From Lumbricus terrestris (taxonomy: Eukaryota > Annelida > Clitellata > Crassiclitellata > Lumbricidae): DNA of 64,000 nucleotides. The notes beneath the pieces were generated by a model that saw only the letters and a program-made list of their open reading frames with translations, was not told the origin of the DNA and did no database searches. How positions within the stretch are numbered: position 1 is the stretch's first letter; every line of letters begins with the position of its first letter. Positions 1 through 64,000 of this stretch are shown piece after piece. The stretch lies in NCBI GenBank assembly GCA_949752735.1, contig OX457047.1:5986166-6050165 (forward strand), read 5' to 3'. The position numbers and the translations under genes were made by a program.

Positions 1-220
1 TTTTGTGTTTACCTATACAGACGCAAGGAACAAGATGGACGACACAACAGCAGACGCTTCATTCGTTCGATTTTTATTCGCTAGACTGCTAAAATAAATT
101 TTTAAAATAGTCTTACATACATTCAACAGATGGCGGAAGATGTCCTTTATTACTAATAAGCGGCAGGAAATATTACTGAGACGCTGAACTGCCTGTAATA
201 AGCGGTCAATACCTAAGGGT

Positions 221-298
221 CGTGTATACACGTCCCTCGCGTCTGAGAGAGCCCATTTTTGGGACGTGTATACACGTCCCTCGCGGCCAACGTGTTAA
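221..298. repeat. Paired palindromic repeats ending at TTAA
   Basis: The 21-bp string that starts with the palindrome CGTGTATACACG and ends in TCCCTCGCG occurs twice, at 221-241 and 265-285. It is followed by CCAACGTG and a TTAA at 295-298. Repeated subterminal motifs next to TTAA fit one end of a piggyBac-like element, but no partner end was found in the window, so this is only a suggestion. Confidence 0.35.
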
Positions 299-494
299 TA
301 TGTATCGCTGATGTCAATGTATAAAAAATATTAGCGAGTTTAAATAAAACCTAATTTATTTTTCATAGTGGAAAGAATACTTTGAATCGATTTATAAAAT
401 TGTCTTAAGAAAGATAATTATAGTCGCGCTCGTGTTATTATTTTTATACTTTGTTCACTGCATCGTTGGAATGCATAATTAAAATTTCTACACC

Positions 495-531
495 TATATA
501 TAAATCTGTGTTATCACAATTAAAAGGTGTG
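495..531 (+). promoter_or_regulatory. TATA + AGGTGTG pair
   Basis: TATATATA begins at 495 and AGGTGTG at 525, a spacing of 28-30 bp depending on which TA step is counted. It belongs to the dispersed bipartite motif described in the findings. Downstream sequence is unique. Confidence 0.6.
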
Positions 532-1526
532 CAAAGTGTAAGTTTACGAAATCTGACGGCAAACATGTAATTGAGGCGTAATCAAATTGAGAAGTTTATT
601 AAAAACTTATTGTATTGAATTGTGGCTGATTAGAACTTGAAAAATACAGCGCTTCTCACTAATGATATAATAATTATAAACATGTTGAAACAAACGTCGA
701 CCGGACAGAAGTGCAATGGTAATGGTTCGGAGGTTCTAGTTAGGTTTACGACCGCATCTGTGTGACTGAAATACTAGAGGAAACGAGAGACATGAATGAC
801 CATGATGCTATGTCATATACTGTGATCGAAAAATACGAAGTCTCGAATACTTCGTGTTCATGGCTGATCCTCTCAGCTTTGCATCATTTTCATGGTGTGA
901 TTTTGACAGCGAACTTATTGAATTTCAGCAAATTTTAACTTCAGGCCAAGATATCGGCAAAAAACCTCAGTGGTCTTTTTAATGGCTCATCCTGAACATA
1001 AAAGGTGAAACTGTTTTGCACGTATTATCGAGTGCTACACTTCTGTCGGCGGTCAACATCGGTGGCGGTGATCTTGCTCGAAATGATATATACCAGTTTT
1101 GGGAAAGGACCATACACTCGCACCGCTGTGTCAACGACAAAGATGATTACCGTTCAACGACAAGTGTGATAAGCGTCGCACTCCTACTTTCGCTACGCCA
1201 GAAGCTGGTACCGGCGGAGAAAGAGAAATCGCCAAGTTGTGTAAAGTAACGTCAGTCTCATCACAGAATATGTGGCGTAATGCTTGTAACGCGAGCAATA
1301 AGTGGCATAATATTGTAGTAGATTCTGTTTAGCGACAGTGTATAATAACAGAACATCAGGGTCGTCAGCCTCCTCTTATGTGCAGTGGTGGGCATCGAGA
1401 TGGAAAGTTAGGATAGATTGATACATAGCTTAACGACAGACTTTGACAATAATGAATGCTGATTTCGACACAATTTGACTAAATTGCGGTTATGTTTAAT
1501 TCAAATTTTCAAACCTAGCCTGAACT

Positions 1527-1563
1527 TATATATAGCACCATTTGAACGTGCTTTAGAGGTGTC
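1527..1563 (+). promoter_or_regulatory. TATA + AGGTGTC pair
   Basis: TATATATAG at 1527-1535 and AGGTGTC at 1557-1563, spacing 28-30 bp. The spacer is unrelated to that of other pairs. Confidence 0.65.
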
Positions 1564-1997
1564 ATTTTCACTCTCTTTGTGACAATGACAAAGCGGTTAG
1601 CATAAATATTTTAGCTCGGTTATTTACCTTTAAAAATCTTTCCAAGACCTCACCGGTCATATACAGTTATCCAATGCGTCAATCCATTTGATATTTATTT
1701 CTATAGATCGTAAATCCGCAATTGGTGCTTTAAAAAGGCACGCGACAACATTACGATCCAGACATATGCGCAAAATTTATGGTGTTAATCAATTTTAACT
1801 ACAGCTACATGTAGGTATCAGTCGTCAGCACACCATTTGAAACGTTTTCATAGGATCTATAAGTAATTATAGGAATGACATATCTTCAATTTTGTTAGGA
1901 GGTGTGGACAACATGACTACAAGATGTCGTTAAACAATCAAAGCAACCAATTAACCGTTTGATGATAAGATTTAGATTACACTGATTAAGTGTGGTG

Positions 1998-2153
1998 TTG
2001 ATAATGATGATGATGACGACGACGACGATGATGATGATGATGATGACGACGATGACGATGACCATGACGACGATGACGACGAAGACGATGACGACGACAA
2101 CGATGACGATGATAACGATGACGATGATTACAACGATTAATGACGACAGCGAC
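1998..2153. repeat. (GATGAC)n microsatellite
   Basis: Imperfect GAT/GAC trinucleotide tract. Open frames on both strands here (poly-Met/Thr, poly-Val/Ile) follow from the absence of stops in the repeat and are not genes. Confidence 0.9.
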
Positions 2154-2533
2154 GACCACGACGTCAATGTGATGACAACGACGATCAATAAATCAGTCGA
2201 TTTTCGTCCTATGAATCATGTGCTAGGCTACTCAAATCAGCCAATTGTTGTTTAGATGAAACTGAAACTCTAGTCATTTTGTGCATGTCGTTCTTAGTGT
2301 CGTTCTTAGCGATTTACATGTAGTTTCAACGATTGTCGCTATTCGCGTTCCTTGCGCGGCCTCTGAGAGGCGTTCCCTCCAAGCCACATCAAAATAAGAA
2401 GGATTTGAGCGACTTACAAAAACAGAGTTATGTCCGACTAAGCATAAGCCGGAAGGCTAATGGAAGGCCATATCACAACTGAGAAGGCTTATAGAAATAT
2501 AGAGCAACAACCATTGTTTGTTTGCTTGTATGC

Positions 2534-2742
2534 CCACTTGTTATAGCGCCTCTTCAGGCTCTCTACTCAGAGGCGCTCCCGACTACAGCGCGGACACGGC
2601 ATCGGAGTTTCACGCAGAAGCGCTGGGCTATTGCGAGTGAAGGACTTGCCCACCGTCCCTACGCGGCGACTTGAGGTGGATTCGAACCTGCAACCCTCCG
2701 TATTCAAGGCGACGAACATACCCACTACACCACCGCGCCCCA
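2534..2742 (-). mobile_element. tRNA-derived SINE, near full length
   Basis: Read on the minus strand it starts GGGGCGCGGTGGTGTAGTGG (tRNA-like A box) and carries a B box in GGTTCGAATCC, then a body, and ends in a stem-loop AGCGCCTCT...AGAGGCGCT followed by ATAACAAGTG. Relatives lie at 31055-33328 (interrupted) and 50714-50922, with fragments at 25838 and 27345. The 3' stem-loop is shared with the CR1/L2-like LINE at 7818-9190, so that LINE is the likely mobilising partner. Confidence 0.85.
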
Positions 2743-2814
2743 CAAATTGAATTAACCCTTTAATGCCGGAGGGTATAGGATTTCCCATAGCATTTACTAC
2801 CATATCGGGGAGGG

Positions 2815-3115
2815 ACGGGGGACGTAGGAACAAAGAAGAGGAAGAGAGCGGGTGAGTGAGGAAGGGAGGGGAGGGTGCGGGAGGAAGAGTAGGGGAGGGA
2901 GGAAGGGGGAGTGGAGGGAGCGAGGGGGAGGGATGGAGGAAACGGGATGGAAGGTGTGAGGCAGGGGAAGGGTAGGGGAGGGGAGTGGGAGGCAATGGGA
3001 GGGGAGGGGAGCGAGGGGAGGGATGGAGGAAACGGGAGGGATGGGAGGGGAGGTAGGGAGGGACAGAGGGAGGCAGCGGAAGGGAGGTAGGGAGGTAGGG
3101 AGGGAGGGAGAGTCT
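2815..3115 (+). repeat. Purine-rich GGGA tract
   Basis: About 300 bp of almost pure G/A on the plus strand, with many GGGAGG and GGGGAGG blocks. The long Pro/Ser/Leu-rich open frames on the minus strand are low-complexity artefacts. Such tracts can form triplex or G-quadruplex structures; that is inference. Confidence 0.85.
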
Positions 3116-3139
3116 TTTTAGCCACAGCAACGCGTGGCT

Positions 3140-3395
3140 GGGTAAAGCTAGTACGTAATAAAAAACGTTCAAATATAAAATCACGGCTAAAGATAATAAT
3201 AATTTATAATTACTATAATATCAACGTCAAACAAGTCATATAATATAACATTCTGGTGATAAATCCCTTTCCATTCAACGAATCACATCACGTGATTCTG
3301 AGATGATGCGTAAGATGATGATGACGATGACGTTTCGTCCTTATATAGCACCGTGTGGCAACGTTATAAAAGTATCTAAGACGAACGCGCATCCA
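3140..3395 (+). repeat. Duplicated block H, copy 1
   Basis: Roughly 80% similar by eye to 15545-15793 in the same orientation. Shared landmarks are ACGTAATAAAAA, AACGTCAAACAAGTCAT, ACATTCTGGTGA, CCCTTTCCATTCA and the TATA/AAGTRTC pair at the right end. Both copies sit near TTGCAT-rich tracts and near kinesin-like exon segments, which suggests an old partial duplication of the locus. Confidence 0.75.
3342..3376 (+). promoter_or_regulatory. TATA + AAGTATC pair
   Basis: TATATAG at 3342 and AAGTATCTAAG at 3370, spacing 28 bp. The homologous copy at 15747 has AAGTGTCTAAG with identical spacing. Confidence 0.6.
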
Positions 3396-3469
3396 TAATT
3401 ACCGTTGCCACGTAAGTAATAATTATATTCTTGTCTATTTTACTGTAGCACATTGCGCTGTTTTTGTAT

Positions 3470-4000
3470 TGCATTTCAACACATTTCATTGCATCTTATA
3501 ATGATTGTTTTGCATTGTACAGCATCGCATTGCATTGTTTTATATCGTATTGCATCACATTGCATTGTGGTAACTGACTGACATTGTATTACATTGCACT
3601 GTATCATATTGCATCACACTTATTGCATCGCATCGCGTTGTATCATGTCGCATTGTATTGTATCACATTGTCAAGCATTTTACCACATCGCATTGTATTG
3701 TATCTTATCTTATCGCATTGAAGAGCAGCATATTGTACTGCATCGTATTGTATCGCATTGTCTACATTGATTCACGCCAATCGTATTGTATTGCATCAAA
3801 TCGCTTTATAACGTATTTAACTGCATCACATTGTATAGTATCGCATTGCATTGCATAATATCGCAACACATTGGATTGTATCGTGTGACATCACATTGTA
3901 TGCATGGAAGAGCATCACATTATGCTAAATCGTATTATTGCATTACATCACATTGTTTTGCATCCCAGCATATTGTATTGCAATGCGTCACAATACATTG
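3470..4000. repeat. Degenerate TTGCAT/CATTGTATTG repeat
   Basis: More than 500 bp built from imperfect units such as ATTGCATCACATTGTATTG. A related tract is at 15005-15245. No gene is visible in it. Confidence 0.85.
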
Positions 4001-4012
4001 TATATAGCTTAC

Positions 4013-4145
4013 TCCGCCAGTTCAGCCTCCCTGGCTGCCAGGTCATCTTCCACCTTTCTCTTCTCCTCGCCATGTTCTCCTCCTCCTCCTCCTTCTCCTC
4101 CTCTTCTGCTCCTCTTCCAAGTACTCTTAAGCCAACTTCCGTCTA
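4013..4145 (-). pseudogene. KIF3A-like coiled-coil exon, damaged
   Basis: On the minus strand the last frame reads EEKRKVEDDLAAREAELAE and ends at a consensus donor (GTAAGC, with the GT at 4012-4011). The E/K/R-rich coil resembles the KIF3A stalk just upstream of its conserved ALEKK segment. The exon ends with two bases of a codon and the exon at 14807-14947 begins with one, so the phases fit. Upstream a GGA/GAG run gives glutamate-rich and glycine-rich alternatives in different frames, suggesting a 1-base frameshift. The acceptor side abuts a MITE end at about 4146. I read this as a truncated exon copy. Its position relative to 14.8 kb is not colinear with the protein. The kinesin assignment rests on memory of the family, not a search. 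Confidence 0.45.
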
Positions 4146-4322
4146 AAAAGGTCATCAACTATTTTGGTGGACAAATGGTGTCGTCTTTTTCATGGGAATT
4201 TGACAAATGACTAAAAAAGGTCAAGTGGTTTTTCGGTGACCAAACAAAAACGAGATTTTGCCCCCTACCCAAAGACCGAAAATTTTGGCCCCTTCGAAAA
4301 ATTCTGTTTCCGCCCCCTGTTA
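4146..4322. mobile_element. MITE end fragment, TIR family with GATGAC/TCATC motifs
   Basis: Contains AAAAAGGTCATCAAC, a repeated TGACTAAAAAAGGTC, and a C-rich end GTTTCCGCCCCCTG. It matches the right half of the intact element at 40438-40894. Its left edge meets the kinesin-like exon segment. Confidence 0.55.
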
Positions 4323-4384
4323 TACAATGTGATGCAATTTTATCCAGGAAACCTGATGATCTGATCTAATCCCAAACGGCGATT

Positions 4385-4460
4385 GTAACCATGAATTTAT
4401 ATTGCGCCACTTGAAGAGAAACTTCTTTGAGGCGCTCTCTACCTAACAGCGCCAAACTGC
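4385..4460. repeat. SINE/LINE tail fragment
   Basis: A diverged copy of the GCGC stem-loop module (TTGCGCCACTTGAAGAG, then GAGGCGCTCTC) found at the 3' ends of the SINE and LINE families here. Confidence 0.45.
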
Positions 4461-4747
4461 AACCAAAGAGAATGATTTGCAAACGCTTGCGTGATGACAG
4501 GCAAAGAAGTTCATTACGGATACTATTAGGAAACTTATTATAGATGGACTGACTGTTGCAAAGACCTCACAATTATTAGATCAATCTCAGGAAACCAGTC
4601 TGATCTGATCCCAGCTAAATCATTACAAACCATCGCTTATAGAATACCATCTGAACTCTGCACACAGGGGCATAGCCAGGGAAAGAAATTGTTTGAAGAA
4701 GTATCTACTTCGTCACAGTGCATTGCAGTGTTCGAGCGGTCACCATA

Positions 4748-4783
4748 AACACCTTTTAGACTTTTTAAACCACGCTATTTAAA
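4748..4783 (-). promoter_or_regulatory. TATA + AGGTGTT pair
   Basis: On the minus strand TTTAAATAGC is followed about 27 bp later by AAAAGGTGTTTA (AGGTGT starts at 4754). Confidence 0.55.
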
Positions 4784-4832
4784 GTTGAAACGCGATAGTT
4801 TCATTAGTTAAGCATGTGTCGCGGACATGAAC

Positions 4833-5640
4833 AGAACAGGCAGGATTTAGACCAAAACGAGGCACAAGAGATCAAATAGTGAACTTAAGGATCATCTTGA
4901 AGAAAGCAAGAGAGAGGAAACAACCGTTGTACCTCTGCTTCATAGACTTCTCCAAGGCTTTTGACATGGTTAGGCACGACCAGCTGTGGCTGGCCATGCT
5001 TGACACGGGATTCCCACCGCAGTTGGTAGAACTAATCAGAAGTTTATACAGACAACAACACGCTAACGTGAGAACGAACGACCTCACATCAGCATGGTTC
5101 AGGGTAAAGGGGGTAAGACAATGGTGCAACCTCTCACCATGCTTATTTAATGTTCTATCGGAGCAGTTGATGCGGATAGCATTGGAAGGCTTTGGGGGAG
5201 GCCTTAGAATCGGAGGGAGGATTATAAACAACCTCAGATATGCTGATGATATTGTTCTGATTGCTACATCTCCGGAAAAACTTCAAGAAATAGTGAACCG
5301 AGTAGAGAAGGCAGCAGAACAGTTCAACCTGAAGATAAATGTAGGGAAGACGAAGGTCATGACAACCACTGGTGAAATTTTGACAACAGAAGTGAGCGCA
5401 GGACAGCTGGATCAAGTGGATTCATTTGTATATTTGGGATGCCGGGTTACAAAGGATGCAATTGCACGGGAGAAGTAAAATCAAGACTGGCGATGGGAAT
5501 GACGAGTCTGGTCAATCTGACGAAGATGTGGAAGAATAAAGCTGTCAGCAACATAACAAAAACGAGACTGCTGAAAGCATTGGTGTGGCCAGTGGCGACA
5601 TGCGGGTGTGAGGCATGAACATTAAAGCGCGTGCTCTAGC
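4833..5640 (+). pseudogene. RTE-like LINE reverse transcriptase fragment
   Basis: The frame opens with EQAGFRPKRGTRDQIVNLR, the usual start of the RT core in endonuclease-RT LINEs. It continues through FIDFSKAFD (first catalytic Asp) and LRYADDIVLIA (catalytic YADD box) to VYLGCRVTKD at about 5450. After 5474 the frame is broken: the following peptides (KTRLLKALVWPVATCGCEA) continue the same protein in another frame, where a stop replaces the usual Trp. The endonuclease is missing upstream and the C-terminus after about 5640, so this is a dead fragment. A C-terminal fragment of a related element is at 15793-16160. Confidence 0.85.
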
Positions 5641-5700
5641 GGTAAGAAAAGTAAGCCTTTTAGAAAGGAGAAATCGAAAAGCGACCTTCAGCAAGTATGT

Positions 5701-5799
5701 TGCTGTTTAAATTGCCGTTTAAGGACTTCTTAGTCATTTCAATTAATTTAATTAATTGAAGTGACTATAAGAATTCTTTAAACAGCAATTGACCAACCA
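5701..5799. repeat. Long imperfect palindrome
   Basis: GCTGTTTAAATTGCC...CATTTCAATTAATT pairs with AATTAATTGAAGTGAC...CTTTAAACAGCAATTG around a centre near 5750. Arms are about 45 bp with a few mismatches. Could be a small hairpin MITE or a hairpin transcript; nothing decides. Confidence 0.7.
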
Positions 5800-5880
5800 A
5801 CGAGAAGCGATTATTTTCATCGTTGTTGTGCACTGAAATACATGTACTTGTCATCGTCAGATTATCACGATCTCCCATTG

Positions 5881-5920
5881 AACACCTCAAACTCAAGTTC
5901 TACCAATATTCTAAATAAAT
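5881..5920 (-). promoter_or_regulatory. TATA-like + AGGTGTT pair
   Basis: On the minus strand ATTTATTTAG is followed by GAGGTGTTCAA, spacing about 30 bp (AGGTGT starts at 5887). Confidence 0.5.
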
Positions 5921-6431
5921 GATTTCGTTAAATCGTGTAATCAAAAATCTCATGAAGTAATTTATCTCCACGTGACTGTTCGTAATTATTGCCACAAGAG
6001 TAATTAAATTAGCTTGAAACACATTAAGAATAATTTTTTATGAATCTTGTATGCTAATCGTTCTCAACAGTTGCAACCAAACTGATAGAAAATGTCCACA
6101 AGTAACCGAATATATTGATACCTTCCTAGAGTGCTACTTGAAACCTTAGCCCCTTATTCCGATCGTCCATAGATGGCATCTTCTTCTTCTTCTTGGTCTC
6201 TCTTCCGTCAGGCGCATGTAATACGCCAACGATGAGGCCTCAAGATGCCGTCTCCAGCTTTCTCTGTTTCTGATTTTATCCACCGCATCTCTCATATCTA
6301 TGCATATTCTGTGCTGCTAGATCTTCTTCATAGATGGCATATCTTAGACCATACCTCCCTTTGTCCGCATTTGGCCTTACATCACCCTTTTTCCTGATGC
6401 CAGTTCGCCAAAATCCAAAACAATTAATAAA

Positions 6432-6545
6432 TTAATGAATGAACGAACGAACGAATGAATGAACGAACGAACGAGTGAATGAATGAATGAATGGGTGAAT
6501 GAATGAATGAATGAATGAATGGGTGAGTGAATGAATTAATGAACG
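6432..6545. repeat. (GAAT/GAAC)n microsatellite
   Basis: Tetranucleotide tract of GAAT with GAAC variants. The same tetranucleotide forms the tails of the LINE family here, so it may be a decayed LINE tail. Confidence 0.8.
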
Positions 6546-6826
6546 AATGGCAAACGGAGTTGATCATTAGCGCAGTGATCATTGAACTGGACCGCCCATT
6601 CAGAGGTCCACTGCAAGGTTGAATTTGTGTCGAAATTGCTGCTCCACTGTAGACCCTTAGACATACAGAGTGGCTAAAAAAATGTACCACCGGATAAAAT
6701 GCGATAACTTCGCAACCGACTGACCTTTTTCTGTGAACATTTTCCAATTTGCAAGAGAATGAATTTCCAACATTCCCTAAAAGTTTCACTTGAAAATTTT
6801 AATGTTTGCAAAAGTTAAATAAAATG

Positions 6827-7031
6827 CAGGGCTTTTTTAACGTGCAGTTGTACACAAAATGTGCAGTTCTAAATGCAATTGTGCAGCTGTAGAAGCACTT
6901 CTGCCACAACTTCTGTGCAGTTAAAACTATCAAAAAAGGTCATTGTCATCCGATTGGAATAATTTACCATGGAGGATGGGAAGGGAAAGAAGGGGTTGTG
7001 CAGTTCTAAAAATCCCTTAAAAACAGCCCTG
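6827..7031 (+). mobile_element. hAT MITE, family 1, with perfect 8-bp TSD
   Basis: The element starts CAGGGCTTTTTTAACGTGC and ends TTAAAAACAGCCCTG. It is flanked by ATAAAATG at 6819-6826 and again at 7032-7039. The 8-bp duplication and CAGGG terminus are typical of hAT. It is 205 bp long and has no coding capacity. A second copy with its own TSD is at 35517-35704. Confidence 0.92.
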
Positions 7032-7169
7032 ATAAAATGTGCTCGAAAGCAGTAGTTTTTTTAACGTAAGAAATCATTCATCTGTTAGGCTACTCGGATG
7101 TGATAATATTAGTCCGTCAAATGATCAGATGTGCTTTCGATAGACTTAGCTGAAGATTGAGCTCCTTTA

Positions 7170-7201
7170 GACACCTTTAAATCTTTATCTCAACTATTCT
7201 A
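7170..7201 (-). promoter_or_regulatory. AGGTGTC with weak TATA
   Basis: TTTAAAGGTGTCTAA on the minus strand matches the consensus right half perfectly, but the only upstream candidate is TAGAATAG at about 24 bp. Confidence 0.3.
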
Positions 7202-7444
7202 GGTTTCTAACGCCATTTTCCGACAATAAGTTATGTGGATTAGCAATGACCTGCATAGTAGACCTATTGAAGAGAACGATTATGAGCACTGGAAAAACTC
7301 ATAAACGGTAGACTGAAGACCTAATTTTGTATAGTTTATATGTAAATAAGAAACGTGATCCGATTTATCGATCCTACAGGGCACCACACGTCATCAGCAA
7401 CAGAATGGTCCTATTCAGAGTACTGTCGGTTTTTGGTTTTTGGC

Positions 7445-7560
7445 ATTCATTCATTCATTCATTCATTCATTCATTCATTCATTCAAGTGTTTATATAGCG
7501 CCTCTTCAAGACAACTGATCAGAGGCTCTCCCGACTCCTGCACGGCCAAACAGAACAGTT
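7445..7560 (-). mobile_element. CR1/L2-like LINE 3' tail
   Basis: 5'-truncated copy containing the GCGC stem-loop and a pure (ATTC)n tail at the plus-strand left end. Same family as 7818-9190. Confidence 0.8.
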
Positions 7561-7817
7561 TTTGAGTGCTTATAGATATAATAGATGCAGATTATAGATA
7601 TGCGGACTTCTCACCAAAGGGCAATTCATCAAGGGACTACTCATTAAATTACGATTCATCAACGGACTTTCATCAAAGGCTAATCATCAAAAGACTATTC
7701 GTTAAATATTATACATTGAACATCGAACAGGTTCCTTGATGGGGGGGGGGGGGGTACGATCGCCTTGTCAGTAACATAAACCTACAATCAATAAAAATGT
7801 TTATTAGCAATAAAATA

Positions 7818-9190
7818 TTCATTTCATTCATTCATTTCAAACACTTATATAGCGCTTCTTCAAGAGTATCTACTCAGAAGCGCTCCCGACCCAACCACGG
7901 TTAAAAAGAATAGTTTTAAGAGCAGAGTAGAACGTAGTCTCAAAGGCTCTAGGCACAAGACGTAGTTCAACAGGAAGCCCATTCCAGGTTATAGGGCCAA
8001 CGACAGAAAAGGCACGGTTCTGTGTGATAGAAGTGCGTGACCGGGGGACAAGAAGCTGAGCCTGTTTAGAAGAGCGGAGAGAGCCACGGCGCTGGACGTT
8101 CAGGGTGGAGCAATAGAGCTCCTGCAAATAGACAGGGGCCACACCCGCGAGACAGCGCCAAACCAAGGAAAATATCCGGTAAGTGATTCTTTGTGAAAAA
8201 GGGAGCCAATGCAAGACATCCCGCATATAGTCAGTAACATGACCGAATCTTGGGATGCGACCAACAAGGCGTGCCGCAGAGCGCAATACCCGATCCAAGC
8301 ACCCAACCCGAGTCAACGGAAGACCCACATAGAGGGCGCTGCAGTAGACTAAGTCCAGACGAGAGACGACAAAAGAATGGACTAGCGTTAAGGCAGCATT
8401 GAAGGTTAAGGAGCGGAGCACCACTCTAAGCTGACGCAATTGGTAGTAGCAACTGCGGCATAGCAGGTTGATATGCCGCGTAAAAGTAAGTTCTTGGTCC
8501 AATGTGACTCCAAGATCCCGGACAGAGGAAGAGAAGGTAAAGTGAGGGAATTCTTGAGCAAGAACCTCCAGGTCAATTTTAGCGAGCTGTTGGCGTGTGC
8601 CAAACCAAATAAATTGGGTTTTGGTAGAGTTTAGCCGAAGGCGATTGGAGGACATCCAGGCCTCCAAAGCCTCCATTGTCCGGCTCATGACCCTAACAGT
8701 GGATAGGGCTGCTGGCGCAAGACAATGCAAATACGCTTGCAGGTCATCCGCATAGGATTGGCTCAGGACAGAAGAAGCGACAAGGAGAGAACCAAGATCA
8801 GCAGTATAAATAATATATAAGAGTGGGCCCAGGACAGAACCCTGGGGCAGGCCATACGGAGCAGGAACCCACGGAGTCCTGGTGGACCCGTAGACCACAG
8901 AGAAGGAACGGTCGTGAAGGAAGGAACCAAGCCAGTCGAGAAAGTTTCCAGAAAGACCGAACGAGGTTGATAGGCGCCTATGAAGGATATCATGATCAAC
9001 AGTATCGAAAGCCGCACTCACATCAAATAGTGCTAAAAGTGTGACCTGCGATTTATCAATTGCCCCATAGATATCAGAAAGGAGGCGAACTAACAGGGTT
9101 TCCGTGGAGTGACCCTTACGAAAACCAGATTGAAAAATCGGCAGTAAATTGTTCACATCAAGATAAGCTGTTAATTGAGTATTAATATTG
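7818..9190 (-). mobile_element. CR1/L2-like LINE, 5' truncated
   Basis: The element ends (minus-strand 3') in a degenerate ATGA-repeat tail at 7818-7845, preceded by the stem-loop GAGCGCTTCTGAGTAG...CTTGAAGAAGCGCT. It contains the long RT ORF listed separately. The endonuclease and ORF1 are absent, as expected for incomplete target-primed reverse transcription. Confidence 0.88.
7870..9156 (-). CDS. LINE reverse transcriptase, C-terminal 428 aa
   Basis: Open reading frame of 428 codons with the RT fingers/palm. FQSGFRKGHSTETLLVRLL lies near residue 10, LFDVSAAFDTVDHDIL near 45 (first catalytic Asp), GLPQGSVLGPLLY near 105 and SYADDLQAY near 130 (YADD box). A long C-terminal region contains LRSAARLVGRIPR, HWLPFSQRI and FSVVGPITWNGLP and ends WVGSASE. 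These are the hallmarks of the CR1/L2/Jockey group, which reverse-transcribes its RNA at a nicked target. The stop lies just before the 3' stem-loop. The N-terminal part of ORF2 is missing, so the copy cannot act alone, but the frame is unbroken, suggesting recent insertion. The ORF at 45728-46537 is a close relative. Confidence 0.9.
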   Translation of the reverse strand: MNNLLPIFQSGFRKGHSTETLLVRLLSDIYGAIDKSQVTLLALFDVSAAFDTVDHDILHRRLSTSFGLSGNFLDWLGSFLHDRSFSVVYGSTRTPWVPAPYGLPQGSVLGPLLYIIYTADLGSLLVASSVLSQSYADDLQAYLHCLAPAALSTVRVMSRTMEALEAWMSSNRLRLNSTKTQFIWFGTRQQLAKIDLEVLAQEFPHFTFSSSVRDLGVTLDQELTFTRHINLLCRSCYYQLRQLRVVLRSLTFNAALTLVHSFVVSRLDLVYCSALYVGLPLTRVGCLDRVLRSAARLVGRIPRFGHVTDYMRDVLHWLPFSQRITYRIFSLVWRCLAGVAPVYLQELYCSTLNVQRRGSLRSSKQAQLLVPRSRTSITQNRAFSVVGPITWNGLPVELRLVPRAFETTFYSALKTILFNRGWVGSASE

Positions 9191-9344
9191 TATTAGTTTG
9201 AGTTCCCACGTATCGATTAAGTCTTTTGTCACAAATAGGCATACTCCAGAGTTTTTCATTTCAATAGCATTTGACATGGTCGTAGCCTATGGAATGCCAG
9301 AACGCGGTAAGAAGACATCGATTGAGCTTCTATATTATACCGGT

Positions 9345-9800
9345 AATCAAGAATTATTTTCACCAATCCAGTTTCCATAATTATAGCCATAAATTCCTTT
9401 CAATTGCCCAGCTTCTGTTTACCTATCAAACTCATATTAATTTTAATCATGCATTGTTTTCATCAATCTAACTTCTACTAAGGCCATGAATTCTTTTCGT
9501 CAGCGCAACTTCTGTGTTAACAATAATTATTTTAATCGTGCCAGCCTCATTTATTCATGAGTTATTTTCATCAGCCCAACTTATATGCTAGCAAGAATTG
9601 ATTTCTTCAATCCAGCTTCCATTTAATCATGAATTCATTTCATCAGTCCTGTTTCTGTTTAAGCAGCGGCCTTTTCATCCATTCAGCTTCTATTTAATTG
9701 TGAATTGTTTTCATAAATCGAAATTCTGTGTTCGGACGAATTATTTTTATCAATTAAACTTCGACACAATCATGAAGTATGGACTCCACGAAGATTATTG
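9345..9800 (+). repeat. Degenerate ~36-bp tandem repeat
   Basis: About a dozen imperfect units on the theme ATCATGAATTCATTTCATCA then a C/T-rich CCAGCTTCTRTTTA. The array is also present, inverted, at 50050-50505, so it predates the segmental duplication. Confidence 0.75.
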
Positions 9801-9852
9801 TTTTTCTAGCATTGTGATAAAGTGATTTGCAGGTGTTTAAGCGATACAGTTT

Positions 9853-11557
9853 GGGCTACCAGTGGGGAGGATACCACCCCCCTAGGTTTTTCCCAAATCA
9901 AACTTGTTCCGTTTGGAATTTTTTTGACGATTTACGTAGCTATAGAGCGGGGTTCTCAAACTTTATTTTTATTGTACCCTCAAGTAATAAAATCGAATTA
10001 TGGCGTACCCCGGGCCCCAGACTTTGAAATTTTGTTTAAATCATATAATTTTATCAACAAATTTAAAAAGGAAAATTGGTCTATAATGACCTATGTATTA
10101 TAAGAAATAGCCAACCTATAGTTCTGTGGACTTGCTTAGACTAGCACATATTCTTTTAAGATCTGGTTTAATATTAAATTTTGTCAATTTCAAACGCAAA
10201 TTACCCCATGTTTGGTTTTTATGGCAAGAATAGTTTAAAAGCCAGGTTCACCCAGATAAAATTATGACGTGCTGAAGGCAATCGCAAAATTTAAAGAGGG
10301 CCAGGAAATTAATCCTTAGGCCAATTTTGCTCTCCGCTATTTGAGCTCTATATTTATAGCCTGAGAATTTCTGGCTTTGGTACTTCCAAAGATTTATACA
10401 TTATTTGTTTCAACATTATAGTGGTAGGCCTAAACATAAAAATGTTGCATGCATTGTATAATAATTATGTGAGTCTAATTACATGATGTGAAAGAAATAA
10501 ATGACGATGCTGTTAGACTATAGGCTGCTTTTGCTGCAACGTTAAAAATCATTGCTAATCAAAGAAAGATGGACACAAAGTCCATAAACTCAAAGAAAAT
10601 TTATATTTCTGGAATTTTTCGCGTACCCCTTGCGGGCGCCTGGCGTACCCCCAGGGGTACGCGTACCACAGTTTGAGAATCTCTGCTATAGAGGGTTCAT
10701 TGGCACACATTTTGAGCTAAATGTTTTGATGATGCCCCCTACCGTTCAAAAGTTATACCCGATATGCTCAAGGTACCAGGAGGGGTGGATACCACCCATT
10801 AGATTATCGACTATAACATTTGCGCTCTTTAATATTAAGAGACACAAATTTTACCATTCTACAGAGGGAATGTGGGGCTACATTTTCTTGCTCATTGAGT
10901 TGTTGTCTTTTGACAACCGGAAGTGCTCAAAATAAATTAAAATGTATATAAATTTGTTTTATTTTCATGAAATATTCATGTTTTTTTCTATTATAACTTA
11001 TCCATAATTTATTTGTAAGAAAAATAAATTATTCTGTAGAGAGCATTTAGGGCTATTTTTTTTCTAATACTAAATAATTTGTTTTTTGATGCCCGGAAGT
11101 GCTCAAAATAAATTAAAATGTGTGAAAATGTTGGGTTTTTTTTACAACGCAAGCCGATATCTGTGCGTGAACGTTTTTCAGCTGCTACAACATTTTGTTG
11201 TTGTTCTGATTGTACATAAAACATACTTATTACCAGTTTTTATAGTTGCACAATGGACTTTAAAAGATGTAATCTATTTTTTTTATATAAATCATGTTTA
11301 AAACACGCAGAATCTAATATTTTGCCTATGCGTAAGTATACATTTTGTGGAATCGACGGGTACCCATGGTAAAAAATTCATAATTTCGAGGTGCATTCAT
11401 ATCTTGTAAACCTAAATGAACCATTTTGTGCCGAAATGAATGCTGAATCCATTGGTATATTACAAGTTATGATAACTTAAACCAAACCCAAAATCCAGGG
11501 GATGGTCAATCCCCCCCTTGGTAGTCCGTGTTACAAAAAAGCTTGGTAGCCTGAGGG
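9853..11557 (+). mobile_element. piggyBac-like MITE copy A, with nested hAT
   Basis: Same family as copies B, C and D. Termini elsewhere are TTAA-CCCTCGGGCTACCAAG and CTTGGTAGCCTGAGGG-TTAA. The right end is intact (TTAA 11558-11561). The left end has lost its first bases. The matching empty site near 49930-49945 reads GTTTGGGTACATTAACAATTG on the reverse strand, so insertion was at TTAA. The missing left end fits a deletion between two GGG triplets. No transposase is encoded. A 738-bp hAT lies inside. Confidence 0.85.
9948..10685 (+). mobile_element. hAT element nested in piggyBac-like copy A
   Basis: Ends CGGGGTTCTCAAACTTT and CAGTTTGAGAATCTCTG, flanked by perfect CTATAGAG duplications at 9940-9947 and 10686-10693. 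Copies B and C of the host element lack it at the same place. The right end carries a GTACGCGTACC palindrome. No transposase frame is recognisable. A related left end is at 27703. Confidence 0.9.
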
Positions 11558-11689
11558 TTAACAAGGGCTGGCGACCACCATGCAGCTATTTGAATCGCAC
11601 ATTCTAATCCAGACATTATTATGCTTGGAAGAGTTAAACCAATCAAAGAACTCAACAACGATGCATCGTCGATTACGATGATTCGAATT

Positions 11690-11830
11690 TTATCCCGCAG
11701 TCGATCAATCGATCGAGTCGATCGCAACTCGGTCAAGTCGAGTTAAATCAAGTCAAGTCGAGTCGATCGAAATATCGTCGACTCAATCGACATGCGAAGT
11801 AGAGTAGATCGTTGGTGTTGACAATTCGTT
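11690..11830. repeat. GTCGA/TCGAC-rich tract
   Basis: Clustered GTCGAGTC, GATCGAT and TCGATCGA words. The partner tract in the other arm is 49720-49830. Confidence 0.75.
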
Positions 11831-12234
11831 GATCTCGACTCTGAAATGTTTTACTCTTATCGACTGGGCTGAAAATAATGAAGCGATTAAAGTCAGTGAC
11901 CGGTCTGATAGCCGCCATACTGGATTTCATACATCAAAATCACAACTGGTATAATAATTCTCAATAGTTCAATTCACATTTCCTGAAAGAAATTGTTCTC
12001 GCGTAATCTCGTTTTCAATGACTTAACATCAACTCATCGAAACACGTTTTATTTCGTCGCAGATGTCGTCCATCTTGAATTTTGACCCTTGACATGCATT
12101 TGTTCCAGTAATTTCTGTTGACTCCATTTCTAAAACTAACCAATAAACGCTGAAGTATCCTTATGCGAGATTTCGTGTTTTACCTGCCGGACAACGACTT
12201 TTATGAATTACTATTTGCCAGATGAACGTAAAGT

Positions 12235-12271
12235 TATATATAGCATGAGAAACTAACGACTAAAAGGTGTT
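12235..12271 (+). promoter_or_regulatory. TATA + AGGTGTT pair
   Basis: TATATATAGC from 12235 and AAAAGGTGTTCAA with AGGTGT at 12265, spacing 28-30 bp. It is conserved in the inverted copy at 49141-49176. A second AAAGGTGTCC at 12312-12320 has no TATA box of its own. Confidence 0.65.
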
Positions 12272-13097
12272 CAAACATAACAAAACGATGGCAGAAATAG
12301 ATGACTTAATTAAAGGTGTCCAATCTTAATTACGTCTGAAGTGCATTTTCAGTATCATCACACATTTTACCTCAAAATGTGTCCAAATGGACTCTCTACA
12401 GCGATTTAAAATATCAAAATTTTATTCTCATACGAAACAAGATCGATTTGAGAAAATCCCTTGATAACCCGAGGGTTTAATTGACGTTAGAATAAGCTTG
12501 CCTATCTCGATATAACTGAAGAATCGTCCACGTGACGAATCGTCCGAGGACGAACAGTAAATCTCTCTTGAAAAAAAACCGTCTGGAGTTCGAGTCTAAC
12601 AAATAATTATAAGCACACAAAAGAGCAGCGGTCGTACATTGCGGTGTTTTTATGGATTACGTTTTTACCAAATGAATTGATATATTCTTTTGTTGATATT
12701 GATTAGCGGCATTAGATATTTTAATGTCGTTGCATCTACTTGATTTTTGGGCGCTGTCTCACTTGTCACAAGATGTCGCTTAAAATCATACAAATTTTCC
12801 ACGAATACTATTTAGCAGCAGACAAGAAACACAGAGTGCCTGTAATAGAAACTGCAAATTGATTTAGTAGTTTTGTATCTGTGTAGCAGTCTAACAATAT
12901 GAGTAAATATAAATAAATAAAAGCGCCAGAATACAAGCAAAACGTATTCCGTTCTCAACATAATAAGCCTGAACAAAGGTGGAGGGAGACGATATTGGTA
13001 CTTTTCATCACACATTCAACTGAAACAACTGCTTGTTTCCACTGCAGGATTGCAAGCATAATATTCAAAATTCAATGTGACTGCTTGGTCTACTTGA

Positions 13098-13130
13098 ACA
13101 CCTTTAAAACATAATGATAAGACGATATAA
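13098..13130 (-). promoter_or_regulatory. TATA + AGGTGTT pair, tandem copy 1
   Basis: Minus strand: CTTATATCG then TTTTAAAGGTGTTCAAG, spacing about 26 bp (AGGTGT starts at 13103). Confidence 0.55.
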
Positions 13131-13546
13131 GTATGTAAAGTTCTATTGCCGTCTTAAGTCAGCTTTGACAAGTTACTTAGATAGACTTAATTAGAGAACG
13201 GATTCGATAATACAACAACGAAATGATATCAAATGAAAACTCTACAACTACTACCACTATCACTACAACCACAACCATGACCACCACCGGATAATTAAAT
13301 TGTAGTTTTGTATCAGTGTAGCAGCCGAGCAGGATGAGTAAATATAAATGCCAATGCAGGAAACAATAGCGCCAGATAACAAGCAAAACTTATCCCGTTC
13401 TCAACATAATAAGCCTGAACAAAGGTGGATGGAGACGGTATTGGTCCTTTTTTTAATCACACGTTCAACTGAAACAACTGCTTGTTTCCACTGCAGGATT
13501 GCAAGCATAATATTCAAAATTCAATGTGACTACTTGGTCTACTTGA

Positions 13547-13579
13547 ACACCTTTAAAACATACGTATATTACGATATAA
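13547..13579 (-). promoter_or_regulatory. TATA + AGGTGTT pair, tandem copy 2
   Basis: Minus strand: CTTATATCG then GTTTTAAAGGTGTTCAAG, spacing about 26 bp (AGGTGT starts at 13552). The spacing and both motifs are kept although bases between them differ from copy 1. Confidence 0.55.
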
Positions 13580-13739
13580 GTATGCAAAGTGCTATTGCCG
13601 TCTTAAGTCAGCTTTGACAAGTTACTTTGATAGACTTAAAAAGAGAACGGATTCGAAACAACTAAACGATATAAAATGAAAATTCTACAACTACTACCAC
13701 TACAACCACAACCATAACAACCACCAGATAGTTAAATTG

Positions 13740-14389
13740 AATTCCTGTGATAACTTGCTAACGTTTTGAGACGACGACGGCAACGAAAATAACCACGTCG
13801 AATATTTAAAAAAGGATTAATTACACACCTTAAACAGTGTGTCTTCATTGCAATAAATAGCGCAAGAGCAGCGGATTTACAGCTGGGTCTTTTGCAATGA
13901 GCCCATTACAGATTTTATTTCAGCCCTGCCTTGAATGCGAGTGAATGTCATGGTAACATATAGAAACTTAAACTAATTTACCGGGTAACATTACGGTTTT
14001 GATAGTTCACTTTAATCCGTTAACGAATACTTACGAATATTAAAAAATCTTAATATTAACAAATATTTACGCATATTAAAACCTAAAGTCATGAATACTC
14101 GATCTATGATATATGGTCAAAAACGTCGGGAAAAGATATTATGCGCTTATCGTTTTGCTAAGACACAGCGTCCTTAAGCAGGACTAACCAACCGCACAGC
14201 GTTATAATTAATAATTAATTAGAATGAACAAATTATTTCTTCGATGTAAACGGCCTTTGTTGTCGCAAGATTATATTAAACTCTCGATGCAACGAATAAT
14301 GAGTTTGGATCGGACACCTTTAAAATCTTATGTTACGAGTCTTTATAAGCTCAACAAAACATAATATTTAACTACACAAAATTCGAGAA
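13740..14389. other. Unannotated AT-rich DNA
   Basis: No coding or repeat signal seen apart from the TATA/AGGTGTC pair at 14314-14349. Confidence 0.55.
14314..14349 (-). promoter_or_regulatory. TATA + AGGTGTC pair
   Basis: Minus strand: GCTTATAAAG then ATTTTAAAGGTGTCCG, spacing 28 bp (AGGTGTC starts at 14319). Confidence 0.65.
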
Positions 14390-14445
14390 AAACGGCCTCT
14401 GTTGTGATTAGCCCCCCGTCAAATCTGGATCCATCCATCCAACTG
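14390..14445 (-). repeat. Short dispersed repeat ending (ATCC)n, fragment
   Basis: AACGGCCTCTGTTGTGATTA, then CAAATCTGGATCCATCCATCC. This is the right part of a roughly 90-bp element seen about nine times in the window. Confidence 0.7.
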
Positions 14446-14806
14446 TTATTATATAGGATGCCTCCTTTCTGTGCAAATGCCTAATTTACCTAAGCGAAAA
14501 TGTTGGCGAAAACTTCGAAACACGACTACACAGGCAACAGAGCGAGTTCAATAATTATTGGTCTACACAAGAAAGCATGGAGGGTTGGCTCCATACCCTC
14601 TCATTGAATCCCGCCCGCCTAGGTTACCCTTATCCGCTGACAAATGCGGGCAATAAAAAAATTGTCATGAAAATAACAATGTAACGTTTTTAAACTCAAG
14701 CAGATTAGTTGATGTGATCATAAGAAGTGAACTGTACAAGAGTCCACAAGATTCTGTCAATTCCATTTCAGTACCGGTAGCTGTTTAATTAATTGAACTA
14801 ACGCAC

Positions 14807-14947
14807 GACTTGCGCTGTTCCAGGTCGTTGGCGCTCTCCTCCAGCATCCGTTCCAGCTCCTTCGTCTTTTCCAGGAGGTTCACTCCATTAACAATGATCT
14901 TCTTTTCCATCGCCTGCAACCGTCGTGCCAACTCCTTCTGCTCATTC
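14807..14947 (-). CDS. Kinesin-2 (KIF3A-like) coiled-coil stalk exon
   Basis: Minus-strand exon, open throughout, encoding a heptad-rich coil that includes ARRLQAMEKKIIVNGVNLL and KELERMLEESANDLEQR. KIF3A, a motor subunit of heterotrimeric kinesin-2 that drives anterograde intraflagellar transport, has a very similar stalk segment (ALEKK-VIVGGV-LL...LLEES...LEER). The acceptor is a pyrimidine-rich TTCTGCCGTGTTGTTAG just upstream of 14947. The donor is probably GTGCGT at 14806 (141-nt exon); GTTAGT at 14802 is an alternative. Codon use is GC-richer than the surroundings. No other intact exon of this gene was recognised; the segment that should lie just upstream is found instead at 4.0 kb, in a damaged copy. 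Family call from memory, no search. Confidence 0.6.
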
Positions 14948-15004
14948 CTAACAACACGGCAGAAACATGCTTAAAACATCACATTCTATTGCAGAGTATT
15001 GCAT

Positions 15005-15245
15005 TTACTCGCACCCATCGCATAGTAATGCATCACATTGTATTGCGTCGAACTGCATCACATTGTTTTGCAGCATATTGCATCCCATTGCATTGTAGCA
15101 TATTGCATCCCATTGCATTGTAGCATATTGCATCCCATTGCATTGTAGCATATTGCATCCCATTGCATTGTAGCATATTGCATCGCATTGCATTGCATCG
15201 AATTGAATCATATTGTATCGCATCACATTTGGTCGTAACCATCGC
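15005..15245. repeat. TTGCAT tandem repeat
   Basis: Near-perfect 26-bp units (CATTGTAGCATATTGCATCC and so on) four or five times, flanked by degenerate TTGCAT/ATCACATTG words like those at 3470-4000. Confidence 0.9.
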
Positions 15246-15274
15246 CATCAAATTTATACTCTCAGGAACTGATG

Positions 15275-15415
15275 ATTGTGGTGGTGATGATGAGGAGGAT
15301 GATGATGATGATGATGCCGATAACGACGACAACGACGACGACGACGGTGACGGTAACGATGTCGGTGACGGTGACGACGACGACGACGGAGACGATGATG
15401 ATGATGATGACAATA
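15275..15415. repeat. (GATGAC)n microsatellite
   Basis: GAT/GAC trinucleotide tract with embedded GGTGACGG. Open frames in it (poly-Asp, poly-Thr, poly-Val) are artefacts. Confidence 0.9.
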
Positions 15416-15544
15416 TTGACCATGTTAATAATAACCATTAAGATTATCATGAAAATGATGCTAACTACGTAAGTAAGAATTTTCTTTATTACTCCACTTG
15501 CAAACGCACAATGGGACATAGAACATCATTATAATATACAACGA

Positions 15545-15793
15545 AGTAGTAATACGTAATAAAAACGTACAAATTAAAATCAACTAAATATAATAATTAT
15601 AATTGCTAAAAATATTAACGTCAAACAAGTCATCCTTAATATTATAACATTCTGGTGAAGAATCCCTTTCCATTCAGCGAATCACAACGCTTGATCTCTA
15701 GAATCTAGATTATGTAGAAGATGTTGATCACAACCCGTTTCGCCCTTATATAGCTCCGTGTGACAACGTTATAAAAGTGTCTAAGACGAACTT
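15545..15793 (+). repeat. Duplicated block H, copy 2
   Basis: Homologous to 3140-3395, same orientation. The match ends at CTAAGACGAAC where an RTE-like fragment begins. Confidence 0.75.
15747..15781 (+). promoter_or_regulatory. TATA + AAGTGTC pair
   Basis: TATATAGC at 15747 and AAAAGTGTCTAAG with AAGTGTC at 15775, spacing 28 bp. Paralogue of the pair at 3342. Confidence 0.65.
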
Positions 15794-16160
15794 CTTCTTG
15801 TTCTTCATTGTCCATGGGCTGACAACCAGTAGGTGTCCACTGCACACTTGACTACTCTCTTCCATGATTCCCTGTCCCGTGCTCGATGTGTCAGCTCCTG
15901 CGCATTCATCCCACACCACTCTTCTATGTCCTGCAACCATTCTCTGCATGGTATTCCCCTTCTCCCCTCCATGATTCCCGTCATTATGCTCTTTATCTTT
16001 CTATCATCACTCATTCTTTGGATGTGTCCGAATAGTTTAAGTTTCCTTTTCATTATGGTTTCTACCATATCTGATTTGCTGTTGAGTCTTCTTCGCACTT
16101 CTGTGTTAGTTATTTTCTGTGTCCAGTTGATCTGCAGTATTCTCCTATAACAGTACATTT
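15793..16160 (-). pseudogene. RTE-like LINE C-terminal fragment
   Basis: Minus-strand frame of 117 aa containing RRILQINWTQKITNTEVRRR, RKLKLFGHIQRM, GRRGIPCREWLQDIEEWCG and RDRESWKRVVKCA. These are the conserved C-terminal blocks of endonuclease-RT LINEs: a cysteine-poor thumb, the FGHIQRM block, and the final DRESW block. It is 5' truncated and inserted at the edge of duplicated block H. Confidence 0.85.
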
Positions 16161-16225
16161 TGAATGCTAATATTCTATGCTTGTCATTTATTAAAACTAC
16201 TTAATCGAATTTTGCATAGTCTATA

Positions 16226-16262
16226 TATATATAAAGTCAGTGACAAGCGTTTTAAAGGTGTC
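16226..16262 (+). promoter_or_regulatory. TATA + AGGTGTC pair
   Basis: TATATATATATAAAG ends at 16235; TTTTAAAGGTGTC has AGGTGTC at 16256. Spacing is 28-30 bp from the last TATA start. Confidence 0.65.
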
Positions 16263-16269
16263 ATGTACG

Positions 16270-16800
16270 TCATAATCTAGTGACCCGAATTAGTCATGTC
16301 TAAGTTATTGCTCAGGGTCCTGGGCACGACGTTAAACTGCATCCATCCTCTGCCACAGGGAACCAGCAACTTCCCTGTGCCGGTCCTAAGCCCAGATAAA
16401 ATGAGGAAGGTTTGCCAGATGGGTGGAGATACACTGGCAGTAAAAGACCAAGACCATTGAAATCCGCAAAATCTACGGCACAAGTGACATAGCGACCCAG
16501 ATGCTTCAAGGTGTCATGATGTGGAGCTGACATGCACAGGCCGGTCAGTACAGACCAGTGGAGAGAGTCGGGGGGAGAGAGCGTGGGACACATACGGGCA
16601 TTGACCCAGGTTGTCCTGCGTGCCTCTCTCCCAATATTCTCTTCACCAGACAAGGTGGTCTAGCTGGTTCAAGATGTTAATGGTATGGACCTGCAGACCG
16701 GACAGGTTGAAGATGGGCAACATGACGCGAGACAGACTCAAACAGAGAGTGGCGCCGGACACCTACGGGCGTTTAGCCCAAGGATTTCGATGATGATGAT
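16270..16800 (+). repeat. Probable LINE 3' fragment ending in (GAT)n
   Basis: GC-richer than its flanks and ending in a (GATGAT)n tail. On the plus strand the last codons read RDRLKQRVAPDTYGRLAQGF, which resembles the C-terminus of some endonuclease-RT LINEs. A minus-strand open frame here has no recognisable motif. Assignment is weak. Confidence 0.35.
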
Positions 16801-16807
16801 GATGATG

Positions 16808-17066
16808 TGAACCAGCGTCCTGATGTTGATCTGACACTTCCAGTGAGTGAACAGTTTGGCGCGATGGCATGTTGCACTGTCATCATAAGAGAAGAACTGA
16901 TCCTGGAATAGCTGTTGTGCTGATGGTGCCCTGCAATTCTGCAGTATTTCCACTGTTCCTGGTTGCGTTAACCATTCCATCGATGACGTGAAGGCATCCT
17001 TCTCCAATGGCAGCCAAGCAGCCCAGACTGGAAGTGTCAGATCAACATCAGGACGCTGGACTGGTC
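16808..17066. mobile_element. Inverted-repeat element, ~260 bp
   Basis: ACCAGCGTCCTGATGTTGAT...ACTTCCAGT at 16808-16845 is matched by ACTGGAAGT...ATCAACATCAGGACGCTGG at 17024-17062. The arms are about 38 bp and nearly perfect. Could be a foldback MITE; no TSD was recognised. Confidence 0.7.
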
Positions 17067-17394
17067 TGTTCACTTGTCCAGTCCCCATATTGGAATCCGA
17101 CTGAGAATTCCTGGCACAAAATAGCCTTAAAGATATAAAAGAGAAATCCCACCAGTAATTGCGAGCTGAGTGAGTAGCTCATCGCCACCAGGCAAAATGT
17201 CTTACCCATGACCACCTCGTTAAGATGGTGTATACTCAATGCAGACACGGTGCAGACAGGTGATCGAGAATAAGGGGTGGCTCACCAAATGCTGAGGCAT
17301 AACTGTCCACAAAACTTCCTTTTCAATGCCAACTAAATGATTAGTACTACACTTACTGTATACCTCGGAATAATTTGCCTGCTTTCTATCAGTT

Positions 17395-17510
17395 GCTCGA
17401 AAACCTGTCTTTTTAGCCGTGGTTGGACTGGGAGCGCCTCTGAGTAGTCTCCTTAAAGGTCGGGGCGCTATATAAATTTTCCAAATGAATGAATGAATAA
17501 ATGAATGATT
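17395..17510 (+). mobile_element. CR1/L2-like LINE 3' tail
   Basis: TGGGAGCGCCTCTGAGTAG, GGCGCTATATAAAT, then (GAAT)n. Plus-oriented copy of the same tail as 7818-9190. Confidence 0.8.
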
Positions 17511-18104
17511 ATAAACGAATTCATACCACACATGACCTGTTTTAACCATACTAATATATTTTTACACCAATGGCCAAAATTAGTACAAATTACGAGATTT
17601 ACACACAAAAATCCATTACCATGGCAACTTCCAAGAAAAAATGTGTAAAATTAGGTTCAACCTAGGATAAAAAGTTGATTCTAATAGCCAAATATATCCC
17701 CCATGATGTTACACACAAAAGTTTTGAATGGGCATATGAAAATAATTATGCGAGTAAGAGGCTGGAAAGTCGAAAAAACACGATATTTCTAGGTGGTTCC
17801 AGACTTTTGCACACCACTGTATATTAATTTGCTGCAGAGTTTAAAGGCCGCTGCTGTCGATGCCAATAAAATATTAATTTGTATTCTAGTGTTTCTCTCT
17901 CTTCTGAATCTGGTTACTTGCAGCTATTCCACACTCTGTCAGAACGGAGACAGTTAGCATACCTTCATTGCCGTAATGGGCTGAACTCCTGGGTTAATTA
18001 ATGTTTGATTTCTGCAAAACAAAAAGTATTTATAGCAAATGTTCAACTTGCTTTAAATGTGTCTAAATTGGAGGCTCTTCAGAGACGATATTCAACTGTT
18101 TCTA

Positions 18105-18395
18105 ATAATTATTATAGTAATAATATTCTCTTTTTTCAACAATCCGACTGACAGACCGCAACCGGTCACAGTGTAGGCTACAAAAATGCAGTTTAAACGA
18201 TTCACAAGAACGGAGATCACATAATACACAAATCTTAACTATGCCAACTGAGCAGACAGCTGCAATACATGTACATGTACATGGCGCTAATATCAGCCTG
18301 CAAAGCATATCCGCCCAACGGAGGCTCGAACTCGTTGCCTTTCGCACTCTAGGCAAGAGTGTTATCCATTGCGCAACCGGGTCCCCGGTTGATAT
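18105..18395 (-). mobile_element. tRNA-derived SINE, second family
   Basis: Minus strand: GGTTGCGCAATGGATAACAC (A box), an anticodon-stem-like CACTC...GAGTG, GAGTTCGAGCC (B box), then a non-tRNA body ending in an AATATTATTACTATAATAATT-like tail. The T stem is imperfect and there is a long tail, so it is a SINE and not a working tRNA gene. The tail is shared with 26530-26640. Confidence 0.65.
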
Positions 18396-18518
18396 CAATC
18401 ATAAATCATATATTTATGAGTGCCATTATTAATGTTGTCGTGCCGTTAGAGGTCTCTGGATTTCTCATGCATGCACTGAAAACAACGACATGAAATTTAT
18501 TACGTATATCTGTGCAAT

Positions 18519-18742
18519 CAGCGGCGCCCCAGGATTTTTTTCTTGTACGCACAACAAGGGAAAATTTCGTCAGGGTCGCCGAAAAAACTGATGACTTTTT
18601 TAGTCATCAGCCAAGAATTTCCCAAAAACCATTTTCCATCCGCCGAAAAAACTGATGACCTTTTTTAAAGTCATAAACCGTTTTTTTAGCCTTTCCGCGC
18701 TGTACGCACTTGCGTATGTGCGTACGCCTGCGGGCGCCGCTG
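18519..18742. mobile_element. hAT MITE, family 2, perfect 8-bp TSD
   Basis: CAGCGGCGCCCCAGG at the left and CGGGCGCCGCTG at the right, flanked by TGTGCAAT at 18511-18518 and 18743-18750. Interior has two AAAACTGATGAC-type repeats. Non-coding, 224 bp. Terminal sequence is related to the large element at 44847-48451. Confidence 0.9.
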
Positions 18743-18889
18743 TGTGCAATTGAGAGAGTTTTTTGGTTTTAACCGTAACTTAACTGGAAGTTTTTTCGAT
18801 AAAACACTATATACCAACAAATATAAATCAATATTAGGGTGTCGATATAACATTCAATTTTGACGCTCGTTTATATGCCGATCTCAAAC

Positions 18890-19250
18890 TTTCTCTATTG
18901 GCAACGAATTCACCGTTCACGGCAGTTGACTTCGCCAGCCATTTCGCCTCCAATGTCGCCATGGTCCGTCGGGATACTGATGGTTTCCTTCTCCTCATTG
19001 TGCTCCTACCGAAAGTCGCCTCTCTAACCTCGACCTCGCCTCTGAGCTCGAGTTACGTCGCCTCATTCTCTCCTCTCAGCCAAAGTGCTCTGAATTCACA
19101 CCTTTGCCTCCGTTACTCATACAGGAATTCATTGACATCTTCCTTCCTTTCCTGACTCTCATGTGTAATGCATCGATCCGCGATGGCCTTTTACCTGCTT
19201 ACCAGAAACGGTCGATCGTCACACCGATCCCGCCGTCTTTCTATGGACCT
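18890..19250 (+). pseudogene. CR1-like LINE fragment upstream of RT core
   Basis: A plus-strand frame near 19085-19240 reads CSEFTPLPPLLIQEFIDIF then LPFLTLMCNASIRDGLLPA and RSIVTPIP. This matches the segment preceding the RT fingers in CR1/Jockey-type LINEs. Flanking frames are broken and the RT core does not follow. Confidence 0.65.
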
Positions 19251-19589
19251 GTAGCTAACGTCACATTTATGTTTATCACTCCACTCACTCCCCTTGGATC
19301 CCCCGTCCAGTCGGCCTTCTGTAGGGCTCTGTTCTATAACTTTTGCTCCATATTCTTCTCACTGCGGACATTAACTCGTTGCTCGCTTCTTGCTCTTTGT
19401 GAAGTCACTTCAATGCTGGCGATGTCCAATCAAATGCTCATTCCTTTTCCGAGGACGCAACAAAACCTCATGGTCTGCGCTTCTGACACTCTTACTACAA
19501 ACTTGGCTTTTTCCAATTCGACAGCGACTTAGAGCCTGTTTTGAAAGAATTACGAACGTATACATAATCAGCGCGACGGCTGCTGGCTG

Positions 19590-19677
19590 GCTGGATCCAA
19601 TTTGACCAGGGTCTATGACAATAGAGACCGTTACCTGGACAGAAATTTGCTCGGCATATTACAGCACTTAAGAGCAA
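19590..19677 (+). repeat. Short dispersed repeat with GGATCC start
   Basis: GGATCCAATTTGACCAGGGT, CTATGACAATAGAG, CCTGGACAGAAATTTGCTCG, GCATATTACAGCAC. It is one of about nine copies. The opposite end carries (ATCC)n where complete, so it may be a SINE or a LINE tail. Confidence 0.8.
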
Positions 19678-19712
19678 GGTACTAGACCAGCTGCAAACCG
19701 ATGGACAGTTAT

Positions 19713-19745
19713 TATTGTATAGTTGGTGCTCTTGTTAAAGGTGTT
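19713..19745 (+). promoter_or_regulatory. Weak TATA + AGGTGTT pair
   Basis: TATTGTATAG at 19713 and TTAAAGGTGTTTAG with AGGTGT at 19739, spacing 26 bp. Confidence 0.35.
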
Positions 19746-19992
19746 TAGTAATTTCGAATATTTGAATATTGATTTCCTGTTTACATTGTCTGTCTATTTC
19801 GTAATAAAAAAGCAATAAATTATTGTATCAACCAATCTATAATTATTATATTGCTTGATGTGGCACAATAATAATAAATATTCTTTATTTTATGAAAACA
19901 ACTAACTCAAGATGATATTTTTTAAAAGTCTCTTGTAATGAGTTTTTGAAAGGAAATCAGATGACCGAAGTAAATGCAAATAATATTTTATT

Positions 19993-20029
19993 TATATATA
20001 AGGCTATGTATCTTGAATCTAAAGGTGTC
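19993..20029 (+). promoter_or_regulatory. TATA + AGGTGTC pair
   Basis: TATATATAAG at 19993 and CTAAAGGTGTCC with AGGTGTC at 20023, spacing 28-30 bp. Confidence 0.65.
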
Positions 20030-20689
20030 CAGGAGAGTCAATTAATCAATTAATCAACTTTCGTTTACTCAAAAAGTCTAGGCTTACAGATCGCAGTTTT
20101 TGCATTTAACTGACCACGTTTAATAATTTAGTCAATAATATGTTATACACTAACGACAATCTCACTGCATCTACGTCTTTTAGATCAATAGAAATCACTT
20201 AACTACATTTTGTTTTTGATTACGTGCTGCATGTTAAGATCGTGATGTTGTATGATATTGGCATTGGTAGGCGTAGCAGCCGCATGAAATCTTGGACACT
20301 GGCGGGACTTGTTTCATGATAGTAAACAAAAGCAGCAGTCTTCGAGACCTGTGTTAGCAACTTCATTATTTTACCTATAGCATCGACACTTGATGGCGGA
20401 CGATTGTTTGTCTTGCCTTACTGTATACACTGTATGTTCCTTTTCCACATTGATGTTATTGGGATGAGCGTCTTTTGTTGGCTGTCAACTTTCCATGTTT
20501 TTCTGTATTTTAGAAATGTTATGTAATCTCTGCCTGGGTTCGGTTTGACATCAATGTTTTAAAATAAACGAAGGTCATCATCGTACTTCACAACAGCCTA
20601 TTATGTTTCAGCCACAGCACAACGGTAGACACTCCTCGCCTCTCGCTTTCTCTGTCAGTGAAACTAACTTAGGCCTACATGGTTGAACC

Positions 20690-20745
20690 GTTGGATCCAG
20701 ATTTGACGAGGACTTATGACAACAGAGGAAAAATTTGTTTGGTAT
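20690..20745 (+). repeat. Short dispersed repeat with GGATCC start, diverged
   Basis: GGATCCAGATTTGACGAGG and TTATGACAACAGAGG, then a diverged remainder. Confidence 0.65.
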
Positions 20746-20836
20746 AGCGCAGCAATCTAACTAATCTGACTTACGTACATGTAATTTGTAAGCTAGATTA
20801 AATTTCTCTGTAACATTATTGCAGAGAAATTCTGCG

Positions 20837-20873
20837 TAATTATACGTTTGGATTAAAACCATTGAAAGGTGTT
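20837..20873 (+). promoter_or_regulatory. TATA-like + AGGTGTT pair
   Basis: TAATTATACG at 20837 and TTGAAAGGTGTTTAA with AGGTGT at 20867, spacing 26-30 bp. Confidence 0.5.
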
Positions 20874-20993
20874 TAAACAGATCGTAACATTATTTGGTAG
20901 AATTGTTAGCTTAACGACATCTTGCGGCAGTGTGGGTCGTTAACCTCGTTTTATATGTCGATTACAATTAATTTTCAAGCTCTTACTTTTAGT

Positions 20994-21171
20994 CAGTGCC
21001 TAAAGTGTGGAAAAATAAGTGCCTGGACGCCTCTTACCTCCCCAAAAGAAGTGCCTGGACGCCCCTTACCCTTCTAGTCTGTGCTCGCCTATAAGTGGCT
21101 GGACGGCGTTCAGATTTTACAACAAGTGCATGGACGCCGTCCATGACCGTCCAGGCACACTTTAAGCCCTG
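20994..21171 (-). mobile_element. hAT MITE, family 3, perfect 8-bp TSD
   Basis: Begins CAGTGCCTAAAGTGTGG and ends CACACTTTAAGCCCTG, flanked by CTTTTAGT at 20986-20993 and 21172-21179. The interior repeats AAGTGCCTGGACGCC. 178 bp, non-coding. Opposite-orientation copy at 23885-24063. Confidence 0.93.
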
Positions 21172-21562
21172 CTTTTAGTCCAGAAACACAGCAAATAATT
21201 ATTAGCAGTAGTTCACTCGTTTGACATTTTTCGTTGAGTTCAAGGCAAGTTCAAAGCAAATTAACTTAATTCTGTTCATCGCGCTTTCGATGAATTTTGA
21301 CTTTTTGTTGCTCTGATGAGAGATTTGCATATTTTAAAAGCAACCGTAGAGCGATGCCAAAGACTACAGTATTTGGCAGGAAGACAGAGAGTTAATTTGT
21401 GCTTGAGGACGTCGTATCGTCCCTACAATTATATAGTAATTAACAACACCCTCCTTCTTATCAAGGCTTCGTACTTGCACTGCCAGACTGCGGTGGTTGT
21501 TTTGAGTTTATTCGCCCTAATTATTTAGTCATCCATCGCATTGGTAATTGCAATGGCGCCAT

Positions 21563-21655
21563 TGATGGATGGATCCGATTTGACCAGGGTCTATGACAAC
21601 TGAGGTCATTACCCTGCATGGACAGAAATTTGTTCGGCATATTACAGCACTTGTT
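21563..21655 (+). repeat. Short dispersed repeat, near complete
   Basis: Preceded by ATGGATGGATGGATCCG, then GACCAGGGTCTATGACAAC, GGACAGAAATTTGTTCGGC and ATATTACAGCACTT. Confidence 0.8.
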
Positions 21656-22389
21656 AGCTACGTAGTCTAGAGGTCTATGCTTATCTTCTTAATAACTATC
21701 AACGACTAAGCGATTGTTTTGTAATTTATATAGTTTTTTTGTAAAGTTAAAAATGATATTTACATGCTTGCCGTCTGTTACATCACCTACACACAAAGAT
21801 AGTCTAGGCAGATTCTAGGTGATTCTGCGCGACTCATTGACTTGCTGATTAGCCTGATTAGACCTATTGCACATAATTCAAAATTATTGCTGACGATTGC
21901 AGTAATTTCAGAGCAGGTGTTATTTATATTCTTTAGCACAATTATTAAACCGTTAGGCATATTCAATCGTGATAATCGACGCCGTCGGCGTAACATCAAA
22001 CTCCGTCAAAGGCAAATTATATAGCATATAGACAATCTATTATAAAGGTGTTTAATACCAGCCTTTTCTCGTCGTAGCCCTGTTTTAAGAATTTCCGCAT
22101 TTTCTTTCCTGAAGAATCATATATTTGCCAGAGATTGAACATAAATTTTAACGGCGCTCTACGCTACGCCATCCTTTCCGTCGCGTGGTAGAAGTTGTCG
22201 TCCACTCGCTCGCTAGATGGCCGCACGACTTTCTCGGACGAACTGACTGATCATCTGACTTGAATACTTGATCCAGAGTTTAGCAACAGGTCAAGACATG
22301 AAAGGCCGTTTTGCAATACTACAACTCAACTCTGCCCGACTGACTTAACTTCTAGCTAATATATAAACTGATTAAGCTTAAATCGGGAG
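21656..22389. other. Unannotated DNA
   Basis: No coding or repeat signal recognised except the TATA/AGGTGTT pair at 22018. Confidence 0.5.
22018..22052 (+). promoter_or_regulatory. TATA + AGGTGTT pair
   Basis: TATATAGC at 22018 and TTATAAAGGTGTTTAA with AGGTGT at 22046, spacing 28 bp. Confidence 0.65.
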
Positions 22390-23450
22390 TCCACGGAGCC
22401 CATTGCAATCCTTGACCCTTAATGTGTACGTTTTGACATCAAAATGAGAATTCCAAGTGAACTGAAAGCCGAGATATTGACAAATCCACATTTTTAGTCG
22501 GCCATTTTGGAAAATGGCCGCTATTTAGGCCTTGGGTAAATTTGGGATAGTTCCATTGGAATCCTTGACCTTAAGTGTGTTTGTTTTAACACCATGATGG
22601 TGATTCTAAGTGAATTGGAAGCTGAGATATTGAAATATCTGTAAGTTGGTCGGCCATCAAAATACATGGGATACTAAGCATGAAGACCGTACCTCAAGTT
22701 ACTGCGTTTTTGCTTAGCACCATGATACCTAAATTGCGTGACTGTTAATTTCATTTCCTTTTTTCTTGTTCCCGGACAGATACCATTTCCTTGCTTCTAG
22801 ATATGATAGATTATGTTGTCAGGATGTGAAAACAAGTGTTAACTCAATAACGGAAAAAAATTAATTACTGTCTTTTTGCTTAGCACGGCAGTATAGGTTT
22901 CATTTCCACTGTTATTCCACCTTTTAGGGATGCAAAATTATGGCAATAATGGAAAATGACGGCCATTTTGGACGCCATCTTGATTTTCAGAAAGGGCTCT
23001 TGACGAATTGCTGACTGACTCTTGGTATCTCATTCCATTCACACCCCTTCACCTATCCTAAAAAGTCACCCTTATACGAGCTATTTTCATGTGATAACTA
23101 AAGACCTTGGAAAATGACAACCATTTATGACGCCATCGTTTTTTTAAATAGAGATCCTGAAGCATTGTTTGGCATGTTTGGTATCTCATTCTACTCATAG
23201 TTCTACATCTATCCTGAATAATTCAGCTTGATTGGTTATATCCACATTTTGATTGAATGTTCCTGTAATATATCCAATGGGAGGAGAATGGAAAAATTGG
23301 GGAATTCCTATTTTTTTCATCTGGCACCATATCACATTTTTCTTAGAATTTCTTCCGGAACTCAAAATTATGGTTTTTTTTCTTGTAGCACCAAGATGTA
23401 CAATGTTACATTAGCAACCGTGTCGACTCTGCTTTTGACCGTAACTTAAT
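22390..23450. repeat. Internally repeated GGCCATTTTGG-type sequence
   Basis: Two or three diverged units of about 160-200 bp each containing TGGAATCCTTGACCTTAAGT-like, AGTGAACTGAAAGCCGAGATA-like and GGCCATTTTGGAAAATGGCC words, plus TTGGTATCTCATTC repeats. A perfect 22-bp palindrome sits at about 22498-22519. Looks like the interior of an unidentified DNA transposon; no ends were recognised. Confidence 0.6.
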
Positions 23451-23884
23451 ACAAATTGGCGGCGCTGCTCGAGAAACGTCGAACTTTAAACACCCGAATA
23501 ATCAAGACAGCTTCTTTATAAATAAAGGCCCTATGACAACTTCAGTCATGCTGCCGAGTGTGTGAGAATAACATTTATTCAGAACTGTAAAATATTGTCA
23601 ACGAATGTCTGTCGACGGCGGTGGATTATGTTGTTATTAGCTGCTGCCTTAAAAACAATGGATTCATCCATTTGTGGCATTCATATCATTATATACTCTG
23701 AACGCATAGTCTCTGACGTTGAAGCGCGTCGGGTTCTTCATTCTGCAAGGATGGTCAACTCCTAGTTCTACGGACTCGCCTAGCTACCAGGCAACGTCGA
23801 GCTTTCTCAGTATGCCTATCTGGATTGTTACATCTGTTCAAGGCATCTGAGTTATCAGACTTTGTCTCATAAATCTCTTAAGCT

Positions 23885-24063
23885 CAGGGCTTAAAGTGTG
23901 GCTGGACGGTCATGGACGGCGTCCATGCATTCATTATAAAATCTTAACGCCGTCCAGCCACTTATTGGCCAGCAATGACTGGAAAAGTAAGGGGCGTCCA
24001 GGCACTTCTTTTGGAAAGATAAGGGGCGTCCAGGCACTTATTTTTTTCACACTTTAAGTACTG
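23885..24063 (+). mobile_element. hAT MITE, family 3, perfect 8-bp TSD
   Basis: CAGGGCTTAAAGTGTGG to CACACTTTAAGTACTG, flanked by CTTAAGCT at 23877-23884 and 24064-24071. 179 bp, non-coding, same family as 20994-21171. Confidence 0.93.
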
Positions 24064-24082
24064 CTTAAGCTTAAGTCTTTTG

Positions 24083-24196
24083 ATGGGGTGGGAGGGCTCC
24101 TGAGTGTGCTTCTTGATGGGCGATATATATGACCATATAATGAATGAATGAGCGAATGTGAATGAATGGGTAATGAATGAATGGATGAATGAATGC
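24083..24196 (+). mobile_element. Diverged LINE tail with (GAAT)n
   Basis: GGGAGGGCTCCTGAGTGTG, TTCTTGATGGGCGATATAT, then (GAAT)n. A decayed form of the CR1/L2-like tail. Confidence 0.6.
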
Positions 24197-24571
24197 ACTT
24201 GCGGATTGGGGATCGAGCGAACTACATAGTTGTAATTTCAGTTTAACGTCACTGTGTGGTTGATAACAAAGAGCATTAGCGACGCCCTCCTCCTTTAAGT
24301 CAGGCTTGGTACTGGCACTTTCAGAGTGCAACCAGTGGCCAAGAAATATCGAGCGAAGTGGATTGCTAATTTTTATATATAAACAAGTTCAAACGCAGCA
24401 TCTTCAGCTGTTTCAATCGCTGGCGTAATATCTCCTTCTTATCTTAAGATTTCCTTATCTATTTCTGTCTTTCGGTTAGTTGGCATGACAACACGCGTGT
24501 CACAGTAGAAAGTGCCAAATAAACAACCAAACAATCTACCATCGTCTTTCAGTTTGGTTTGTCCCATGATT

Positions 24572-24789
<218 letters not shown>

Positions 24790-25311
24790 TACGGTAGCGG
24801 TAGAGAAAACAACAACGGTAACTATAGCGATAACGGTAACGATAATCAATGTCATAAAAATGGAGAGCGCTTCTATAGGGAGATATTTCCTATTGATCCT
24901 GCCTTTATAAAAAAAACTCCTCATTGACGATATTGACCTTGATCAATAGGTCATCAACAGCCATGACCTGGACATGACCACACCGTCGACCGCAACTGCC
25001 TCTCCCTCTTTCGATATTGGCTTCATCAACAGTTGCATAGAAATGGGGGGGGGGAAATATCCTCAGTTTGATAGGACAGATGAAAAAAGATAATAATTCG
25101 AATATCGCCAATCAGCTGATCAAAGTTATTCCTTGAAACCGTTTTCGGTACAAAATTCTATCTTGAACGACAAGAATCCGTATATATAAGACTGGCATAA
25201 AATCGAAACTATTTGCGTCCCAAACACTGTATTCCATCGGCGACCTTCAAATTTATGAAGAATTCATTGTCAGAAGAGGAAGATAACTGGATGTTCTCAA
25301 ACCGGAAAACT

Positions 25312-25344
25312 TATACAAAAGATTGATTTCCTAAAAGAGGTGTC
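25312..25344 (+). promoter_or_regulatory. TATA-like + AGGTGTC pair
   Basis: TTATACAAAAG (TATAC at 25312) and TAAAAGAGGTGTCAC with AGGTGTC at 25338, spacing 26 bp. Confidence 0.5.
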
Positions 25345-25569
25345 ACAAATTGAACCCTAGAAGCAGTTTCAGTTTGATCATCTCCCAGAGTGCAATCAGT
25401 AGCGCGTCAGTCAACATTAGAAACAGACAATTCTCCATTAAACCACCGATCTGTCCACAAGATGCTCCGATCTATGAGACCGGAAGTGACTCTACGCGCA
25501 CACTTCCATCTCTATCGATTTTTATACTTCTATCGTTTTGTTACCTGCATGTATTCAGAAGATATACAG

Positions 25570-25740
25570 TAGTGGCGGTAGTGGTTATCGGTGGCTATGA
25601 CTGCAACGGTAGAGATAACTGTAACGGTATCGGTAGTGGTAGTGGTAACGTCATCGATAGCGGTCGCGGTAACGACAACGGTAACCGTACCGATAACGAT
25701 GACGATAGCAATAATCAATGGCATCGGTATGGACAATGAC
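25570..25740. repeat. Degenerate GGTAACGGTA low-complexity tract
   Basis: Irregular GGTAACG, GGTAGTGG and ACGATAACG words. The open frames on both strands lack any recognisable motif. Confidence 0.6.
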
Positions 25741-25837
25741 AATAACATGGAGAGCGGTTCTACATGCAGACATTTCCTATTGATCCAGCCTTCATAACAA
25801 ACTACGCCAATGTTTGCATTCTGATTTTTTTCATCCA

Positions 25838-25975
25838 TTCTACAGCGCGGACACAGCATTGGAGTTTTCCACCGAAACGACGATCGAGGTGAAGTGGGTT
25901 AAAACCTGGAAAATTCGAGCTCCAAGAAAACCCACCGCAATTATACCACAGCGTTCCTCAGGCCAGTCCCAGTCG
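25838..25975 (-). mobile_element. SINE fragment, diverged
   Basis: CTACAGCGCGGACACAGCAT, GGAGTTTTCC and CGAGGTGAAGTGG align with the body of the SINE at 2534-2742. The tRNA head is degraded. Confidence 0.6.
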
Positions 25976-25986
25976 ATTAACTGAAA

Positions 25987-25987
<1 letters not shown>

Positions 25988-26055
<68 letters not shown>
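25988..26055. repeat. (TA)n microsatellite
   Basis: Uninterrupted TA dinucleotides for about 66 bp. Confidence 0.95.
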
Positions 26056-26057
<2 letters not shown>

Positions 26058-26174
26058 CTAGCGACTGTACAACTCCAACTATGCCACTGTTGGAAGTTTG
26101 AAATGAAGTTTTTTTAAATTAGGTGATCCACGTTGTTCAACAGAACGCGAAGCGCTCCAGTAAAACGCGTAATT

Positions 26175-26210
26175 TATTTATAATGAGCGAGTTTACTTGT
26201 TAAAGGTGTC
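26175..26210 (+). promoter_or_regulatory. TATA-like + AGGTGTC pair
   Basis: TATTTATAATG at 26175 and GTTAAAGGTGTCTAAAT with AGGTGTC at 26204, spacing 29 bp. Confidence 0.6.
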
Positions 26211-26529
26211 TAAATATCATTATGTCTGATGATTGGTCTTATAAACCAGAGATAAATTTATCTCAGGCAGCCATGTATTATTGACTTTTTTTTACTAAGT
26301 GATACGTTTATGTTGTGTATTCGAATATAATTCCAATTCTGTCTTAATCTTATCGAGTGCGTTAAAGCGCCCGTAATTAATGGAGTTGTAGGCTGTTGTT
26401 ATAAGGAAGTCCATATCTTTTGTCAAAGGTAAAAAGATTACTGAGCACGTCTATCTTCGGAGCCCCAAGAAGCAAATTAGCTCCACAAATCTTTGATCTG
26501 CTATCAGAAATAGACGTTACAATGAATTA

Positions 26530-26640
26530 TTTGTAATAATAATTTCCTTTATTCAATAATCCTGTTACAATGTAGGTGCTTGAAACAATTCACGCGAACG
26601 CAAATAACAGGATACATAAAATCCAAACAACTTAGAGAAT
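26530..26640 (-). mobile_element. SINE second-family tail fragment
   Basis: On the minus strand it shares GTGAATTGTTTCAAG, ACATTGTAACAGGATT and an ATTATTATT tail with 18105-18395. Confidence 0.5.
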
Positions 26641-26924
26641 AGACATCCTGCAATACAGGGCGCTAAGAGCGGCCTATAAAGCACGTCTATCCTATAAAAA
26701 TATAGACCCCTACGGACTTTGGGATCCTCTCTCCATGCCAGTGCGTTATCTAATGCGTGGGTTATTGTCCTGTTACCGAGTCAAATAAAAACAATAAAAA
26801 CTTCATAACACTGATGATAAAAACGTCTATCCTCTTACACGCTTACCGTGTACAAGACCTTGAGTCTTTCACTCACAATGACCCTCATTTTTATCATTAC
26901 ATGTTGGACTGCTGACCATGCGCC

Positions 26925-26995
26925 GCATTCATTCATTCGAGGGGACTACTCAGAAACGCTCTCGACTCTTGCACGGCAAAAAAGACAGTTTCGAG
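26925..26995 (-). mobile_element. LINE tail fragment
   Basis: CATTCATTCGAGGGGACTAC, TCAGAAACGCTCTCGACTC, then GACAGTTTCGAG directly joined to the (TA)n tract. Nearly identical to 27429-27545. Confidence 0.75.

Positions 26996-27070
<75 letters not shown>
26996..27070. repeat. (TA)n microsatellite
   Basis: About 72 bp of TA dinucleotides adjoining a LINE tail. Confidence 0.95.
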
Positions 27071-27071
<1 letters not shown>

Positions 27072-27142
27072 CTCGTTAGCTACGTCTAGCATAGAATAAT
27101 AAGTGTCCATAGCATTTTTAATAACTGATGATTAGCAAATTG

Positions 27143-27177
27143 AACACCTTCAATTGCACAAATTCATGGTATATAAG
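27143..27177 (-). promoter_or_regulatory. TATA + AGGTGTT pair
   Basis: Minus strand: CTTATATACC then TTGAAGGTGTTCAA, spacing about 26 bp (AGGTGT starts at 27149). Confidence 0.55.
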
Positions 27178-27344
27178 AGAATCTACAAGAATGGTTTTAT
27201 CTTGATTCACAACAAACAGTCTTCCACCCAAAATTTAGCTTCGGGGACGTTTTCTGTGCCTGCCATACAGTCCCATAATATTTAAGGAATATCAAATGGT
27301 TAATCGGTTTTCATGTATGTACGTAATAATGAACGAATGATATA

Positions 27345-27428
27345 GCGACACTTCAAGATGGTTGCTCGGAGGCGCTCTCGACTACATTGCGGACACTGAC
27401 TTGGAGTTGTACGCCGAAGCACATGCGC
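27345..27428 (-). mobile_element. SINE fragment
   Basis: GAGGCGCTCTCGACTACATT, GCGGACACTGACTTGGAGTT and CGCCGAAGCA correspond to the 3' half of the SINE at 2534-2742. Confidence 0.65.
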
Positions 27429-27545
27429 AATTCATTCATTCATTCATTCATTCATTCAAGAATTTATATAGCGCTTCTTCGAGGGGACTACTCAGAAACG
27501 CTCTCGACTCTAGCACGGCAAAAAAGACAGTTTCGAGTTTAGTAA
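27429..27545 (-). mobile_element. CR1/L2-like LINE 3' tail
   Basis: (ATTC)n at 27429-27459, then TTTATATAGCGCTTCTTCG and AAACGCTCTCGACTC. 5' truncated. Confidence 0.8.
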
Positions 27546-27760
27546 AAAAAAAATGTTTCAGTAATAACCCCAGCAAGTAGACGTAGGCCTGTGCATCATC
27601 AGCTTAACGCCATGGGCGTAACTTTCCCCGTAAAAGTGGTGGTGACTATTCCTTGGCACACAATTTTTCAGTTCATTCTTTTCTCAGCTTCCTGTACCCA
27701 AGCGGTTCTCAAACTTCATTTTTATTGTCCCCACCCCGTGTATTAGAGTCGTATAATTAA

Positions 27761-28727
27761 CCCTCGGGCTACCAAGAGGGGTGGTTGCCACCCCCTAGGT
27801 TTTTCGCAAATCAAACGCGTTCCGTCTGGAATAAAATTTTGAAAAAATTGGTAACTGTAGAGGGTTCATTGGGACACATTTTGAGCTAAAAATGTTGATG
27901 ATGCCCCATACCGTTCAAAAGTTACACCCGATATACCCAAGGTACCAGAGGGGGTACCCCCCCCCCTAGAATATCGTCTGTAACTTTTCCGCCCTTTAAT
28001 ATTAAGAGACACAAATTATACCATTCTATATAGGGAATGTGGGCTACATTTCCATGCTCACTGAGTTGTCTTTTGTCAACCGAAAGTGCTCAAAATAAAT
28101 TTAAATATATATAAAGGTGTTTTATTTTCATAAAACTGTCATGTTTTTTCTATTATAACTTATCCATAATTTAATTTTTAATAGAAATAAATTATGTCAT
28201 TCTTTAGAGGGCATTTAGGGCTATTTTTGTATACTAAATAATTTGTCTTTTGATGACCGGAAGTGCTCAAAATAAATTAAAAGGTGTGAAAATGTTGGGT
28301 TTTTTTACAACGCAAGCCGATATGTGTGCGTAAACGTTTTTCAGCGGTTAAAACATGTTTTTTTTTGTTTTGATTGAACAAAAAACCAGACTTATTACTA
28401 GTTTTTATAGTTGAATATTGGACTTTATTATAATTATGTAAACTACTTTTTATATATAAATCATGTATAAAACACACAGAATCTGATATATTCCCTATGC
28501 GTAAGTATACAATTTGTGGAATCGACGGGTACCCATGGTAAAAAATTCATAATTTCGAGGGGCATTCATATTTTCTAAACCTAAATATACGATTTTGTGC
28601 AAAAATGAATGCTGAATCAAATGGTGTATTAAGAGTTATGATATCTCAAACCAAACCCAAAATCCAGGGGGGTGGTAGCCACCCCCTTGGTAGTCAGTGT
28701 TACAAAAAAAGCTTGGTAGCCTGAGGG
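27761..28727 (+). mobile_element. piggyBac-like MITE copy B with TTAA TSD
   Basis: TTAA 27757-27760, CCCTCGGGCTACCAAG...CTTGGTAGCCTGAGGG, TTAA 28728-28731. 967 bp, about 16-bp TIRs with one mismatch. The interior has GGGG/CCCC runs beside both ends, GTGCTCAAAATAAATT twice and GGGTACCCATGG. No transposase. CCC-starting TIRs and TTAA duplications define piggyBac-type elements. Confidence 0.92.
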
Positions 28728-28765
28728 TTAAGGAGCAAAATTCAAAATATATGTATAGTTTTAAC

Positions 28766-29070
28766 CATGGGCGGAGACCTAGGGGGGGACAGGGAGGACG
28801 GTCCCCCCAATGAAAGTGTTGAGGGGGGACGGCCCATGCATTTGCCCCTCCCCAATCGTTGAGCGTCAAGACTAAAAAATAGGTCATCAACTTTTTTGGC
28901 GGCGAAAATAGAAAATTTCGTCGAGATTTGGCCAAATGACTAAAAATATTTCGTCAACTTTTTGGCGGCGAAAATAATTTTTTTTTGAGATTTCGCCGGT
29001 CGTCAGAAATTTTTTGGAAATTCTCGCGTCTTTCCGTTCCCCCAATTCTCGGCCCAGGTCTCCGCCTATG
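28766..29070. mobile_element. hAT MITE, family 4
   Basis: CATGGGCGGAGACCT at the left and AGGTCTCCGCCTATG at the right. Flanks GTTTTAAC and GTTTTAAT agree at 7 of 8 bases. Interior has two GGCGGCGAAAAT repeats and is non-coding. Confidence 0.8.
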
Positions 29071-29423
29071 GTTTTAATCATGTAATCATGTTAATAAAAA
29101 GGCACAATTGACAAATTGGTTATCTGATACACTAATGATATCGTCCTTATGGCCACATCATCGGAAGAACTGCGTTATGACATGACGTGGCGTGCGGTCC
29201 CATTAGACACCCATTAAACGTTATCAAACGACATGTTATAAATAGAGGATGCTGTTGCTCATAGTCAGTTGTCTCACGTTTTTAGAATAATCTGCCTTCT
29301 GAATTCGGTTCTGTTCCATTCATCCTCCAACCTTACTGGTCACACATGCACCATCAGCTTTTTAATGCTCCTTTGCCATATTTTCTTTGGCTTTCCGTTC
29401 AAAGTTAAAGTCTCATCTCTTTA

Positions 29424-29501
29424 GGTAAAAGATTATTGCAAAGTTGAAGATCACGTGAGACTCACGTGATCATCAACCTTGCAATAATCTTTCTCTACCT
29501 A
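29424..29501. repeat. Hairpin with CACGTG in both arms
   Basis: AAAGATTATTGCAAAGTTGA, AGATCACGTGAG and CTCACGTGATCA, TCAACCTTGCAATAATCTTT form a roughly 35-bp stem with few mismatches and almost no loop. Confidence 0.8.
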
Positions 29502-30046
29502 ACCGCGACCCACCACAGCTAATGTGCCACCGCTGACCCTTTGGTAGATTGGACAACGACCTCCTTCGCACAACTAGACAACACTTCTAGCTAGACACAG
29601 CGCTCGTGAATAAGCCGGTGCCCTGCCATTTGCTTTTTCGAGTGGCGCTTTACAAATGTGTAGATCACGATAGCGATATTATGTTTCGATTGGTTTCAAT
29701 CACAAATTGATATACAAAATTATACACTGACTGCAACGGAGGCAAAAAAAAGAATTAACTGATCATGCTCTGTTAAACTAACTAACCTACGTCTTAATTT
29801 TCTCCTGACCGTACCCAAAGTGAACATCATTGACATTATCCATCATCATCATCCGATTGTTTATTGACATCATTCTTATGGTAGCTTTGACCGTTGACGT
29901 CCTTTTGTTATCTTCCTCTTTTCTCTTTTTTCCGATTCTTGTTTCACTGTTTCTTTGTTTCTCTTTTGTTTGTTTGTTTGTCGCCGAAACGTCTCCTCGC
30001 ACAGACACCCTTTTTTAATACCATGTATTATATTTTGGTATTACTT

Positions 30047-30130
30047 GTGCTGTAATATGCCGAGCAAATTCCTGCCCAGGGTAACGGCCTCTGTTGTCAT
30101 AGACCCTGGTCAAATCGGATCCGTCCATCC
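30047..30130 (-). repeat. Short dispersed repeat, near complete
   Basis: TGCTGTAATATGCCGAGC, CCAGGGTAACGGCCTCTG, TTGTCATAGACCCTGGTC, GGATCCGTCCATCC. Confidence 0.85.
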
Positions 30131-30874
30131 AGCTCTTTTTTGCCTTTCTTGGCTTTTTTGTGCTTTTCTTGGCTCTTTTTGTCCTCTTTTTTTTCACATT
30201 CAGATTTATTAACATACATGAACAATCATCATTAACAGTTTCAAGATTCTAACATTAGCCGAAAAATTATATCCAATTTATAGCATTACTTTAAAGTGAC
30301 TTTTGTACACGCAACTATAATTGCCAATGTTGATCCTATAATTGCTAATGTTGAGCCTCAGTTAATTCGAAACTACTTCTGATCTTCCATGCTACTTCGA
30401 AATATAGAGGAGAATATTTGCAGCCATCTTCCAGCTAGTGAAGGTTTCTAAGATTTTGTGTCTTATTACTTTGGTCAAGGAAGTTTTTTATGCTGATTGT
30501 TTTTCGTTTCTAAAGGGCTTTGTATTGCAATAGTCAACGCGTTGGCTATTGTTTTTATTCACCTTTTCGCAACACCAATGTCACTCTGCTCTGTTCCAAA
30601 TGGTTGAGACTAGCACTGTCAGAGCAGGCTTACATGTACTAAAATAATGCACATTTCTACTGAAAACTAGATGCAATGAGTCACAAAATATGACGAATAC
30701 TAATCAAACTCCGTTTCATCATCATCACGATCCATGGGTAGAAAGATCGTATAAGAGTCAAATGCACACTGCACCATCGAGCTTAGACACCTTTATATCA
30801 AAATTTACAATGGCATATAAATTATTTGACCACTAATATGACTACCAATATTGCCGATTTAAGGTTTAAAACTG
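30131..30874. other. Unannotated DNA
   Basis: No gene or repeat recognised apart from the TATA/AGGTGTC pair at 30786. Confidence 0.5.
30786..30821 (-). promoter_or_regulatory. TATA + AGGTGTC pair
   Basis: Minus strand: TTTATATGCC then GATATAAAGGTGTCTAAG, spacing 27-28 bp (AGGTGTC starts at 30792). Confidence 0.65.
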
Positions 30875-30990
30875 TCTTGCTGGTCTAGTACCCTGCTCCT
30901 AAGTGCTGTAATATGCCGAGCAAATTTCTGTCCAGGGTAACGACCTCTGTTGTCATAGACCCTTGTCAATTCGGATCCATCCATCCATTG
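30875..30990 (-). repeat. Short dispersed repeat, longest copy
   Basis: Extends further 5' (GCTGGTCTAGTACCCTGCTC) than other copies, then the usual body and ATCCATCCATCC tail. The same extension (ACTAGACCAGC) is seen next to the copy at 19590. Confidence 0.85.
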
Positions 30991-31090
30991 CCGATGTCTT
31001 TTCATGAACATCATTTATTATCGGTGTCACGAATTCAACGTATAATTTTCACTTGATTGTATATATGCACTTGTTATAGCGTCCCTTACC

Positions 31091-33141
31091 CATTAGTGCC
31101 TAGCGTCCCCAAAAATGGGACACCACTTCAAAAATTCACATAAAATTAAATCTGCATTGAAGATGCAATTTAAGGTTATTGCCGTTATGCCAACATGCTG
31201 ATAAAGTGATTCTGACACAAAATGCGCATAAAAATATTTTTATCGACTGAAAATTATGTTTTTGATCACGCCATTAACCTATTTTAGCAAATGTAAACAT
31301 AGCGGACTTTCCGCGCCCTATTTAAAAATATGTGTCCGCATTTCTACAGATCTGTCTTTGGTTTCACAAAGGTTCGTATATACTATTACATAAATAATTA
31401 GATCAAATTCTTTTTGCTAAAATATAACACATGCATTTTATCACTGAAGCGCTGTCCCATTTTTGGGGACGCTAGGCACGAATGGGTACGTGAAGTTCAA
31501 TACACGCAGTTTTGCATCTTGTATGGTATTGTAGTCAGATATTGTTTGAAAAGAAGTATAAATGTCTGTTTATAGGCAGAAGTATCCCTCGCAGTGAGAT
31601 ATAGCGCTATATGATGGTATTTGACTCAAAAATTTATTGACAACTTCAACTGTAGGCTACATTAGGCCTATGTATACATGTATAGTCTACATGAATATTT
31701 CACATGGATAGAAATCTACTAGGCATATGCAATGTAGTGCAAAATAATAGTCAAAATGCACTCATTCTGTTGTATGCAGTTGCTAGAAAATTAAATTTAA
31801 TAATTTAATTTACTATAATTTATTTGAAATAAATAAGAAAAAAATCAGTCGCTATGTAATTTGTCATTCTAGTCCAAGGTGTCATGAAAACTCAAGAAAT
31901 GCCGTTGTGCATTGTAATGAATATCACTTTCTTGTAACATATTCCAGTTAGGCCTGCTACAATATCAGGTAGGCCTAATGACTAGGCAACGGTATCGCAC
32001 TATGTTGAATACACCACTCGGCTTTATCGGCTTTTGGTCTGATTCACATCCATGTGGATGAGTTGGTACATGGATAACAACCCTGGATTAGTCGGCTGGC
32101 GTAATGGTTGTCAATTCAGTTGATTCCTACTAACAACTAGTGGTCCTTTGCCACTTCTTTACCACTCTCAGCCTGCAACTAAGCCTGTGTTGGCTACACA
32201 GAATGCTCATTAATTCACCACATGGTTACTGTGCTAAGTCAGACATATAATGGAGTTGGAGTCTGTGGGTTCCCAACTTGGTGCGGTTGGTTCATAGCAA
32301 CAACTATGTTGTGTAGGCTGCTATGACTACTTATTTACCATTCTGTGACTGCTACAGCAGATGAGCAAAATATACCATTATTGAGACAATGAAAGCCAAC
32401 AAATGTGAAGATTTTCACTTCCTTTGATCGAGCTGTATAAAATAGAATTTAAGTGCATGGATCTGAACACAGGGAAAGGATAAGCTGGCTGGACGAACCA
32501 GAAAGTATGACCTTCACTTGCACTTTAGCACTAAATCCCCTCTGTTGTAACTCAGATGCATTGTGCGAATGAAGGTCTGCAAAAGTTTGAGAAAAATGAA
32601 ATGTCGGTCCACATAAGGAGGCTAGGCCAATAATCTACTACACAAGACTAGTCACTTGCACTTTAGCAATTGAAAAGCTTCATGTAACTGTTTTATAAGC
32701 TTTCTGTAACAGTGTTGGTTGCCATTGCTACAGGATATTGATCTGAGACATGAACAGCATTGCTATGATTTGTTGCGTGTAAGCAATTCATTTCAAAATG
32801 TGAGCAATTTGGCATATAAATGCATTCAAACATGCCAATTTTGTTGCAATTTTGCATATACATTTTATTTTAAGTTATTCTGAGTGCAAATTATTTATCT
32901 GTTTTCTTAATTTGACTGTATCAACAGTCTTGAGTGATGTAACATGCACACATCACAATGTCAATCTTCACGTACCCATTCGTGCCTAGCGTCCCCCAAA
33001 ATGGGACGCTACAAAAAACTGCTCCTAAAGCATCGAAAGCCAAAATTGTGCAGAATTTGTGTTAGGTATTGTCCAAACTCATCATTTGCAACAAAGTTTT
33101 CATATTTTGAGATGAATTTGAAAAATCAGGCACTAATGGGT
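31091..33141. mobile_element. Composite TIR element inserted in a SINE
   Basis: Outer ends CCCATTAGTGCC (31090-31101) and GGCACTAATGGG (33130-33141) are perfect inverted repeats. TTA precedes the left end and TTAA follows the right. Inner inverted ends are GGCACGAATGGGTACGTGAA (about 31472-31491) and TTCACGTACCCATTCGTGCC (about 32968-32987). The left module has GTCCCCAAAAATGGGAC at both its ends. The 1.5-kb centre has no coding signal. Probably piggyBac-like. Confidence 0.75.
31492..32967. other. Central spacer of the composite element
   Basis: About 1.5 kb of AT-rich sequence without a recognisable protein or repeat. One AAGGTGTCATG at 31876 has TATGTAAT only 24 bp upstream. Confidence 0.5.
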
Positions 33142-33497
33142 TAAAGCTCTACTGCTCAGAGGCGCTCCAGAATAAAGCGCGGGCACTGTATCGGAATTTC
33201 ACGATTCGCTGAGCAATTGTGAGTAAAACAATTGCCTATGGTTACTACGCGGCGACTTGAGCTGGTTTCGAACCTGCAACCTTCCGGCTGCAAGGCAACG
33301 AACATACCCACTACACCACCGCCCCCACTGACAGCTGAACACATCCTTCGACGGTAGGCCTACTGTAACGCCTAAAATAATGTCCTTTACTTGTTCGACG
33401 CGGATTGGTCAATGTCTAGCGTTAAAAAATTGCATAGCATCACTCAAGCACAATCATTTGCTATAATGGCAACGTGGGAGCTTCTGTGCTATATTAA

Positions 33498-34482
33498 CCC
33501 TCGGGCTACCAAGGGGAGTGGGGGTGGTTGACACACCTCCTAGGTTTTTCGCAAATCAAACGCGTTCCGTCTGGAATAAAATTTTGAAAAAATTGGTAGC
33601 TGTACAGGGTTCATTGGGACACATCTTGAGCTAAACATTTTTATGATGCCCCCTACCGTTCAAAAGTTACATCCGATATACCCAATGTACCAGGGGGGGT
33701 TAGATACCACCCCCTAGAATATCGTCTGTAACTTTTCCGCCCTTTAACATTATGAAACACAAATTATACCATTCTATAGAGGGAGTGCGGGGCTACATTT
33801 CCGCGATCACTGAGTTGTCTTTTGACAACCGGAATTGCTCAAAATAAATTTAAATATATATAAAGGTGTTTTATTTTCATAAAATTGTCATGTTTTTGCT
33901 ATTATAACTTATCCATAATTTATTTGTTGATAGAAATAAATTATGCCATTCTGTAGAGGGCATTTAGGGCTATTTTCTGAGACTAAATAATTTGTCTTTT
34001 GATGACCGAAAGTGCTCAAAATAAATTAAAATGTGTGAAAATGTTGGGATTTTTTTTACAACGCAAGCCGATATTTGTGCGCAAACGTTTTTCAGCGGCT
34101 AAAACATGTTTTTTGTTTGTTTTGATTGAACATAAAACAGACTTATTACTAGTTTTTATAGTTGAATATTGGACTTTATTATATGTAAACTACTTTTTAT
34201 ATATAAATCATGTATACAACACACAGAATCTAATATATTCCTTATGCGTAAGTATACAATTTGTGGAATCGACGGGTACCCATGGTAACAAATTTATAAT
34301 TTCGAGGGGCATTCATATTTTCTGAACCTAAATATACCATTTTGTGCAGAAATGAATGCTGAATCAAATGGTGTATTACAAGTTATGATATCTCAAACCA
34401 AACCCAAAATCCAGGGGGGGTGGTAACCACCTCCCCCCTTCTTGGTAGTCAGTGTTACAAAAAAAGCTTGGTAGCCTGAGGG
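33498..34482 (+). mobile_element. piggyBac-like MITE copy C with TTAA TSD
   Basis: TTAA 33494-33497 and 34483-34486. Ends CCCTCGGGCTACCAAG and CTTGGTAGCCTGAGGG. 985 bp, collinear with copy B. Confidence 0.93.
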
Positions 34483-34486
34483 TTAA

Positions 34487-35054
34487 GGCTATGATAAAGA
34501 TTTTCACTCTTGTTTACATGCGCCTCTAAACGCCAAGTTACCTCGTTCAACAAAGGGTAGCATTGACAAGGCATTAAGTTGTTTAGGAACGCTCTGTTTA
34601 ACATGAATTACAACGATTCAATGATGATATCCATGTTTTCTCGGATCCGATAAAAAATATTAAAAATTGAGGTCACCATAAAAAAGAGTGGATTACAACA
34701 ACATCGTGAAAAAATTATGAAAAACAATTACATACTGGGTGAGAGTTAAGAATTTTTTTATTCCACGCTAAGGGGTTAAATGCCAATGGCAAAAAGTCAA
34801 TGGGAAAGTTGAATTGACTTCATCAAAATCGATGAAACAGCTTAATTTTGGAGTTATCTGTTATAACTAGTCATCTTCTAAACAACACATAATTATATTA
34901 TAATTATAACTTACAAAAAATAATGTGTGAGCATTCTATGACAACTACTTTTAGAATTATTTTCCTACTCAAACAAGATTTAGAAACTTGATAAAATAAA
35001 CGTTCCGCCAACTTCGTATATAAAAATACTGTAATATATAAACGTCCGCAGACT
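34487..35054. other. Unannotated DNA
   Basis: No coding signal or familiar repeat seen. Confidence 0.5.
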
Positions 35055-35143
35055 GTTACAGTAGTATGCCAAACCAAATTTCTGTCCAGGGTAACGGCCT
35101 CTGTTGTCATAGACCCTGGTCAAATCTGGATCCACCCATCCAT
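35055..35143 (-). repeat. Short dispersed repeat
   Basis: AAATTTCTGTCCAGGGTAAC, GGCCTCTGTTGTCATAGACC, CTGGTCAAATCTGGATCC, then ACCCATCCAT. Confidence 0.85.
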
Positions 35144-35221
35144 AAACGTCCTAACAGAAGGATCTAACGCAAAAACGACTCAGACACAATGTGATGCAAA
35201 ATTTTTGTTTCAAAACCTGTT

Positions 35222-35256
35222 CATATAGCCTGTGAAAAGTCAATTTAACAGGTGTC
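35222..35256 (+). promoter_or_regulatory. TATA + AGGTGTC pair
   Basis: CATATAGCC at 35222 and TTTAACAGGTGTCTATG with AGGTGTC at 35250, spacing 28 bp. Confidence 0.55.
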
Positions 35257-35516
35257 TATGGAATGACACAGGAACTTGAGAAAATTGTTATGCTGAAGAG
35301 ATTGTAATCGTTATCGAAAATTGGAAATTTCTGAAGCGCTACTCGAATGCCAAGCGCGAGGCACCAGCTTTTTCACGAGCGTTGCGTTGAGTCAGAAGGG
35401 TTTTCGTGAGAATTAGTCCTTGGTGGTCCGGGTCGAGTTACCATAGGATCAAATGCGCGGAACAGCTAGGCTATACTAAAGCGGGTGTCGTCTGTGCGGG
35501 AATTGGATGGTGGAGG

Positions 35517-35704
35517 CAGGGCTTTTTTAACGTGCAGTTGTACACAAAATGTGCAGTTCTAAATGGATTTGTGCAGCTGCAAAAGCACTTCTGACAACTA
35601 TCAAAAACGGTCATTGTCCTCCGATTGGAAGGAATTCACCATGGAGAATGAGAAAGAAAAGAAGGAGTTGAGCAGTTCTAAAAATTCATTAAAAAACAGC
35701 CCTG
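35517..35704 (+). mobile_element. hAT MITE, family 1, perfect 8-bp TSD
   Basis: CAGGGCTTTTTTAACGTGC to TTAAAAAACAGCCCTG, flanked by GGTGGAGG at 35509-35516 and 35705-35712. 188 bp. Differs from the 6827 copy mainly by a small internal deletion. Confidence 0.93.
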
Positions 35705-35893
35705 GGTGGAGGATCAGATGAGACAGGGTAAGAGTTCTTGAAACGGAGTGTCTTAAGTTTCGAATGAAAAACCCGAGGTGTGATGGATATAGGAGAAGGT
35801 GATGATGCGATTAGTAATGATGGTGGATGAACTTAAAAGGATCGTAATTCAGGAGCTAAGAAGAATTCAAACAGAACTTCGGCATCTTACACT

Positions 35894-35926
35894 TATATAG
35901 CATTTTTATTACGTTTTAAAGGTGTC
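35894..35926 (+). promoter_or_regulatory. TATA + AGGTGTC pair
   Basis: TATATAGC at 35894 and GTTTTAAAGGTGTCTAAGG with AGGTGTC at 35920, spacing 26 bp. Confidence 0.65.
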
Positions 35927-36119
35927 TAAGGTGAATGAATTGCTCAAGGTCCATACGCAGTGGCGTTAGAAGCACAGACGAACAGAATTGACAAGAAGAC
36001 AAGATAGACGCAGACGAAAAACAAAGCGACTCAATTCGTTCCTCTTTCCACCTCTACGTGGCGCCACAGGTGACCACAGGCCTGTCATCTTGCGGCGGAG
36101 ACGTCATCATTACGAACGA

Positions 36120-36415
36120 TTTTCACTGACTTTCGTCACCGTCTTCATCATTCGTCGGGTGTGAACCGATATCGGGACCGCGGCGAAAAGAGTTCCGTCT
36201 TCGAATATTGTGCGGTTTCGCGTTATATGGCATCACGCCAAGAGAAGAAGAGAGTCGATTAAGAAGGAGATTGTGATCGATGGTGTCGAATGCAGCGGAG
36301 ATGTCGAGGAGGCAGAGGCAGGAGACTTGCTGATGAGTGACGGCAGAAACCAGTTTATTAAACATAGAGACAAGTAGAGTTTCTGTGGAGTGATGTTTAG
36401 TGAAGCAAGATTGGT
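36120..36415 (-). pseudogene. CR1-like LINE RT fragment
   Basis: Minus-strand frame: SCFTKHHSTETLLVSMFNKL, then VSCLCLLDISAAFDTIDHNL and LNRLSSSLGV. This is the fingers region and the first catalytic Asp motif of a CR1/Jockey-type RT. The frame is lost after LGV, before the YADD box. Confidence 0.8.
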
Positions 36416-36749
36416 GGGGGGTTGAGGAGTGAGTTGGATGAGAGGTAATTGTTTAGCTGGGCAAGGACACTTCGTTCGGTTAATTTATATAGTAAAGGAG
36501 ATGGGTCGGTAATTTGAAAGGTTTTCCTTATCAAGATTTTTTATCAAGGTTTGAGAGGGCTTTTGTTCTGGACAGAGCAGTTGCGTTTACAAGGGGTTTC
36601 GTTGGTTACCCCCCCCCCCAATGGCCTTGGAAAACATTTTTTAAATGTTATTTATCTACTTAAATAAGAAAAACAAAACAATTGCTTCTAGTAACAATTG
36701 TTTTTCTTACTTTATTCCCTTTGTTGCTTTATTCCCGTTTTTAATTACT

Positions 36750-37085
36750 GTAATAATTATTGTTGGGTTGGTGTCAGAAAGGGCATCCGGCCAGGCCATA
36801 AAACCTCTAATCCCAACCCCCATCTTAAATTCCTGGCTACACCACTGAGACAGAAAGTCAGTGGCGCCTGGTAGATGTGCTGAAGTCGCCTACTGAAGGT
36901 TATAAAAGCTTGGAGGTAGGAGGTGAACCAAGGGTTAATGGCATGTGAGCTGGGTTTGGTGCTGAGTGGTGCGTGAATGTCAAGGAGGTCGGAAAGAGTG
37001 GAATTATAGCAAGACAGAAGGTCATCAAGGGAAGAAGGAGGACTAATAGTTAAGATATTTGCGCTTTCTTTTGTAAGTTCATTAT
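36750..37085 (-). pseudogene. CR1-like LINE linker fragment
   Basis: Minus-strand frame with SLDDLLSCYNSTLSDLLDIH, APLSTKPSSHAINPWFTSYL and RRLQHIYQAP, the region between endonuclease and RT in CR1-type ORF2. It probably belongs with the RT fragment at 36120-36415, separated by inserted sequence. Confidence 0.65.
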
Positions 37086-37124
37086 ATTGTCCAAATTCAC
37101 GAAAGTATACGAAACCGAAAACCA

Positions 37125-37200
37125 TGGAATCCAGATTTACGACGGCTTATGACAACAGAGGCCGTTGAACTTGAAACAATTTGTTTGGTGCTCGAGGAAT
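37125..37200 (+). repeat. Short dispersed repeat, diverged
   Basis: GGAATCCAGATTTACGACGG, CTTATGACAACAGAGGCCGT, then AATTTGTTTGG. Confidence 0.65.
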
Positions 37201-37339
37201 GCGTCCGCAGTAAACGTCGGCTGTGACTGCGATTGATGGTTGGCTGATTGACGACCGAGAAGGTTGTTCAATGTCGATCAAAACTTCTTTGGCTCCGTTG
37301 ACTGGCGAGTGATGACCGCCTCCCAGTATTCGCGCTCTC

Positions 37340-37800
37340 TCTACCGGTAAGCGGTATGCATCTTCCAAATGAACTGAATCCACGTGGTTTGATCTTGAGG
37401 AGAGCGCGTTCGTCTGTAAATCCTCACCAGACAGCGGGCGCGTCGACGGAGCGCTCTGCACTCTACCTTGAACCACGGAGACAGCCGCTGCGGGCGATGA
37501 CGAGTCTTAACGGAACGCAATGGTAAGAAAGTGTCGATGATCTCGGTCATCACAGCTTCGTAGGAATCGAATAGTTCAGTGACACACTGCGTAGGAATTG
37601 ATTCAACATCTTTGAAGAGAGGATGGTCCTGAATCGTTGCTCTAAAAACCGCGCGATCCAAGCTTTTCCAATTTCGAATCTGTCTTGTAATGAGGATCGA
37701 GTGGCTGTTCTAGAATAAAAGGAATGGAGGCGATCACAGGACCGTGATCGGAGATGATAGGAGGATGGATGTCTATGTCCATCACCTGACAATCTATATT
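37340..37800 (-). pseudogene. CR1-like LINE endonuclease end and linker
   Basis: Minus strand: DIDIHPPIISDHGPVIASI carries the SDH motif of the apurinic-type endonuclease. It is followed in another frame by ELFDSYEAVMTEIIDTFLPL, RPQRLSPWFKVECRALRRR and ARCLVRIYRR of the linker. Different family from 36120-37085. At least one frameshift. Confidence 0.75.
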
Positions 37801-38279
37801 GTTGTTTATTGTATTAATAATTATTGTAACACATATAAAGTTTTGCACAGCTGCAATGGTAATATTGTGTACACTGGAATTCTGCATCCCCAATTCCCTG
37901 CTGCCGTCAATCCATCTGCTCTCAATATTATGTCTTCTCCGTCTTTGTTTCAACTTAGTACGCTGTCATATATTTGCGTTATTTAATAAAATACCAAATA
38001 CCAATTCGACCGATGATGTTCATTATGCGACATCCTCCATATTTGTAAATAACTTATAAACGTTACTAAGGTTTGCAAAAAGTTTCTTGTTATCGCGAAT
38101 TATAACTTTTCAAAGAAGTCAATATGAACGTCAACACGCAACCTTATACGACTACCAGACTTCGATTGACTTCGTCGCCCACGAAAGAACTTGATTTCCA
38201 CGATTTTGGAGGATGCAATTACTTATTAGCGTCTTCGTCTATAAATGATTGATAAACTTTATGGAGGAGTAAAATGATT

Positions 38280-39663
38280 AGTGCTGCCGGAGATGGTGGT
38301 TATGATGACTTTTATGACAGCGGTGGCGTTGGCGGCTGTGGCGGTGGTGATGGTGGCAATGGCAGCAGTGGCGGTGGTGGTGGTGATGGTGGCAATGGCG
38401 GCATTGGCGGTGGTGGTGGTGATGGTGGTGATGGTGGCGATGGCGGCATTGGCGGTGGTGGTGGTGATGGTGGTGGCGATGGCGGCATTGGCGGTGGGGC
38501 GGCGGTGGTGATGGTGGCAATGGCAGCAGTGGCGGTGGTGGTGGTGATGGTGGCGATGGCGGCATTGGCGGTGGTGGTGGTGATGGTGGCGATGGCGGCA
38601 TTGGCGGTGGTGGTGGTGATGGTGGTGGCGATGGCGGCATTGGCGGTGGGGCGGCGGTGGTGATGGTGGCAATGGCAGCAGTGGCGGTGGTGGTGGTGAT
38701 GGTGGTGGCGATGGCGGCATTGGCGGTGGGGCGGCGGTGATGGTGGCGATGGCGGCATTGGCGGTGGTGGTGGTGATGGTGGTGGCGATGGCGGCATTGG
38801 CGGTGGGGCGGCGGTGGTGATGGTGGCAATGGCAGCAGTGGCGGTGGTGGTGGTGATGGTGGCGATGGCGGCATTGGCGGTGGTGGTGGTGATGGTGGCG
38901 ATGGCGGCATTGGCGGTGGTGGTGGTGATGGTGGTGGCGATGGCGGCATTGGCGGTGGGGCGGCGGTGGTGATGGTGGCAATGGCAGCAGTGGCGGTGGT
39001 GGTGGTGATGGTGGTGGCGATGGCGGCATTGGCGGTGGGACGGCGGTGATGGTGGCGATGGCGGCATTGGCGGTGGTGGTGGTGATGGTGGTGGCGATGG
39101 CGGCATTGGCGGTGGGGCGGCGGTGGTGATGGTGGCAATGGCAGCAGTGGCGGTGGTGGTGGTGATGGTGGCAATGGCAGCAGTGGCGGTGGTGGTGGTG
39201 ATGGTGGTGGCGATGGCGGCATTGGCGGTGGGGCGGCGGTGGTGATGGTGGCAATGGCAGCAGTGGCGGTGGTGGTGGTGATGGTGGTGGCGATGGCGGC
39301 ATTGGCGGTGGGGCGGCGGTGGTGATGGTGGCAATGGCAGCAGTGGCGGTGGTGGTGGTGATGGTGGTGGCGATGGCGGCATTGGCGGTGGGGCGGCGGT
39401 GATGGTGGCGATGGCGGCATTGGCGGTGGTGGTGGTGATGGTGGTGGCGATGGCGGCATTGGCGGTGGGGCGGCGGTGGTGATGGTGGCAATGGCAGCAG
39501 TGGCGGTGGTGGTGGTGATGGTGGCAATGGCAGCAGTGGCGGTGGTGGTGGTGATGGTGGTGGCGATGGCGGCATTGGCGGTGGGGCGGCGGTGGTGATG
39601 GTGGCAATGGCAGCAGTGGCGGTGGTGGTGGTGATGGTGGCAATGGCAGCAGTGGCGGTGGAC
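38280..39663 (+). repeat. GC-rich minisatellite, mosaic of 36-41 bp units
   Basis: Built from a few monomer types: GGCGGTGGTGGTGGTGATGG followed by TGGCAATGGCAGCAGT, TGGCGATGGCGGCATT or TGGTGGCGATGGCGGCATT, and a GGCGGTGGGGCGGC variant. They are arranged in higher-order runs. Stop-free in several frames, which explains the 390-490 codon Pro/His/Ala-rich and Gly-rich frames. I do not call a gene. Confidence 0.9.
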
Positions 39664-39674
39664 AACATTTTAGA

Positions 39675-40019
39675 GGTGTCTAAATAGGTTATTATCATTG
39701 TGCTTGTTTTAGCGTTTAGCAACATCGCATACCATGTACCGAACCGCTGCCCTCAATCCTCAAGATTTTTTCTAATACCATCGCAAAAGAAATGCAGAAT
39801 CTTCGGAGAACAAAAAGCTATCTGAATATCGAATACATAATTATAATGCTTCCTGTTAGGATCTGGCCACGTAGTAGCTCTGCACCTTCTGTATGGTCTC
39901 GACCCACTGCAGGGATAATCTTTGTACAACTTTCGACAAAATCCAATTAACTACACAGTCCTTTGTCTTCATCATCAGTTAGACTCGGCAAGGAAATGGT
40001 GACGTAAAAGCAAATTATT
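39675..40019. other. Unannotated DNA after the minisatellite
   Basis: An isolated TTTTAGAGGTGTCTAAAT at 39668-39685 abuts the minisatellite without a nearby TATA box. Otherwise nothing recognised. Confidence 0.5.
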
Positions 40020-40155
40020 TAGGTCGAAACATTGACGTCGACAGAAATGATTGACGTCGACAGAAACGGTTGGCGTCGTCCGAAATGTTGACGTCAACAA
40101 AGACGGCTGGCATTGACAGAAGTGATTGACGTCGCCATAAATCGTCGACGGTTGA
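40020..40155. repeat. Cluster of TGACGTC-containing ~20-bp units
   Basis: Six or seven imperfect units such as TTGACGTCGACAGAAATGA. TGACGTC is a CREB/ATF-type half-palindrome, and one unit reads TGACGTCA fully, but the cluster may be a simple decayed tandem repeat. Confidence 0.75.
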
Positions 40156-40274
40156 CCACAGTCATAAAATGTCGCAAGCAGTGGAAACTACTAGGCTACT
40201 ATTGCTAGCCTGCTAGGCACGGCTATTATTATTCAGAGACTTTGAGAACCGTCTTTAATCATCACACTTTATAT

Positions 40275-40318
40275 ATAATTATGCATTATATATATATATA
40301 TATATATAATTATGCATG

Positions 40319-40353
<35 letters not shown>

Positions 40354-40355
40354 CT
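40275..40355. repeat. (TA)n-rich tract
   Basis: Two TA runs separated by AATTATGCATG. Confidence 0.9.
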
Positions 40356-40437
40356 ACCTGCAGATATCGCAAAATTTTCAGCGCCAATCGTGTGGCCCCC
40401 GATGACCAATTGCTGCAGGTTGCATAACCTGGAACGA

Positions 40438-40894
40438 CAGGGGCGGATCCAGGGGGCCAATCCGGGCATCCCCCCCCCATTTAAAAATTGCATGGGACGT
40501 GGCCCCCATTTGGTTTGATGAAGCCATTCAATAAATGTAGCGGGAGAGAAAAACAGGACATCAGCCCTCCCCCCACGAAAAAATCGTATGGGACGTGGCC
40601 CCCCCCTCGATTCGATTTAGCGGTTGAAATAACGAGGGTATCTCCTTTCTTTTTCTCGGAAAATTGGTCGATGACTAAAAAAAAATCACCAACTTTTTGG
40701 GGCGGATGAATTGGTATCTTTTCCCCGGAAAATTGGTCGATGACAAAAAAAGGATCAACTTTTTGGGCGGATGAATTGGTATCTTTTCCCTGAAAAATTG
40801 GTCAATGACTAAAAATCCACAAAATTTTTCCCCTGTTCCACAAACAAGACCGAAAATTTGACCCCCCCTTCGAAACGTTCTGTATCCGCCCTTG
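40438..40894. mobile_element. hAT-type TIR element, family 5, perfect 8-bp TSD
   Basis: CAGGGGCGGATCCAGGGGG at the left and CTGTATCCGCCCTTG at the right, flanked by TGGAACGA at 40430-40437 and 40895-40902. Interior repeats TGACTAAAAA and GGGCGGATGAATTGGTATC. 457 bp, non-coding. Confidence 0.92.
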
Positions 40895-40902
40895 TGGAAC
40901 GA

Positions 40903-41360
40903 CACGTACTTCCTCTGAGGTCCTTTATATAGGTTACCGAAAAAGAACAGCCATCATCCAGTTGAACAGTAAAAAGTATCCAAATTATTTGGCTCTACTT
41001 AAACACATTAAACTTAGTATGAAAGGAGACATAATCTATTTTTATTCCTCGTATGCCATATGCCGACAGCTTAAAATTTAAATGCAGTGGTCATAATACT
41101 TTAAGTATACTCTGTCGTACCGAATGAAAGAAAGAAATCGCAATTTTGTCAGTTCGGATTGACTTCTTATAGTAACTGTTGTTGCTGTCTTATGCATACT
41201 TTCCTGTCAGCATCACTCTGTAAGGTCTACATCAACCCATGGGTTACCAGTTTGGGGGAAGCTCTTTGTTTCAAAAACTCAAACTGGACAAGCTTATAAA
41301 TACCCTTTGAGATTTTATGCACGAATCCCTCTCTGCAGTCTCTTCCCGCCCTCTTAGGTC
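40903..41360. other. Unannotated DNA
   Basis: Nothing recognised. Confidence 0.5.
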
Positions 41361-41364
41361 TGCT

Positions 41365-41645
41365 GATTGACTAGATCTCAAGGTTCCAAGAGCAAGGTCT
41401 GCCATGGCACAGCACCGTGCGGCCGTGCCTTTGCCATTGTAGGCCCTTCTATGTGGAATTACCTCCCTCCCACTATCCGTAATAAGATCTTTTTAGGGGT
41501 GTCATCTTCGGCCCTTCGCTGCCTGAAGTCTTTCTTATTTTCCTCGGGGCTGTCACGCTGAGGGTGCCTCTGAAGAGCCACTCCTGTAGAGGCGCTAAAA
41601 ATGCTGATTATACAATACAATAGAATACAATGCAACACAATAAGC
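41365..41645 (+). pseudogene. CR1-like LINE 3' end with (AATAC)n tail
   Basis: Plus-strand frame ends ...CGRAFAIVGPSMWNYLPPTI...LRCLKSFLFSSGLSR, the C-terminal block of CR1-type ORF2 (compare FSVVGPITWNGLP at 7870-9156). A GCGC stem-loop (GAGGGTGCCTCTGAAGAGCC, GTAGAGGCGCTAAA) and an ATACAATACAAT tail follow. 5' truncated. Confidence 0.75.
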
Positions 41646-42693
41646 TCGAGGAAAACACACGATATAACAATTATGTGGTCCAATCGTAATATTCACAAAA
41701 AAATGTATGGGCAAAACAAGAATATACCATAAGGAAATCTTAGGATCTACTATTTCGAGTCAGTTCATGCTTTGTTAATCTGGGACTTAGAAGCAAAGAA
41801 AAGTCATCTACTTGCCAGATGAGATTCCTTGTTTTACGATGGGTTGATATATACAGCCTACTATTCATTAATAACGTTTTACAGGTGTCTAGAGCGAGCG
41901 AAACTTTGAGAACGTTCCTCATAAAATAATCCAAAAACCTTCGTTATATTTAGCTACTTCTATATATTGACCTGAATACGATTTTCTTAGGTGAGACCTC
42001 AGTTGATGTCTTGTGTGCATTAAAAACTGGCGCTATAGAATTTGCGAATTACAATTTACAATAAAGCCAACATGTGCTTGGTTTGGTTGCTGTACATCCG
42101 ATCGTCAAGTTTCTTCCTTCTACTGAAGAATGTGTTCAGTTGTGATTGGCTTCTGCTTGGAAAGTTCGCACAGAAGATCCTGCGACATTTCATCCACGAG
42201 GACGGAATCAATTAGAGAATACAGGACGTCCGCATAGGTTTTTCGCGGAGACGATGGACTTCAACAAGGACATGGAGTGACGGATAGAAATGTCTAAAGC
42301 ATAACATACTTTTGTCCAAAAATAAAATCAATAGCCATTGTTATGTTATATTGTTATGTTATATTGTTATGTAATATTGTACAATGAGAATCAAAAATTA
42401 TAAGGACTTTAGAATAATACTTGAAATAATGTATATATATATATATATATATATCTATTCTTTTTATTGCAATGATTACCTTAATCTTTATTGCTGATAC
42501 TGCGGTCATTCAATTGTTGAATAACTGCACAATACCTTTGCACGCCTTTAATTCTGTTTCAACAACTCTATAAATTGGTTGCATGCGTAAAATAATTAAA
42601 TGCAACTGAGGAATATCCAATCAGAAAGAAGAGATACTGAACACGTGAACAGGTTAGCAAGACATAATATAGCGTATGTATACATACCTTTAA
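41646..42693. other. Mostly unannotated DNA
   Basis: Contains a TTATGTTATATTG tandem (about 42335-42380) and a TA run (42427-42452). A TATATAC at 41848 and AGGTGTC at 41883 are 35 bp apart, outside the usual spacing. Confidence 0.5.
41848..41889 (+). promoter_or_regulatory. TATA + AGGTGTC, long spacing
   Basis: TATATACAGC at 41848 and TTTTACAGGTGTCTAGAG with AGGTGTC at 41883; spacing 35 bp makes this an outlier. Confidence 0.35.
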
Positions 42694-43678
42694 CCCTCAG
42701 GCTACCAAGCTTTTTTGTAACACTGACTACCAAGGGGGGGGGGGGTGGTTACCACCCCCCCCCCCTGGATTTTGGGTTTGGTTTGAGATATCATAAATTG
42801 TAATACACCATTTGATTCAGCATTCATTTCTGCACAAGATGGTATATTTAGGTTTAGAAAATATGAAGGCACCTCGAAATTATGAATTTTTTACCATGGG
42901 TACCCGTCGATTCCACAAAATGTATGCTTACGCATAGGGAATATATTAGATTCTGTGTGTTTTATACATGATTTATATATAAAAAGTAGTTTACATATAA
43001 TAAAGTCCAATATTCAACTATAAAAACTAGTAATAATTCTGTTTTATGTTAAATCAAAACAAAAAAACATGTTTTAGCCGCTGAAAAACGTTTACGCACA
43101 CATATCGGTTCGCGTTGCAAAAAACCCCAAATTTTTTATACATTTTAATTTATTTTGAGCACTTCCGGTCATCAAATTTTAAATTATTTAGTATTAAAAA
43201 ATAGCCCTAAATGCCCTCTACAGAATGGCATAATTTATTTCTATTAAAAAATAAATTATGGATAAGTTATAATAGAAAAAACATGACAATTTTATGAAAA
43301 TAAAACACCTTTATATATATATATTTTAATTTATTTTGAGCACTTCCGGTTGTCATAAGACAACTCAATGAGCATGGAAATGTAGCCCCACATTCCCTCT
43401 ATAGAATGGTATAATTTGTGTCTCTTAATATTAAGGGGCGGAAAAGTTACAGACGATATTCTAGGGGGGGTGGTATCCACCCCCCCTGGTACCTTGGGTA
43501 TATCGGGTGTAACTTTTGAACGGTAGGGGGCATCATCAAAAGTTTTAGCTCAAAATGTGTCCCAATGAATCCTCTACAGCTACCAATTTTTTCAACATTT
43601 TATTCCAGACGGAACGCGTTTGATTTGCGAAAAACCTAGGGGGGGGGTGGCAACCACCCCCCCTTGGTAGCCCGAGGG
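42694..43678 (-). mobile_element. piggyBac-like MITE copy D with TTAA TSD
   Basis: TTAA 42690-42693 and 43679-43682. CCCTCAGGCTACCAAGC at the left and TTGGTAGCCCGAGGG at the right. Inverted relative to B and C, 985 bp. Confidence 0.93.
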
Positions 43679-43682
43679 TTAA

Positions 43683-44838
43683 ACAATATACAAGATTCTT
43701 AGAGTCTGCTCTCCAGTCGCTTTTATTTTGCACGTTTCATATAATTATGATTGCGAGCTAAGCGCAGAATGCCTCTTTCTCTGACGTCCCCGTCTAATAA
43801 CTGAGTCTCTCGTAGCATGATGTTCCTGTAGGATCCTTTCCTGGAAGGCCCATCGTAAGCTAGCCTCTGGCTTCCTTCTCTGTATTCGCTGACAAGTCTC
43901 TATCTGTCTCTTATCCTGCATTTCTGCACACGATATTATTCTAATCACTTACCAGGGTACTTTTAACTTCTCTCAAACTCCCACTGTATGGTTGTACTCT
44001 AAACATTAGTTATTAGTAAAAAACCACATTCATTAGATTTGGTAGGCCTACCAAGGACACGTTTAAAACTAACCATATACTAACCATATACCGGGCACTA
44101 ACAGGCTTCTTATTCGATTGATATTGGGGTACCTCTGATAGCGGGACTTGTCCCTTTGAGCTCCATTTTTAGTGCACAACCGGATAATTATCATCTCTTA
44201 GTTTACGATGTGCTGATTATTATTTGTGCTATTTTAATCACCAATGTGGTTATTTTTGTTTGTGTTCAATTGATGCCTTCAAAAATGGTTATTTTTATTT
44301 TAATCGATTGATTGATTAAGATGGGCGGACAAATGTATGGTCTTTCAGTTATTTACCGACAGCAGATTGATAGATATATCTTAGACACCTTTAAATTGCA
44401 ATCATTATATGTATATATAATTAAAATGTGAAAAGAAAATATCTATTTTGAAATGATTATAATCAAAGTTGGATCAGTCGTTGCATCACAGGATAAATTA
44501 TGATTAAGCTGTGTAATTTTTCAAAAATCGGGACGTGATCTGAACTTCTTGATATTTGAGTAATTAGATTGATGACAACTATACGCCTACCTTGATAAAA
44601 CAAAAGAAGTAGGTCTACACCCTGTTAAAAATTAAAAATTGCTGTTCTTCAAATCAGCTTTGATTTCAGCAATATGGTTTAACAAATCCCAGTCCGATTT
44701 CACTGAAAATTATTTTGTTTAATCTGATTTCCAATTTGCAAGAGTTCTTTTCGTCAATCCGACTTGTATCTGATAAGCATTGAAACCCATGCAATGGCGA
44801 ATATTTAAATATGTTAAAATGCACTTTAACCGAAAAGA
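43683..44838. other. Unannotated DNA
   Basis: A weak minus-strand frame near 43745-43948 has no recognised domain. The pair at 44384-44419 is listed separately. Confidence 0.5.
44384..44419 (-). promoter_or_regulatory. TATA + AGGTGTC pair
   Basis: Minus strand: TTATATATAC then CAATTTAAAGGTGTCTAAG, spacing 27-29 bp (AGGTGTC starts at 44390). Confidence 0.65.
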
Positions 44839-45072
44839 GTTAATGTCAGTGGCGGCGCTAGGGGGGGGGGGGGGGGGGCTGGGGGGGCTAAGCCCCCTAA
44901 AGGCGGCTCAGCCCCCCCAAAGCAAAATGCGGAAAATTTCTATAACGGCTTATTTCTTAATAAGGATACTAGACAATGATTCAACTACATTATCAAAGCA
45001 TAGATGCTTACGTCAAACGCTGCTTTTGTTAGCGACCCGTGAAATCCGGACTGCAAAAGCGCCGGACTTTAA

Positions 45073-45107
45073 ACACCTCTAAAACGGTGTCAACCACTGC
45101 TTTTATA
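45073..45107 (-). promoter_or_regulatory. TATA + AGGTGTT pair, copy 1
   Basis: Minus strand: CCTATAAAAGCAG then GTTTTAGAGGTGTTTAAAG, spacing 29 bp (AGGTGT starts at 45078). Confidence 0.55.
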
Positions 45108-45350
45108 GGTATGGGACCGGAAGAAAGCCTATAATGTTGCTTTTATGTGAACATCATAAAATGCGCAAATGTATAATAATATTGCTATCAAACTTCGGAA
45201 AAAGGAAAAGAAAAAAGAGAGAAAAAGGACAAAAACTGCTGAACAGTTGAACAAAAGAGAATGGACATACGTTAACACCTGTAAAGACGTAAACAGCCTT
45301 TGTAGCAAAAAGATGTCGTTAAACTCCTGATTAATAAAGCGCAGGCCAAA

Positions 45351-45386
45351 ACACCTCTAAAACGGTATCAACCGCTGCTTTTATAA
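45351..45386 (-). promoter_or_regulatory. TATA + AGGTGTT pair, copy 2
   Basis: Minus strand: CTTATAAAAGCAG then GTTTTAGAGGTGTTTTGG, spacing 29 bp (AGGTGT starts at 45356). It is a local duplicate of the pair at 45073 with diverged downstream sequence. Confidence 0.55.
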
Positions 45387-45599
45387 GCGACCCGTGAAAC
45401 CGAATAGTCGAACCAAAATTTGTTTAAAGGAATTTTTAGAACTGCACAACTTCCATGGGCGAAGTTTGGTTGCCGATCTTGGGGGCTAAAAAAATTTCTC
45501 GACCAAGGAAGTTGATGACCTTTTTTGATCATCGAGTTGAAAATCTCATAAAAACATACCATTTTTCCGAATAGTGAAAGTTTTTTTTAAAGTCCATTT

Positions 45600-47710
45600 T
45601 TTTAATTGTCCATAAATACAATTATAATTTTAAAAAGGTTAAGCTTTAATTGAAATTATAGAAAAAAAGGTGTGCAATTCCAAATGTGTGCCAAAATTAA
45701 ATTTTTCAGTTTTCTCGAAAGCCAGACGTGCTCCAAAAAAACAAAGCACCACTGCATTCAGCATTAATTTCAATTATAGTTCACCCATCTAAGACAAAAT
45801 TTATTTGGTTGGGCACACGGCAGCAGCTTGCCAAGCTTGATCTATTTTCTCTTGCATCTGAGTTTCCTGGCTTTGTCTTTGCAAACACGGTTCATGACCT
45901 CGGTGTCCAACTTGACCAAGAACTAACTTTTGCTCCTCAACTTCACCGTCTTGCTCGAGACTGCTATTATCAGCTGCGCCAGCTTCGCACTGTCATCCGT
46001 TCTCTTACGTCTGCTGCTACTCTTACTTTAGTGCATTCTTTCGTTACATCTCGCATCGACTATTGCTCTTCGCTCTACGTTGGCCTCCCATCCAGCAGAT
46101 TGACTTGTCTTGACCGGGTGTTGCGCTCTGCTGCACGCCTAATTGGGAAAATCCCTAAGTATGATCATGTCTCAAACTACATGCTTGAGGTACTTCACTG
46201 GCTCCCTATTCGCCAGCGTATCGAGTTCAGGGTAGCTGCATTGGTATGGCGATGTTGTCAAGGCCTTGCCCCAACTTACCTCCGTGAGCTATGCAGCTCT
46301 ACATTGGGTATCCAAGGACGTCGTCAGCTACGCTCTGCTGATAGGGGAGTCCTCTTAGTTCCTTTTGCTCGTACTACTACCATGAAGGATCGAGCCTTTT
46401 CTGTGGTTGGACCAGTGGTCTGGAATGGCCTTCCTTTTGAGCTACGCCTACACCCTGGAACTCTACCAGGATCCTTCCTTACTAAACTTAAAACTGTTCT
46501 TTTTGTGCGCGCTGGAGTTGGGAGCGCTTCTGAGTAGTTTTTCTTGAAGGAGCGCTAAATAAATGTCCGAATGAATGAATGAATGAATAGTAAAAAAGGT
46601 GTGCAATTGCAAATGTGTGCTATAAATAAATATTTCAGATTTCTCAAAAACTTGACGTGATACAAGAAAAACAAACACACCACTGCATTAAGCATTAATT
46701 GAAATTATAGAAAAAAAGGTGTTGAATTCCAAATGTGTGCCAAAATTAAATATTTCAGTTTTCTCGAAAACCAGACGTGCTCCAAAAAAAACAAATCACC
46801 ACTGCATTCAGCATTAATTGCAACTATAGTAAAAAAAGGTGTGCAATTGCAAATGTGTGCTATAATTAAATATTTCAATTTTCTCAAAAATCTTACGTGT
46901 TACAAGTAAAAAAAAAAAACACCACTGCATTCAGCATTAATTGCAATTATAGTAAAAAAAGGTTTGCAATTCCAAATGTGTGCCAAAATTAAATATTTCA
47001 ATTTTCTCAAAAACTTGAAGTGCTACAAGAAAAACAAACACACCACTGCATTAAGCATTAATTGAAATTATAGAAAAAAAGGTGTGCAATTCCAAATGTG
47101 TGCCAAAATTAAATATTTCAGTTTCCTCGAAAACCAGACGTGAAACCAAAAAAAACCCAAGCACCACTGCATTCAGCATTAATTGCAATTATAGTAAAAA
47201 GGTGTGCAATTGCAAATGTGTGCCAAAATTAAATATTTCAGTTTTCTCAAAAACTTGACGTGCTACAAGAAAAACAAACACACCACTGCATTCAGCATTA
47301 ATTGCAATTATAGTAAAAAATGGTGTGCAATTCCAAATGTGTGCCAAAATTAAATATTTCAGTTTGCTCAAAAACCTGACGTGCTACAAGAAAAACAAAA
47401 ACAACACTGCATTAAGCATTATACGCAATTATAGTAAAAAAGGTGTGCAATTCCAAATGTGTGCCAAAATTAAATATTTCAGTTTTCTCAAAAACCTGAC
47501 GTGCTACAAGAAAAACAAAAACAACACTGCATTGAGCATTATACGCAATTATAGTAAAAAAGGTGTGCAATTCCAAATGTGTGCCAAAATTAAATATTTC
47601 AGATTTCTCGAAATCCAGACGTGCTATAAAAAAACCCAAAGCACCACTGCATTCAGCATTAGTTGCAATTATACTTTTAAAAAGGTGTGCAATTGCAAAT
47701 GTGTGTCAAC
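45600..47710 (+). repeat. 120-122 bp satellite array
   Basis: Units contain AAAAAAGGTGTGCAATTGC, AAATGTGTGCCAAAATTAAA, TATTTCAGTTTTCTC, ACGTGCTACAAGAAAAAC and CACCACTGCATTCAGCATTA. AGGTGTG recurs near 46598, 46718, 46838, 46960, 47080, 47200, 47320, 47441, 47561 and 47683. One further unit lies left of the inserted LINE. The nearest TATAG is only 12 bp before AGGTGTG, so these do not fit the promoter-like spacing. Confidence 0.92.
45728..46537 (+). CDS. CR1/L2-like LINE RT C-terminal half
   Basis: The LINE-derived part of this open frame begins at about 45780 inside the satellite. SKTKFIWLGTRQQLAKLDL is followed by HDLGVQLDQELTF, RDCYYQLRQLRTVIRSL, LRSAARLIGKIPKYDHVSNY, HWLPIRQRI and FSVVGPVVWNGLPFELRL, ending VGSASE. 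It aligns with residues ~175-428 of the ORF at 7870-9156, with the same C-terminus. The catalytic YADD box is missing because of 5' truncation. The stem-loop GGAGCGCTTCTGAGTAG...GAAGGAGCGCT and a (GAAT)n tail follow to 46590. The element inserted into an already amplified satellite. Confidence 0.88.
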   Translation: MLQKNKAPLHSALISIIVHPSKTKFIWLGTRQQLAKLDLFSLASEFPGFVFANTVHDLGVQLDQELTFAPQLHRLARDCYYQLRQLRTVIRSLTSAATLTLVHSFVTSRIDYCSSLYVGLPSSRLTCLDRVLRSAARLIGKIPKYDHVSNYMLEVLHWLPIRQRIEFRVAALVWRCCQGLAPTYLRELCSSTLGIQGRRQLRSADRGVLLVPFARTTTMKDRAFSVVGPVVWNGLPFELRLHPGTLPGSFLTKLKTVLFVRAGVGSASE

Positions 47711-48137
47711 ATTAAATTTTGCCCGACTGTCTTTAAAAAATATGTCATATGAAGCTTTAAATTTCAAAGCAGCGTTCACAAACTGAAGAACTTTCCTTTT
47801 TCCGCGTCCAAAAATATTATACAATAATTATTCCGAATTTGTTGAAGCGACAGCTTAAAATGTTGCCGTTTCGGTGTGGATATTTATTAAAAATTTCCAA
47901 GTTTTCACTTTTGAGATCTTAAATCACGACTTTCAGCACTGAAATGATGAGCCATTTAATTAAAACGACATCCTAAAATGCTACTACAGCAATGTGGAAA
48001 TTCAAATTTTTTTCTGGACTTAAACGTTCACAAACAGCTAGCAAACAAGAGCCTGTAACGTGCTCTAGTCAATGTCAACAGCCAAAAAGCGTTTGTTTCT
48101 GGGGCTCCGCCCCAGGCCCCGCTGGAGGAGCTTACCA

Positions 48138-48451
48138 CGCTCCCCCACACCGCCTGGTCGGTATATGCTTCGTTCATGCATTCGGCGATTGCATTATGAC
48201 CGCACTGGGAAGGAATTGTTCTAGTTGCGTCACTGGGAGTGAGGAAGGGTTTGGGACTTCAGCCCCCCCAAACCTGAAATCCTGGCGCCGCCACTGCCCC
48301 CACACCGCCTGGTCGGTATATGCTTCGTTCATGCATTCGGCGATTGCATTATGACCGCACTGGGAAGGAATTGTTCTAGTTGCGTCACTGGGAGTGAGGA
48401 AGGGTTTGGGGCTTCAGCCCCCCCAAACCTGAAATCCTGGCGCCGCCACTG
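48138..48451 (+). repeat. Tandem duplication of the element's right end
   Basis: About 157 bp (CCCCACACCGCCTGGTCGG ... TGGCGCCGCCACTG) occurs twice in tandem with almost no differences, so the element carries two consecutive right termini. Confidence 0.9.
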
Positions 48452-48885
48452 GTTAATGTCCTGGAGTTGAGTTGAATTTGTCGAGCACCTGTATTTCGCG
48501 AACTAGTGATTTGCTTTTCCTAGTTAGCTATGTGTGACCATCAGCCTTGCATTCTTTGCAGACTTCGTAAATTAAACGGTCGATCAAATGAACTCATTTC
48601 GTCTATGAATTTATTTAATACCTGGAAACGCAACCACTTGCAGCATGCATTAGAATCTTCACGTTTCTTGGTCATTGGGTACAAATGCAGCCTGAACAGC
48701 CGTGTGTTCTTGCTGGTAACAATGTACGTCCATTGCTCTTTGGTGTGTTTATAATAATTATTTGTTCGACTCGAACTCCAGACGTGTTTTTTTTCAAGAG
48801 AGAGTCACTATTCGTCAAGTGGACGATTCGTCACGGAACTGTTTGTCAGTTATTTCGGGATACGCGTGATTAATCTAACGCCAAT

Positions 48886-49017
48886 TAAACCATCGGGCTA
48901 CCAAAAGGTTTTTTCCAAATCGAACTTTTTTCGCATGGAATCAAATTTTGACATTTTAGCTCTTTGTAGAGGGTTCATTTGGACACATTTTGAGGTAAAA
49001 CCTGTGATGATACTGAA
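48886..49017 (+). mobile_element. piggyBac-like MITE end fragment E
   Basis: CATCGGGCTACCAAAAGG, TTCGCATGGAATCAAATTTT, GTAGAGGGTTCATTTGGACA match the left part of copies B-D. A counterpart is present inside the left arm at about 12370-12481, so it predates the segmental duplication. Confidence 0.75.
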
Positions 49018-49019
49018 AA

Positions 49020-49176
49020 TGCACGTCAGACACAATTAAGATTGAACACCTTTAATTATTTCGTCTATTTTTGCCAATGCCTAGTTAAGTTTGAACACCC
49101 CTTAAATCGCTTGTTTCTGCAATTGCCTAGTTAAGCCAAAACACCTTTAAGTCGTTAGTTGCTTAGGCTATTTATA
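49020..49176 (-). repeat. Three ~48-bp units with ACACC motifs
   Basis: TAAGATTGAACACC, TTAAGTTTGAACACCCC and TTAAGCCAAAACACC start successive units ending GCAATTGCCTAG or similar. Only the last (AGGTGT from 49146) has a TATA box at the usual distance. Confidence 0.7.
49141..49176 (-). promoter_or_regulatory. TATA + AGGTGTT pair
   Basis: Minus strand: TTATAAATAGCC then CTTAAAGGTGTTTTGG, spacing 28-30 bp (AGGTGT starts at 49146). Inverted paralogue of the pair at 12235. Confidence 0.65.
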
Positions 49177-49719
49177 ACTTTTCGTTTATTTGGTGAATAG
49201 TAATTTATAAAAATTAATTGCAAAACTATCGTTGTTCGGCAGGTAAAACACGAAACCTTGTATGAGGATACTTGAGCGTTGATTGGTTAGTATTAGAAAT
49301 GGAGTCAACAGAAATTTCTGGAACAAGTTCATGCTAAGGTTAAAAATTCAAGATGGCCCACATATGTGACGGTAAGTTGATATTAAGTCAAAAAAGACGA
49401 AATTACGTCAGAACAATTTCTTTCAAGAAATGTGGATTATTGAACTATTGAGAATTATACCAGATGTGACTTGATGTCTGAAATCCAGTATGGCGGCTAT
49501 CAGACCGGTCACTGTCTTTAATCGCTTCATTATCATCGTAAGCTGTAAAAAATTGCGCATCTGTAATCTTTAACTTCCACAGTGGTCACGGAGTTCATTA
49601 TTTACAATTGTGGTCTAACACAGAATCGCATAATTAGAATCACGTTGGTCATTTTCTGCCCAATCGATAAAAGGTAGTAAGTAAAATATTCCGGAGTCGA
49701 GATCAACGACTTGTCAACA

Positions 49720-49830
49720 CTAACGATCGACTCGACTTGCAAATCGATTGAGTCGACGATATTTAGATCGACTCGACTTGACTTGACTCGACTCGACTTA
49801 ATCGAGTTACGGTCGACTCGATCGATCGAC
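49720..49830. repeat. GTCGA/TCGAC-rich tract
   Basis: ACTCGACTTGACTTGACTCG and GTCGACTCGATCGATCGAC words. Counterpart of 11690-11830. Confidence 0.75.
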
Positions 49831-50632
49831 TGCGGGATATAATTGGAGTCATCGTAATCGTAGTTGAGTTGTTTGATTGGTCGAACGCTTGCAAGCATAA
49901 TTATTCTGGATTCGAATGTGTGATTCATATCGATGCAGAGTCGTCGCCAGCAATTGTTAATGTACCCAAACTGTCTCGCTTAAACACCTTCAAATCACTT
50001 TATCATAATGCTAGAAAACCAATAATCTTCGTGCAGTCTTTACTTCATGATTAAGTCGAAGTTTAATTGATAAAAATAATTCGTCCGAAGTCCGAACACA
50101 GAATTTCGATGTACGAAAACATTTCACAATTAAATAGAAGCTGCAGCCTGCATGGATGAAAATGGCCGTTGCTTAAACAGAAACTACACTGCTGAAATGA
50201 ATTCATGATTGTATGGAAGCTGGATTGAAGAAATCAATTCATGCTAACATATAAGTTGGGTTGATGAAAATAACTCATGAACAAATGAGGCTGGCACGAT
50301 CAAAATAATTATTGATAAAACAAAAGTTGCGCTGACGAAAAGAATTCATGACCTAAGCAGAAGTTGGATTGATAAAAAGAATGCATGATTATATATGAGT
50401 TGAAAGGTTAAACATAAGCTGGACAATTGAAAGGAATTTATGATTACATGGAAACTGGATGGATGAAAATAATTCATGATTAAAAACAACGTGCAGTTGT
50501 TAAAACTAAGAACTTTTATCACGGTATCACTTTATCACATGAAATATTTCACAGCTCTTCAGAGTGTGGAGTTTCTACTTTGTGAAAAAATTATAAATGA
50601 TGTATCAATGTTTGCTGAATTTTCTTATAATT

Positions 50633-50667
50633 TATATAAATTTGAAATAAAACAAATAAAGGGTGTC
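50633..50667 (+). promoter_or_regulatory. TATA + GGGTGTC pair
   Basis: TATATAAA at 50633 and AATAAAGGGTGTCG with GGGTGTC at 50661, spacing 28 bp. Confidence 0.55.
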
Positions 50668-50713
50668 GAAATGAAACTTCTTCACACGTAGTATCGAGTT
50701 TGTTTGTATGCGC

Positions 50714-50922
50714 AATTGTTAAAGCGCCCCTTCAAGCTCTCTACTCAGAGGCGCTCTCGGCTGCAGAGCAGGCACTGCATCGGAGTGTCACGCCAATGCG
50801 CTAAGTAATTGCGAGTGGATGATTTGCCCAAGGTCCTTACGCGGCGACTTGAGGTGGATTCGAACCCGCAACCCTTCGGTTGCAAGGCGACGAACATACT
50901 CTCTACACCAACGCGCCCCACT
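50714..50922 (-). mobile_element. tRNA-derived SINE, near full length
   Basis: Minus strand A box near 50915-50895 and B box GGTTCGAATCC-like (GGTTGCGGGTTCGAATCC) near 50855, then body and 3' stem-loop GAGCGCCTCTGAGTAG...GGGGCGCTTTAACAATTG. Close relative of 2534-2742. Confidence 0.85.
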
Positions 50923-51299
50923 CGAGTGTTTTCGAAAGGTTTACTCTGTACTAACTAATTCATTCATTCAAAATCCTTGAAGCCCCTGTTTGAACTCTGC
51001 CAGTGCTAGCCTCAGGCACGGACATTGAGAGAGGACGATGCTAGAGATCTTTATTATCGCACGGTGTCATTAAACGGAAACTGCTACATGCCAAGCGAAC
51101 GGTTTAGCTATGTTTTTTGTCAATATCTTGACCAAAAGTAAGAATTTCGAAATGAAATTTTACAGGCTTACAGACAATTCATTTTTACCCATGATGGCCA
51201 AATTTTAAAAAAATATTTGGCAGAAAAAACCGTGGTTTTTTGCCCACCCTGTAGAATACCAGATGCGGCCTTGTTCAGTCAGGCCTACTTGCAAGTTGA
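50923..51299. other. Unannotated DNA
   Basis: A short ATTC repeat near 50960 and otherwise nothing recognised. Confidence 0.5.
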
Positions 51300-51500
51300 A
51301 CTAGAATCTCCCGGTTAGTGAAAGACCTTATCGCAACGCACAGAATGTATAATATTGGTCTGTTAATCGTTCAACCACGATATAACTGGCAGAATGCCAT
51401 CAACGGTGACTTGAGATGTCTGGATATGGCATGCGAGGAGGCCGAAGAACTGGCGATGGACAATGAGGAGTGTGGGAATTTCATTGGTCGATGTTCAGAC
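51300..51500 (+). pseudogene. RTE-like LINE C-terminal fragment
   Basis: Plus-strand frame NWQNAINGDLRCLDMACEEA then EELAMDNEECGNFIGRCS resembles the last block of endonuclease-RT LINEs (W...DL...A..LA.DR..WR.F). No RT core is present. Confidence 0.5.
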
Positions 51501-51665
51501 CTGCACTGGAAGGGCGAAATACTAAGAAATAAGTACTCTTCACTGAATAACAAATCTGTCATGCTTAGCAACGCTGAGTATAAGATCGGCGTTAAGAATC
51601 TTAATTTTATGACGGACATAGAAATAATTATATTATAATATTGATTAGCGACCCATTCGCTCTTC

Positions 51666-51703
51666 GACACCTTTTAAACGGGATCTTCCGACCAAATAAT
51701 AAA
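51666..51703 (-). promoter_or_regulatory. AT-rich box + AGGTGTC pair
   Basis: Minus strand: TATTATTTGG then GTTTAAAAGGTGTCG, spacing about 29 bp (AGGTGTC starts at 51672). It lies back to back with the plus-strand pair at 51751. Confidence 0.45.
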
Positions 51704-51750
51704 TTGAATTGGAAACGTGAAAATTGGTTTACTCGATCCATTCTCACTTT

Positions 51751-51785
51751 TATATAATATCGCGATTGAGCGTTAAAAAGGTGTC
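51751..51785 (+). promoter_or_regulatory. TATA + AGGTGTC pair
   Basis: TATATAAT at 51751 and GTTAAAAAGGTGTCTG with AGGTGTC at 51779, spacing 28 bp. Confidence 0.65.
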
Positions 51786-52587
51786 TGTAGTCTCAAAACG
51801 CTAAAAATGTTCAATATTTTGATTTGTCACTGAGACCTGTTAATTAATCGAAGAAATTCCCATTTCGATCGTCATGGGTTCAACATTGTGACGACAGAGG
51901 AAGTAGAGCCATGTCGGTTCGCTTGACATCGGATATGGCTAACAATAATATATGCATGTTTTTCTGTTGGTAGGTCTACCGTGTGGCTCTTACTTGATCA
52001 GATGATAAATTATATCCTTCACCAACGCTTTTCATTTGAATAATATATGATAAGCCATTTTAGGCAACTGTGGTTAGGGAAATTCGAATCTGTAGAATAA
52101 GTCAACATTGATATGCAGCCCAGCATAATGCTACATGCAATACTTTACAATTTTGGAAGCTCAACAGTTCTTGCTTGGCTTGTGTATGCCAACCAACTTT
52201 GACAAATGCATTTACTCAATGTAATAGTCCAGCAGCAGAACGGAGCTACTACATATGAGACATAATTTAAATTGTTATTGTAATAATAATTATATTTCTC
52301 ACAATCGTAAATCAGTCTTTCTATCAGCACTGAAATAATATAGTATGTTTGCTTGCATGACACCTTGAAATGGTACCGTTGCAATGTGGAAACTCAATAA
52401 GAAATTGTTATATTTTAATAATCATTTATTGAAGTCTTGAATCACTCTTATCATCACTGAAATAGAGTAATTTTATTCAGATGGCACAAGAAAATGCACT
52501 CATTGCAATGTGGAATATAAAATATTCTGGTTGGGGAGGGGAACATCCGCCTCGGCGATCGTCCTTCAGCCGTTCGCTCGTCCATTG
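51786..52587. other. Unannotated DNA
   Basis: No gene or repeat recognised. One ACACCTTGAAA at 52360 lacks a TATA partner. Confidence 0.5.
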
Positions 52588-53805
52588 ATCATTGGCCAGT
52601 AGAGATACGCTTTGGGGGTAATGTTCAAAGCAAAGGAAATGGACATTTATTTGAAAGAAAAAACGAGCGACATGTGGATTATGTAACGTCCAAAACAAAC
52701 GATTCAAAGGTGTCATTGGCCAGTAGAGATACGCTTTGGGGGTAATGTTCAAAGCAAAGGAAATGGACATTTATTTGAAAGAAAAAACGAGCGACATGTG
52801 GATTATGTAACGTCCAAAACAAACGATTCAAAGGTGTCATTGGCCAGTAGAGATACGCTTTGGGGGTAATGTTCAAAGCAAAGGAAATGGACATTTATTT
52901 GAAAGAAAAAACGAGCGACATGTGGATTATGTAACGTCCAAAACAAACGATTCAAAGGTGTCATTGGCCAGTAGAGATACGCTTTGGGGGTAATGTTCAA
53001 AGCAAAGGAAATGGACATTTATTTGAAAGAAAAAACGAGCGACATGTGGATTATGTAACGTCCAAAACAAACGATTCAAAGGTGTCATTGGCCAGTAGAG
53101 ATACGCTTTGGGGGTAATGTTCAAAGCAAAGGAAATGGACATTTATTTGAAAGAAAAAAACGAGCGACATGTGGATTATGTAACGTCCAAAACAAACGAT
53201 TCAAAGGTGTCATTGGCCAGTAGAGATACGGTTTGGGGGTAATGTTCAAAGCAAAGGAAATGGACATTTATTTGAAAGAAAAAACGAGCGACATGTGGAT
53301 TATGTAACGTCCAAAACAAATGATTCAAAGGTGTCATTGGCCAGTAGAGATACGGTTTGGGGGTAATGTTCAAAGCAAAGGAAATGGACATTTATTTGAA
53401 AGAAAAAACGAGCGACATGTGGATTATGTAACGTCCAAAACAAACGATTCAAAGGTGTCATTGGCCAGTAGAGATACGCTTTGGGGGTAATGTTCAAAGC
53501 AAAGGAAATGGATATTTATTTGAAAGAAAAAACGAGCGACATGTGTATTATGTAACGTCCGAAACAAACGATTCAAAGGTGTCATTGGCCAGTAGAGATA
53601 CGGTTTGGGGGTAATGTTCAAAGCAAAGGAAATGGACATTTATTTGAAAGAAAAAACGAGCGACATGTGGATTATGTAACGTCCGAAACAAACGATTCAA
53701 AGGTGTCGCTCATAAGGACCATTAGCAAGCAAAGCTAACTACTAGAGATACGGTTTGGGGCAATGTTCAAAACAAAGGAAATGGACATTTATCTGAGAAA
53801 TAAAA
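52588..53805 (+). repeat. 124-bp satellite containing TATA/AGGTGTC pairs
   Basis: Nine near-identical 124-bp steps (one is 125), with partial units at both ends. Each has TATGTAACG then, 28 bp later, CAAAGGTGTCATTGG. AGGTGTC starts at 52708, 52832, 52956, 53080, 53205, 53329, 53453, 53577 and 53701. Units also contain GGGGGTAATG and ACATTTATTTGAAAG. Repeated 71-codon minus-strand frames are shadows of the repeat. The last partial unit (53735-53805) is diverged. Confidence 0.93.
52680..53707 (+). promoter_or_regulatory. Array of nine TATGTAA + AGGTGTC pairs
   Basis: In the unit examined in full (TATGTAA at 52680, AGGTGTC at 52708) the spacing is 28 bp; the repeat keeps it in the others. If the pair is a promoter, the satellite is a tandem array of nine identical short transcription units. 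Confidence 0.5.
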
Positions 53806-54254
53806 CACACTCCGAAATGGCTTCTTTCAATTTCTCTTCATCTGAGGGATTCGATTATTAGAGAAACTGTATTTCATGACACCGGTCAAAGGCAAGACAT
53901 GTACCATAAACTACAATCTTTTCAAGCAAAGGCTGATCGAAGACCAGCTAATTCGGCAATAGAAGTTGTTAGACCTAAGCTACTTGGAGTTTTAGACGTC
54001 TCTAGAACCAATCTGACAAGGCGCAGCGCTCGTGAATAAGTCAATAGATGTTTTGCAAAATATTTCCCTAAATTGTATGCTTAGAATGTAGTTTCTGGAT
54101 AGATAAGAAATCACAACACCTTAATTATTGCGTCAGATTAGTTTTAAACACCATTTTTAATCTTTTCAAGTTTCTTATAATAAGCGCGTGGCTTCTTCGA
54201 AGTATTTCTTCGAAGTTCTGAAACAGAAAGAAAAAGGTCTTCTCCTTATTGCTC
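53806..54254. other. Unannotated DNA
   Basis: No gene recognised; contains the pair at 54148. Confidence 0.5.
54148..54183 (-). promoter_or_regulatory. TATA + TGGTGTT pair
   Basis: Minus strand: TTATTATAAG then TTAAAAATGGTGTTTAA, spacing about 28-30 bp. The right half is TGGTGT, so it is a variant. Confidence 0.4.
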
Positions 54255-54338
54255 TTAAGTGCTGTAATATGCCGAGCAAATTTCTGTCCAGGGTAACGGC
54301 CTCTGTTGTCATAGACCCTGGTCAAATCGGATCCATCG
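54255..54338 (-). repeat. Short dispersed repeat, near complete
   Basis: TGCTGTAATATGCCGAGC, AAATTTCTGTCCAGGGTAAC, GGCCTCTGTTGTCATAGACC, CTGGTCAAATCGGATCCATC. Confidence 0.85.
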
Positions 54339-54429
54339 AAGTTCTCGAGTAAACCAGTTAATCTTATTATTATTCGGAGTTTAACGTCGTCCTATGACAT
54401 CAATGAATCTAGTCAATCAGTAATCGGGT

Positions 54430-54940
54430 GTGAGTGTATTGTCTGTGTGCATGTGTTTGTGTGGCGGTCTTTCTTTCTCGGTCTGCTCGTACTTCTCTAT
54501 ATGTCTGTGCATGTCTACAAATCTCTCTGTATATCTTGATGTCTATGTTTCTTTGGACACAAATGCCTGACTACATTTCTATCGCTTGTCGTATGTCTGT
54601 ATATCTATCAGATTCTATCTGATGGTCTGTGAATATGTCTGGCTGTATGTCTACCTTTCTCTTTGTATCTCTGTTTATCCATCTGTCTATGCGTCTGTCT
54701 GCCAGTTAATTAATCAGTGAGTCAGCAAGTCAGTCAATAAGTAAGTCAATCAGTCAGTAATTAATAAATTTTAGTTAGTCACTCAGTTAGTCAGTCAAAA
54801 ATTCTGTCAGTGAGTGCGCGTCATTCATGAAAAAATCAATAAATGAACGATCCAGTGAGTTTGTTGATCAACCCATCAGAAAGTGAGTCAATGAATCAGT
54901 CAGCTAATTCGGTCAATCGGTTTAGTGTTTCAATTCCAAT
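54430..54940. repeat. Degenerate TGTCTG and AGTC/AATC low-complexity DNA
   Basis: First half is rich in ATGTCTGT/CTCTGTAT words; second half in GTCAGTCAATAAGTC-type tetranucleotides. Confidence 0.75.
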
Positions 54941-55128
54941 ATGATAATTATCGATGTCTGAAAGCGATGCTTATAAACGGGAGGCTGGAGGTTGCTGCTG
55001 AGCTGAATAGCAAAGACTAGGAATCATTGCAACGACGGAATTCAACCAACACAACATACACACAGCTTCCAGACGCTGAAGGAAGGAAACACCATCTCTC
55101 TCTTTCTATGTGGTAAACGTATGTCTTA

Positions 55129-55164
55129 GACACCTTTTCCGCTTTATTTTTTCAGCAATAAATA
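55129..55164 (-). promoter_or_regulatory. TATA-like + AGGTGTC pair
   Basis: Minus strand: TATTTATTGC then AAAAGGTGTCTAAG, spacing 29 bp (AGGTGTC starts at 55135). Confidence 0.55.
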
Positions 55165-55297
55165 CGTGGAACGTTCAAAACAAGCATTATTTGCCTGTGC
55201 TAGATTGACTGTTGTGACTGAGGATTGCTACTTGATCCTTTGTCTCAAAACGATGCTATAGGAGAAGATGCAAGTGAATAGAAAGCAAAGTCTAATC

Positions 55298-56902
55298 CAG
55301 TGTCTCGCTAACTTTTTTAACTCCCGGCACACACAGCAGATAAATTTTGTATCGCGGCACACCAATTAAAATTTATTACAATTGCAAAGCCAACGGCAAT
55401 AATTACAGTTTGTCATATTTTTAGCTTGTCATTTTAGTCTAGCAATAGCGAAACTAGAGCACATTTTTCATTGAATAATCATCACTAATGCGACGAATGA
55501 GCTTGTTTACGAGAGCATATTAACTCAAGACGCGGTTCGATAGCTGACAAGCAGACACGCATTTCATCATCCACCATCTGTAGTCGCTCTCGTTTTTTCG
55601 ATTTCATTTCTGTTAGAACAGAAAATCCATCTTCGCAGAGGTCAGACGATCCAAACGGCAGCAAACACTTGATTACTTTCGTGCTCAAGTCTGGATATTG
55701 GCTAAGAATTGAGATCCAAAAGGCTGACAACTCTTGATCAGCGAAAGAGCCTCTGTGAACCAGATCGTTCTTAAGATCGATGAGACTCTCTTCTTCAGCC
55801 ATCGTTAGACCGGTACATTCGTGATTTACGAATGGATTGATGACCCATTCATACTCTTTTGTCTCCAGTGAAGGAAAGTATTTGGCGAATGCTAACGCGA
55901 GATTTTCCAGCGTCTCTCTATTTTTTCCAATTAGCATGCTCTTGTGTGGAGAAGCATCGATACCTGGGAAACAGTCAAGGTGTGAATTGCTTGTATTCTT
56001 AATCCACAGTTGTAACTTTTCGCTGAATGCCTTAAGTTTCCTGTGATTGTGATTATGTTTTCTTTTGCGCCTTGAAGACTCAAATTTAAGGTGTTCAACC
56101 TTTCGAAAAGGTCGTTGAGGAATGTCACTTCAAGCCACAAAATTTCGTCGTGAAGAAATTCAAAACCAGAAGTCACAGTATCAGTAATAAAGGAAACAAT
56201 TTGAGTTCGCGGAAGAGAACACGTGCGAGCACTTTTCCTTTCGAAAGCCACCGTACGTCTGTATGATATAGCAGACACTTGTGATCTGAATCCATTGCCT
56301 CGCATAAGCTAGCAAAAAGTCTGGATCGTAATGGATTTGACTTGACGTAATTAACGACTTTGATGATTTCACTCATTGTTTTTGCAAGCTGTTCTGGCAG
56401 AGCTTTAGACACCAAAACTTCCCGATGAATCATGCAATGCACAATCTTCACATGCGGATTACGATTCAAAACATGCGCTGCAAATCCTTTTTTTAATATT
56501 TCAGTAATGATAAATAAAAACGTAGAAGAATATACCTGAATCACTTACACCGTTAGAGATGTGCTGGTATTTCTGTAATAATGGCGTCGACAGAACGAGT
56601 TAACTATGTAGTCTTTGTTTGTATCTCCATAATAATGACGTCGAGAAGAGTAAATAACATAGAGTAGAATCAGTAGAGTCACTAGAGTTTTTACTTTGAT
56701 CACTTGACATCGAATAACTGAAAAGAAACTATTCTTAAACATAAAAACATTGGGAAGCCGAAAATTGTATTTATCATATTTATGAAATAATTTCTTCTAA
56801 AGTCAATTAAAAGACTACAAATTTTAGGTTTCTCTCGCGGCACACCTGAAATCTCACGCGGCACACTAGTGTGCCGCGGCACACAGTTTGCGATACATTA
56901 GA
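55298..56902 (-). pseudogene. hAT element with ZBED5-like transposase remnant
   Basis: Termini CAGTGTCTCGCTAAC at the plus-strand left and a decayed GCGATACATTA at the right. Flanks GTCTAATC and CTCTAATC agree at 7 of 8. Minus-strand frames encode, in order, the catalytic-core segment with VKIVHCMIHREVLVSKAL and LLYHTDVRWLSKGKVLARV, then (other frame) FLHDEILWLEVTFLNDLFER, then (third frame) a 150-aa C-terminus with ELSAFWISILSQYP and LLPFGSSDLCEDGFSVLTEM, the hAT dimerisation region. This arrangement is typical of the ZBED5/SCAND3-like hAT group. The N-terminal BED finger and first catalytic part are absent and there are two frame breaks, so it is inactive. Confidence 0.85.
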
Positions 56903-57608
56903 CTCTAATCACTCATTTGCATCAGTCGAACAATTTACCCATTTCGTTTACGATAATTGCTTAGTCTATGCACGCGTGAAATTCAAATCTATGAAATAAT
57001 AGACGTTTGTGGTCAATGTCAAACACACTTTTGGACACGCTTTCATTCGTGTCTCTACAGCATGGCCAATTGGACATTTGTCGTTTTAGTGTCATGGAAT
57101 TTACTGATTTCTTGTAGGGTTACAATTCCAGACATTTTCACCACTAATCGTCTAATGATGATATGGGATACTATTAAGTCAATTATGCCAAAGTTATATA
57201 TAGAGACCGATTTGCTGCCAGTTACGCATGAGTTTACATAAAGTATGCCTTTTCCTTTTGTTCCCATGTTTCATTTAATAAATTGTTATGACGTTGTTAT
57301 CCACAGCCTTTAGTATTTACTTCTCACACAAAAGTAAGGTGTGCAAAATATAATTATGTAAGTCGGCCGTTCCCTATTTTATCATTGGTCATTGGACCAT
57401 TCTCCATTGGTCAACGAAGTTGTTCTCAAATTGTCAGTAGAAAGCTTGTGCGATACAGACACGTTAAAATGTGTGTCTAAAGATTGTGCAAATGTGTCTA
57501 CAAATAGCTTGGGATTGTTGTTGTAGATTGCTGTCGTGAATTAATATAACAGTCCAGCTGTGCATTACGATAGACGCATCAATGACGCCGGAAACGCCTT
57601 TAATAACA
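56903..57608. other. Spacer between the two hAT copies
   Basis: About 0.7 kb of AT-rich DNA. An AAGGTGTGC at 57336 has only a TAGTATTTAC upstream. Nothing else recognised. Confidence 0.5.
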
Positions 57609-59256
57609 GACACCCTTAAAACGACTAAACCAGTGTATCGCAAACTGTGTGCCGCGGCACACTAGTGTGCCGCGTGAGATTTCAGGTGTGCCGCGAGAGA
57701 AACCTAAAATTTGTAGTCTTTTAATTGACTTTAGAAGAAATTATTTCATAAATATGATAAATACAATTTTCGGCTTCCCAATGTTTTTATGTTTAAGAAT
57801 AGTTTCTTCTCAGTTATTCGATGTCAAGTGATCAAAGTAAAAACTCTAGTGACTCTACTGATTCTACTCTATGTTATTTACTCTTCTCGACGTCATTATT
57901 ATGGAGATACAAACAAAGACTACATAGTTAACTCGTTCTGTCGACGCCATTATTAAAGAAATACCAGCACATCTCTAACGGTGTAAGTGATTCAGGTATA
58001 TTCTTCTACGTTTTTATTTATCATTACTGAAATATTAAAAAAAGGATTTGCAGCGCATGTTTTGAATCGTAATCCGCATGTGAAGATTGTGCATTGCATG
58101 ATTCATCGGGAAGTTTTGGTGTCTAAAGCTCTGCCAGAACAGCTTGCAAAAACAATGAGTGAAATCATCAAAGTCGTTAATTACGTCAAGTCAAATCCAT
58201 TACGATCCAGACTTTTTGCTAGCTTATGCGAGGCAATGGATTCAGATCACAAGTGTCTGCTATATCATACAGACGTACGGTGGCTTTCGAAAGGAAAAGT
58301 GCTCGCACGTGTTCTCTTCCGCGAACTGAAATTGTTTCCTTTATTACTGATACTGTGACTTCTGGTTTTGAATTTCTTCACGACGAAATTTTGTGGCTTG
58401 AAGTGACATTCCTCAACGACCTTTTCGAAAGGTTGAACACCTTAAATTTGAGTCTTCAAGGCGCAAAAGAAAACATAATCACAATCACAGGAAACTTAAG
58501 GCATTCAGCGAAAAGTTACAACTGTGGATTAAGAATACAAGCAATTCACACCTTGACTGTTTCCCAGGTATCGATGCTTCTCCACACAAGAGCATGCTAA
58601 TTGGAAAAAATAGAGAGACGCTGGAAAATCTCGCGTTAGCATTCGCCAAATACTTTCCTTCACTGGAGACAAAAGAGTATGAATGGGTCATCAATCCATT
58701 CGTAAATCACGAATGTACCGGTCTAACGATGGCTGAAGAAGAGAGTCTCATCGATCTTAAGAACGATCTGGTTCACAGAGGCTCTTTCGCTGATCAAGAG
58801 TTGTCAGCCTTTTGGATCTCAATTCTTAGCCAATATCCAGACTTGAGCACGAAAGTAATCAAGTGTTTGCTGCCGTTTGGATCGTCTGACCTCTGCGAAG
58901 ATGGATTTTCTGTTCTAACAGAAATGAAATCGAAAAAACGAGAGCGACTACAGATGGTGGATGATGAAATGCGTGTCTGCTTGTCAGCTATCGAACCGCG
59001 TCTTGAGTTAATATGCTCTCGTAAACAAGCTCATTCGTCGCATTAGTGATGATTATTCAATGAAAAATGTGCTCTAGTTTCGCTATTGCTAGACTAAAAT
59101 GACAAGCTAAAAATATGACAAACTGTAATTATTGCCGTTGGCTTTGCAATTGTAATAAATTTTAATTGGTGTGCCGCGATACAAAATTTATCTGCTGTGT
59201 GTGCCGGGAGTTAAAAAAGTTAGCGAGACACTGGACTAAACACAGTTCATATATAT
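57609..59256 (-). promoter_or_regulatory. TATA + GGGTGTC pair split by a hAT insertion
   Basis: Minus-strand AAGGGTGTCTG lies at 57609-57617 and TATATATG at about 59248-59255. The hAT at 57631-59233 lies between. Removing it and one TSD puts the two halves 29 bp apart, the usual spacing. Confidence 0.6.
57631..59233 (+). pseudogene. hAT element, opposite-strand twin, perfect TSD
   Basis: CAGTGTATCGCAAACTGTGTG to GTTAGCGAGACACTG, with GACTAAAC at 57623-57630 and 59234-59241. Transposase remnants are at 57987-58358, 58226-58600 and 58594-59046, in three frames, with the same breaks as in the 55298 copy. Nearly identical to that copy; one amino-acid change seen is Q to E in the QIVSF segment. 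Shared frameshifts mean both derive from an already defective element mobilised in trans. Confidence 0.88.
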
Positions 59257-59524
59257 TTTCAACTTCGCTCTTACCTTGGAAAATCAAACATTCACTGGTA
59301 AATCCGATGTCTTCATTCCACATTCGTCATTTTCGTTATCTGCGTGTGCTTACAGCAGTCCGTGTCTATAAATTATGTCAGGCAGTGCCAGTCCAAAGCC
59401 GGGAACAAAATAAGGTATCAGGCTAATGTTCAATGGTAATGTTATCTTACCACTGGCTCGCTTGACTGAAAGAAATGCTGCCGCCGCAACAACTCTAATT
59501 ATTATCATTGCGCATAATAATTAC

Positions 59525-59608
59525 TCTGGGCTGGGAGTGATCGTCTGTAGGATTCTTGAAGTGGCATTATATAATATATAAGTCCTTAGTATGAATGAAT
59601 GAATAAAT
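59525..59608 (+). mobile_element. Diverged LINE tail with (GAAT)n
   Basis: GGCTGGGAGTGATCGTCTG, GATTCTTGAAGTGGCATTAT and ATGAATGAATGAATAAATT resemble the CR1/L2-like 3' end. Confidence 0.55.
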
Positions 59609-59609
59609 T

Positions 59610-60945
59610 AATGTATCATTGTATAGTCACCATGAACGTCTCTTTCTTACTCGCATCAAGAAACATATCACTTCCTCTCCCAACTTCAGTCCTTTTCAGT
59701 CAGCTTATCGTGAAGGCTATTCCACTGAGATTGCCCTTACATCCACGCTGGGTAACATCTTTTCGTCTATAATGACAATGGAAAGGCCTGCCTTTCTGTA
59801 TGTCTTGACCTCAGCGCAGCTTTCGATACCGTAGACCATCAATTACTTCTTTCTAGACTCACGAAAAGTTTCGGTGTCTCTGGTACTGCTTTAAACTGGT
59901 TAGCATCTTGCCTGGGTAACAGGAATCAGCAGGTGGGCATCGGTACCACTCGGTCTGAACCCACTGTTTGCACTGCTGGAGTTCCACAGTGATCTGTCCT
60001 TGGTCCTCTATTATTCACCGTCTTTACCTCCCCAATTAATCGCATAGCTAATCATTTTGGTGTCCAATTACAGCAGTACGCGGACGACACTCAGCTCTAT
60101 ATTGCTCTGTCACACACTGATCAGTCCGGTAAACTTAAACTTGAGGAGTGCCTGTCATCTTTATATGCCTGGTTCTGTTTTAATGGTTTGGCTATAAACC
60201 CAAACAAGTCTGAGGCAATTTTGTTCGGGTCACGACAACGCTTGCGTTCTTTTCCTTCACTTTCCAGCATCGACCTCGCAGGCTCCGCAGTACCGTTATC
60301 AGATTCTGTTAAAACTCTCGGGGTTACCCTGGACAGTATGCTTACTTTTCGGATGCATGTAACTAACCTTTGTAGATCTTGCTTTTATCACATCAGGGCA
60401 ATTATACGTCACATTAGGTCGGCTCTGACTAAGGATATGTCGAAGACTTTAGCTTGCGCCCTTGTCTCCTCTCGCCTTGATTATGCTAATGCGATTTTTG
60501 TTGGCATTTCAGACTATGAGCTACATAGGCTGCAACGCATCCAAAATTCTTTAGCTCGGGTTGTGCTGCGTGTCCCACTACGATCAAGTTCCTCAGTTTT
60601 ACTTCATCAGCTGCATTGGCTTCCTGTCGAGTTTAGGATTAAATTTAAATTGGCCTGTTTAACCTACAAATCCCTCTCTACCGGAACACCTCCCTACCTT
60701 CAGTCACTGCTTACTCCTTATATTCCTCCTCGTTGCCTCCGATCATCAAACATGGGTCTTTTAGTTGAGCCTCGATGCAGAACTGTTACGGGCTCGCGTG
60801 CATTCCATGCCTCTGCTCCCAAAGAATGGAATCTACTTCCACTCTCTCTTCGTTGCTCAAATTCACTCCCTACCTTCAAAAAACGGCTCAAAACTCACTA
60901 TTTCTCTTTGGCTTTCAAGCACATGGACCTTTAACTGCATCTTCC
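59610..60945 (+). pseudogene. CR1-like LINE RT, one stop and one frameshift
   Basis: First frame: NFSPFQSAYREGYSTEIALT (RT fingers). After a shift near 59800: LDLSAAFDTVDHQLLLSRL (first catalytic Asp), GVPQ-stop-SVLGPLLF, QQYADDTQLYIAL (YADD box), NPNKSEAILFGSRQRL, VKTLGVTLDSMLTF, RIQNSLARVVLRVP, HWLPVEFRIKFKL, and SRAFHASAPKEWNLLPLSLR at the C-terminus. The TGA at 59990-59992 replaces the invariant Gly of GVPQGSVLGP. Distinct from the 7870-9156 family: it has the RIQNSLAR block. No endonuclease upstream. Confidence 0.88.
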
Positions 60946-62261
60946 TCTGGCGGCTAACTATCCGCGCCTCAGATTCACACTTTGGTGTGACCTTGCGCGC
61001 GTAATAAATTTATGTAATAATAATAACAATAATAATGATCTAATGACGAAGCATCTTTCGATGGCGCTGAGCAACTTACTGTGAGTTTTTTGTTCAAATG
61101 AAGTAAGTCGCTAACACTACAAGGAACTGAAAATTTCCCCAGAAGTGATGGCGCTTAGTCAAAACAAAGTTGAAAGACAGGTATGAACAAAATCGCTTTG
61201 AAGTCAAGATCGGAGATGTTGGATAGTGTTTGTAATGAAAACAGCAAAAAGTTGAGAGGAGGGTGGGCATGTGATCAGATCGGATTTTTTCTAAACAGCG
61301 GTCTTCTTAGTAGGCCTACTAATTATTGAAGACCTTTGGTGGGTTCTTCGGATGGCGCAATTTGGGATAATTGTGTTACAACAAACACAGTCGTCGAGGG
61401 GTGTGGACAAATGCTCTGCGGCCCGGCGAATTTTAGGGGAGCCCGGGCCAGGCAAATGTACAATGTACACGCAGTCTAAGACTTTAGTATTGTTAAATAT
61501 AATATTACAGATATTTAGCTTCAATAAGTTTAAACTTCAAATTAACAGCCGAATAAAAGCATTATCGCCTATTTAATCGATAATATAAAATCGTAATTCA
61601 TGCTGGCAGCTTTTCAGTTAAATCAAATTCTGTTTCTAAGCATTTTTTCTAAGCATTTTTTCTCATAAAGACATCCGATAGTTTAGGACTGGTGCCCCTC
61701 ACTCTTCTGTCAATGTAGGCCCCTACTAGGAATTTCTATCGTCAGCCCACCCAGTGAATTAGGAATATATTGACGTCCATAGGAAACAATTGCGATCAGT
61801 TCTCAACCGCAAATGGCGACGCATTTCTTGTGATCGGATAGATTCAGAGTTTAACGACAGTTTATAACAAGAATCGACGTTGTCGTCGACAGAATTTCAG
61901 AGTTTCTCATTAATTGCCCATGTGTAATGCGTTAATTGGACAAAATTCCAAGGATCGTCTACGGTCAAATTCAGCCACTGGTAGCCGTATTTCGCAAACA
62001 CTGGCCAAGTTGATGGCGTCGTTAGATACCTTTTTAATGTGGTCGACCGACTCTATATAAGCGTCCGAAATATTTAAGACAATGCACCACTGGGCCGCTG
62101 CCAAGGGGTAAAACCCTGTAAGCCTGTATAGTGGGAGGTCAATGCCGAGGTACATCGTGCCCGTAAACCTAATAAAACAAAAACAAAAATAAAACTAGAA
62201 TAATATCATTAGCTCAATCGTCGATTGACCAAATGATAATATACTGTAATATTTTCACACT
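60946..62261. other. Mostly unannotated DNA
   Basis: A short AATAATAAT run follows the LINE (its probable tail, about 61015-61038). A weak open frame near 61352-61576 has no recognised domain. The pair at 62025 is listed separately. Confidence 0.5.
62025..62060 (-). promoter_or_regulatory. TATA + AGGTATC pair
   Basis: Minus strand: CTTATATAGAG then TTAAAAAGGTATCTAAC, spacing 28 bp (AGGTATC starts at 62031). It has the same G-to-A change as the pair at 3342. Confidence 0.6.
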
Positions 62262-63281
62262 AGCTGGGGTACCCGGCGTTGCCCGGGAAATATAGGATTC
62301 GACCCGCTGCAGTCACAACCCCACCACACCACACCACACCACACCCACGCTTCCACCCCACCACAACCCATCCACCCCAAAACACCCCACCACACTCCGA
62401 AATCCGACGGTACGCCACCCGTGAAATTTTCACTCCCAGCCCTACCCGCCAGACCTCCTCACCCACCCACCCCACCCCCACCACACTCCGACCTTCACCG
62501 GAACGCCACCCGTGAAATTTGGGTTTTCTTGAAAATTCCCACCCCTACCCAAGGCCGTAGCCAGGATTTGATTTGGGGGGGGTGTTTCTTCAGTTTCCTG
62601 TCCGAAAAATTGATGACTTTTTGTTAGTCATCCGGCCGAATCTTTAGAAAATGTCACCAATTTCCCGTCCGAAAAAAGGATGACCTTTTTTAATCATCCG
62701 GTCGTTTTTTCACAGAGGTGAATATACGCTGTATACGCGCGTATACCATTGATTACAGCCCTGCTTTCTTATCATTTTTTGGCCTAATTTCATGTTTTTT
62801 CCATTATGTGCTAGTAAATGCATTCTATTATGTTACAGTTTTCATAATGGGGGGGGGGGTGTTTTTCATAGTTTTATTTCATGGTTTTTGCATCATGTGT
62901 TAGTAAATGCAGTATATTATTTTTACATTTTCCATTTCGGGGGTGTTCAAACACCCAAAACACCCCCTAGCTACGGCCTTCCCATTCCACACCCTACCCC
63001 ACCCCACCACACTCCGACTTCCCTCACCCCATCTCACCCCTACACACACCAAGGGTCGAGATGTATGTTAGGTGGAGGCGAGGTGTCCCGTGTAAAAATC
63101 TGTCTAGCTGTAACGTTTCAGGTGAATAAGTGTGAAAAATATGCATTGCAACGGCTGAAAAAGTAGCAAAAATGAGGGGTTTTGCCCCCACCCTGGCCCA
63201 TAGTGATTTTTGGATCGCGATCCCCCTATGTCGGGTCGAATTCTAAATTTCCCGCGCAACGCCAGGTACCCCAGCTAGTAT
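62262..63281. mobile_element. TIR element CTAGCTGGGGTACC...
   Basis: CTAGCTGGGGTACCCGGCGT then TGCCCGGG at the left is mirrored by CCCGCGCAACGCCAGGTACC then CCAGCTAG at the right. Interior is C-rich (ACCACACC, CACCCCACC) and has CGCCACCCGTGAAATTT twice. A second TIR element lies inside. Confidence 0.75.
62545..62988. mobile_element. Nested TIR element AAGGCCGTAGCCAGG...
   Basis: AAGGCCGTAGCCAGGATTTG at about 62550 and CCCCTAGCTACGGCCTT at about 62980 are inverted. The interior has GTCCGAAAAATTGATGAC and TTAGTCATCCGGCCG words related to the family at 40438, and GGGGGG runs. TSD not resolved. Confidence 0.65.
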
Positions 63282-63880
63282 AATATATAAGATATATAAT
63301 TGAAAAAAACAAAGATAATGATTTTGTTATTTTCGCTGGTTTCAATTCTATCGCATCAGCTCAGATACTTGCACACCTTTAAAACATTGTATTTTTCTCA
63401 AATATATGTTTGAAATTTTCACTGAATCGATGTATTTTATTAAACCACAGCGGTATGATAATGTTACATCAATCATGGCTCTAGTATAACAATAAGATGC
63501 GATTCATCACAGAATATTGAAACAGTCGCCACAACTGCCATACTCTTAAGCATCACGTGGAAACTACTATCGCAAAAAATTGATGAACGACATTTCCTTC
63601 GATCTCCCGTAATATAATTGTACAATGTCATGTATGACTGATGTTGCATGGCAATCTGGGCACGGCTGGCAAAAGGGAATTTTGGCGGAAGTAGGAATCA
63701 ACGCCACTTAACACTGCAATGGAAGTTAGGCTAACTGGCGACCAGACTTGGACTGTCATCACCATCATTCGTCTGACATGCATACATATAAGATTGTTTG
63801 GGCAAGGATCACTTGCACTCTTCATGAAAAATAATATTGCGACTGATGTATAGTTTTTCGTGTGTAAAGTTTGCACCATG
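63282..63880. other. Unannotated DNA
   Basis: No gene recognised; contains the pair at 63372. Confidence 0.5.
63372..63408 (-). promoter_or_regulatory. TATA + AGGTGTG pair
   Basis: Minus strand: CATATATTTG then GTTTTAAAGGTGTGCAAG, spacing 28 bp (AGGTGTG starts at 63378). Confidence 0.55.
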
Positions 63881-63884
63881 CTCT

Positions 63885-64000
63885 ATTTTACCAGACTTGA
63901 CCGAGTACTCCGTTCTGCAGCTCGTTTTTTTCAGCCAACATGTGTGACACTCTGTACTGGCCTCCAGTCACGCAGCGTATTTCTATAGGATTGCTGTTAC
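63885..64000 (+). pseudogene. LINE RT C-terminal fragment, runs off the window
   Basis: TRLDRVLRSAAR followed after a frame change by CDTLYWPPVTQRISI matches the LDRVLRSAARLVG...DVLHWLPFSQRI block of the ORF at 7870-9156. Confidence 0.7.

What the first reader, a model, noticed from the sequence alone, without database searches (positions are those of the whole stretch)
495..63408. Dispersed promoter-like unit: TATA box, 26-30 bp, then AAAGGTGTC(TAA)
Seen directly: about 30 places outside satellites, on both strands, where a TATA-like box is followed at nearly fixed distance by AAAGGTGTC or a one-base variant. Examples with AGGTGT start and spacing: 1557 (28-30), 12265 (28-30), 14319 minus (28), 16256 (28), 20023 (28), 22046 (28), 30792 minus (28), 35920 (26), 44390 minus (28), 51779 (28), 62031 minus (28), 63378 minus (28). 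Spacers and downstream sequences are otherwise unrelated, so this is not one repeat family. TATA boxes act about 30 bp upstream of a start site (established), so AGGTGTC sits where a transcript would begin. Inference: a family of very small transcription units, about one per 2 kb. Known parallels are the C. elegans 21U-RNA genes, each with its own short upstream motif, and snRNA-type promoters. AGGTGT words without a correctly placed TATA also exist (12314, 16512, 49051, 52365), so not all sites are complete.
Basis: partly seen in the sequence, partly recalled or inferred. Interest (0 to 1): 0.93.

Follow-up and report, generated by a model that had tools for sequence, protein, structure and literature searches.

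The report
snRNA-promoter mini-genes, possibly for piRNAs
The repeated motif is the back side of this animal's small-nuclear-RNA promoter element: many scattered copies of that promoter appear to fire short RNAs, much like the one-promoter-per-piRNA genes known from nematode worms, but in an animal that is apparently not a nematode.

Summary
AAAGGTGTC is the reverse complement of ACACCTTT, the core of the PSE (SNAPc site) of this genome's own U1, U2 and U6 genes. A matrix from 108 dispersed units ranks the PSE place first of about 6,300 positions in 9 of 17 snRNA loci read (5/5 U2, 3/5 U1, 1/7 U6). Dispersed units have Pol II snRNA geometry (PSE to TATA 23 bp, as in most U1/U2 read), not U6 geometry (28 bp). 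The RNA would start about 53 bp beyond the PSE core, running away from AGGTGT. There 64 of 249 units read A-N-T (about 26 expected); T at +3 goes with A at +1 (p = 2e-4), the start signature of nematode 21U-RNA precursors. A strict PSE+TATA pattern gives 125 hits genome-wide against 0 in the control, mostly near contig ends. Telomeres are mainly TTAGGG, so very probably not a nematode. Best reading: tens of thousands (rough estimate) of SNAPc-driven Pol II mini-genes for short, probably piRNA-like, RNAs. Promoter identity and polarity are close to certain; the RNA product is inferred, without RNA data. On the window's own contig A-N-T is weak (9/51).

The parts
443..542 (-).
   Evidence: start placed by analogy with U1/U2
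3288..3387 (-). Unit with PSE variant (3370); TATA 3340-3347; predicted start 3317; by eye a relative of the 15775 unit
12183..12282 (-). Unit; PSE core 12265, TATA 12235-12242, predicted start 12212; by eye a relative of the 49146 unit
13086..13185 (+). Unit; PSE core 13103, TATA 13126-13133, predicted start 13156; duplicate of the 13552 unit
13535..13634 (+). Unit; PSE core 13552, TATA 13575-13582, predicted start 13605
14302..14401 (+). Unit with weaker TATA (TTTATAAG 14342-14349); PSE core 14319, predicted start 14372
15693..15792 (-). Unit; PSE core variant 15775, TATA 15745-15752, predicted start 15722
16174..16273 (-). Unit; PSE core 16256, TATA 16226-16233, predicted start 16203
17975..18074 (-). 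Unit; PSE core 18057 (one-base variant), TATA 18027-18034, predicted start 18004
19941..20040 (-). Unit; PSE core 20023, TATA 19993-20000, predicted start 19970
20785..20884 (-). Unit; PSE core 20867, TATA 20837-20844, predicted start 20814
21964..22063 (-). Unit; PSE core 22046, TATA 22016-22023, predicted start 21993
26122..26221 (-). Unit; PSE core 26204, TATA 26175-26182, predicted start 26151
29195..29294 (+). Unit; PSE core variant 29212, TATA 29237-29244, predicted start 29265
30775..30874 (+). Unit; PSE core 30792, TATA 30816-30823, predicted start 30845
35168..35267 (-). Unit; PSE core 35250, TATA 35220-35227, predicted start 35197
35838..35937 (-). Best-scoring unit of the window; PSE core 35920, TATA 35892-35899, predicted start 35867 (reads AAT)
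   Evidence: listed genome-wide as C13:6022059-6022094
42530..42629 (+). Unit; PSE core variant 42547, TATA 42569-42576, predicted start 42600
44373..44472 (+). Unit; PSE core 44390, TATA 44412-44419, predicted start 44443
50579..50678 (-). Unit; PSE core variant 50661, TATA 50631-50638, predicted start 50608
51697..51796 (-). Unit; PSE core 51779, TATA 51749-51756, predicted start 51726
54136..54235 (+). Weak unit (matrix score 12); PSE core variant 54153, TATA at 23 bp
62014..62113 (+). Unit; PSE core variant AGGTAT at 62031, TATA 62054-62061, predicted start 62084
63361..63460 (+). Unit with weaker TATA; PSE core 63378, TATA-like 63401-63408, predicted start 63431
46587..47717 (.). 120-bp satellite (9.4 copies) with one PSE-like core per repeat in most copies, no TATA at 23 bp; not counted as units
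52589..53707 (.). 124-bp satellite (9 copies) holding one PSE-like core per repeat with TACATAAT at 23 bp; not counted as units

Best explanation
Each unit is a minimal Pol II snRNA-type promoter. TBP binds the TATA box 23 bp past the ACACCT core, and Pol II starts on an A about 53 bp past that core, running away from the PSE. The short RNA would be capped, lose its first two bases, and become a small RNA with 5' U, as in nematode type I piRNA (21U-RNA) genes. Thousands of such one-promoter-one-RNA genes, with different products, sit in clusters near chromosome ends. SHOWN: shared element, polarity, spacing, genome-wide excess, clustering, A-N-T excess at the place where U1/U2 start. INFERRED: SNAPc/TBP/Pol II usage (from the snRNA genes), transcription itself, trimming, PIWI loading, germline role.
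For: (1) The loci read for U6 (L029-L035, 7 of 16 hits), U2 (L057-L061, 5 of 46) and U1 (L062-L066, 5 of 19) carry ACACC on their sense strand at fixed distance from the start: 52-53 bp in 9 of 10 U1/U2 (50 in one), 58 bp in 6 of 7 U6 counting two with the reduced core ACC. (2) A matrix from 108 dispersed units ranks that place first among about 6,300 positions on both strands in 9 of 17 snRNA loci and in the top 4 in 13 of 17. (3) Spacing: searching 14-33 bp past the core, the best TATA is at 22-24 in 68 of 82 TATA-bearing units; a TATA-like box is at 22-23 in 7 of 10 U1/U2 (in one of them only the second best), but at 28-30 in the 6 U6 with a core. Drosophila makes a similar distinction: PSEA-8 bp-PSEB for Pol II, PSEA-12 bp-TATA for U6 (PMC4227766, passages). 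(4) TTAGACACCTTTAAAACG-N{1,31}-TATATA: 125 hits (overlapping ones counted apart) against 0 for the reversed control; the gap is 12-16 in 79 of the 90 places left after merging the 100 listed rows. (5) At core+53 A-N-T is the top of 70 offsets in units with TATA (36/112; mean 11.9, sd 4.5) and, separately, without a good TATA (28/149; mean 14.9, sd 3.6). By contig: C1 46/177 (other offsets mean 18.3, max 31), L069-L086 on C4-C10 9/18 (mean 1.7, max 4). (6) T at +3 depends on A at +1: 64/108 against 49/141, p = 1.8e-4; of +2 to +9 the next smallest p is 0.03 at +6. (7) No Rfam family at gathering score in window or L001-L028. (8) Downstream flanks differ: 261 of 308 sites remain after removing those with 50% or more flank identity.
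Against: No RNA, ChIP or relatives' genomes were available. The +53 test was not planned beforehand: A+53/T+54 already stood out, before I measured U1/U2. On the window's own contig A-N-T at +53 is weak: 9/51 (other offsets mean 5.1, max 9), and 3/21 in TATA units. In units without TATA alone the A-T coupling gives p = 0.08; T at +4 is also raised in TATA units. C or T before the A, part of nematode YRNT, is hardly enriched (19 YANT of 36 ANT). In the nematode P. sambesii piRNA loci have no TATA box (PMC6436959, passages). 149 of 261 matrix sites lack a well-placed TATA. SNAPc and PIWI gene searches got no answer. Two U1 loci (ACACCA) and two U6 loci (L029, L032) rank low in the matrix test.
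Confidence: 0.63

Rival explanations
1. U6-type Pol III mini-genes: PSE plus TATA recruits Pol III and makes short RNAs ending at the first T run.
For: A real TATA box, as in U6, stronger than in U1/U2. In units without a good TATA, TTTT up to +40 (36/139) is a little commoner than AAAA (26/139).
Against: PSE-TATA spacing is 23 as in most U1/U2, not 28 as in U6; 67 of 107 TATA units have no TTTT from about +19 to +110, and TTTT up to +40 (11/107) is rarer than the control word AAAA (25/107).
Confidence: 0.14
2. SNAPc-driven Pol II units that make short non-coding RNAs other than piRNAs (snRNA-like, or by-products of bound SNAPc), with A-N-T only an initiator preference.
For: Promoter evidence is the same; no PIWI link was tested; the YR step is not clear.
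Against: T at +3 is coupled to A at +1 whereas the U1 and U2 starts read ATA and ATC; downstream sequences differ, unlike a snRNA family.
Confidence: 0.16
3. Dead promoter copies spread by transposons or satellites (PSE-bearing repeats), with no present function.
For: Two satellites and some repeat families carry the core; the start signature is weak on C13.
Against: Most sites have unrelated flanks while PSE, spacing, TATA and start signature persist; the 120-bp satellite and the 28115/33864/43310 family lack a TATA at 23 bp.
Confidence: 0.05
4. One reading: transcripts start at AGGTGTC.
For: A TATA at about 26-30 bp on that side too, because TATATA reads both ways.
Against: Known starts of U1/U2/U6 lie on the other side of the same element; in the other polarity the box reads (C/T)TATATAA, close to the usual TATA consensus (recalled; counts); beyond +16 downstream of AGGTGT no position exceeds 0.15 bits in 100 TATA units.
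Confidence: 0.01

Closest known systems
Nematode type I piRNA (21U-RNA) genes, SNPC-4/USTC dependent
   Same: One short promoter derived from the SNAPc site per RNA; thousands of units in megabase clusters (C. elegans); purine start with T at +3; in P. sambesii and P. murrayi the piRNA motif is almost the whole SNAPc motif, as here; TBP-1 takes part in C. elegans (PMC6436959 and PMC6317315, passages).
   Different: Host has mainly TTAGGG telomeres, so very probably not a nematode; units carry a real TATA box; no RNA shown.
Pol II snRNA promoters (U1, U2) of the same genome
   Same: Same PSE core, 52-53 bp to start in 9 of 10, TATA-like box at 22-23 bp in 7 of 10.
   Different: snRNA genes are followed by U1/U2 sequence; dispersed units by differing sequence without an Rfam match in the window and L001-L028, with a stronger TATA and a T at +3.
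U6-type (type 3) Pol III promoter
   Same: PSE plus TATA.
   Different: TATA is 5 bp closer to the PSE; T-run terminators not enriched in TATA units.

Membership tests
SNAPc (PSE) promoters of this genome | PSE sequence shared with the U1/U2/U6 genes | tested here: met
   Rank 1 in 9 of 17 snRNA loci, top 4 in 13 of 17
SNAPc (PSE) promoters of this genome | Fixed PSE-TATA/start geometry | tested here: met
   TATA at 22-24 in 68 of 82 units; U1/U2 22-23 in 7 of 10
SNAPc (PSE) promoters of this genome | Bound by SNAPc | not testable with these tools
   needs ChIP or CUT&Tag
Pol III type 3 promoter | U6 spacing and T-run terminator | tested here: not met
   23 against 28 bp; no TTTT to about +110 in 67 of 107 TATA units
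Nematode-type 21U-RNA (type I piRNA) gene | SNAPc-derived upstream motif, one per locus | tested here: met
Nematode-type 21U-RNA (type I piRNA) gene | YRNT start: purine +1, T at +3 | tested here: inconclusive
   A+1 and T+3 enriched and coupled; Y at -1 barely; weak on C13
Nematode-type 21U-RNA (type I piRNA) gene | Megabase clustering | tested here: met
   listed places: C13 0.9-8.2 and 42.3-44.9 Mb, C14 5.9-12.1 and 38.3-46.2 Mb, none listed between
Nematode-type 21U-RNA (type I piRNA) gene | Pausing signature: low-melting valley after the piRNA | tested here: inconclusive
   GC 0.39 at +4..+23, 0.34-0.35 at +44..+83 in TATA units, no drop without TATA; post hoc
Nematode-type 21U-RNA (type I piRNA) gene | 5'-U small RNA in a PIWI protein | not testable with these tools
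   no RNA data; PIWI gene search unanswered
Nematode-type 21U-RNA (type I piRNA) gene | Host is a nematode | tested here: not met
   TTAGGG arrays, with some TTAGGC units, at C1 end and TTAGGG at C2 start; that nematodes use TTAGGC is recalled; no tool named the species

The most novel reading that the evidence does not exclude
An animal outside the nematodes makes many of its piRNAs from tens of thousands of autonomous SNAPc/TBP/Pol II mini-genes in subtelomeric clusters. If so, snRNA-promoter-driven piRNA genes either arose twice or are older than nematodes.
Probability: 0.53. Interest if true: 0.96.

Novelty: new variant of a known kind. Interest (0 to 1): 0.9.

Why it matters
Single-promoter piRNA genes with snRNA-type promoters are described in nematodes (PMC6436959, passages). 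The listings of my paper searches showed none elsewhere, though most subscription papers are not held and only titles and abstract starts were seen. The same promoter layout, a like start signature and clustering in an apparently non-nematode animal with a 1 Gb genome would change the picture of how piRNA genes evolve. The finding gives precise coordinates at which RNA ends must fall, so small-RNA data from the species could settle it quickly.

Tried and rejected
Forward polarity (start at AGGTGTC): rejected by the snRNA genes. Pol III reading: disfavoured. snRNA pseudogenes: no Rfam hit in the window and L001-L028. T-box half-site (AGGTGT, recalled): does not explain the fixed TATA spacing or the snRNA positions. 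Species: a protein search with the 7870-9189 reverse transcriptase gave unnamed relatives; not resolved. Neighbouring units share a strand in 93 of 143 (p = 4e-4), some of it possibly from old tandem duplication. Duplicate pairs were listed but not used to measure selection. SNAPC3 (PF12251), Piwi (PF02171), U5 (RF00020) and U4 (RF00015) genome searches did not complete (server busy). Number of units: 5,436-227 exact 12-mers times 50/6 from the window is about 43,000; times 22/6 for TATA units about 19,000; the ratio rests on 6 sites, so an order of magnitude only.
Full report
OBSERVATION. The window lies at C13:5986166-6050165 of a 1.056 Gb genome of 331 contigs. AAAGGTGTC and one-base variants occur 70 times in the window against 15.2 in shuffles, 17 of them in two satellite arrays. 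Outside the satellites a TATA word sits at -28 to -23 from the motif (35 hits; none from -60 to -33; small groups at -7 to -3 and +37 to +46). A weight-matrix scan of 288 kb finds 229 sites above 10 bits against 10 in Markov controls, and 99 against 1 with a placed TATA; the matrix was trained on part of the same sites.

IDENTITY. I asked whether the element occurs in genes whose start is known. U6, U2 and U1 genes of the same genome were found with Rfam models (16, 46 and 19 hits); I read the 5' flanks of 7 U6, 5 U2 and 5 U1. All 5 U2 and all 5 U1 read ACACC(T/A), with the core's last base 52-53 bp before the start (50 in one U2). Of the 7 U6, 4 read ACACCT and 2 a reduced ACC, all six 58 bp before the start; one (L032) has nothing. 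AGGTGT is the reverse complement of ACACCT. A matrix built only from 108 dispersed, TATA-bearing units (consensus cgaTCtatTTAGACACCTTTAAAACG) ranks the snRNA PSE place first among about 6,300 positions in 5/5 U2, 3/5 U1 and 1/7 U6 loci, and in the top four in 13 of 17; U1 L063 and L066 (ACACCA) and U6 L029 and L032 rank low. So the dispersed motif is the proximal sequence element of this animal's snRNA genes, read from its back.

GEOMETRY AND POLYMERASE. On the transcript strand the best TATA within 14-33 bp of the core starts at 22-24 in 68 of 82 units with a good TATA; in the larger set, filtered to 21-26, it is at 23 in 66 of 112. In U1/U2 a weak TATA-like box is at 22-23 in 7 of 10; in U6 a TATA is at 28 (5) or 30 (1) of the six with a core. 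The dispersed units thus have the Pol II spacing, with a stronger TATA. Drosophila shows a 4-bp difference of the same kind between Pol II and Pol III snRNA promoters, and there PSEB and TATA do not choose the polymerase (PMC4227766, passages). In TATA units T-run terminators are not enriched: 67 of 107 have no TTTT from about +19 to +110.

START SIGNATURE. U1/U2 start at core+52/53. In the units, A at +53 and T at +54 had already stood out in a first listing of 82, before I measured U1/U2, so this agreement was not a planned test. In 112 units with TATA, A stands at +53 in 52% and T at +55 in 48%. A-N-T at +53 is the most frequent of 70 offsets in units with TATA (36/112, mean 11.9) and in units without (28/149, mean 14.9); without the snRNA loci it is 36/108 and 28/141. 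T at the third base is tied to A at the first (64/108 against 49/141, p = 1.8e-4; 0.08 in units without TATA alone), which a T-rich stretch by itself would not give. L069-L086, picked only for PSE and TATA on C4-C10, give 9/18 (other offsets at most 4); C1 gives 46/177; C13, the window's contig, only 9/51, equal to the best other offset. C. elegans SNPC-4-motif 21U loci have YRNT starts with capped RNAs beginning 2 nt upstream of the U (PMC6436959, passages). Here the Y is barely enriched. The first 28 bases are A-poor, and GC drops after about +24 in TATA units, which resembles the pausing valley of nematode piRNA loci but was found post hoc.

GENOME-WIDE. AAAGGTGTCTAA: 5,436 against 227 reversed. 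On the eight contigs with listed places whose length I know, 27 of 28 places lie within 9 Mb of a contig end (C8:13.5 Mb is the exception); about 26% would be expected by length, but the 9 Mb limit was chosen after seeing the places, and places within a cluster are not independent. C13 and C14 have clusters in both arms. No place was listed on C2, C3 or C9. Neighbouring units share a strand in 93 of 143 cases. Scaling from the window suggests tens of thousands of sites (order of magnitude only).

HOST. Telomere arrays are mainly TTAGGG (last 13 kb of C1, with some TTAGGC units, and the start of C2); nematodes use TTAGGC (recalled). Eighteen contigs (C1, C2, C4-C19) hold hits at multi-megabase coordinates. 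I take the host to be a non-nematode animal, but no tool named it.

CONCLUSION. Many scattered copies of a complete Pol II snRNA-type promoter precede nothing recognisable, with differing downstream sequence, and share a start signature known from nematode piRNA precursors. The most economical account is autonomous short-RNA genes, most likely piRNA genes. What is shown is DNA; transcription, cap, trimming and PIWI loading are inferred.

Noticed in passing
C1:35370900-35377983, C1:45971539-45980150, C1:76036607-76043843, C2:14907990-14915987, C2:18509945-18518565, C2:29716962-29725964, C2:53095245-53103072 (genome G000): Pairs of outward-facing telomeric repeats (CCCTAA ... TTAGGG) 7-9 kb apart inside chromosomes, as if telomere-capped linear elements had inserted (capped list).
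   Followed up: no
46587-47717 and 52589-53707: Two satellites (120 and 124 bp) carry a PSE-like core about once per repeat; the 124-bp one also has TACATAAT at the TATA place. They may be amplified former units.
   Followed up: partly
28115, 33864, 43310 (and L009:4296, L013:7072, L028:5217): A dispersed repeat family carries an ACACCT core without a TATA at 23 bp.
   Followed up: partly
L036 (C14:12038684) and C14:9.1-12.7 Mb: Seven diverged U6-like copies on C14; the one read (L036) is fused to other sequence and has several PSE matches beside it.
   Followed up: no
55485-59046: Large inverted duplication with the same reading frames on both arms; GTGCCGCGGCACACTAGTGTGCCGCG words at about 56847 and 57684, between the arms. 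It looks like a hAT-type transposon; that name is recalled, no family search was made.
   Followed up: no
C9:29.54-29.81 Mb: U2 gene array with 14 equal-scoring copies plus 7 diverged ones among the hits scored, all on one strand.
   Followed up: no
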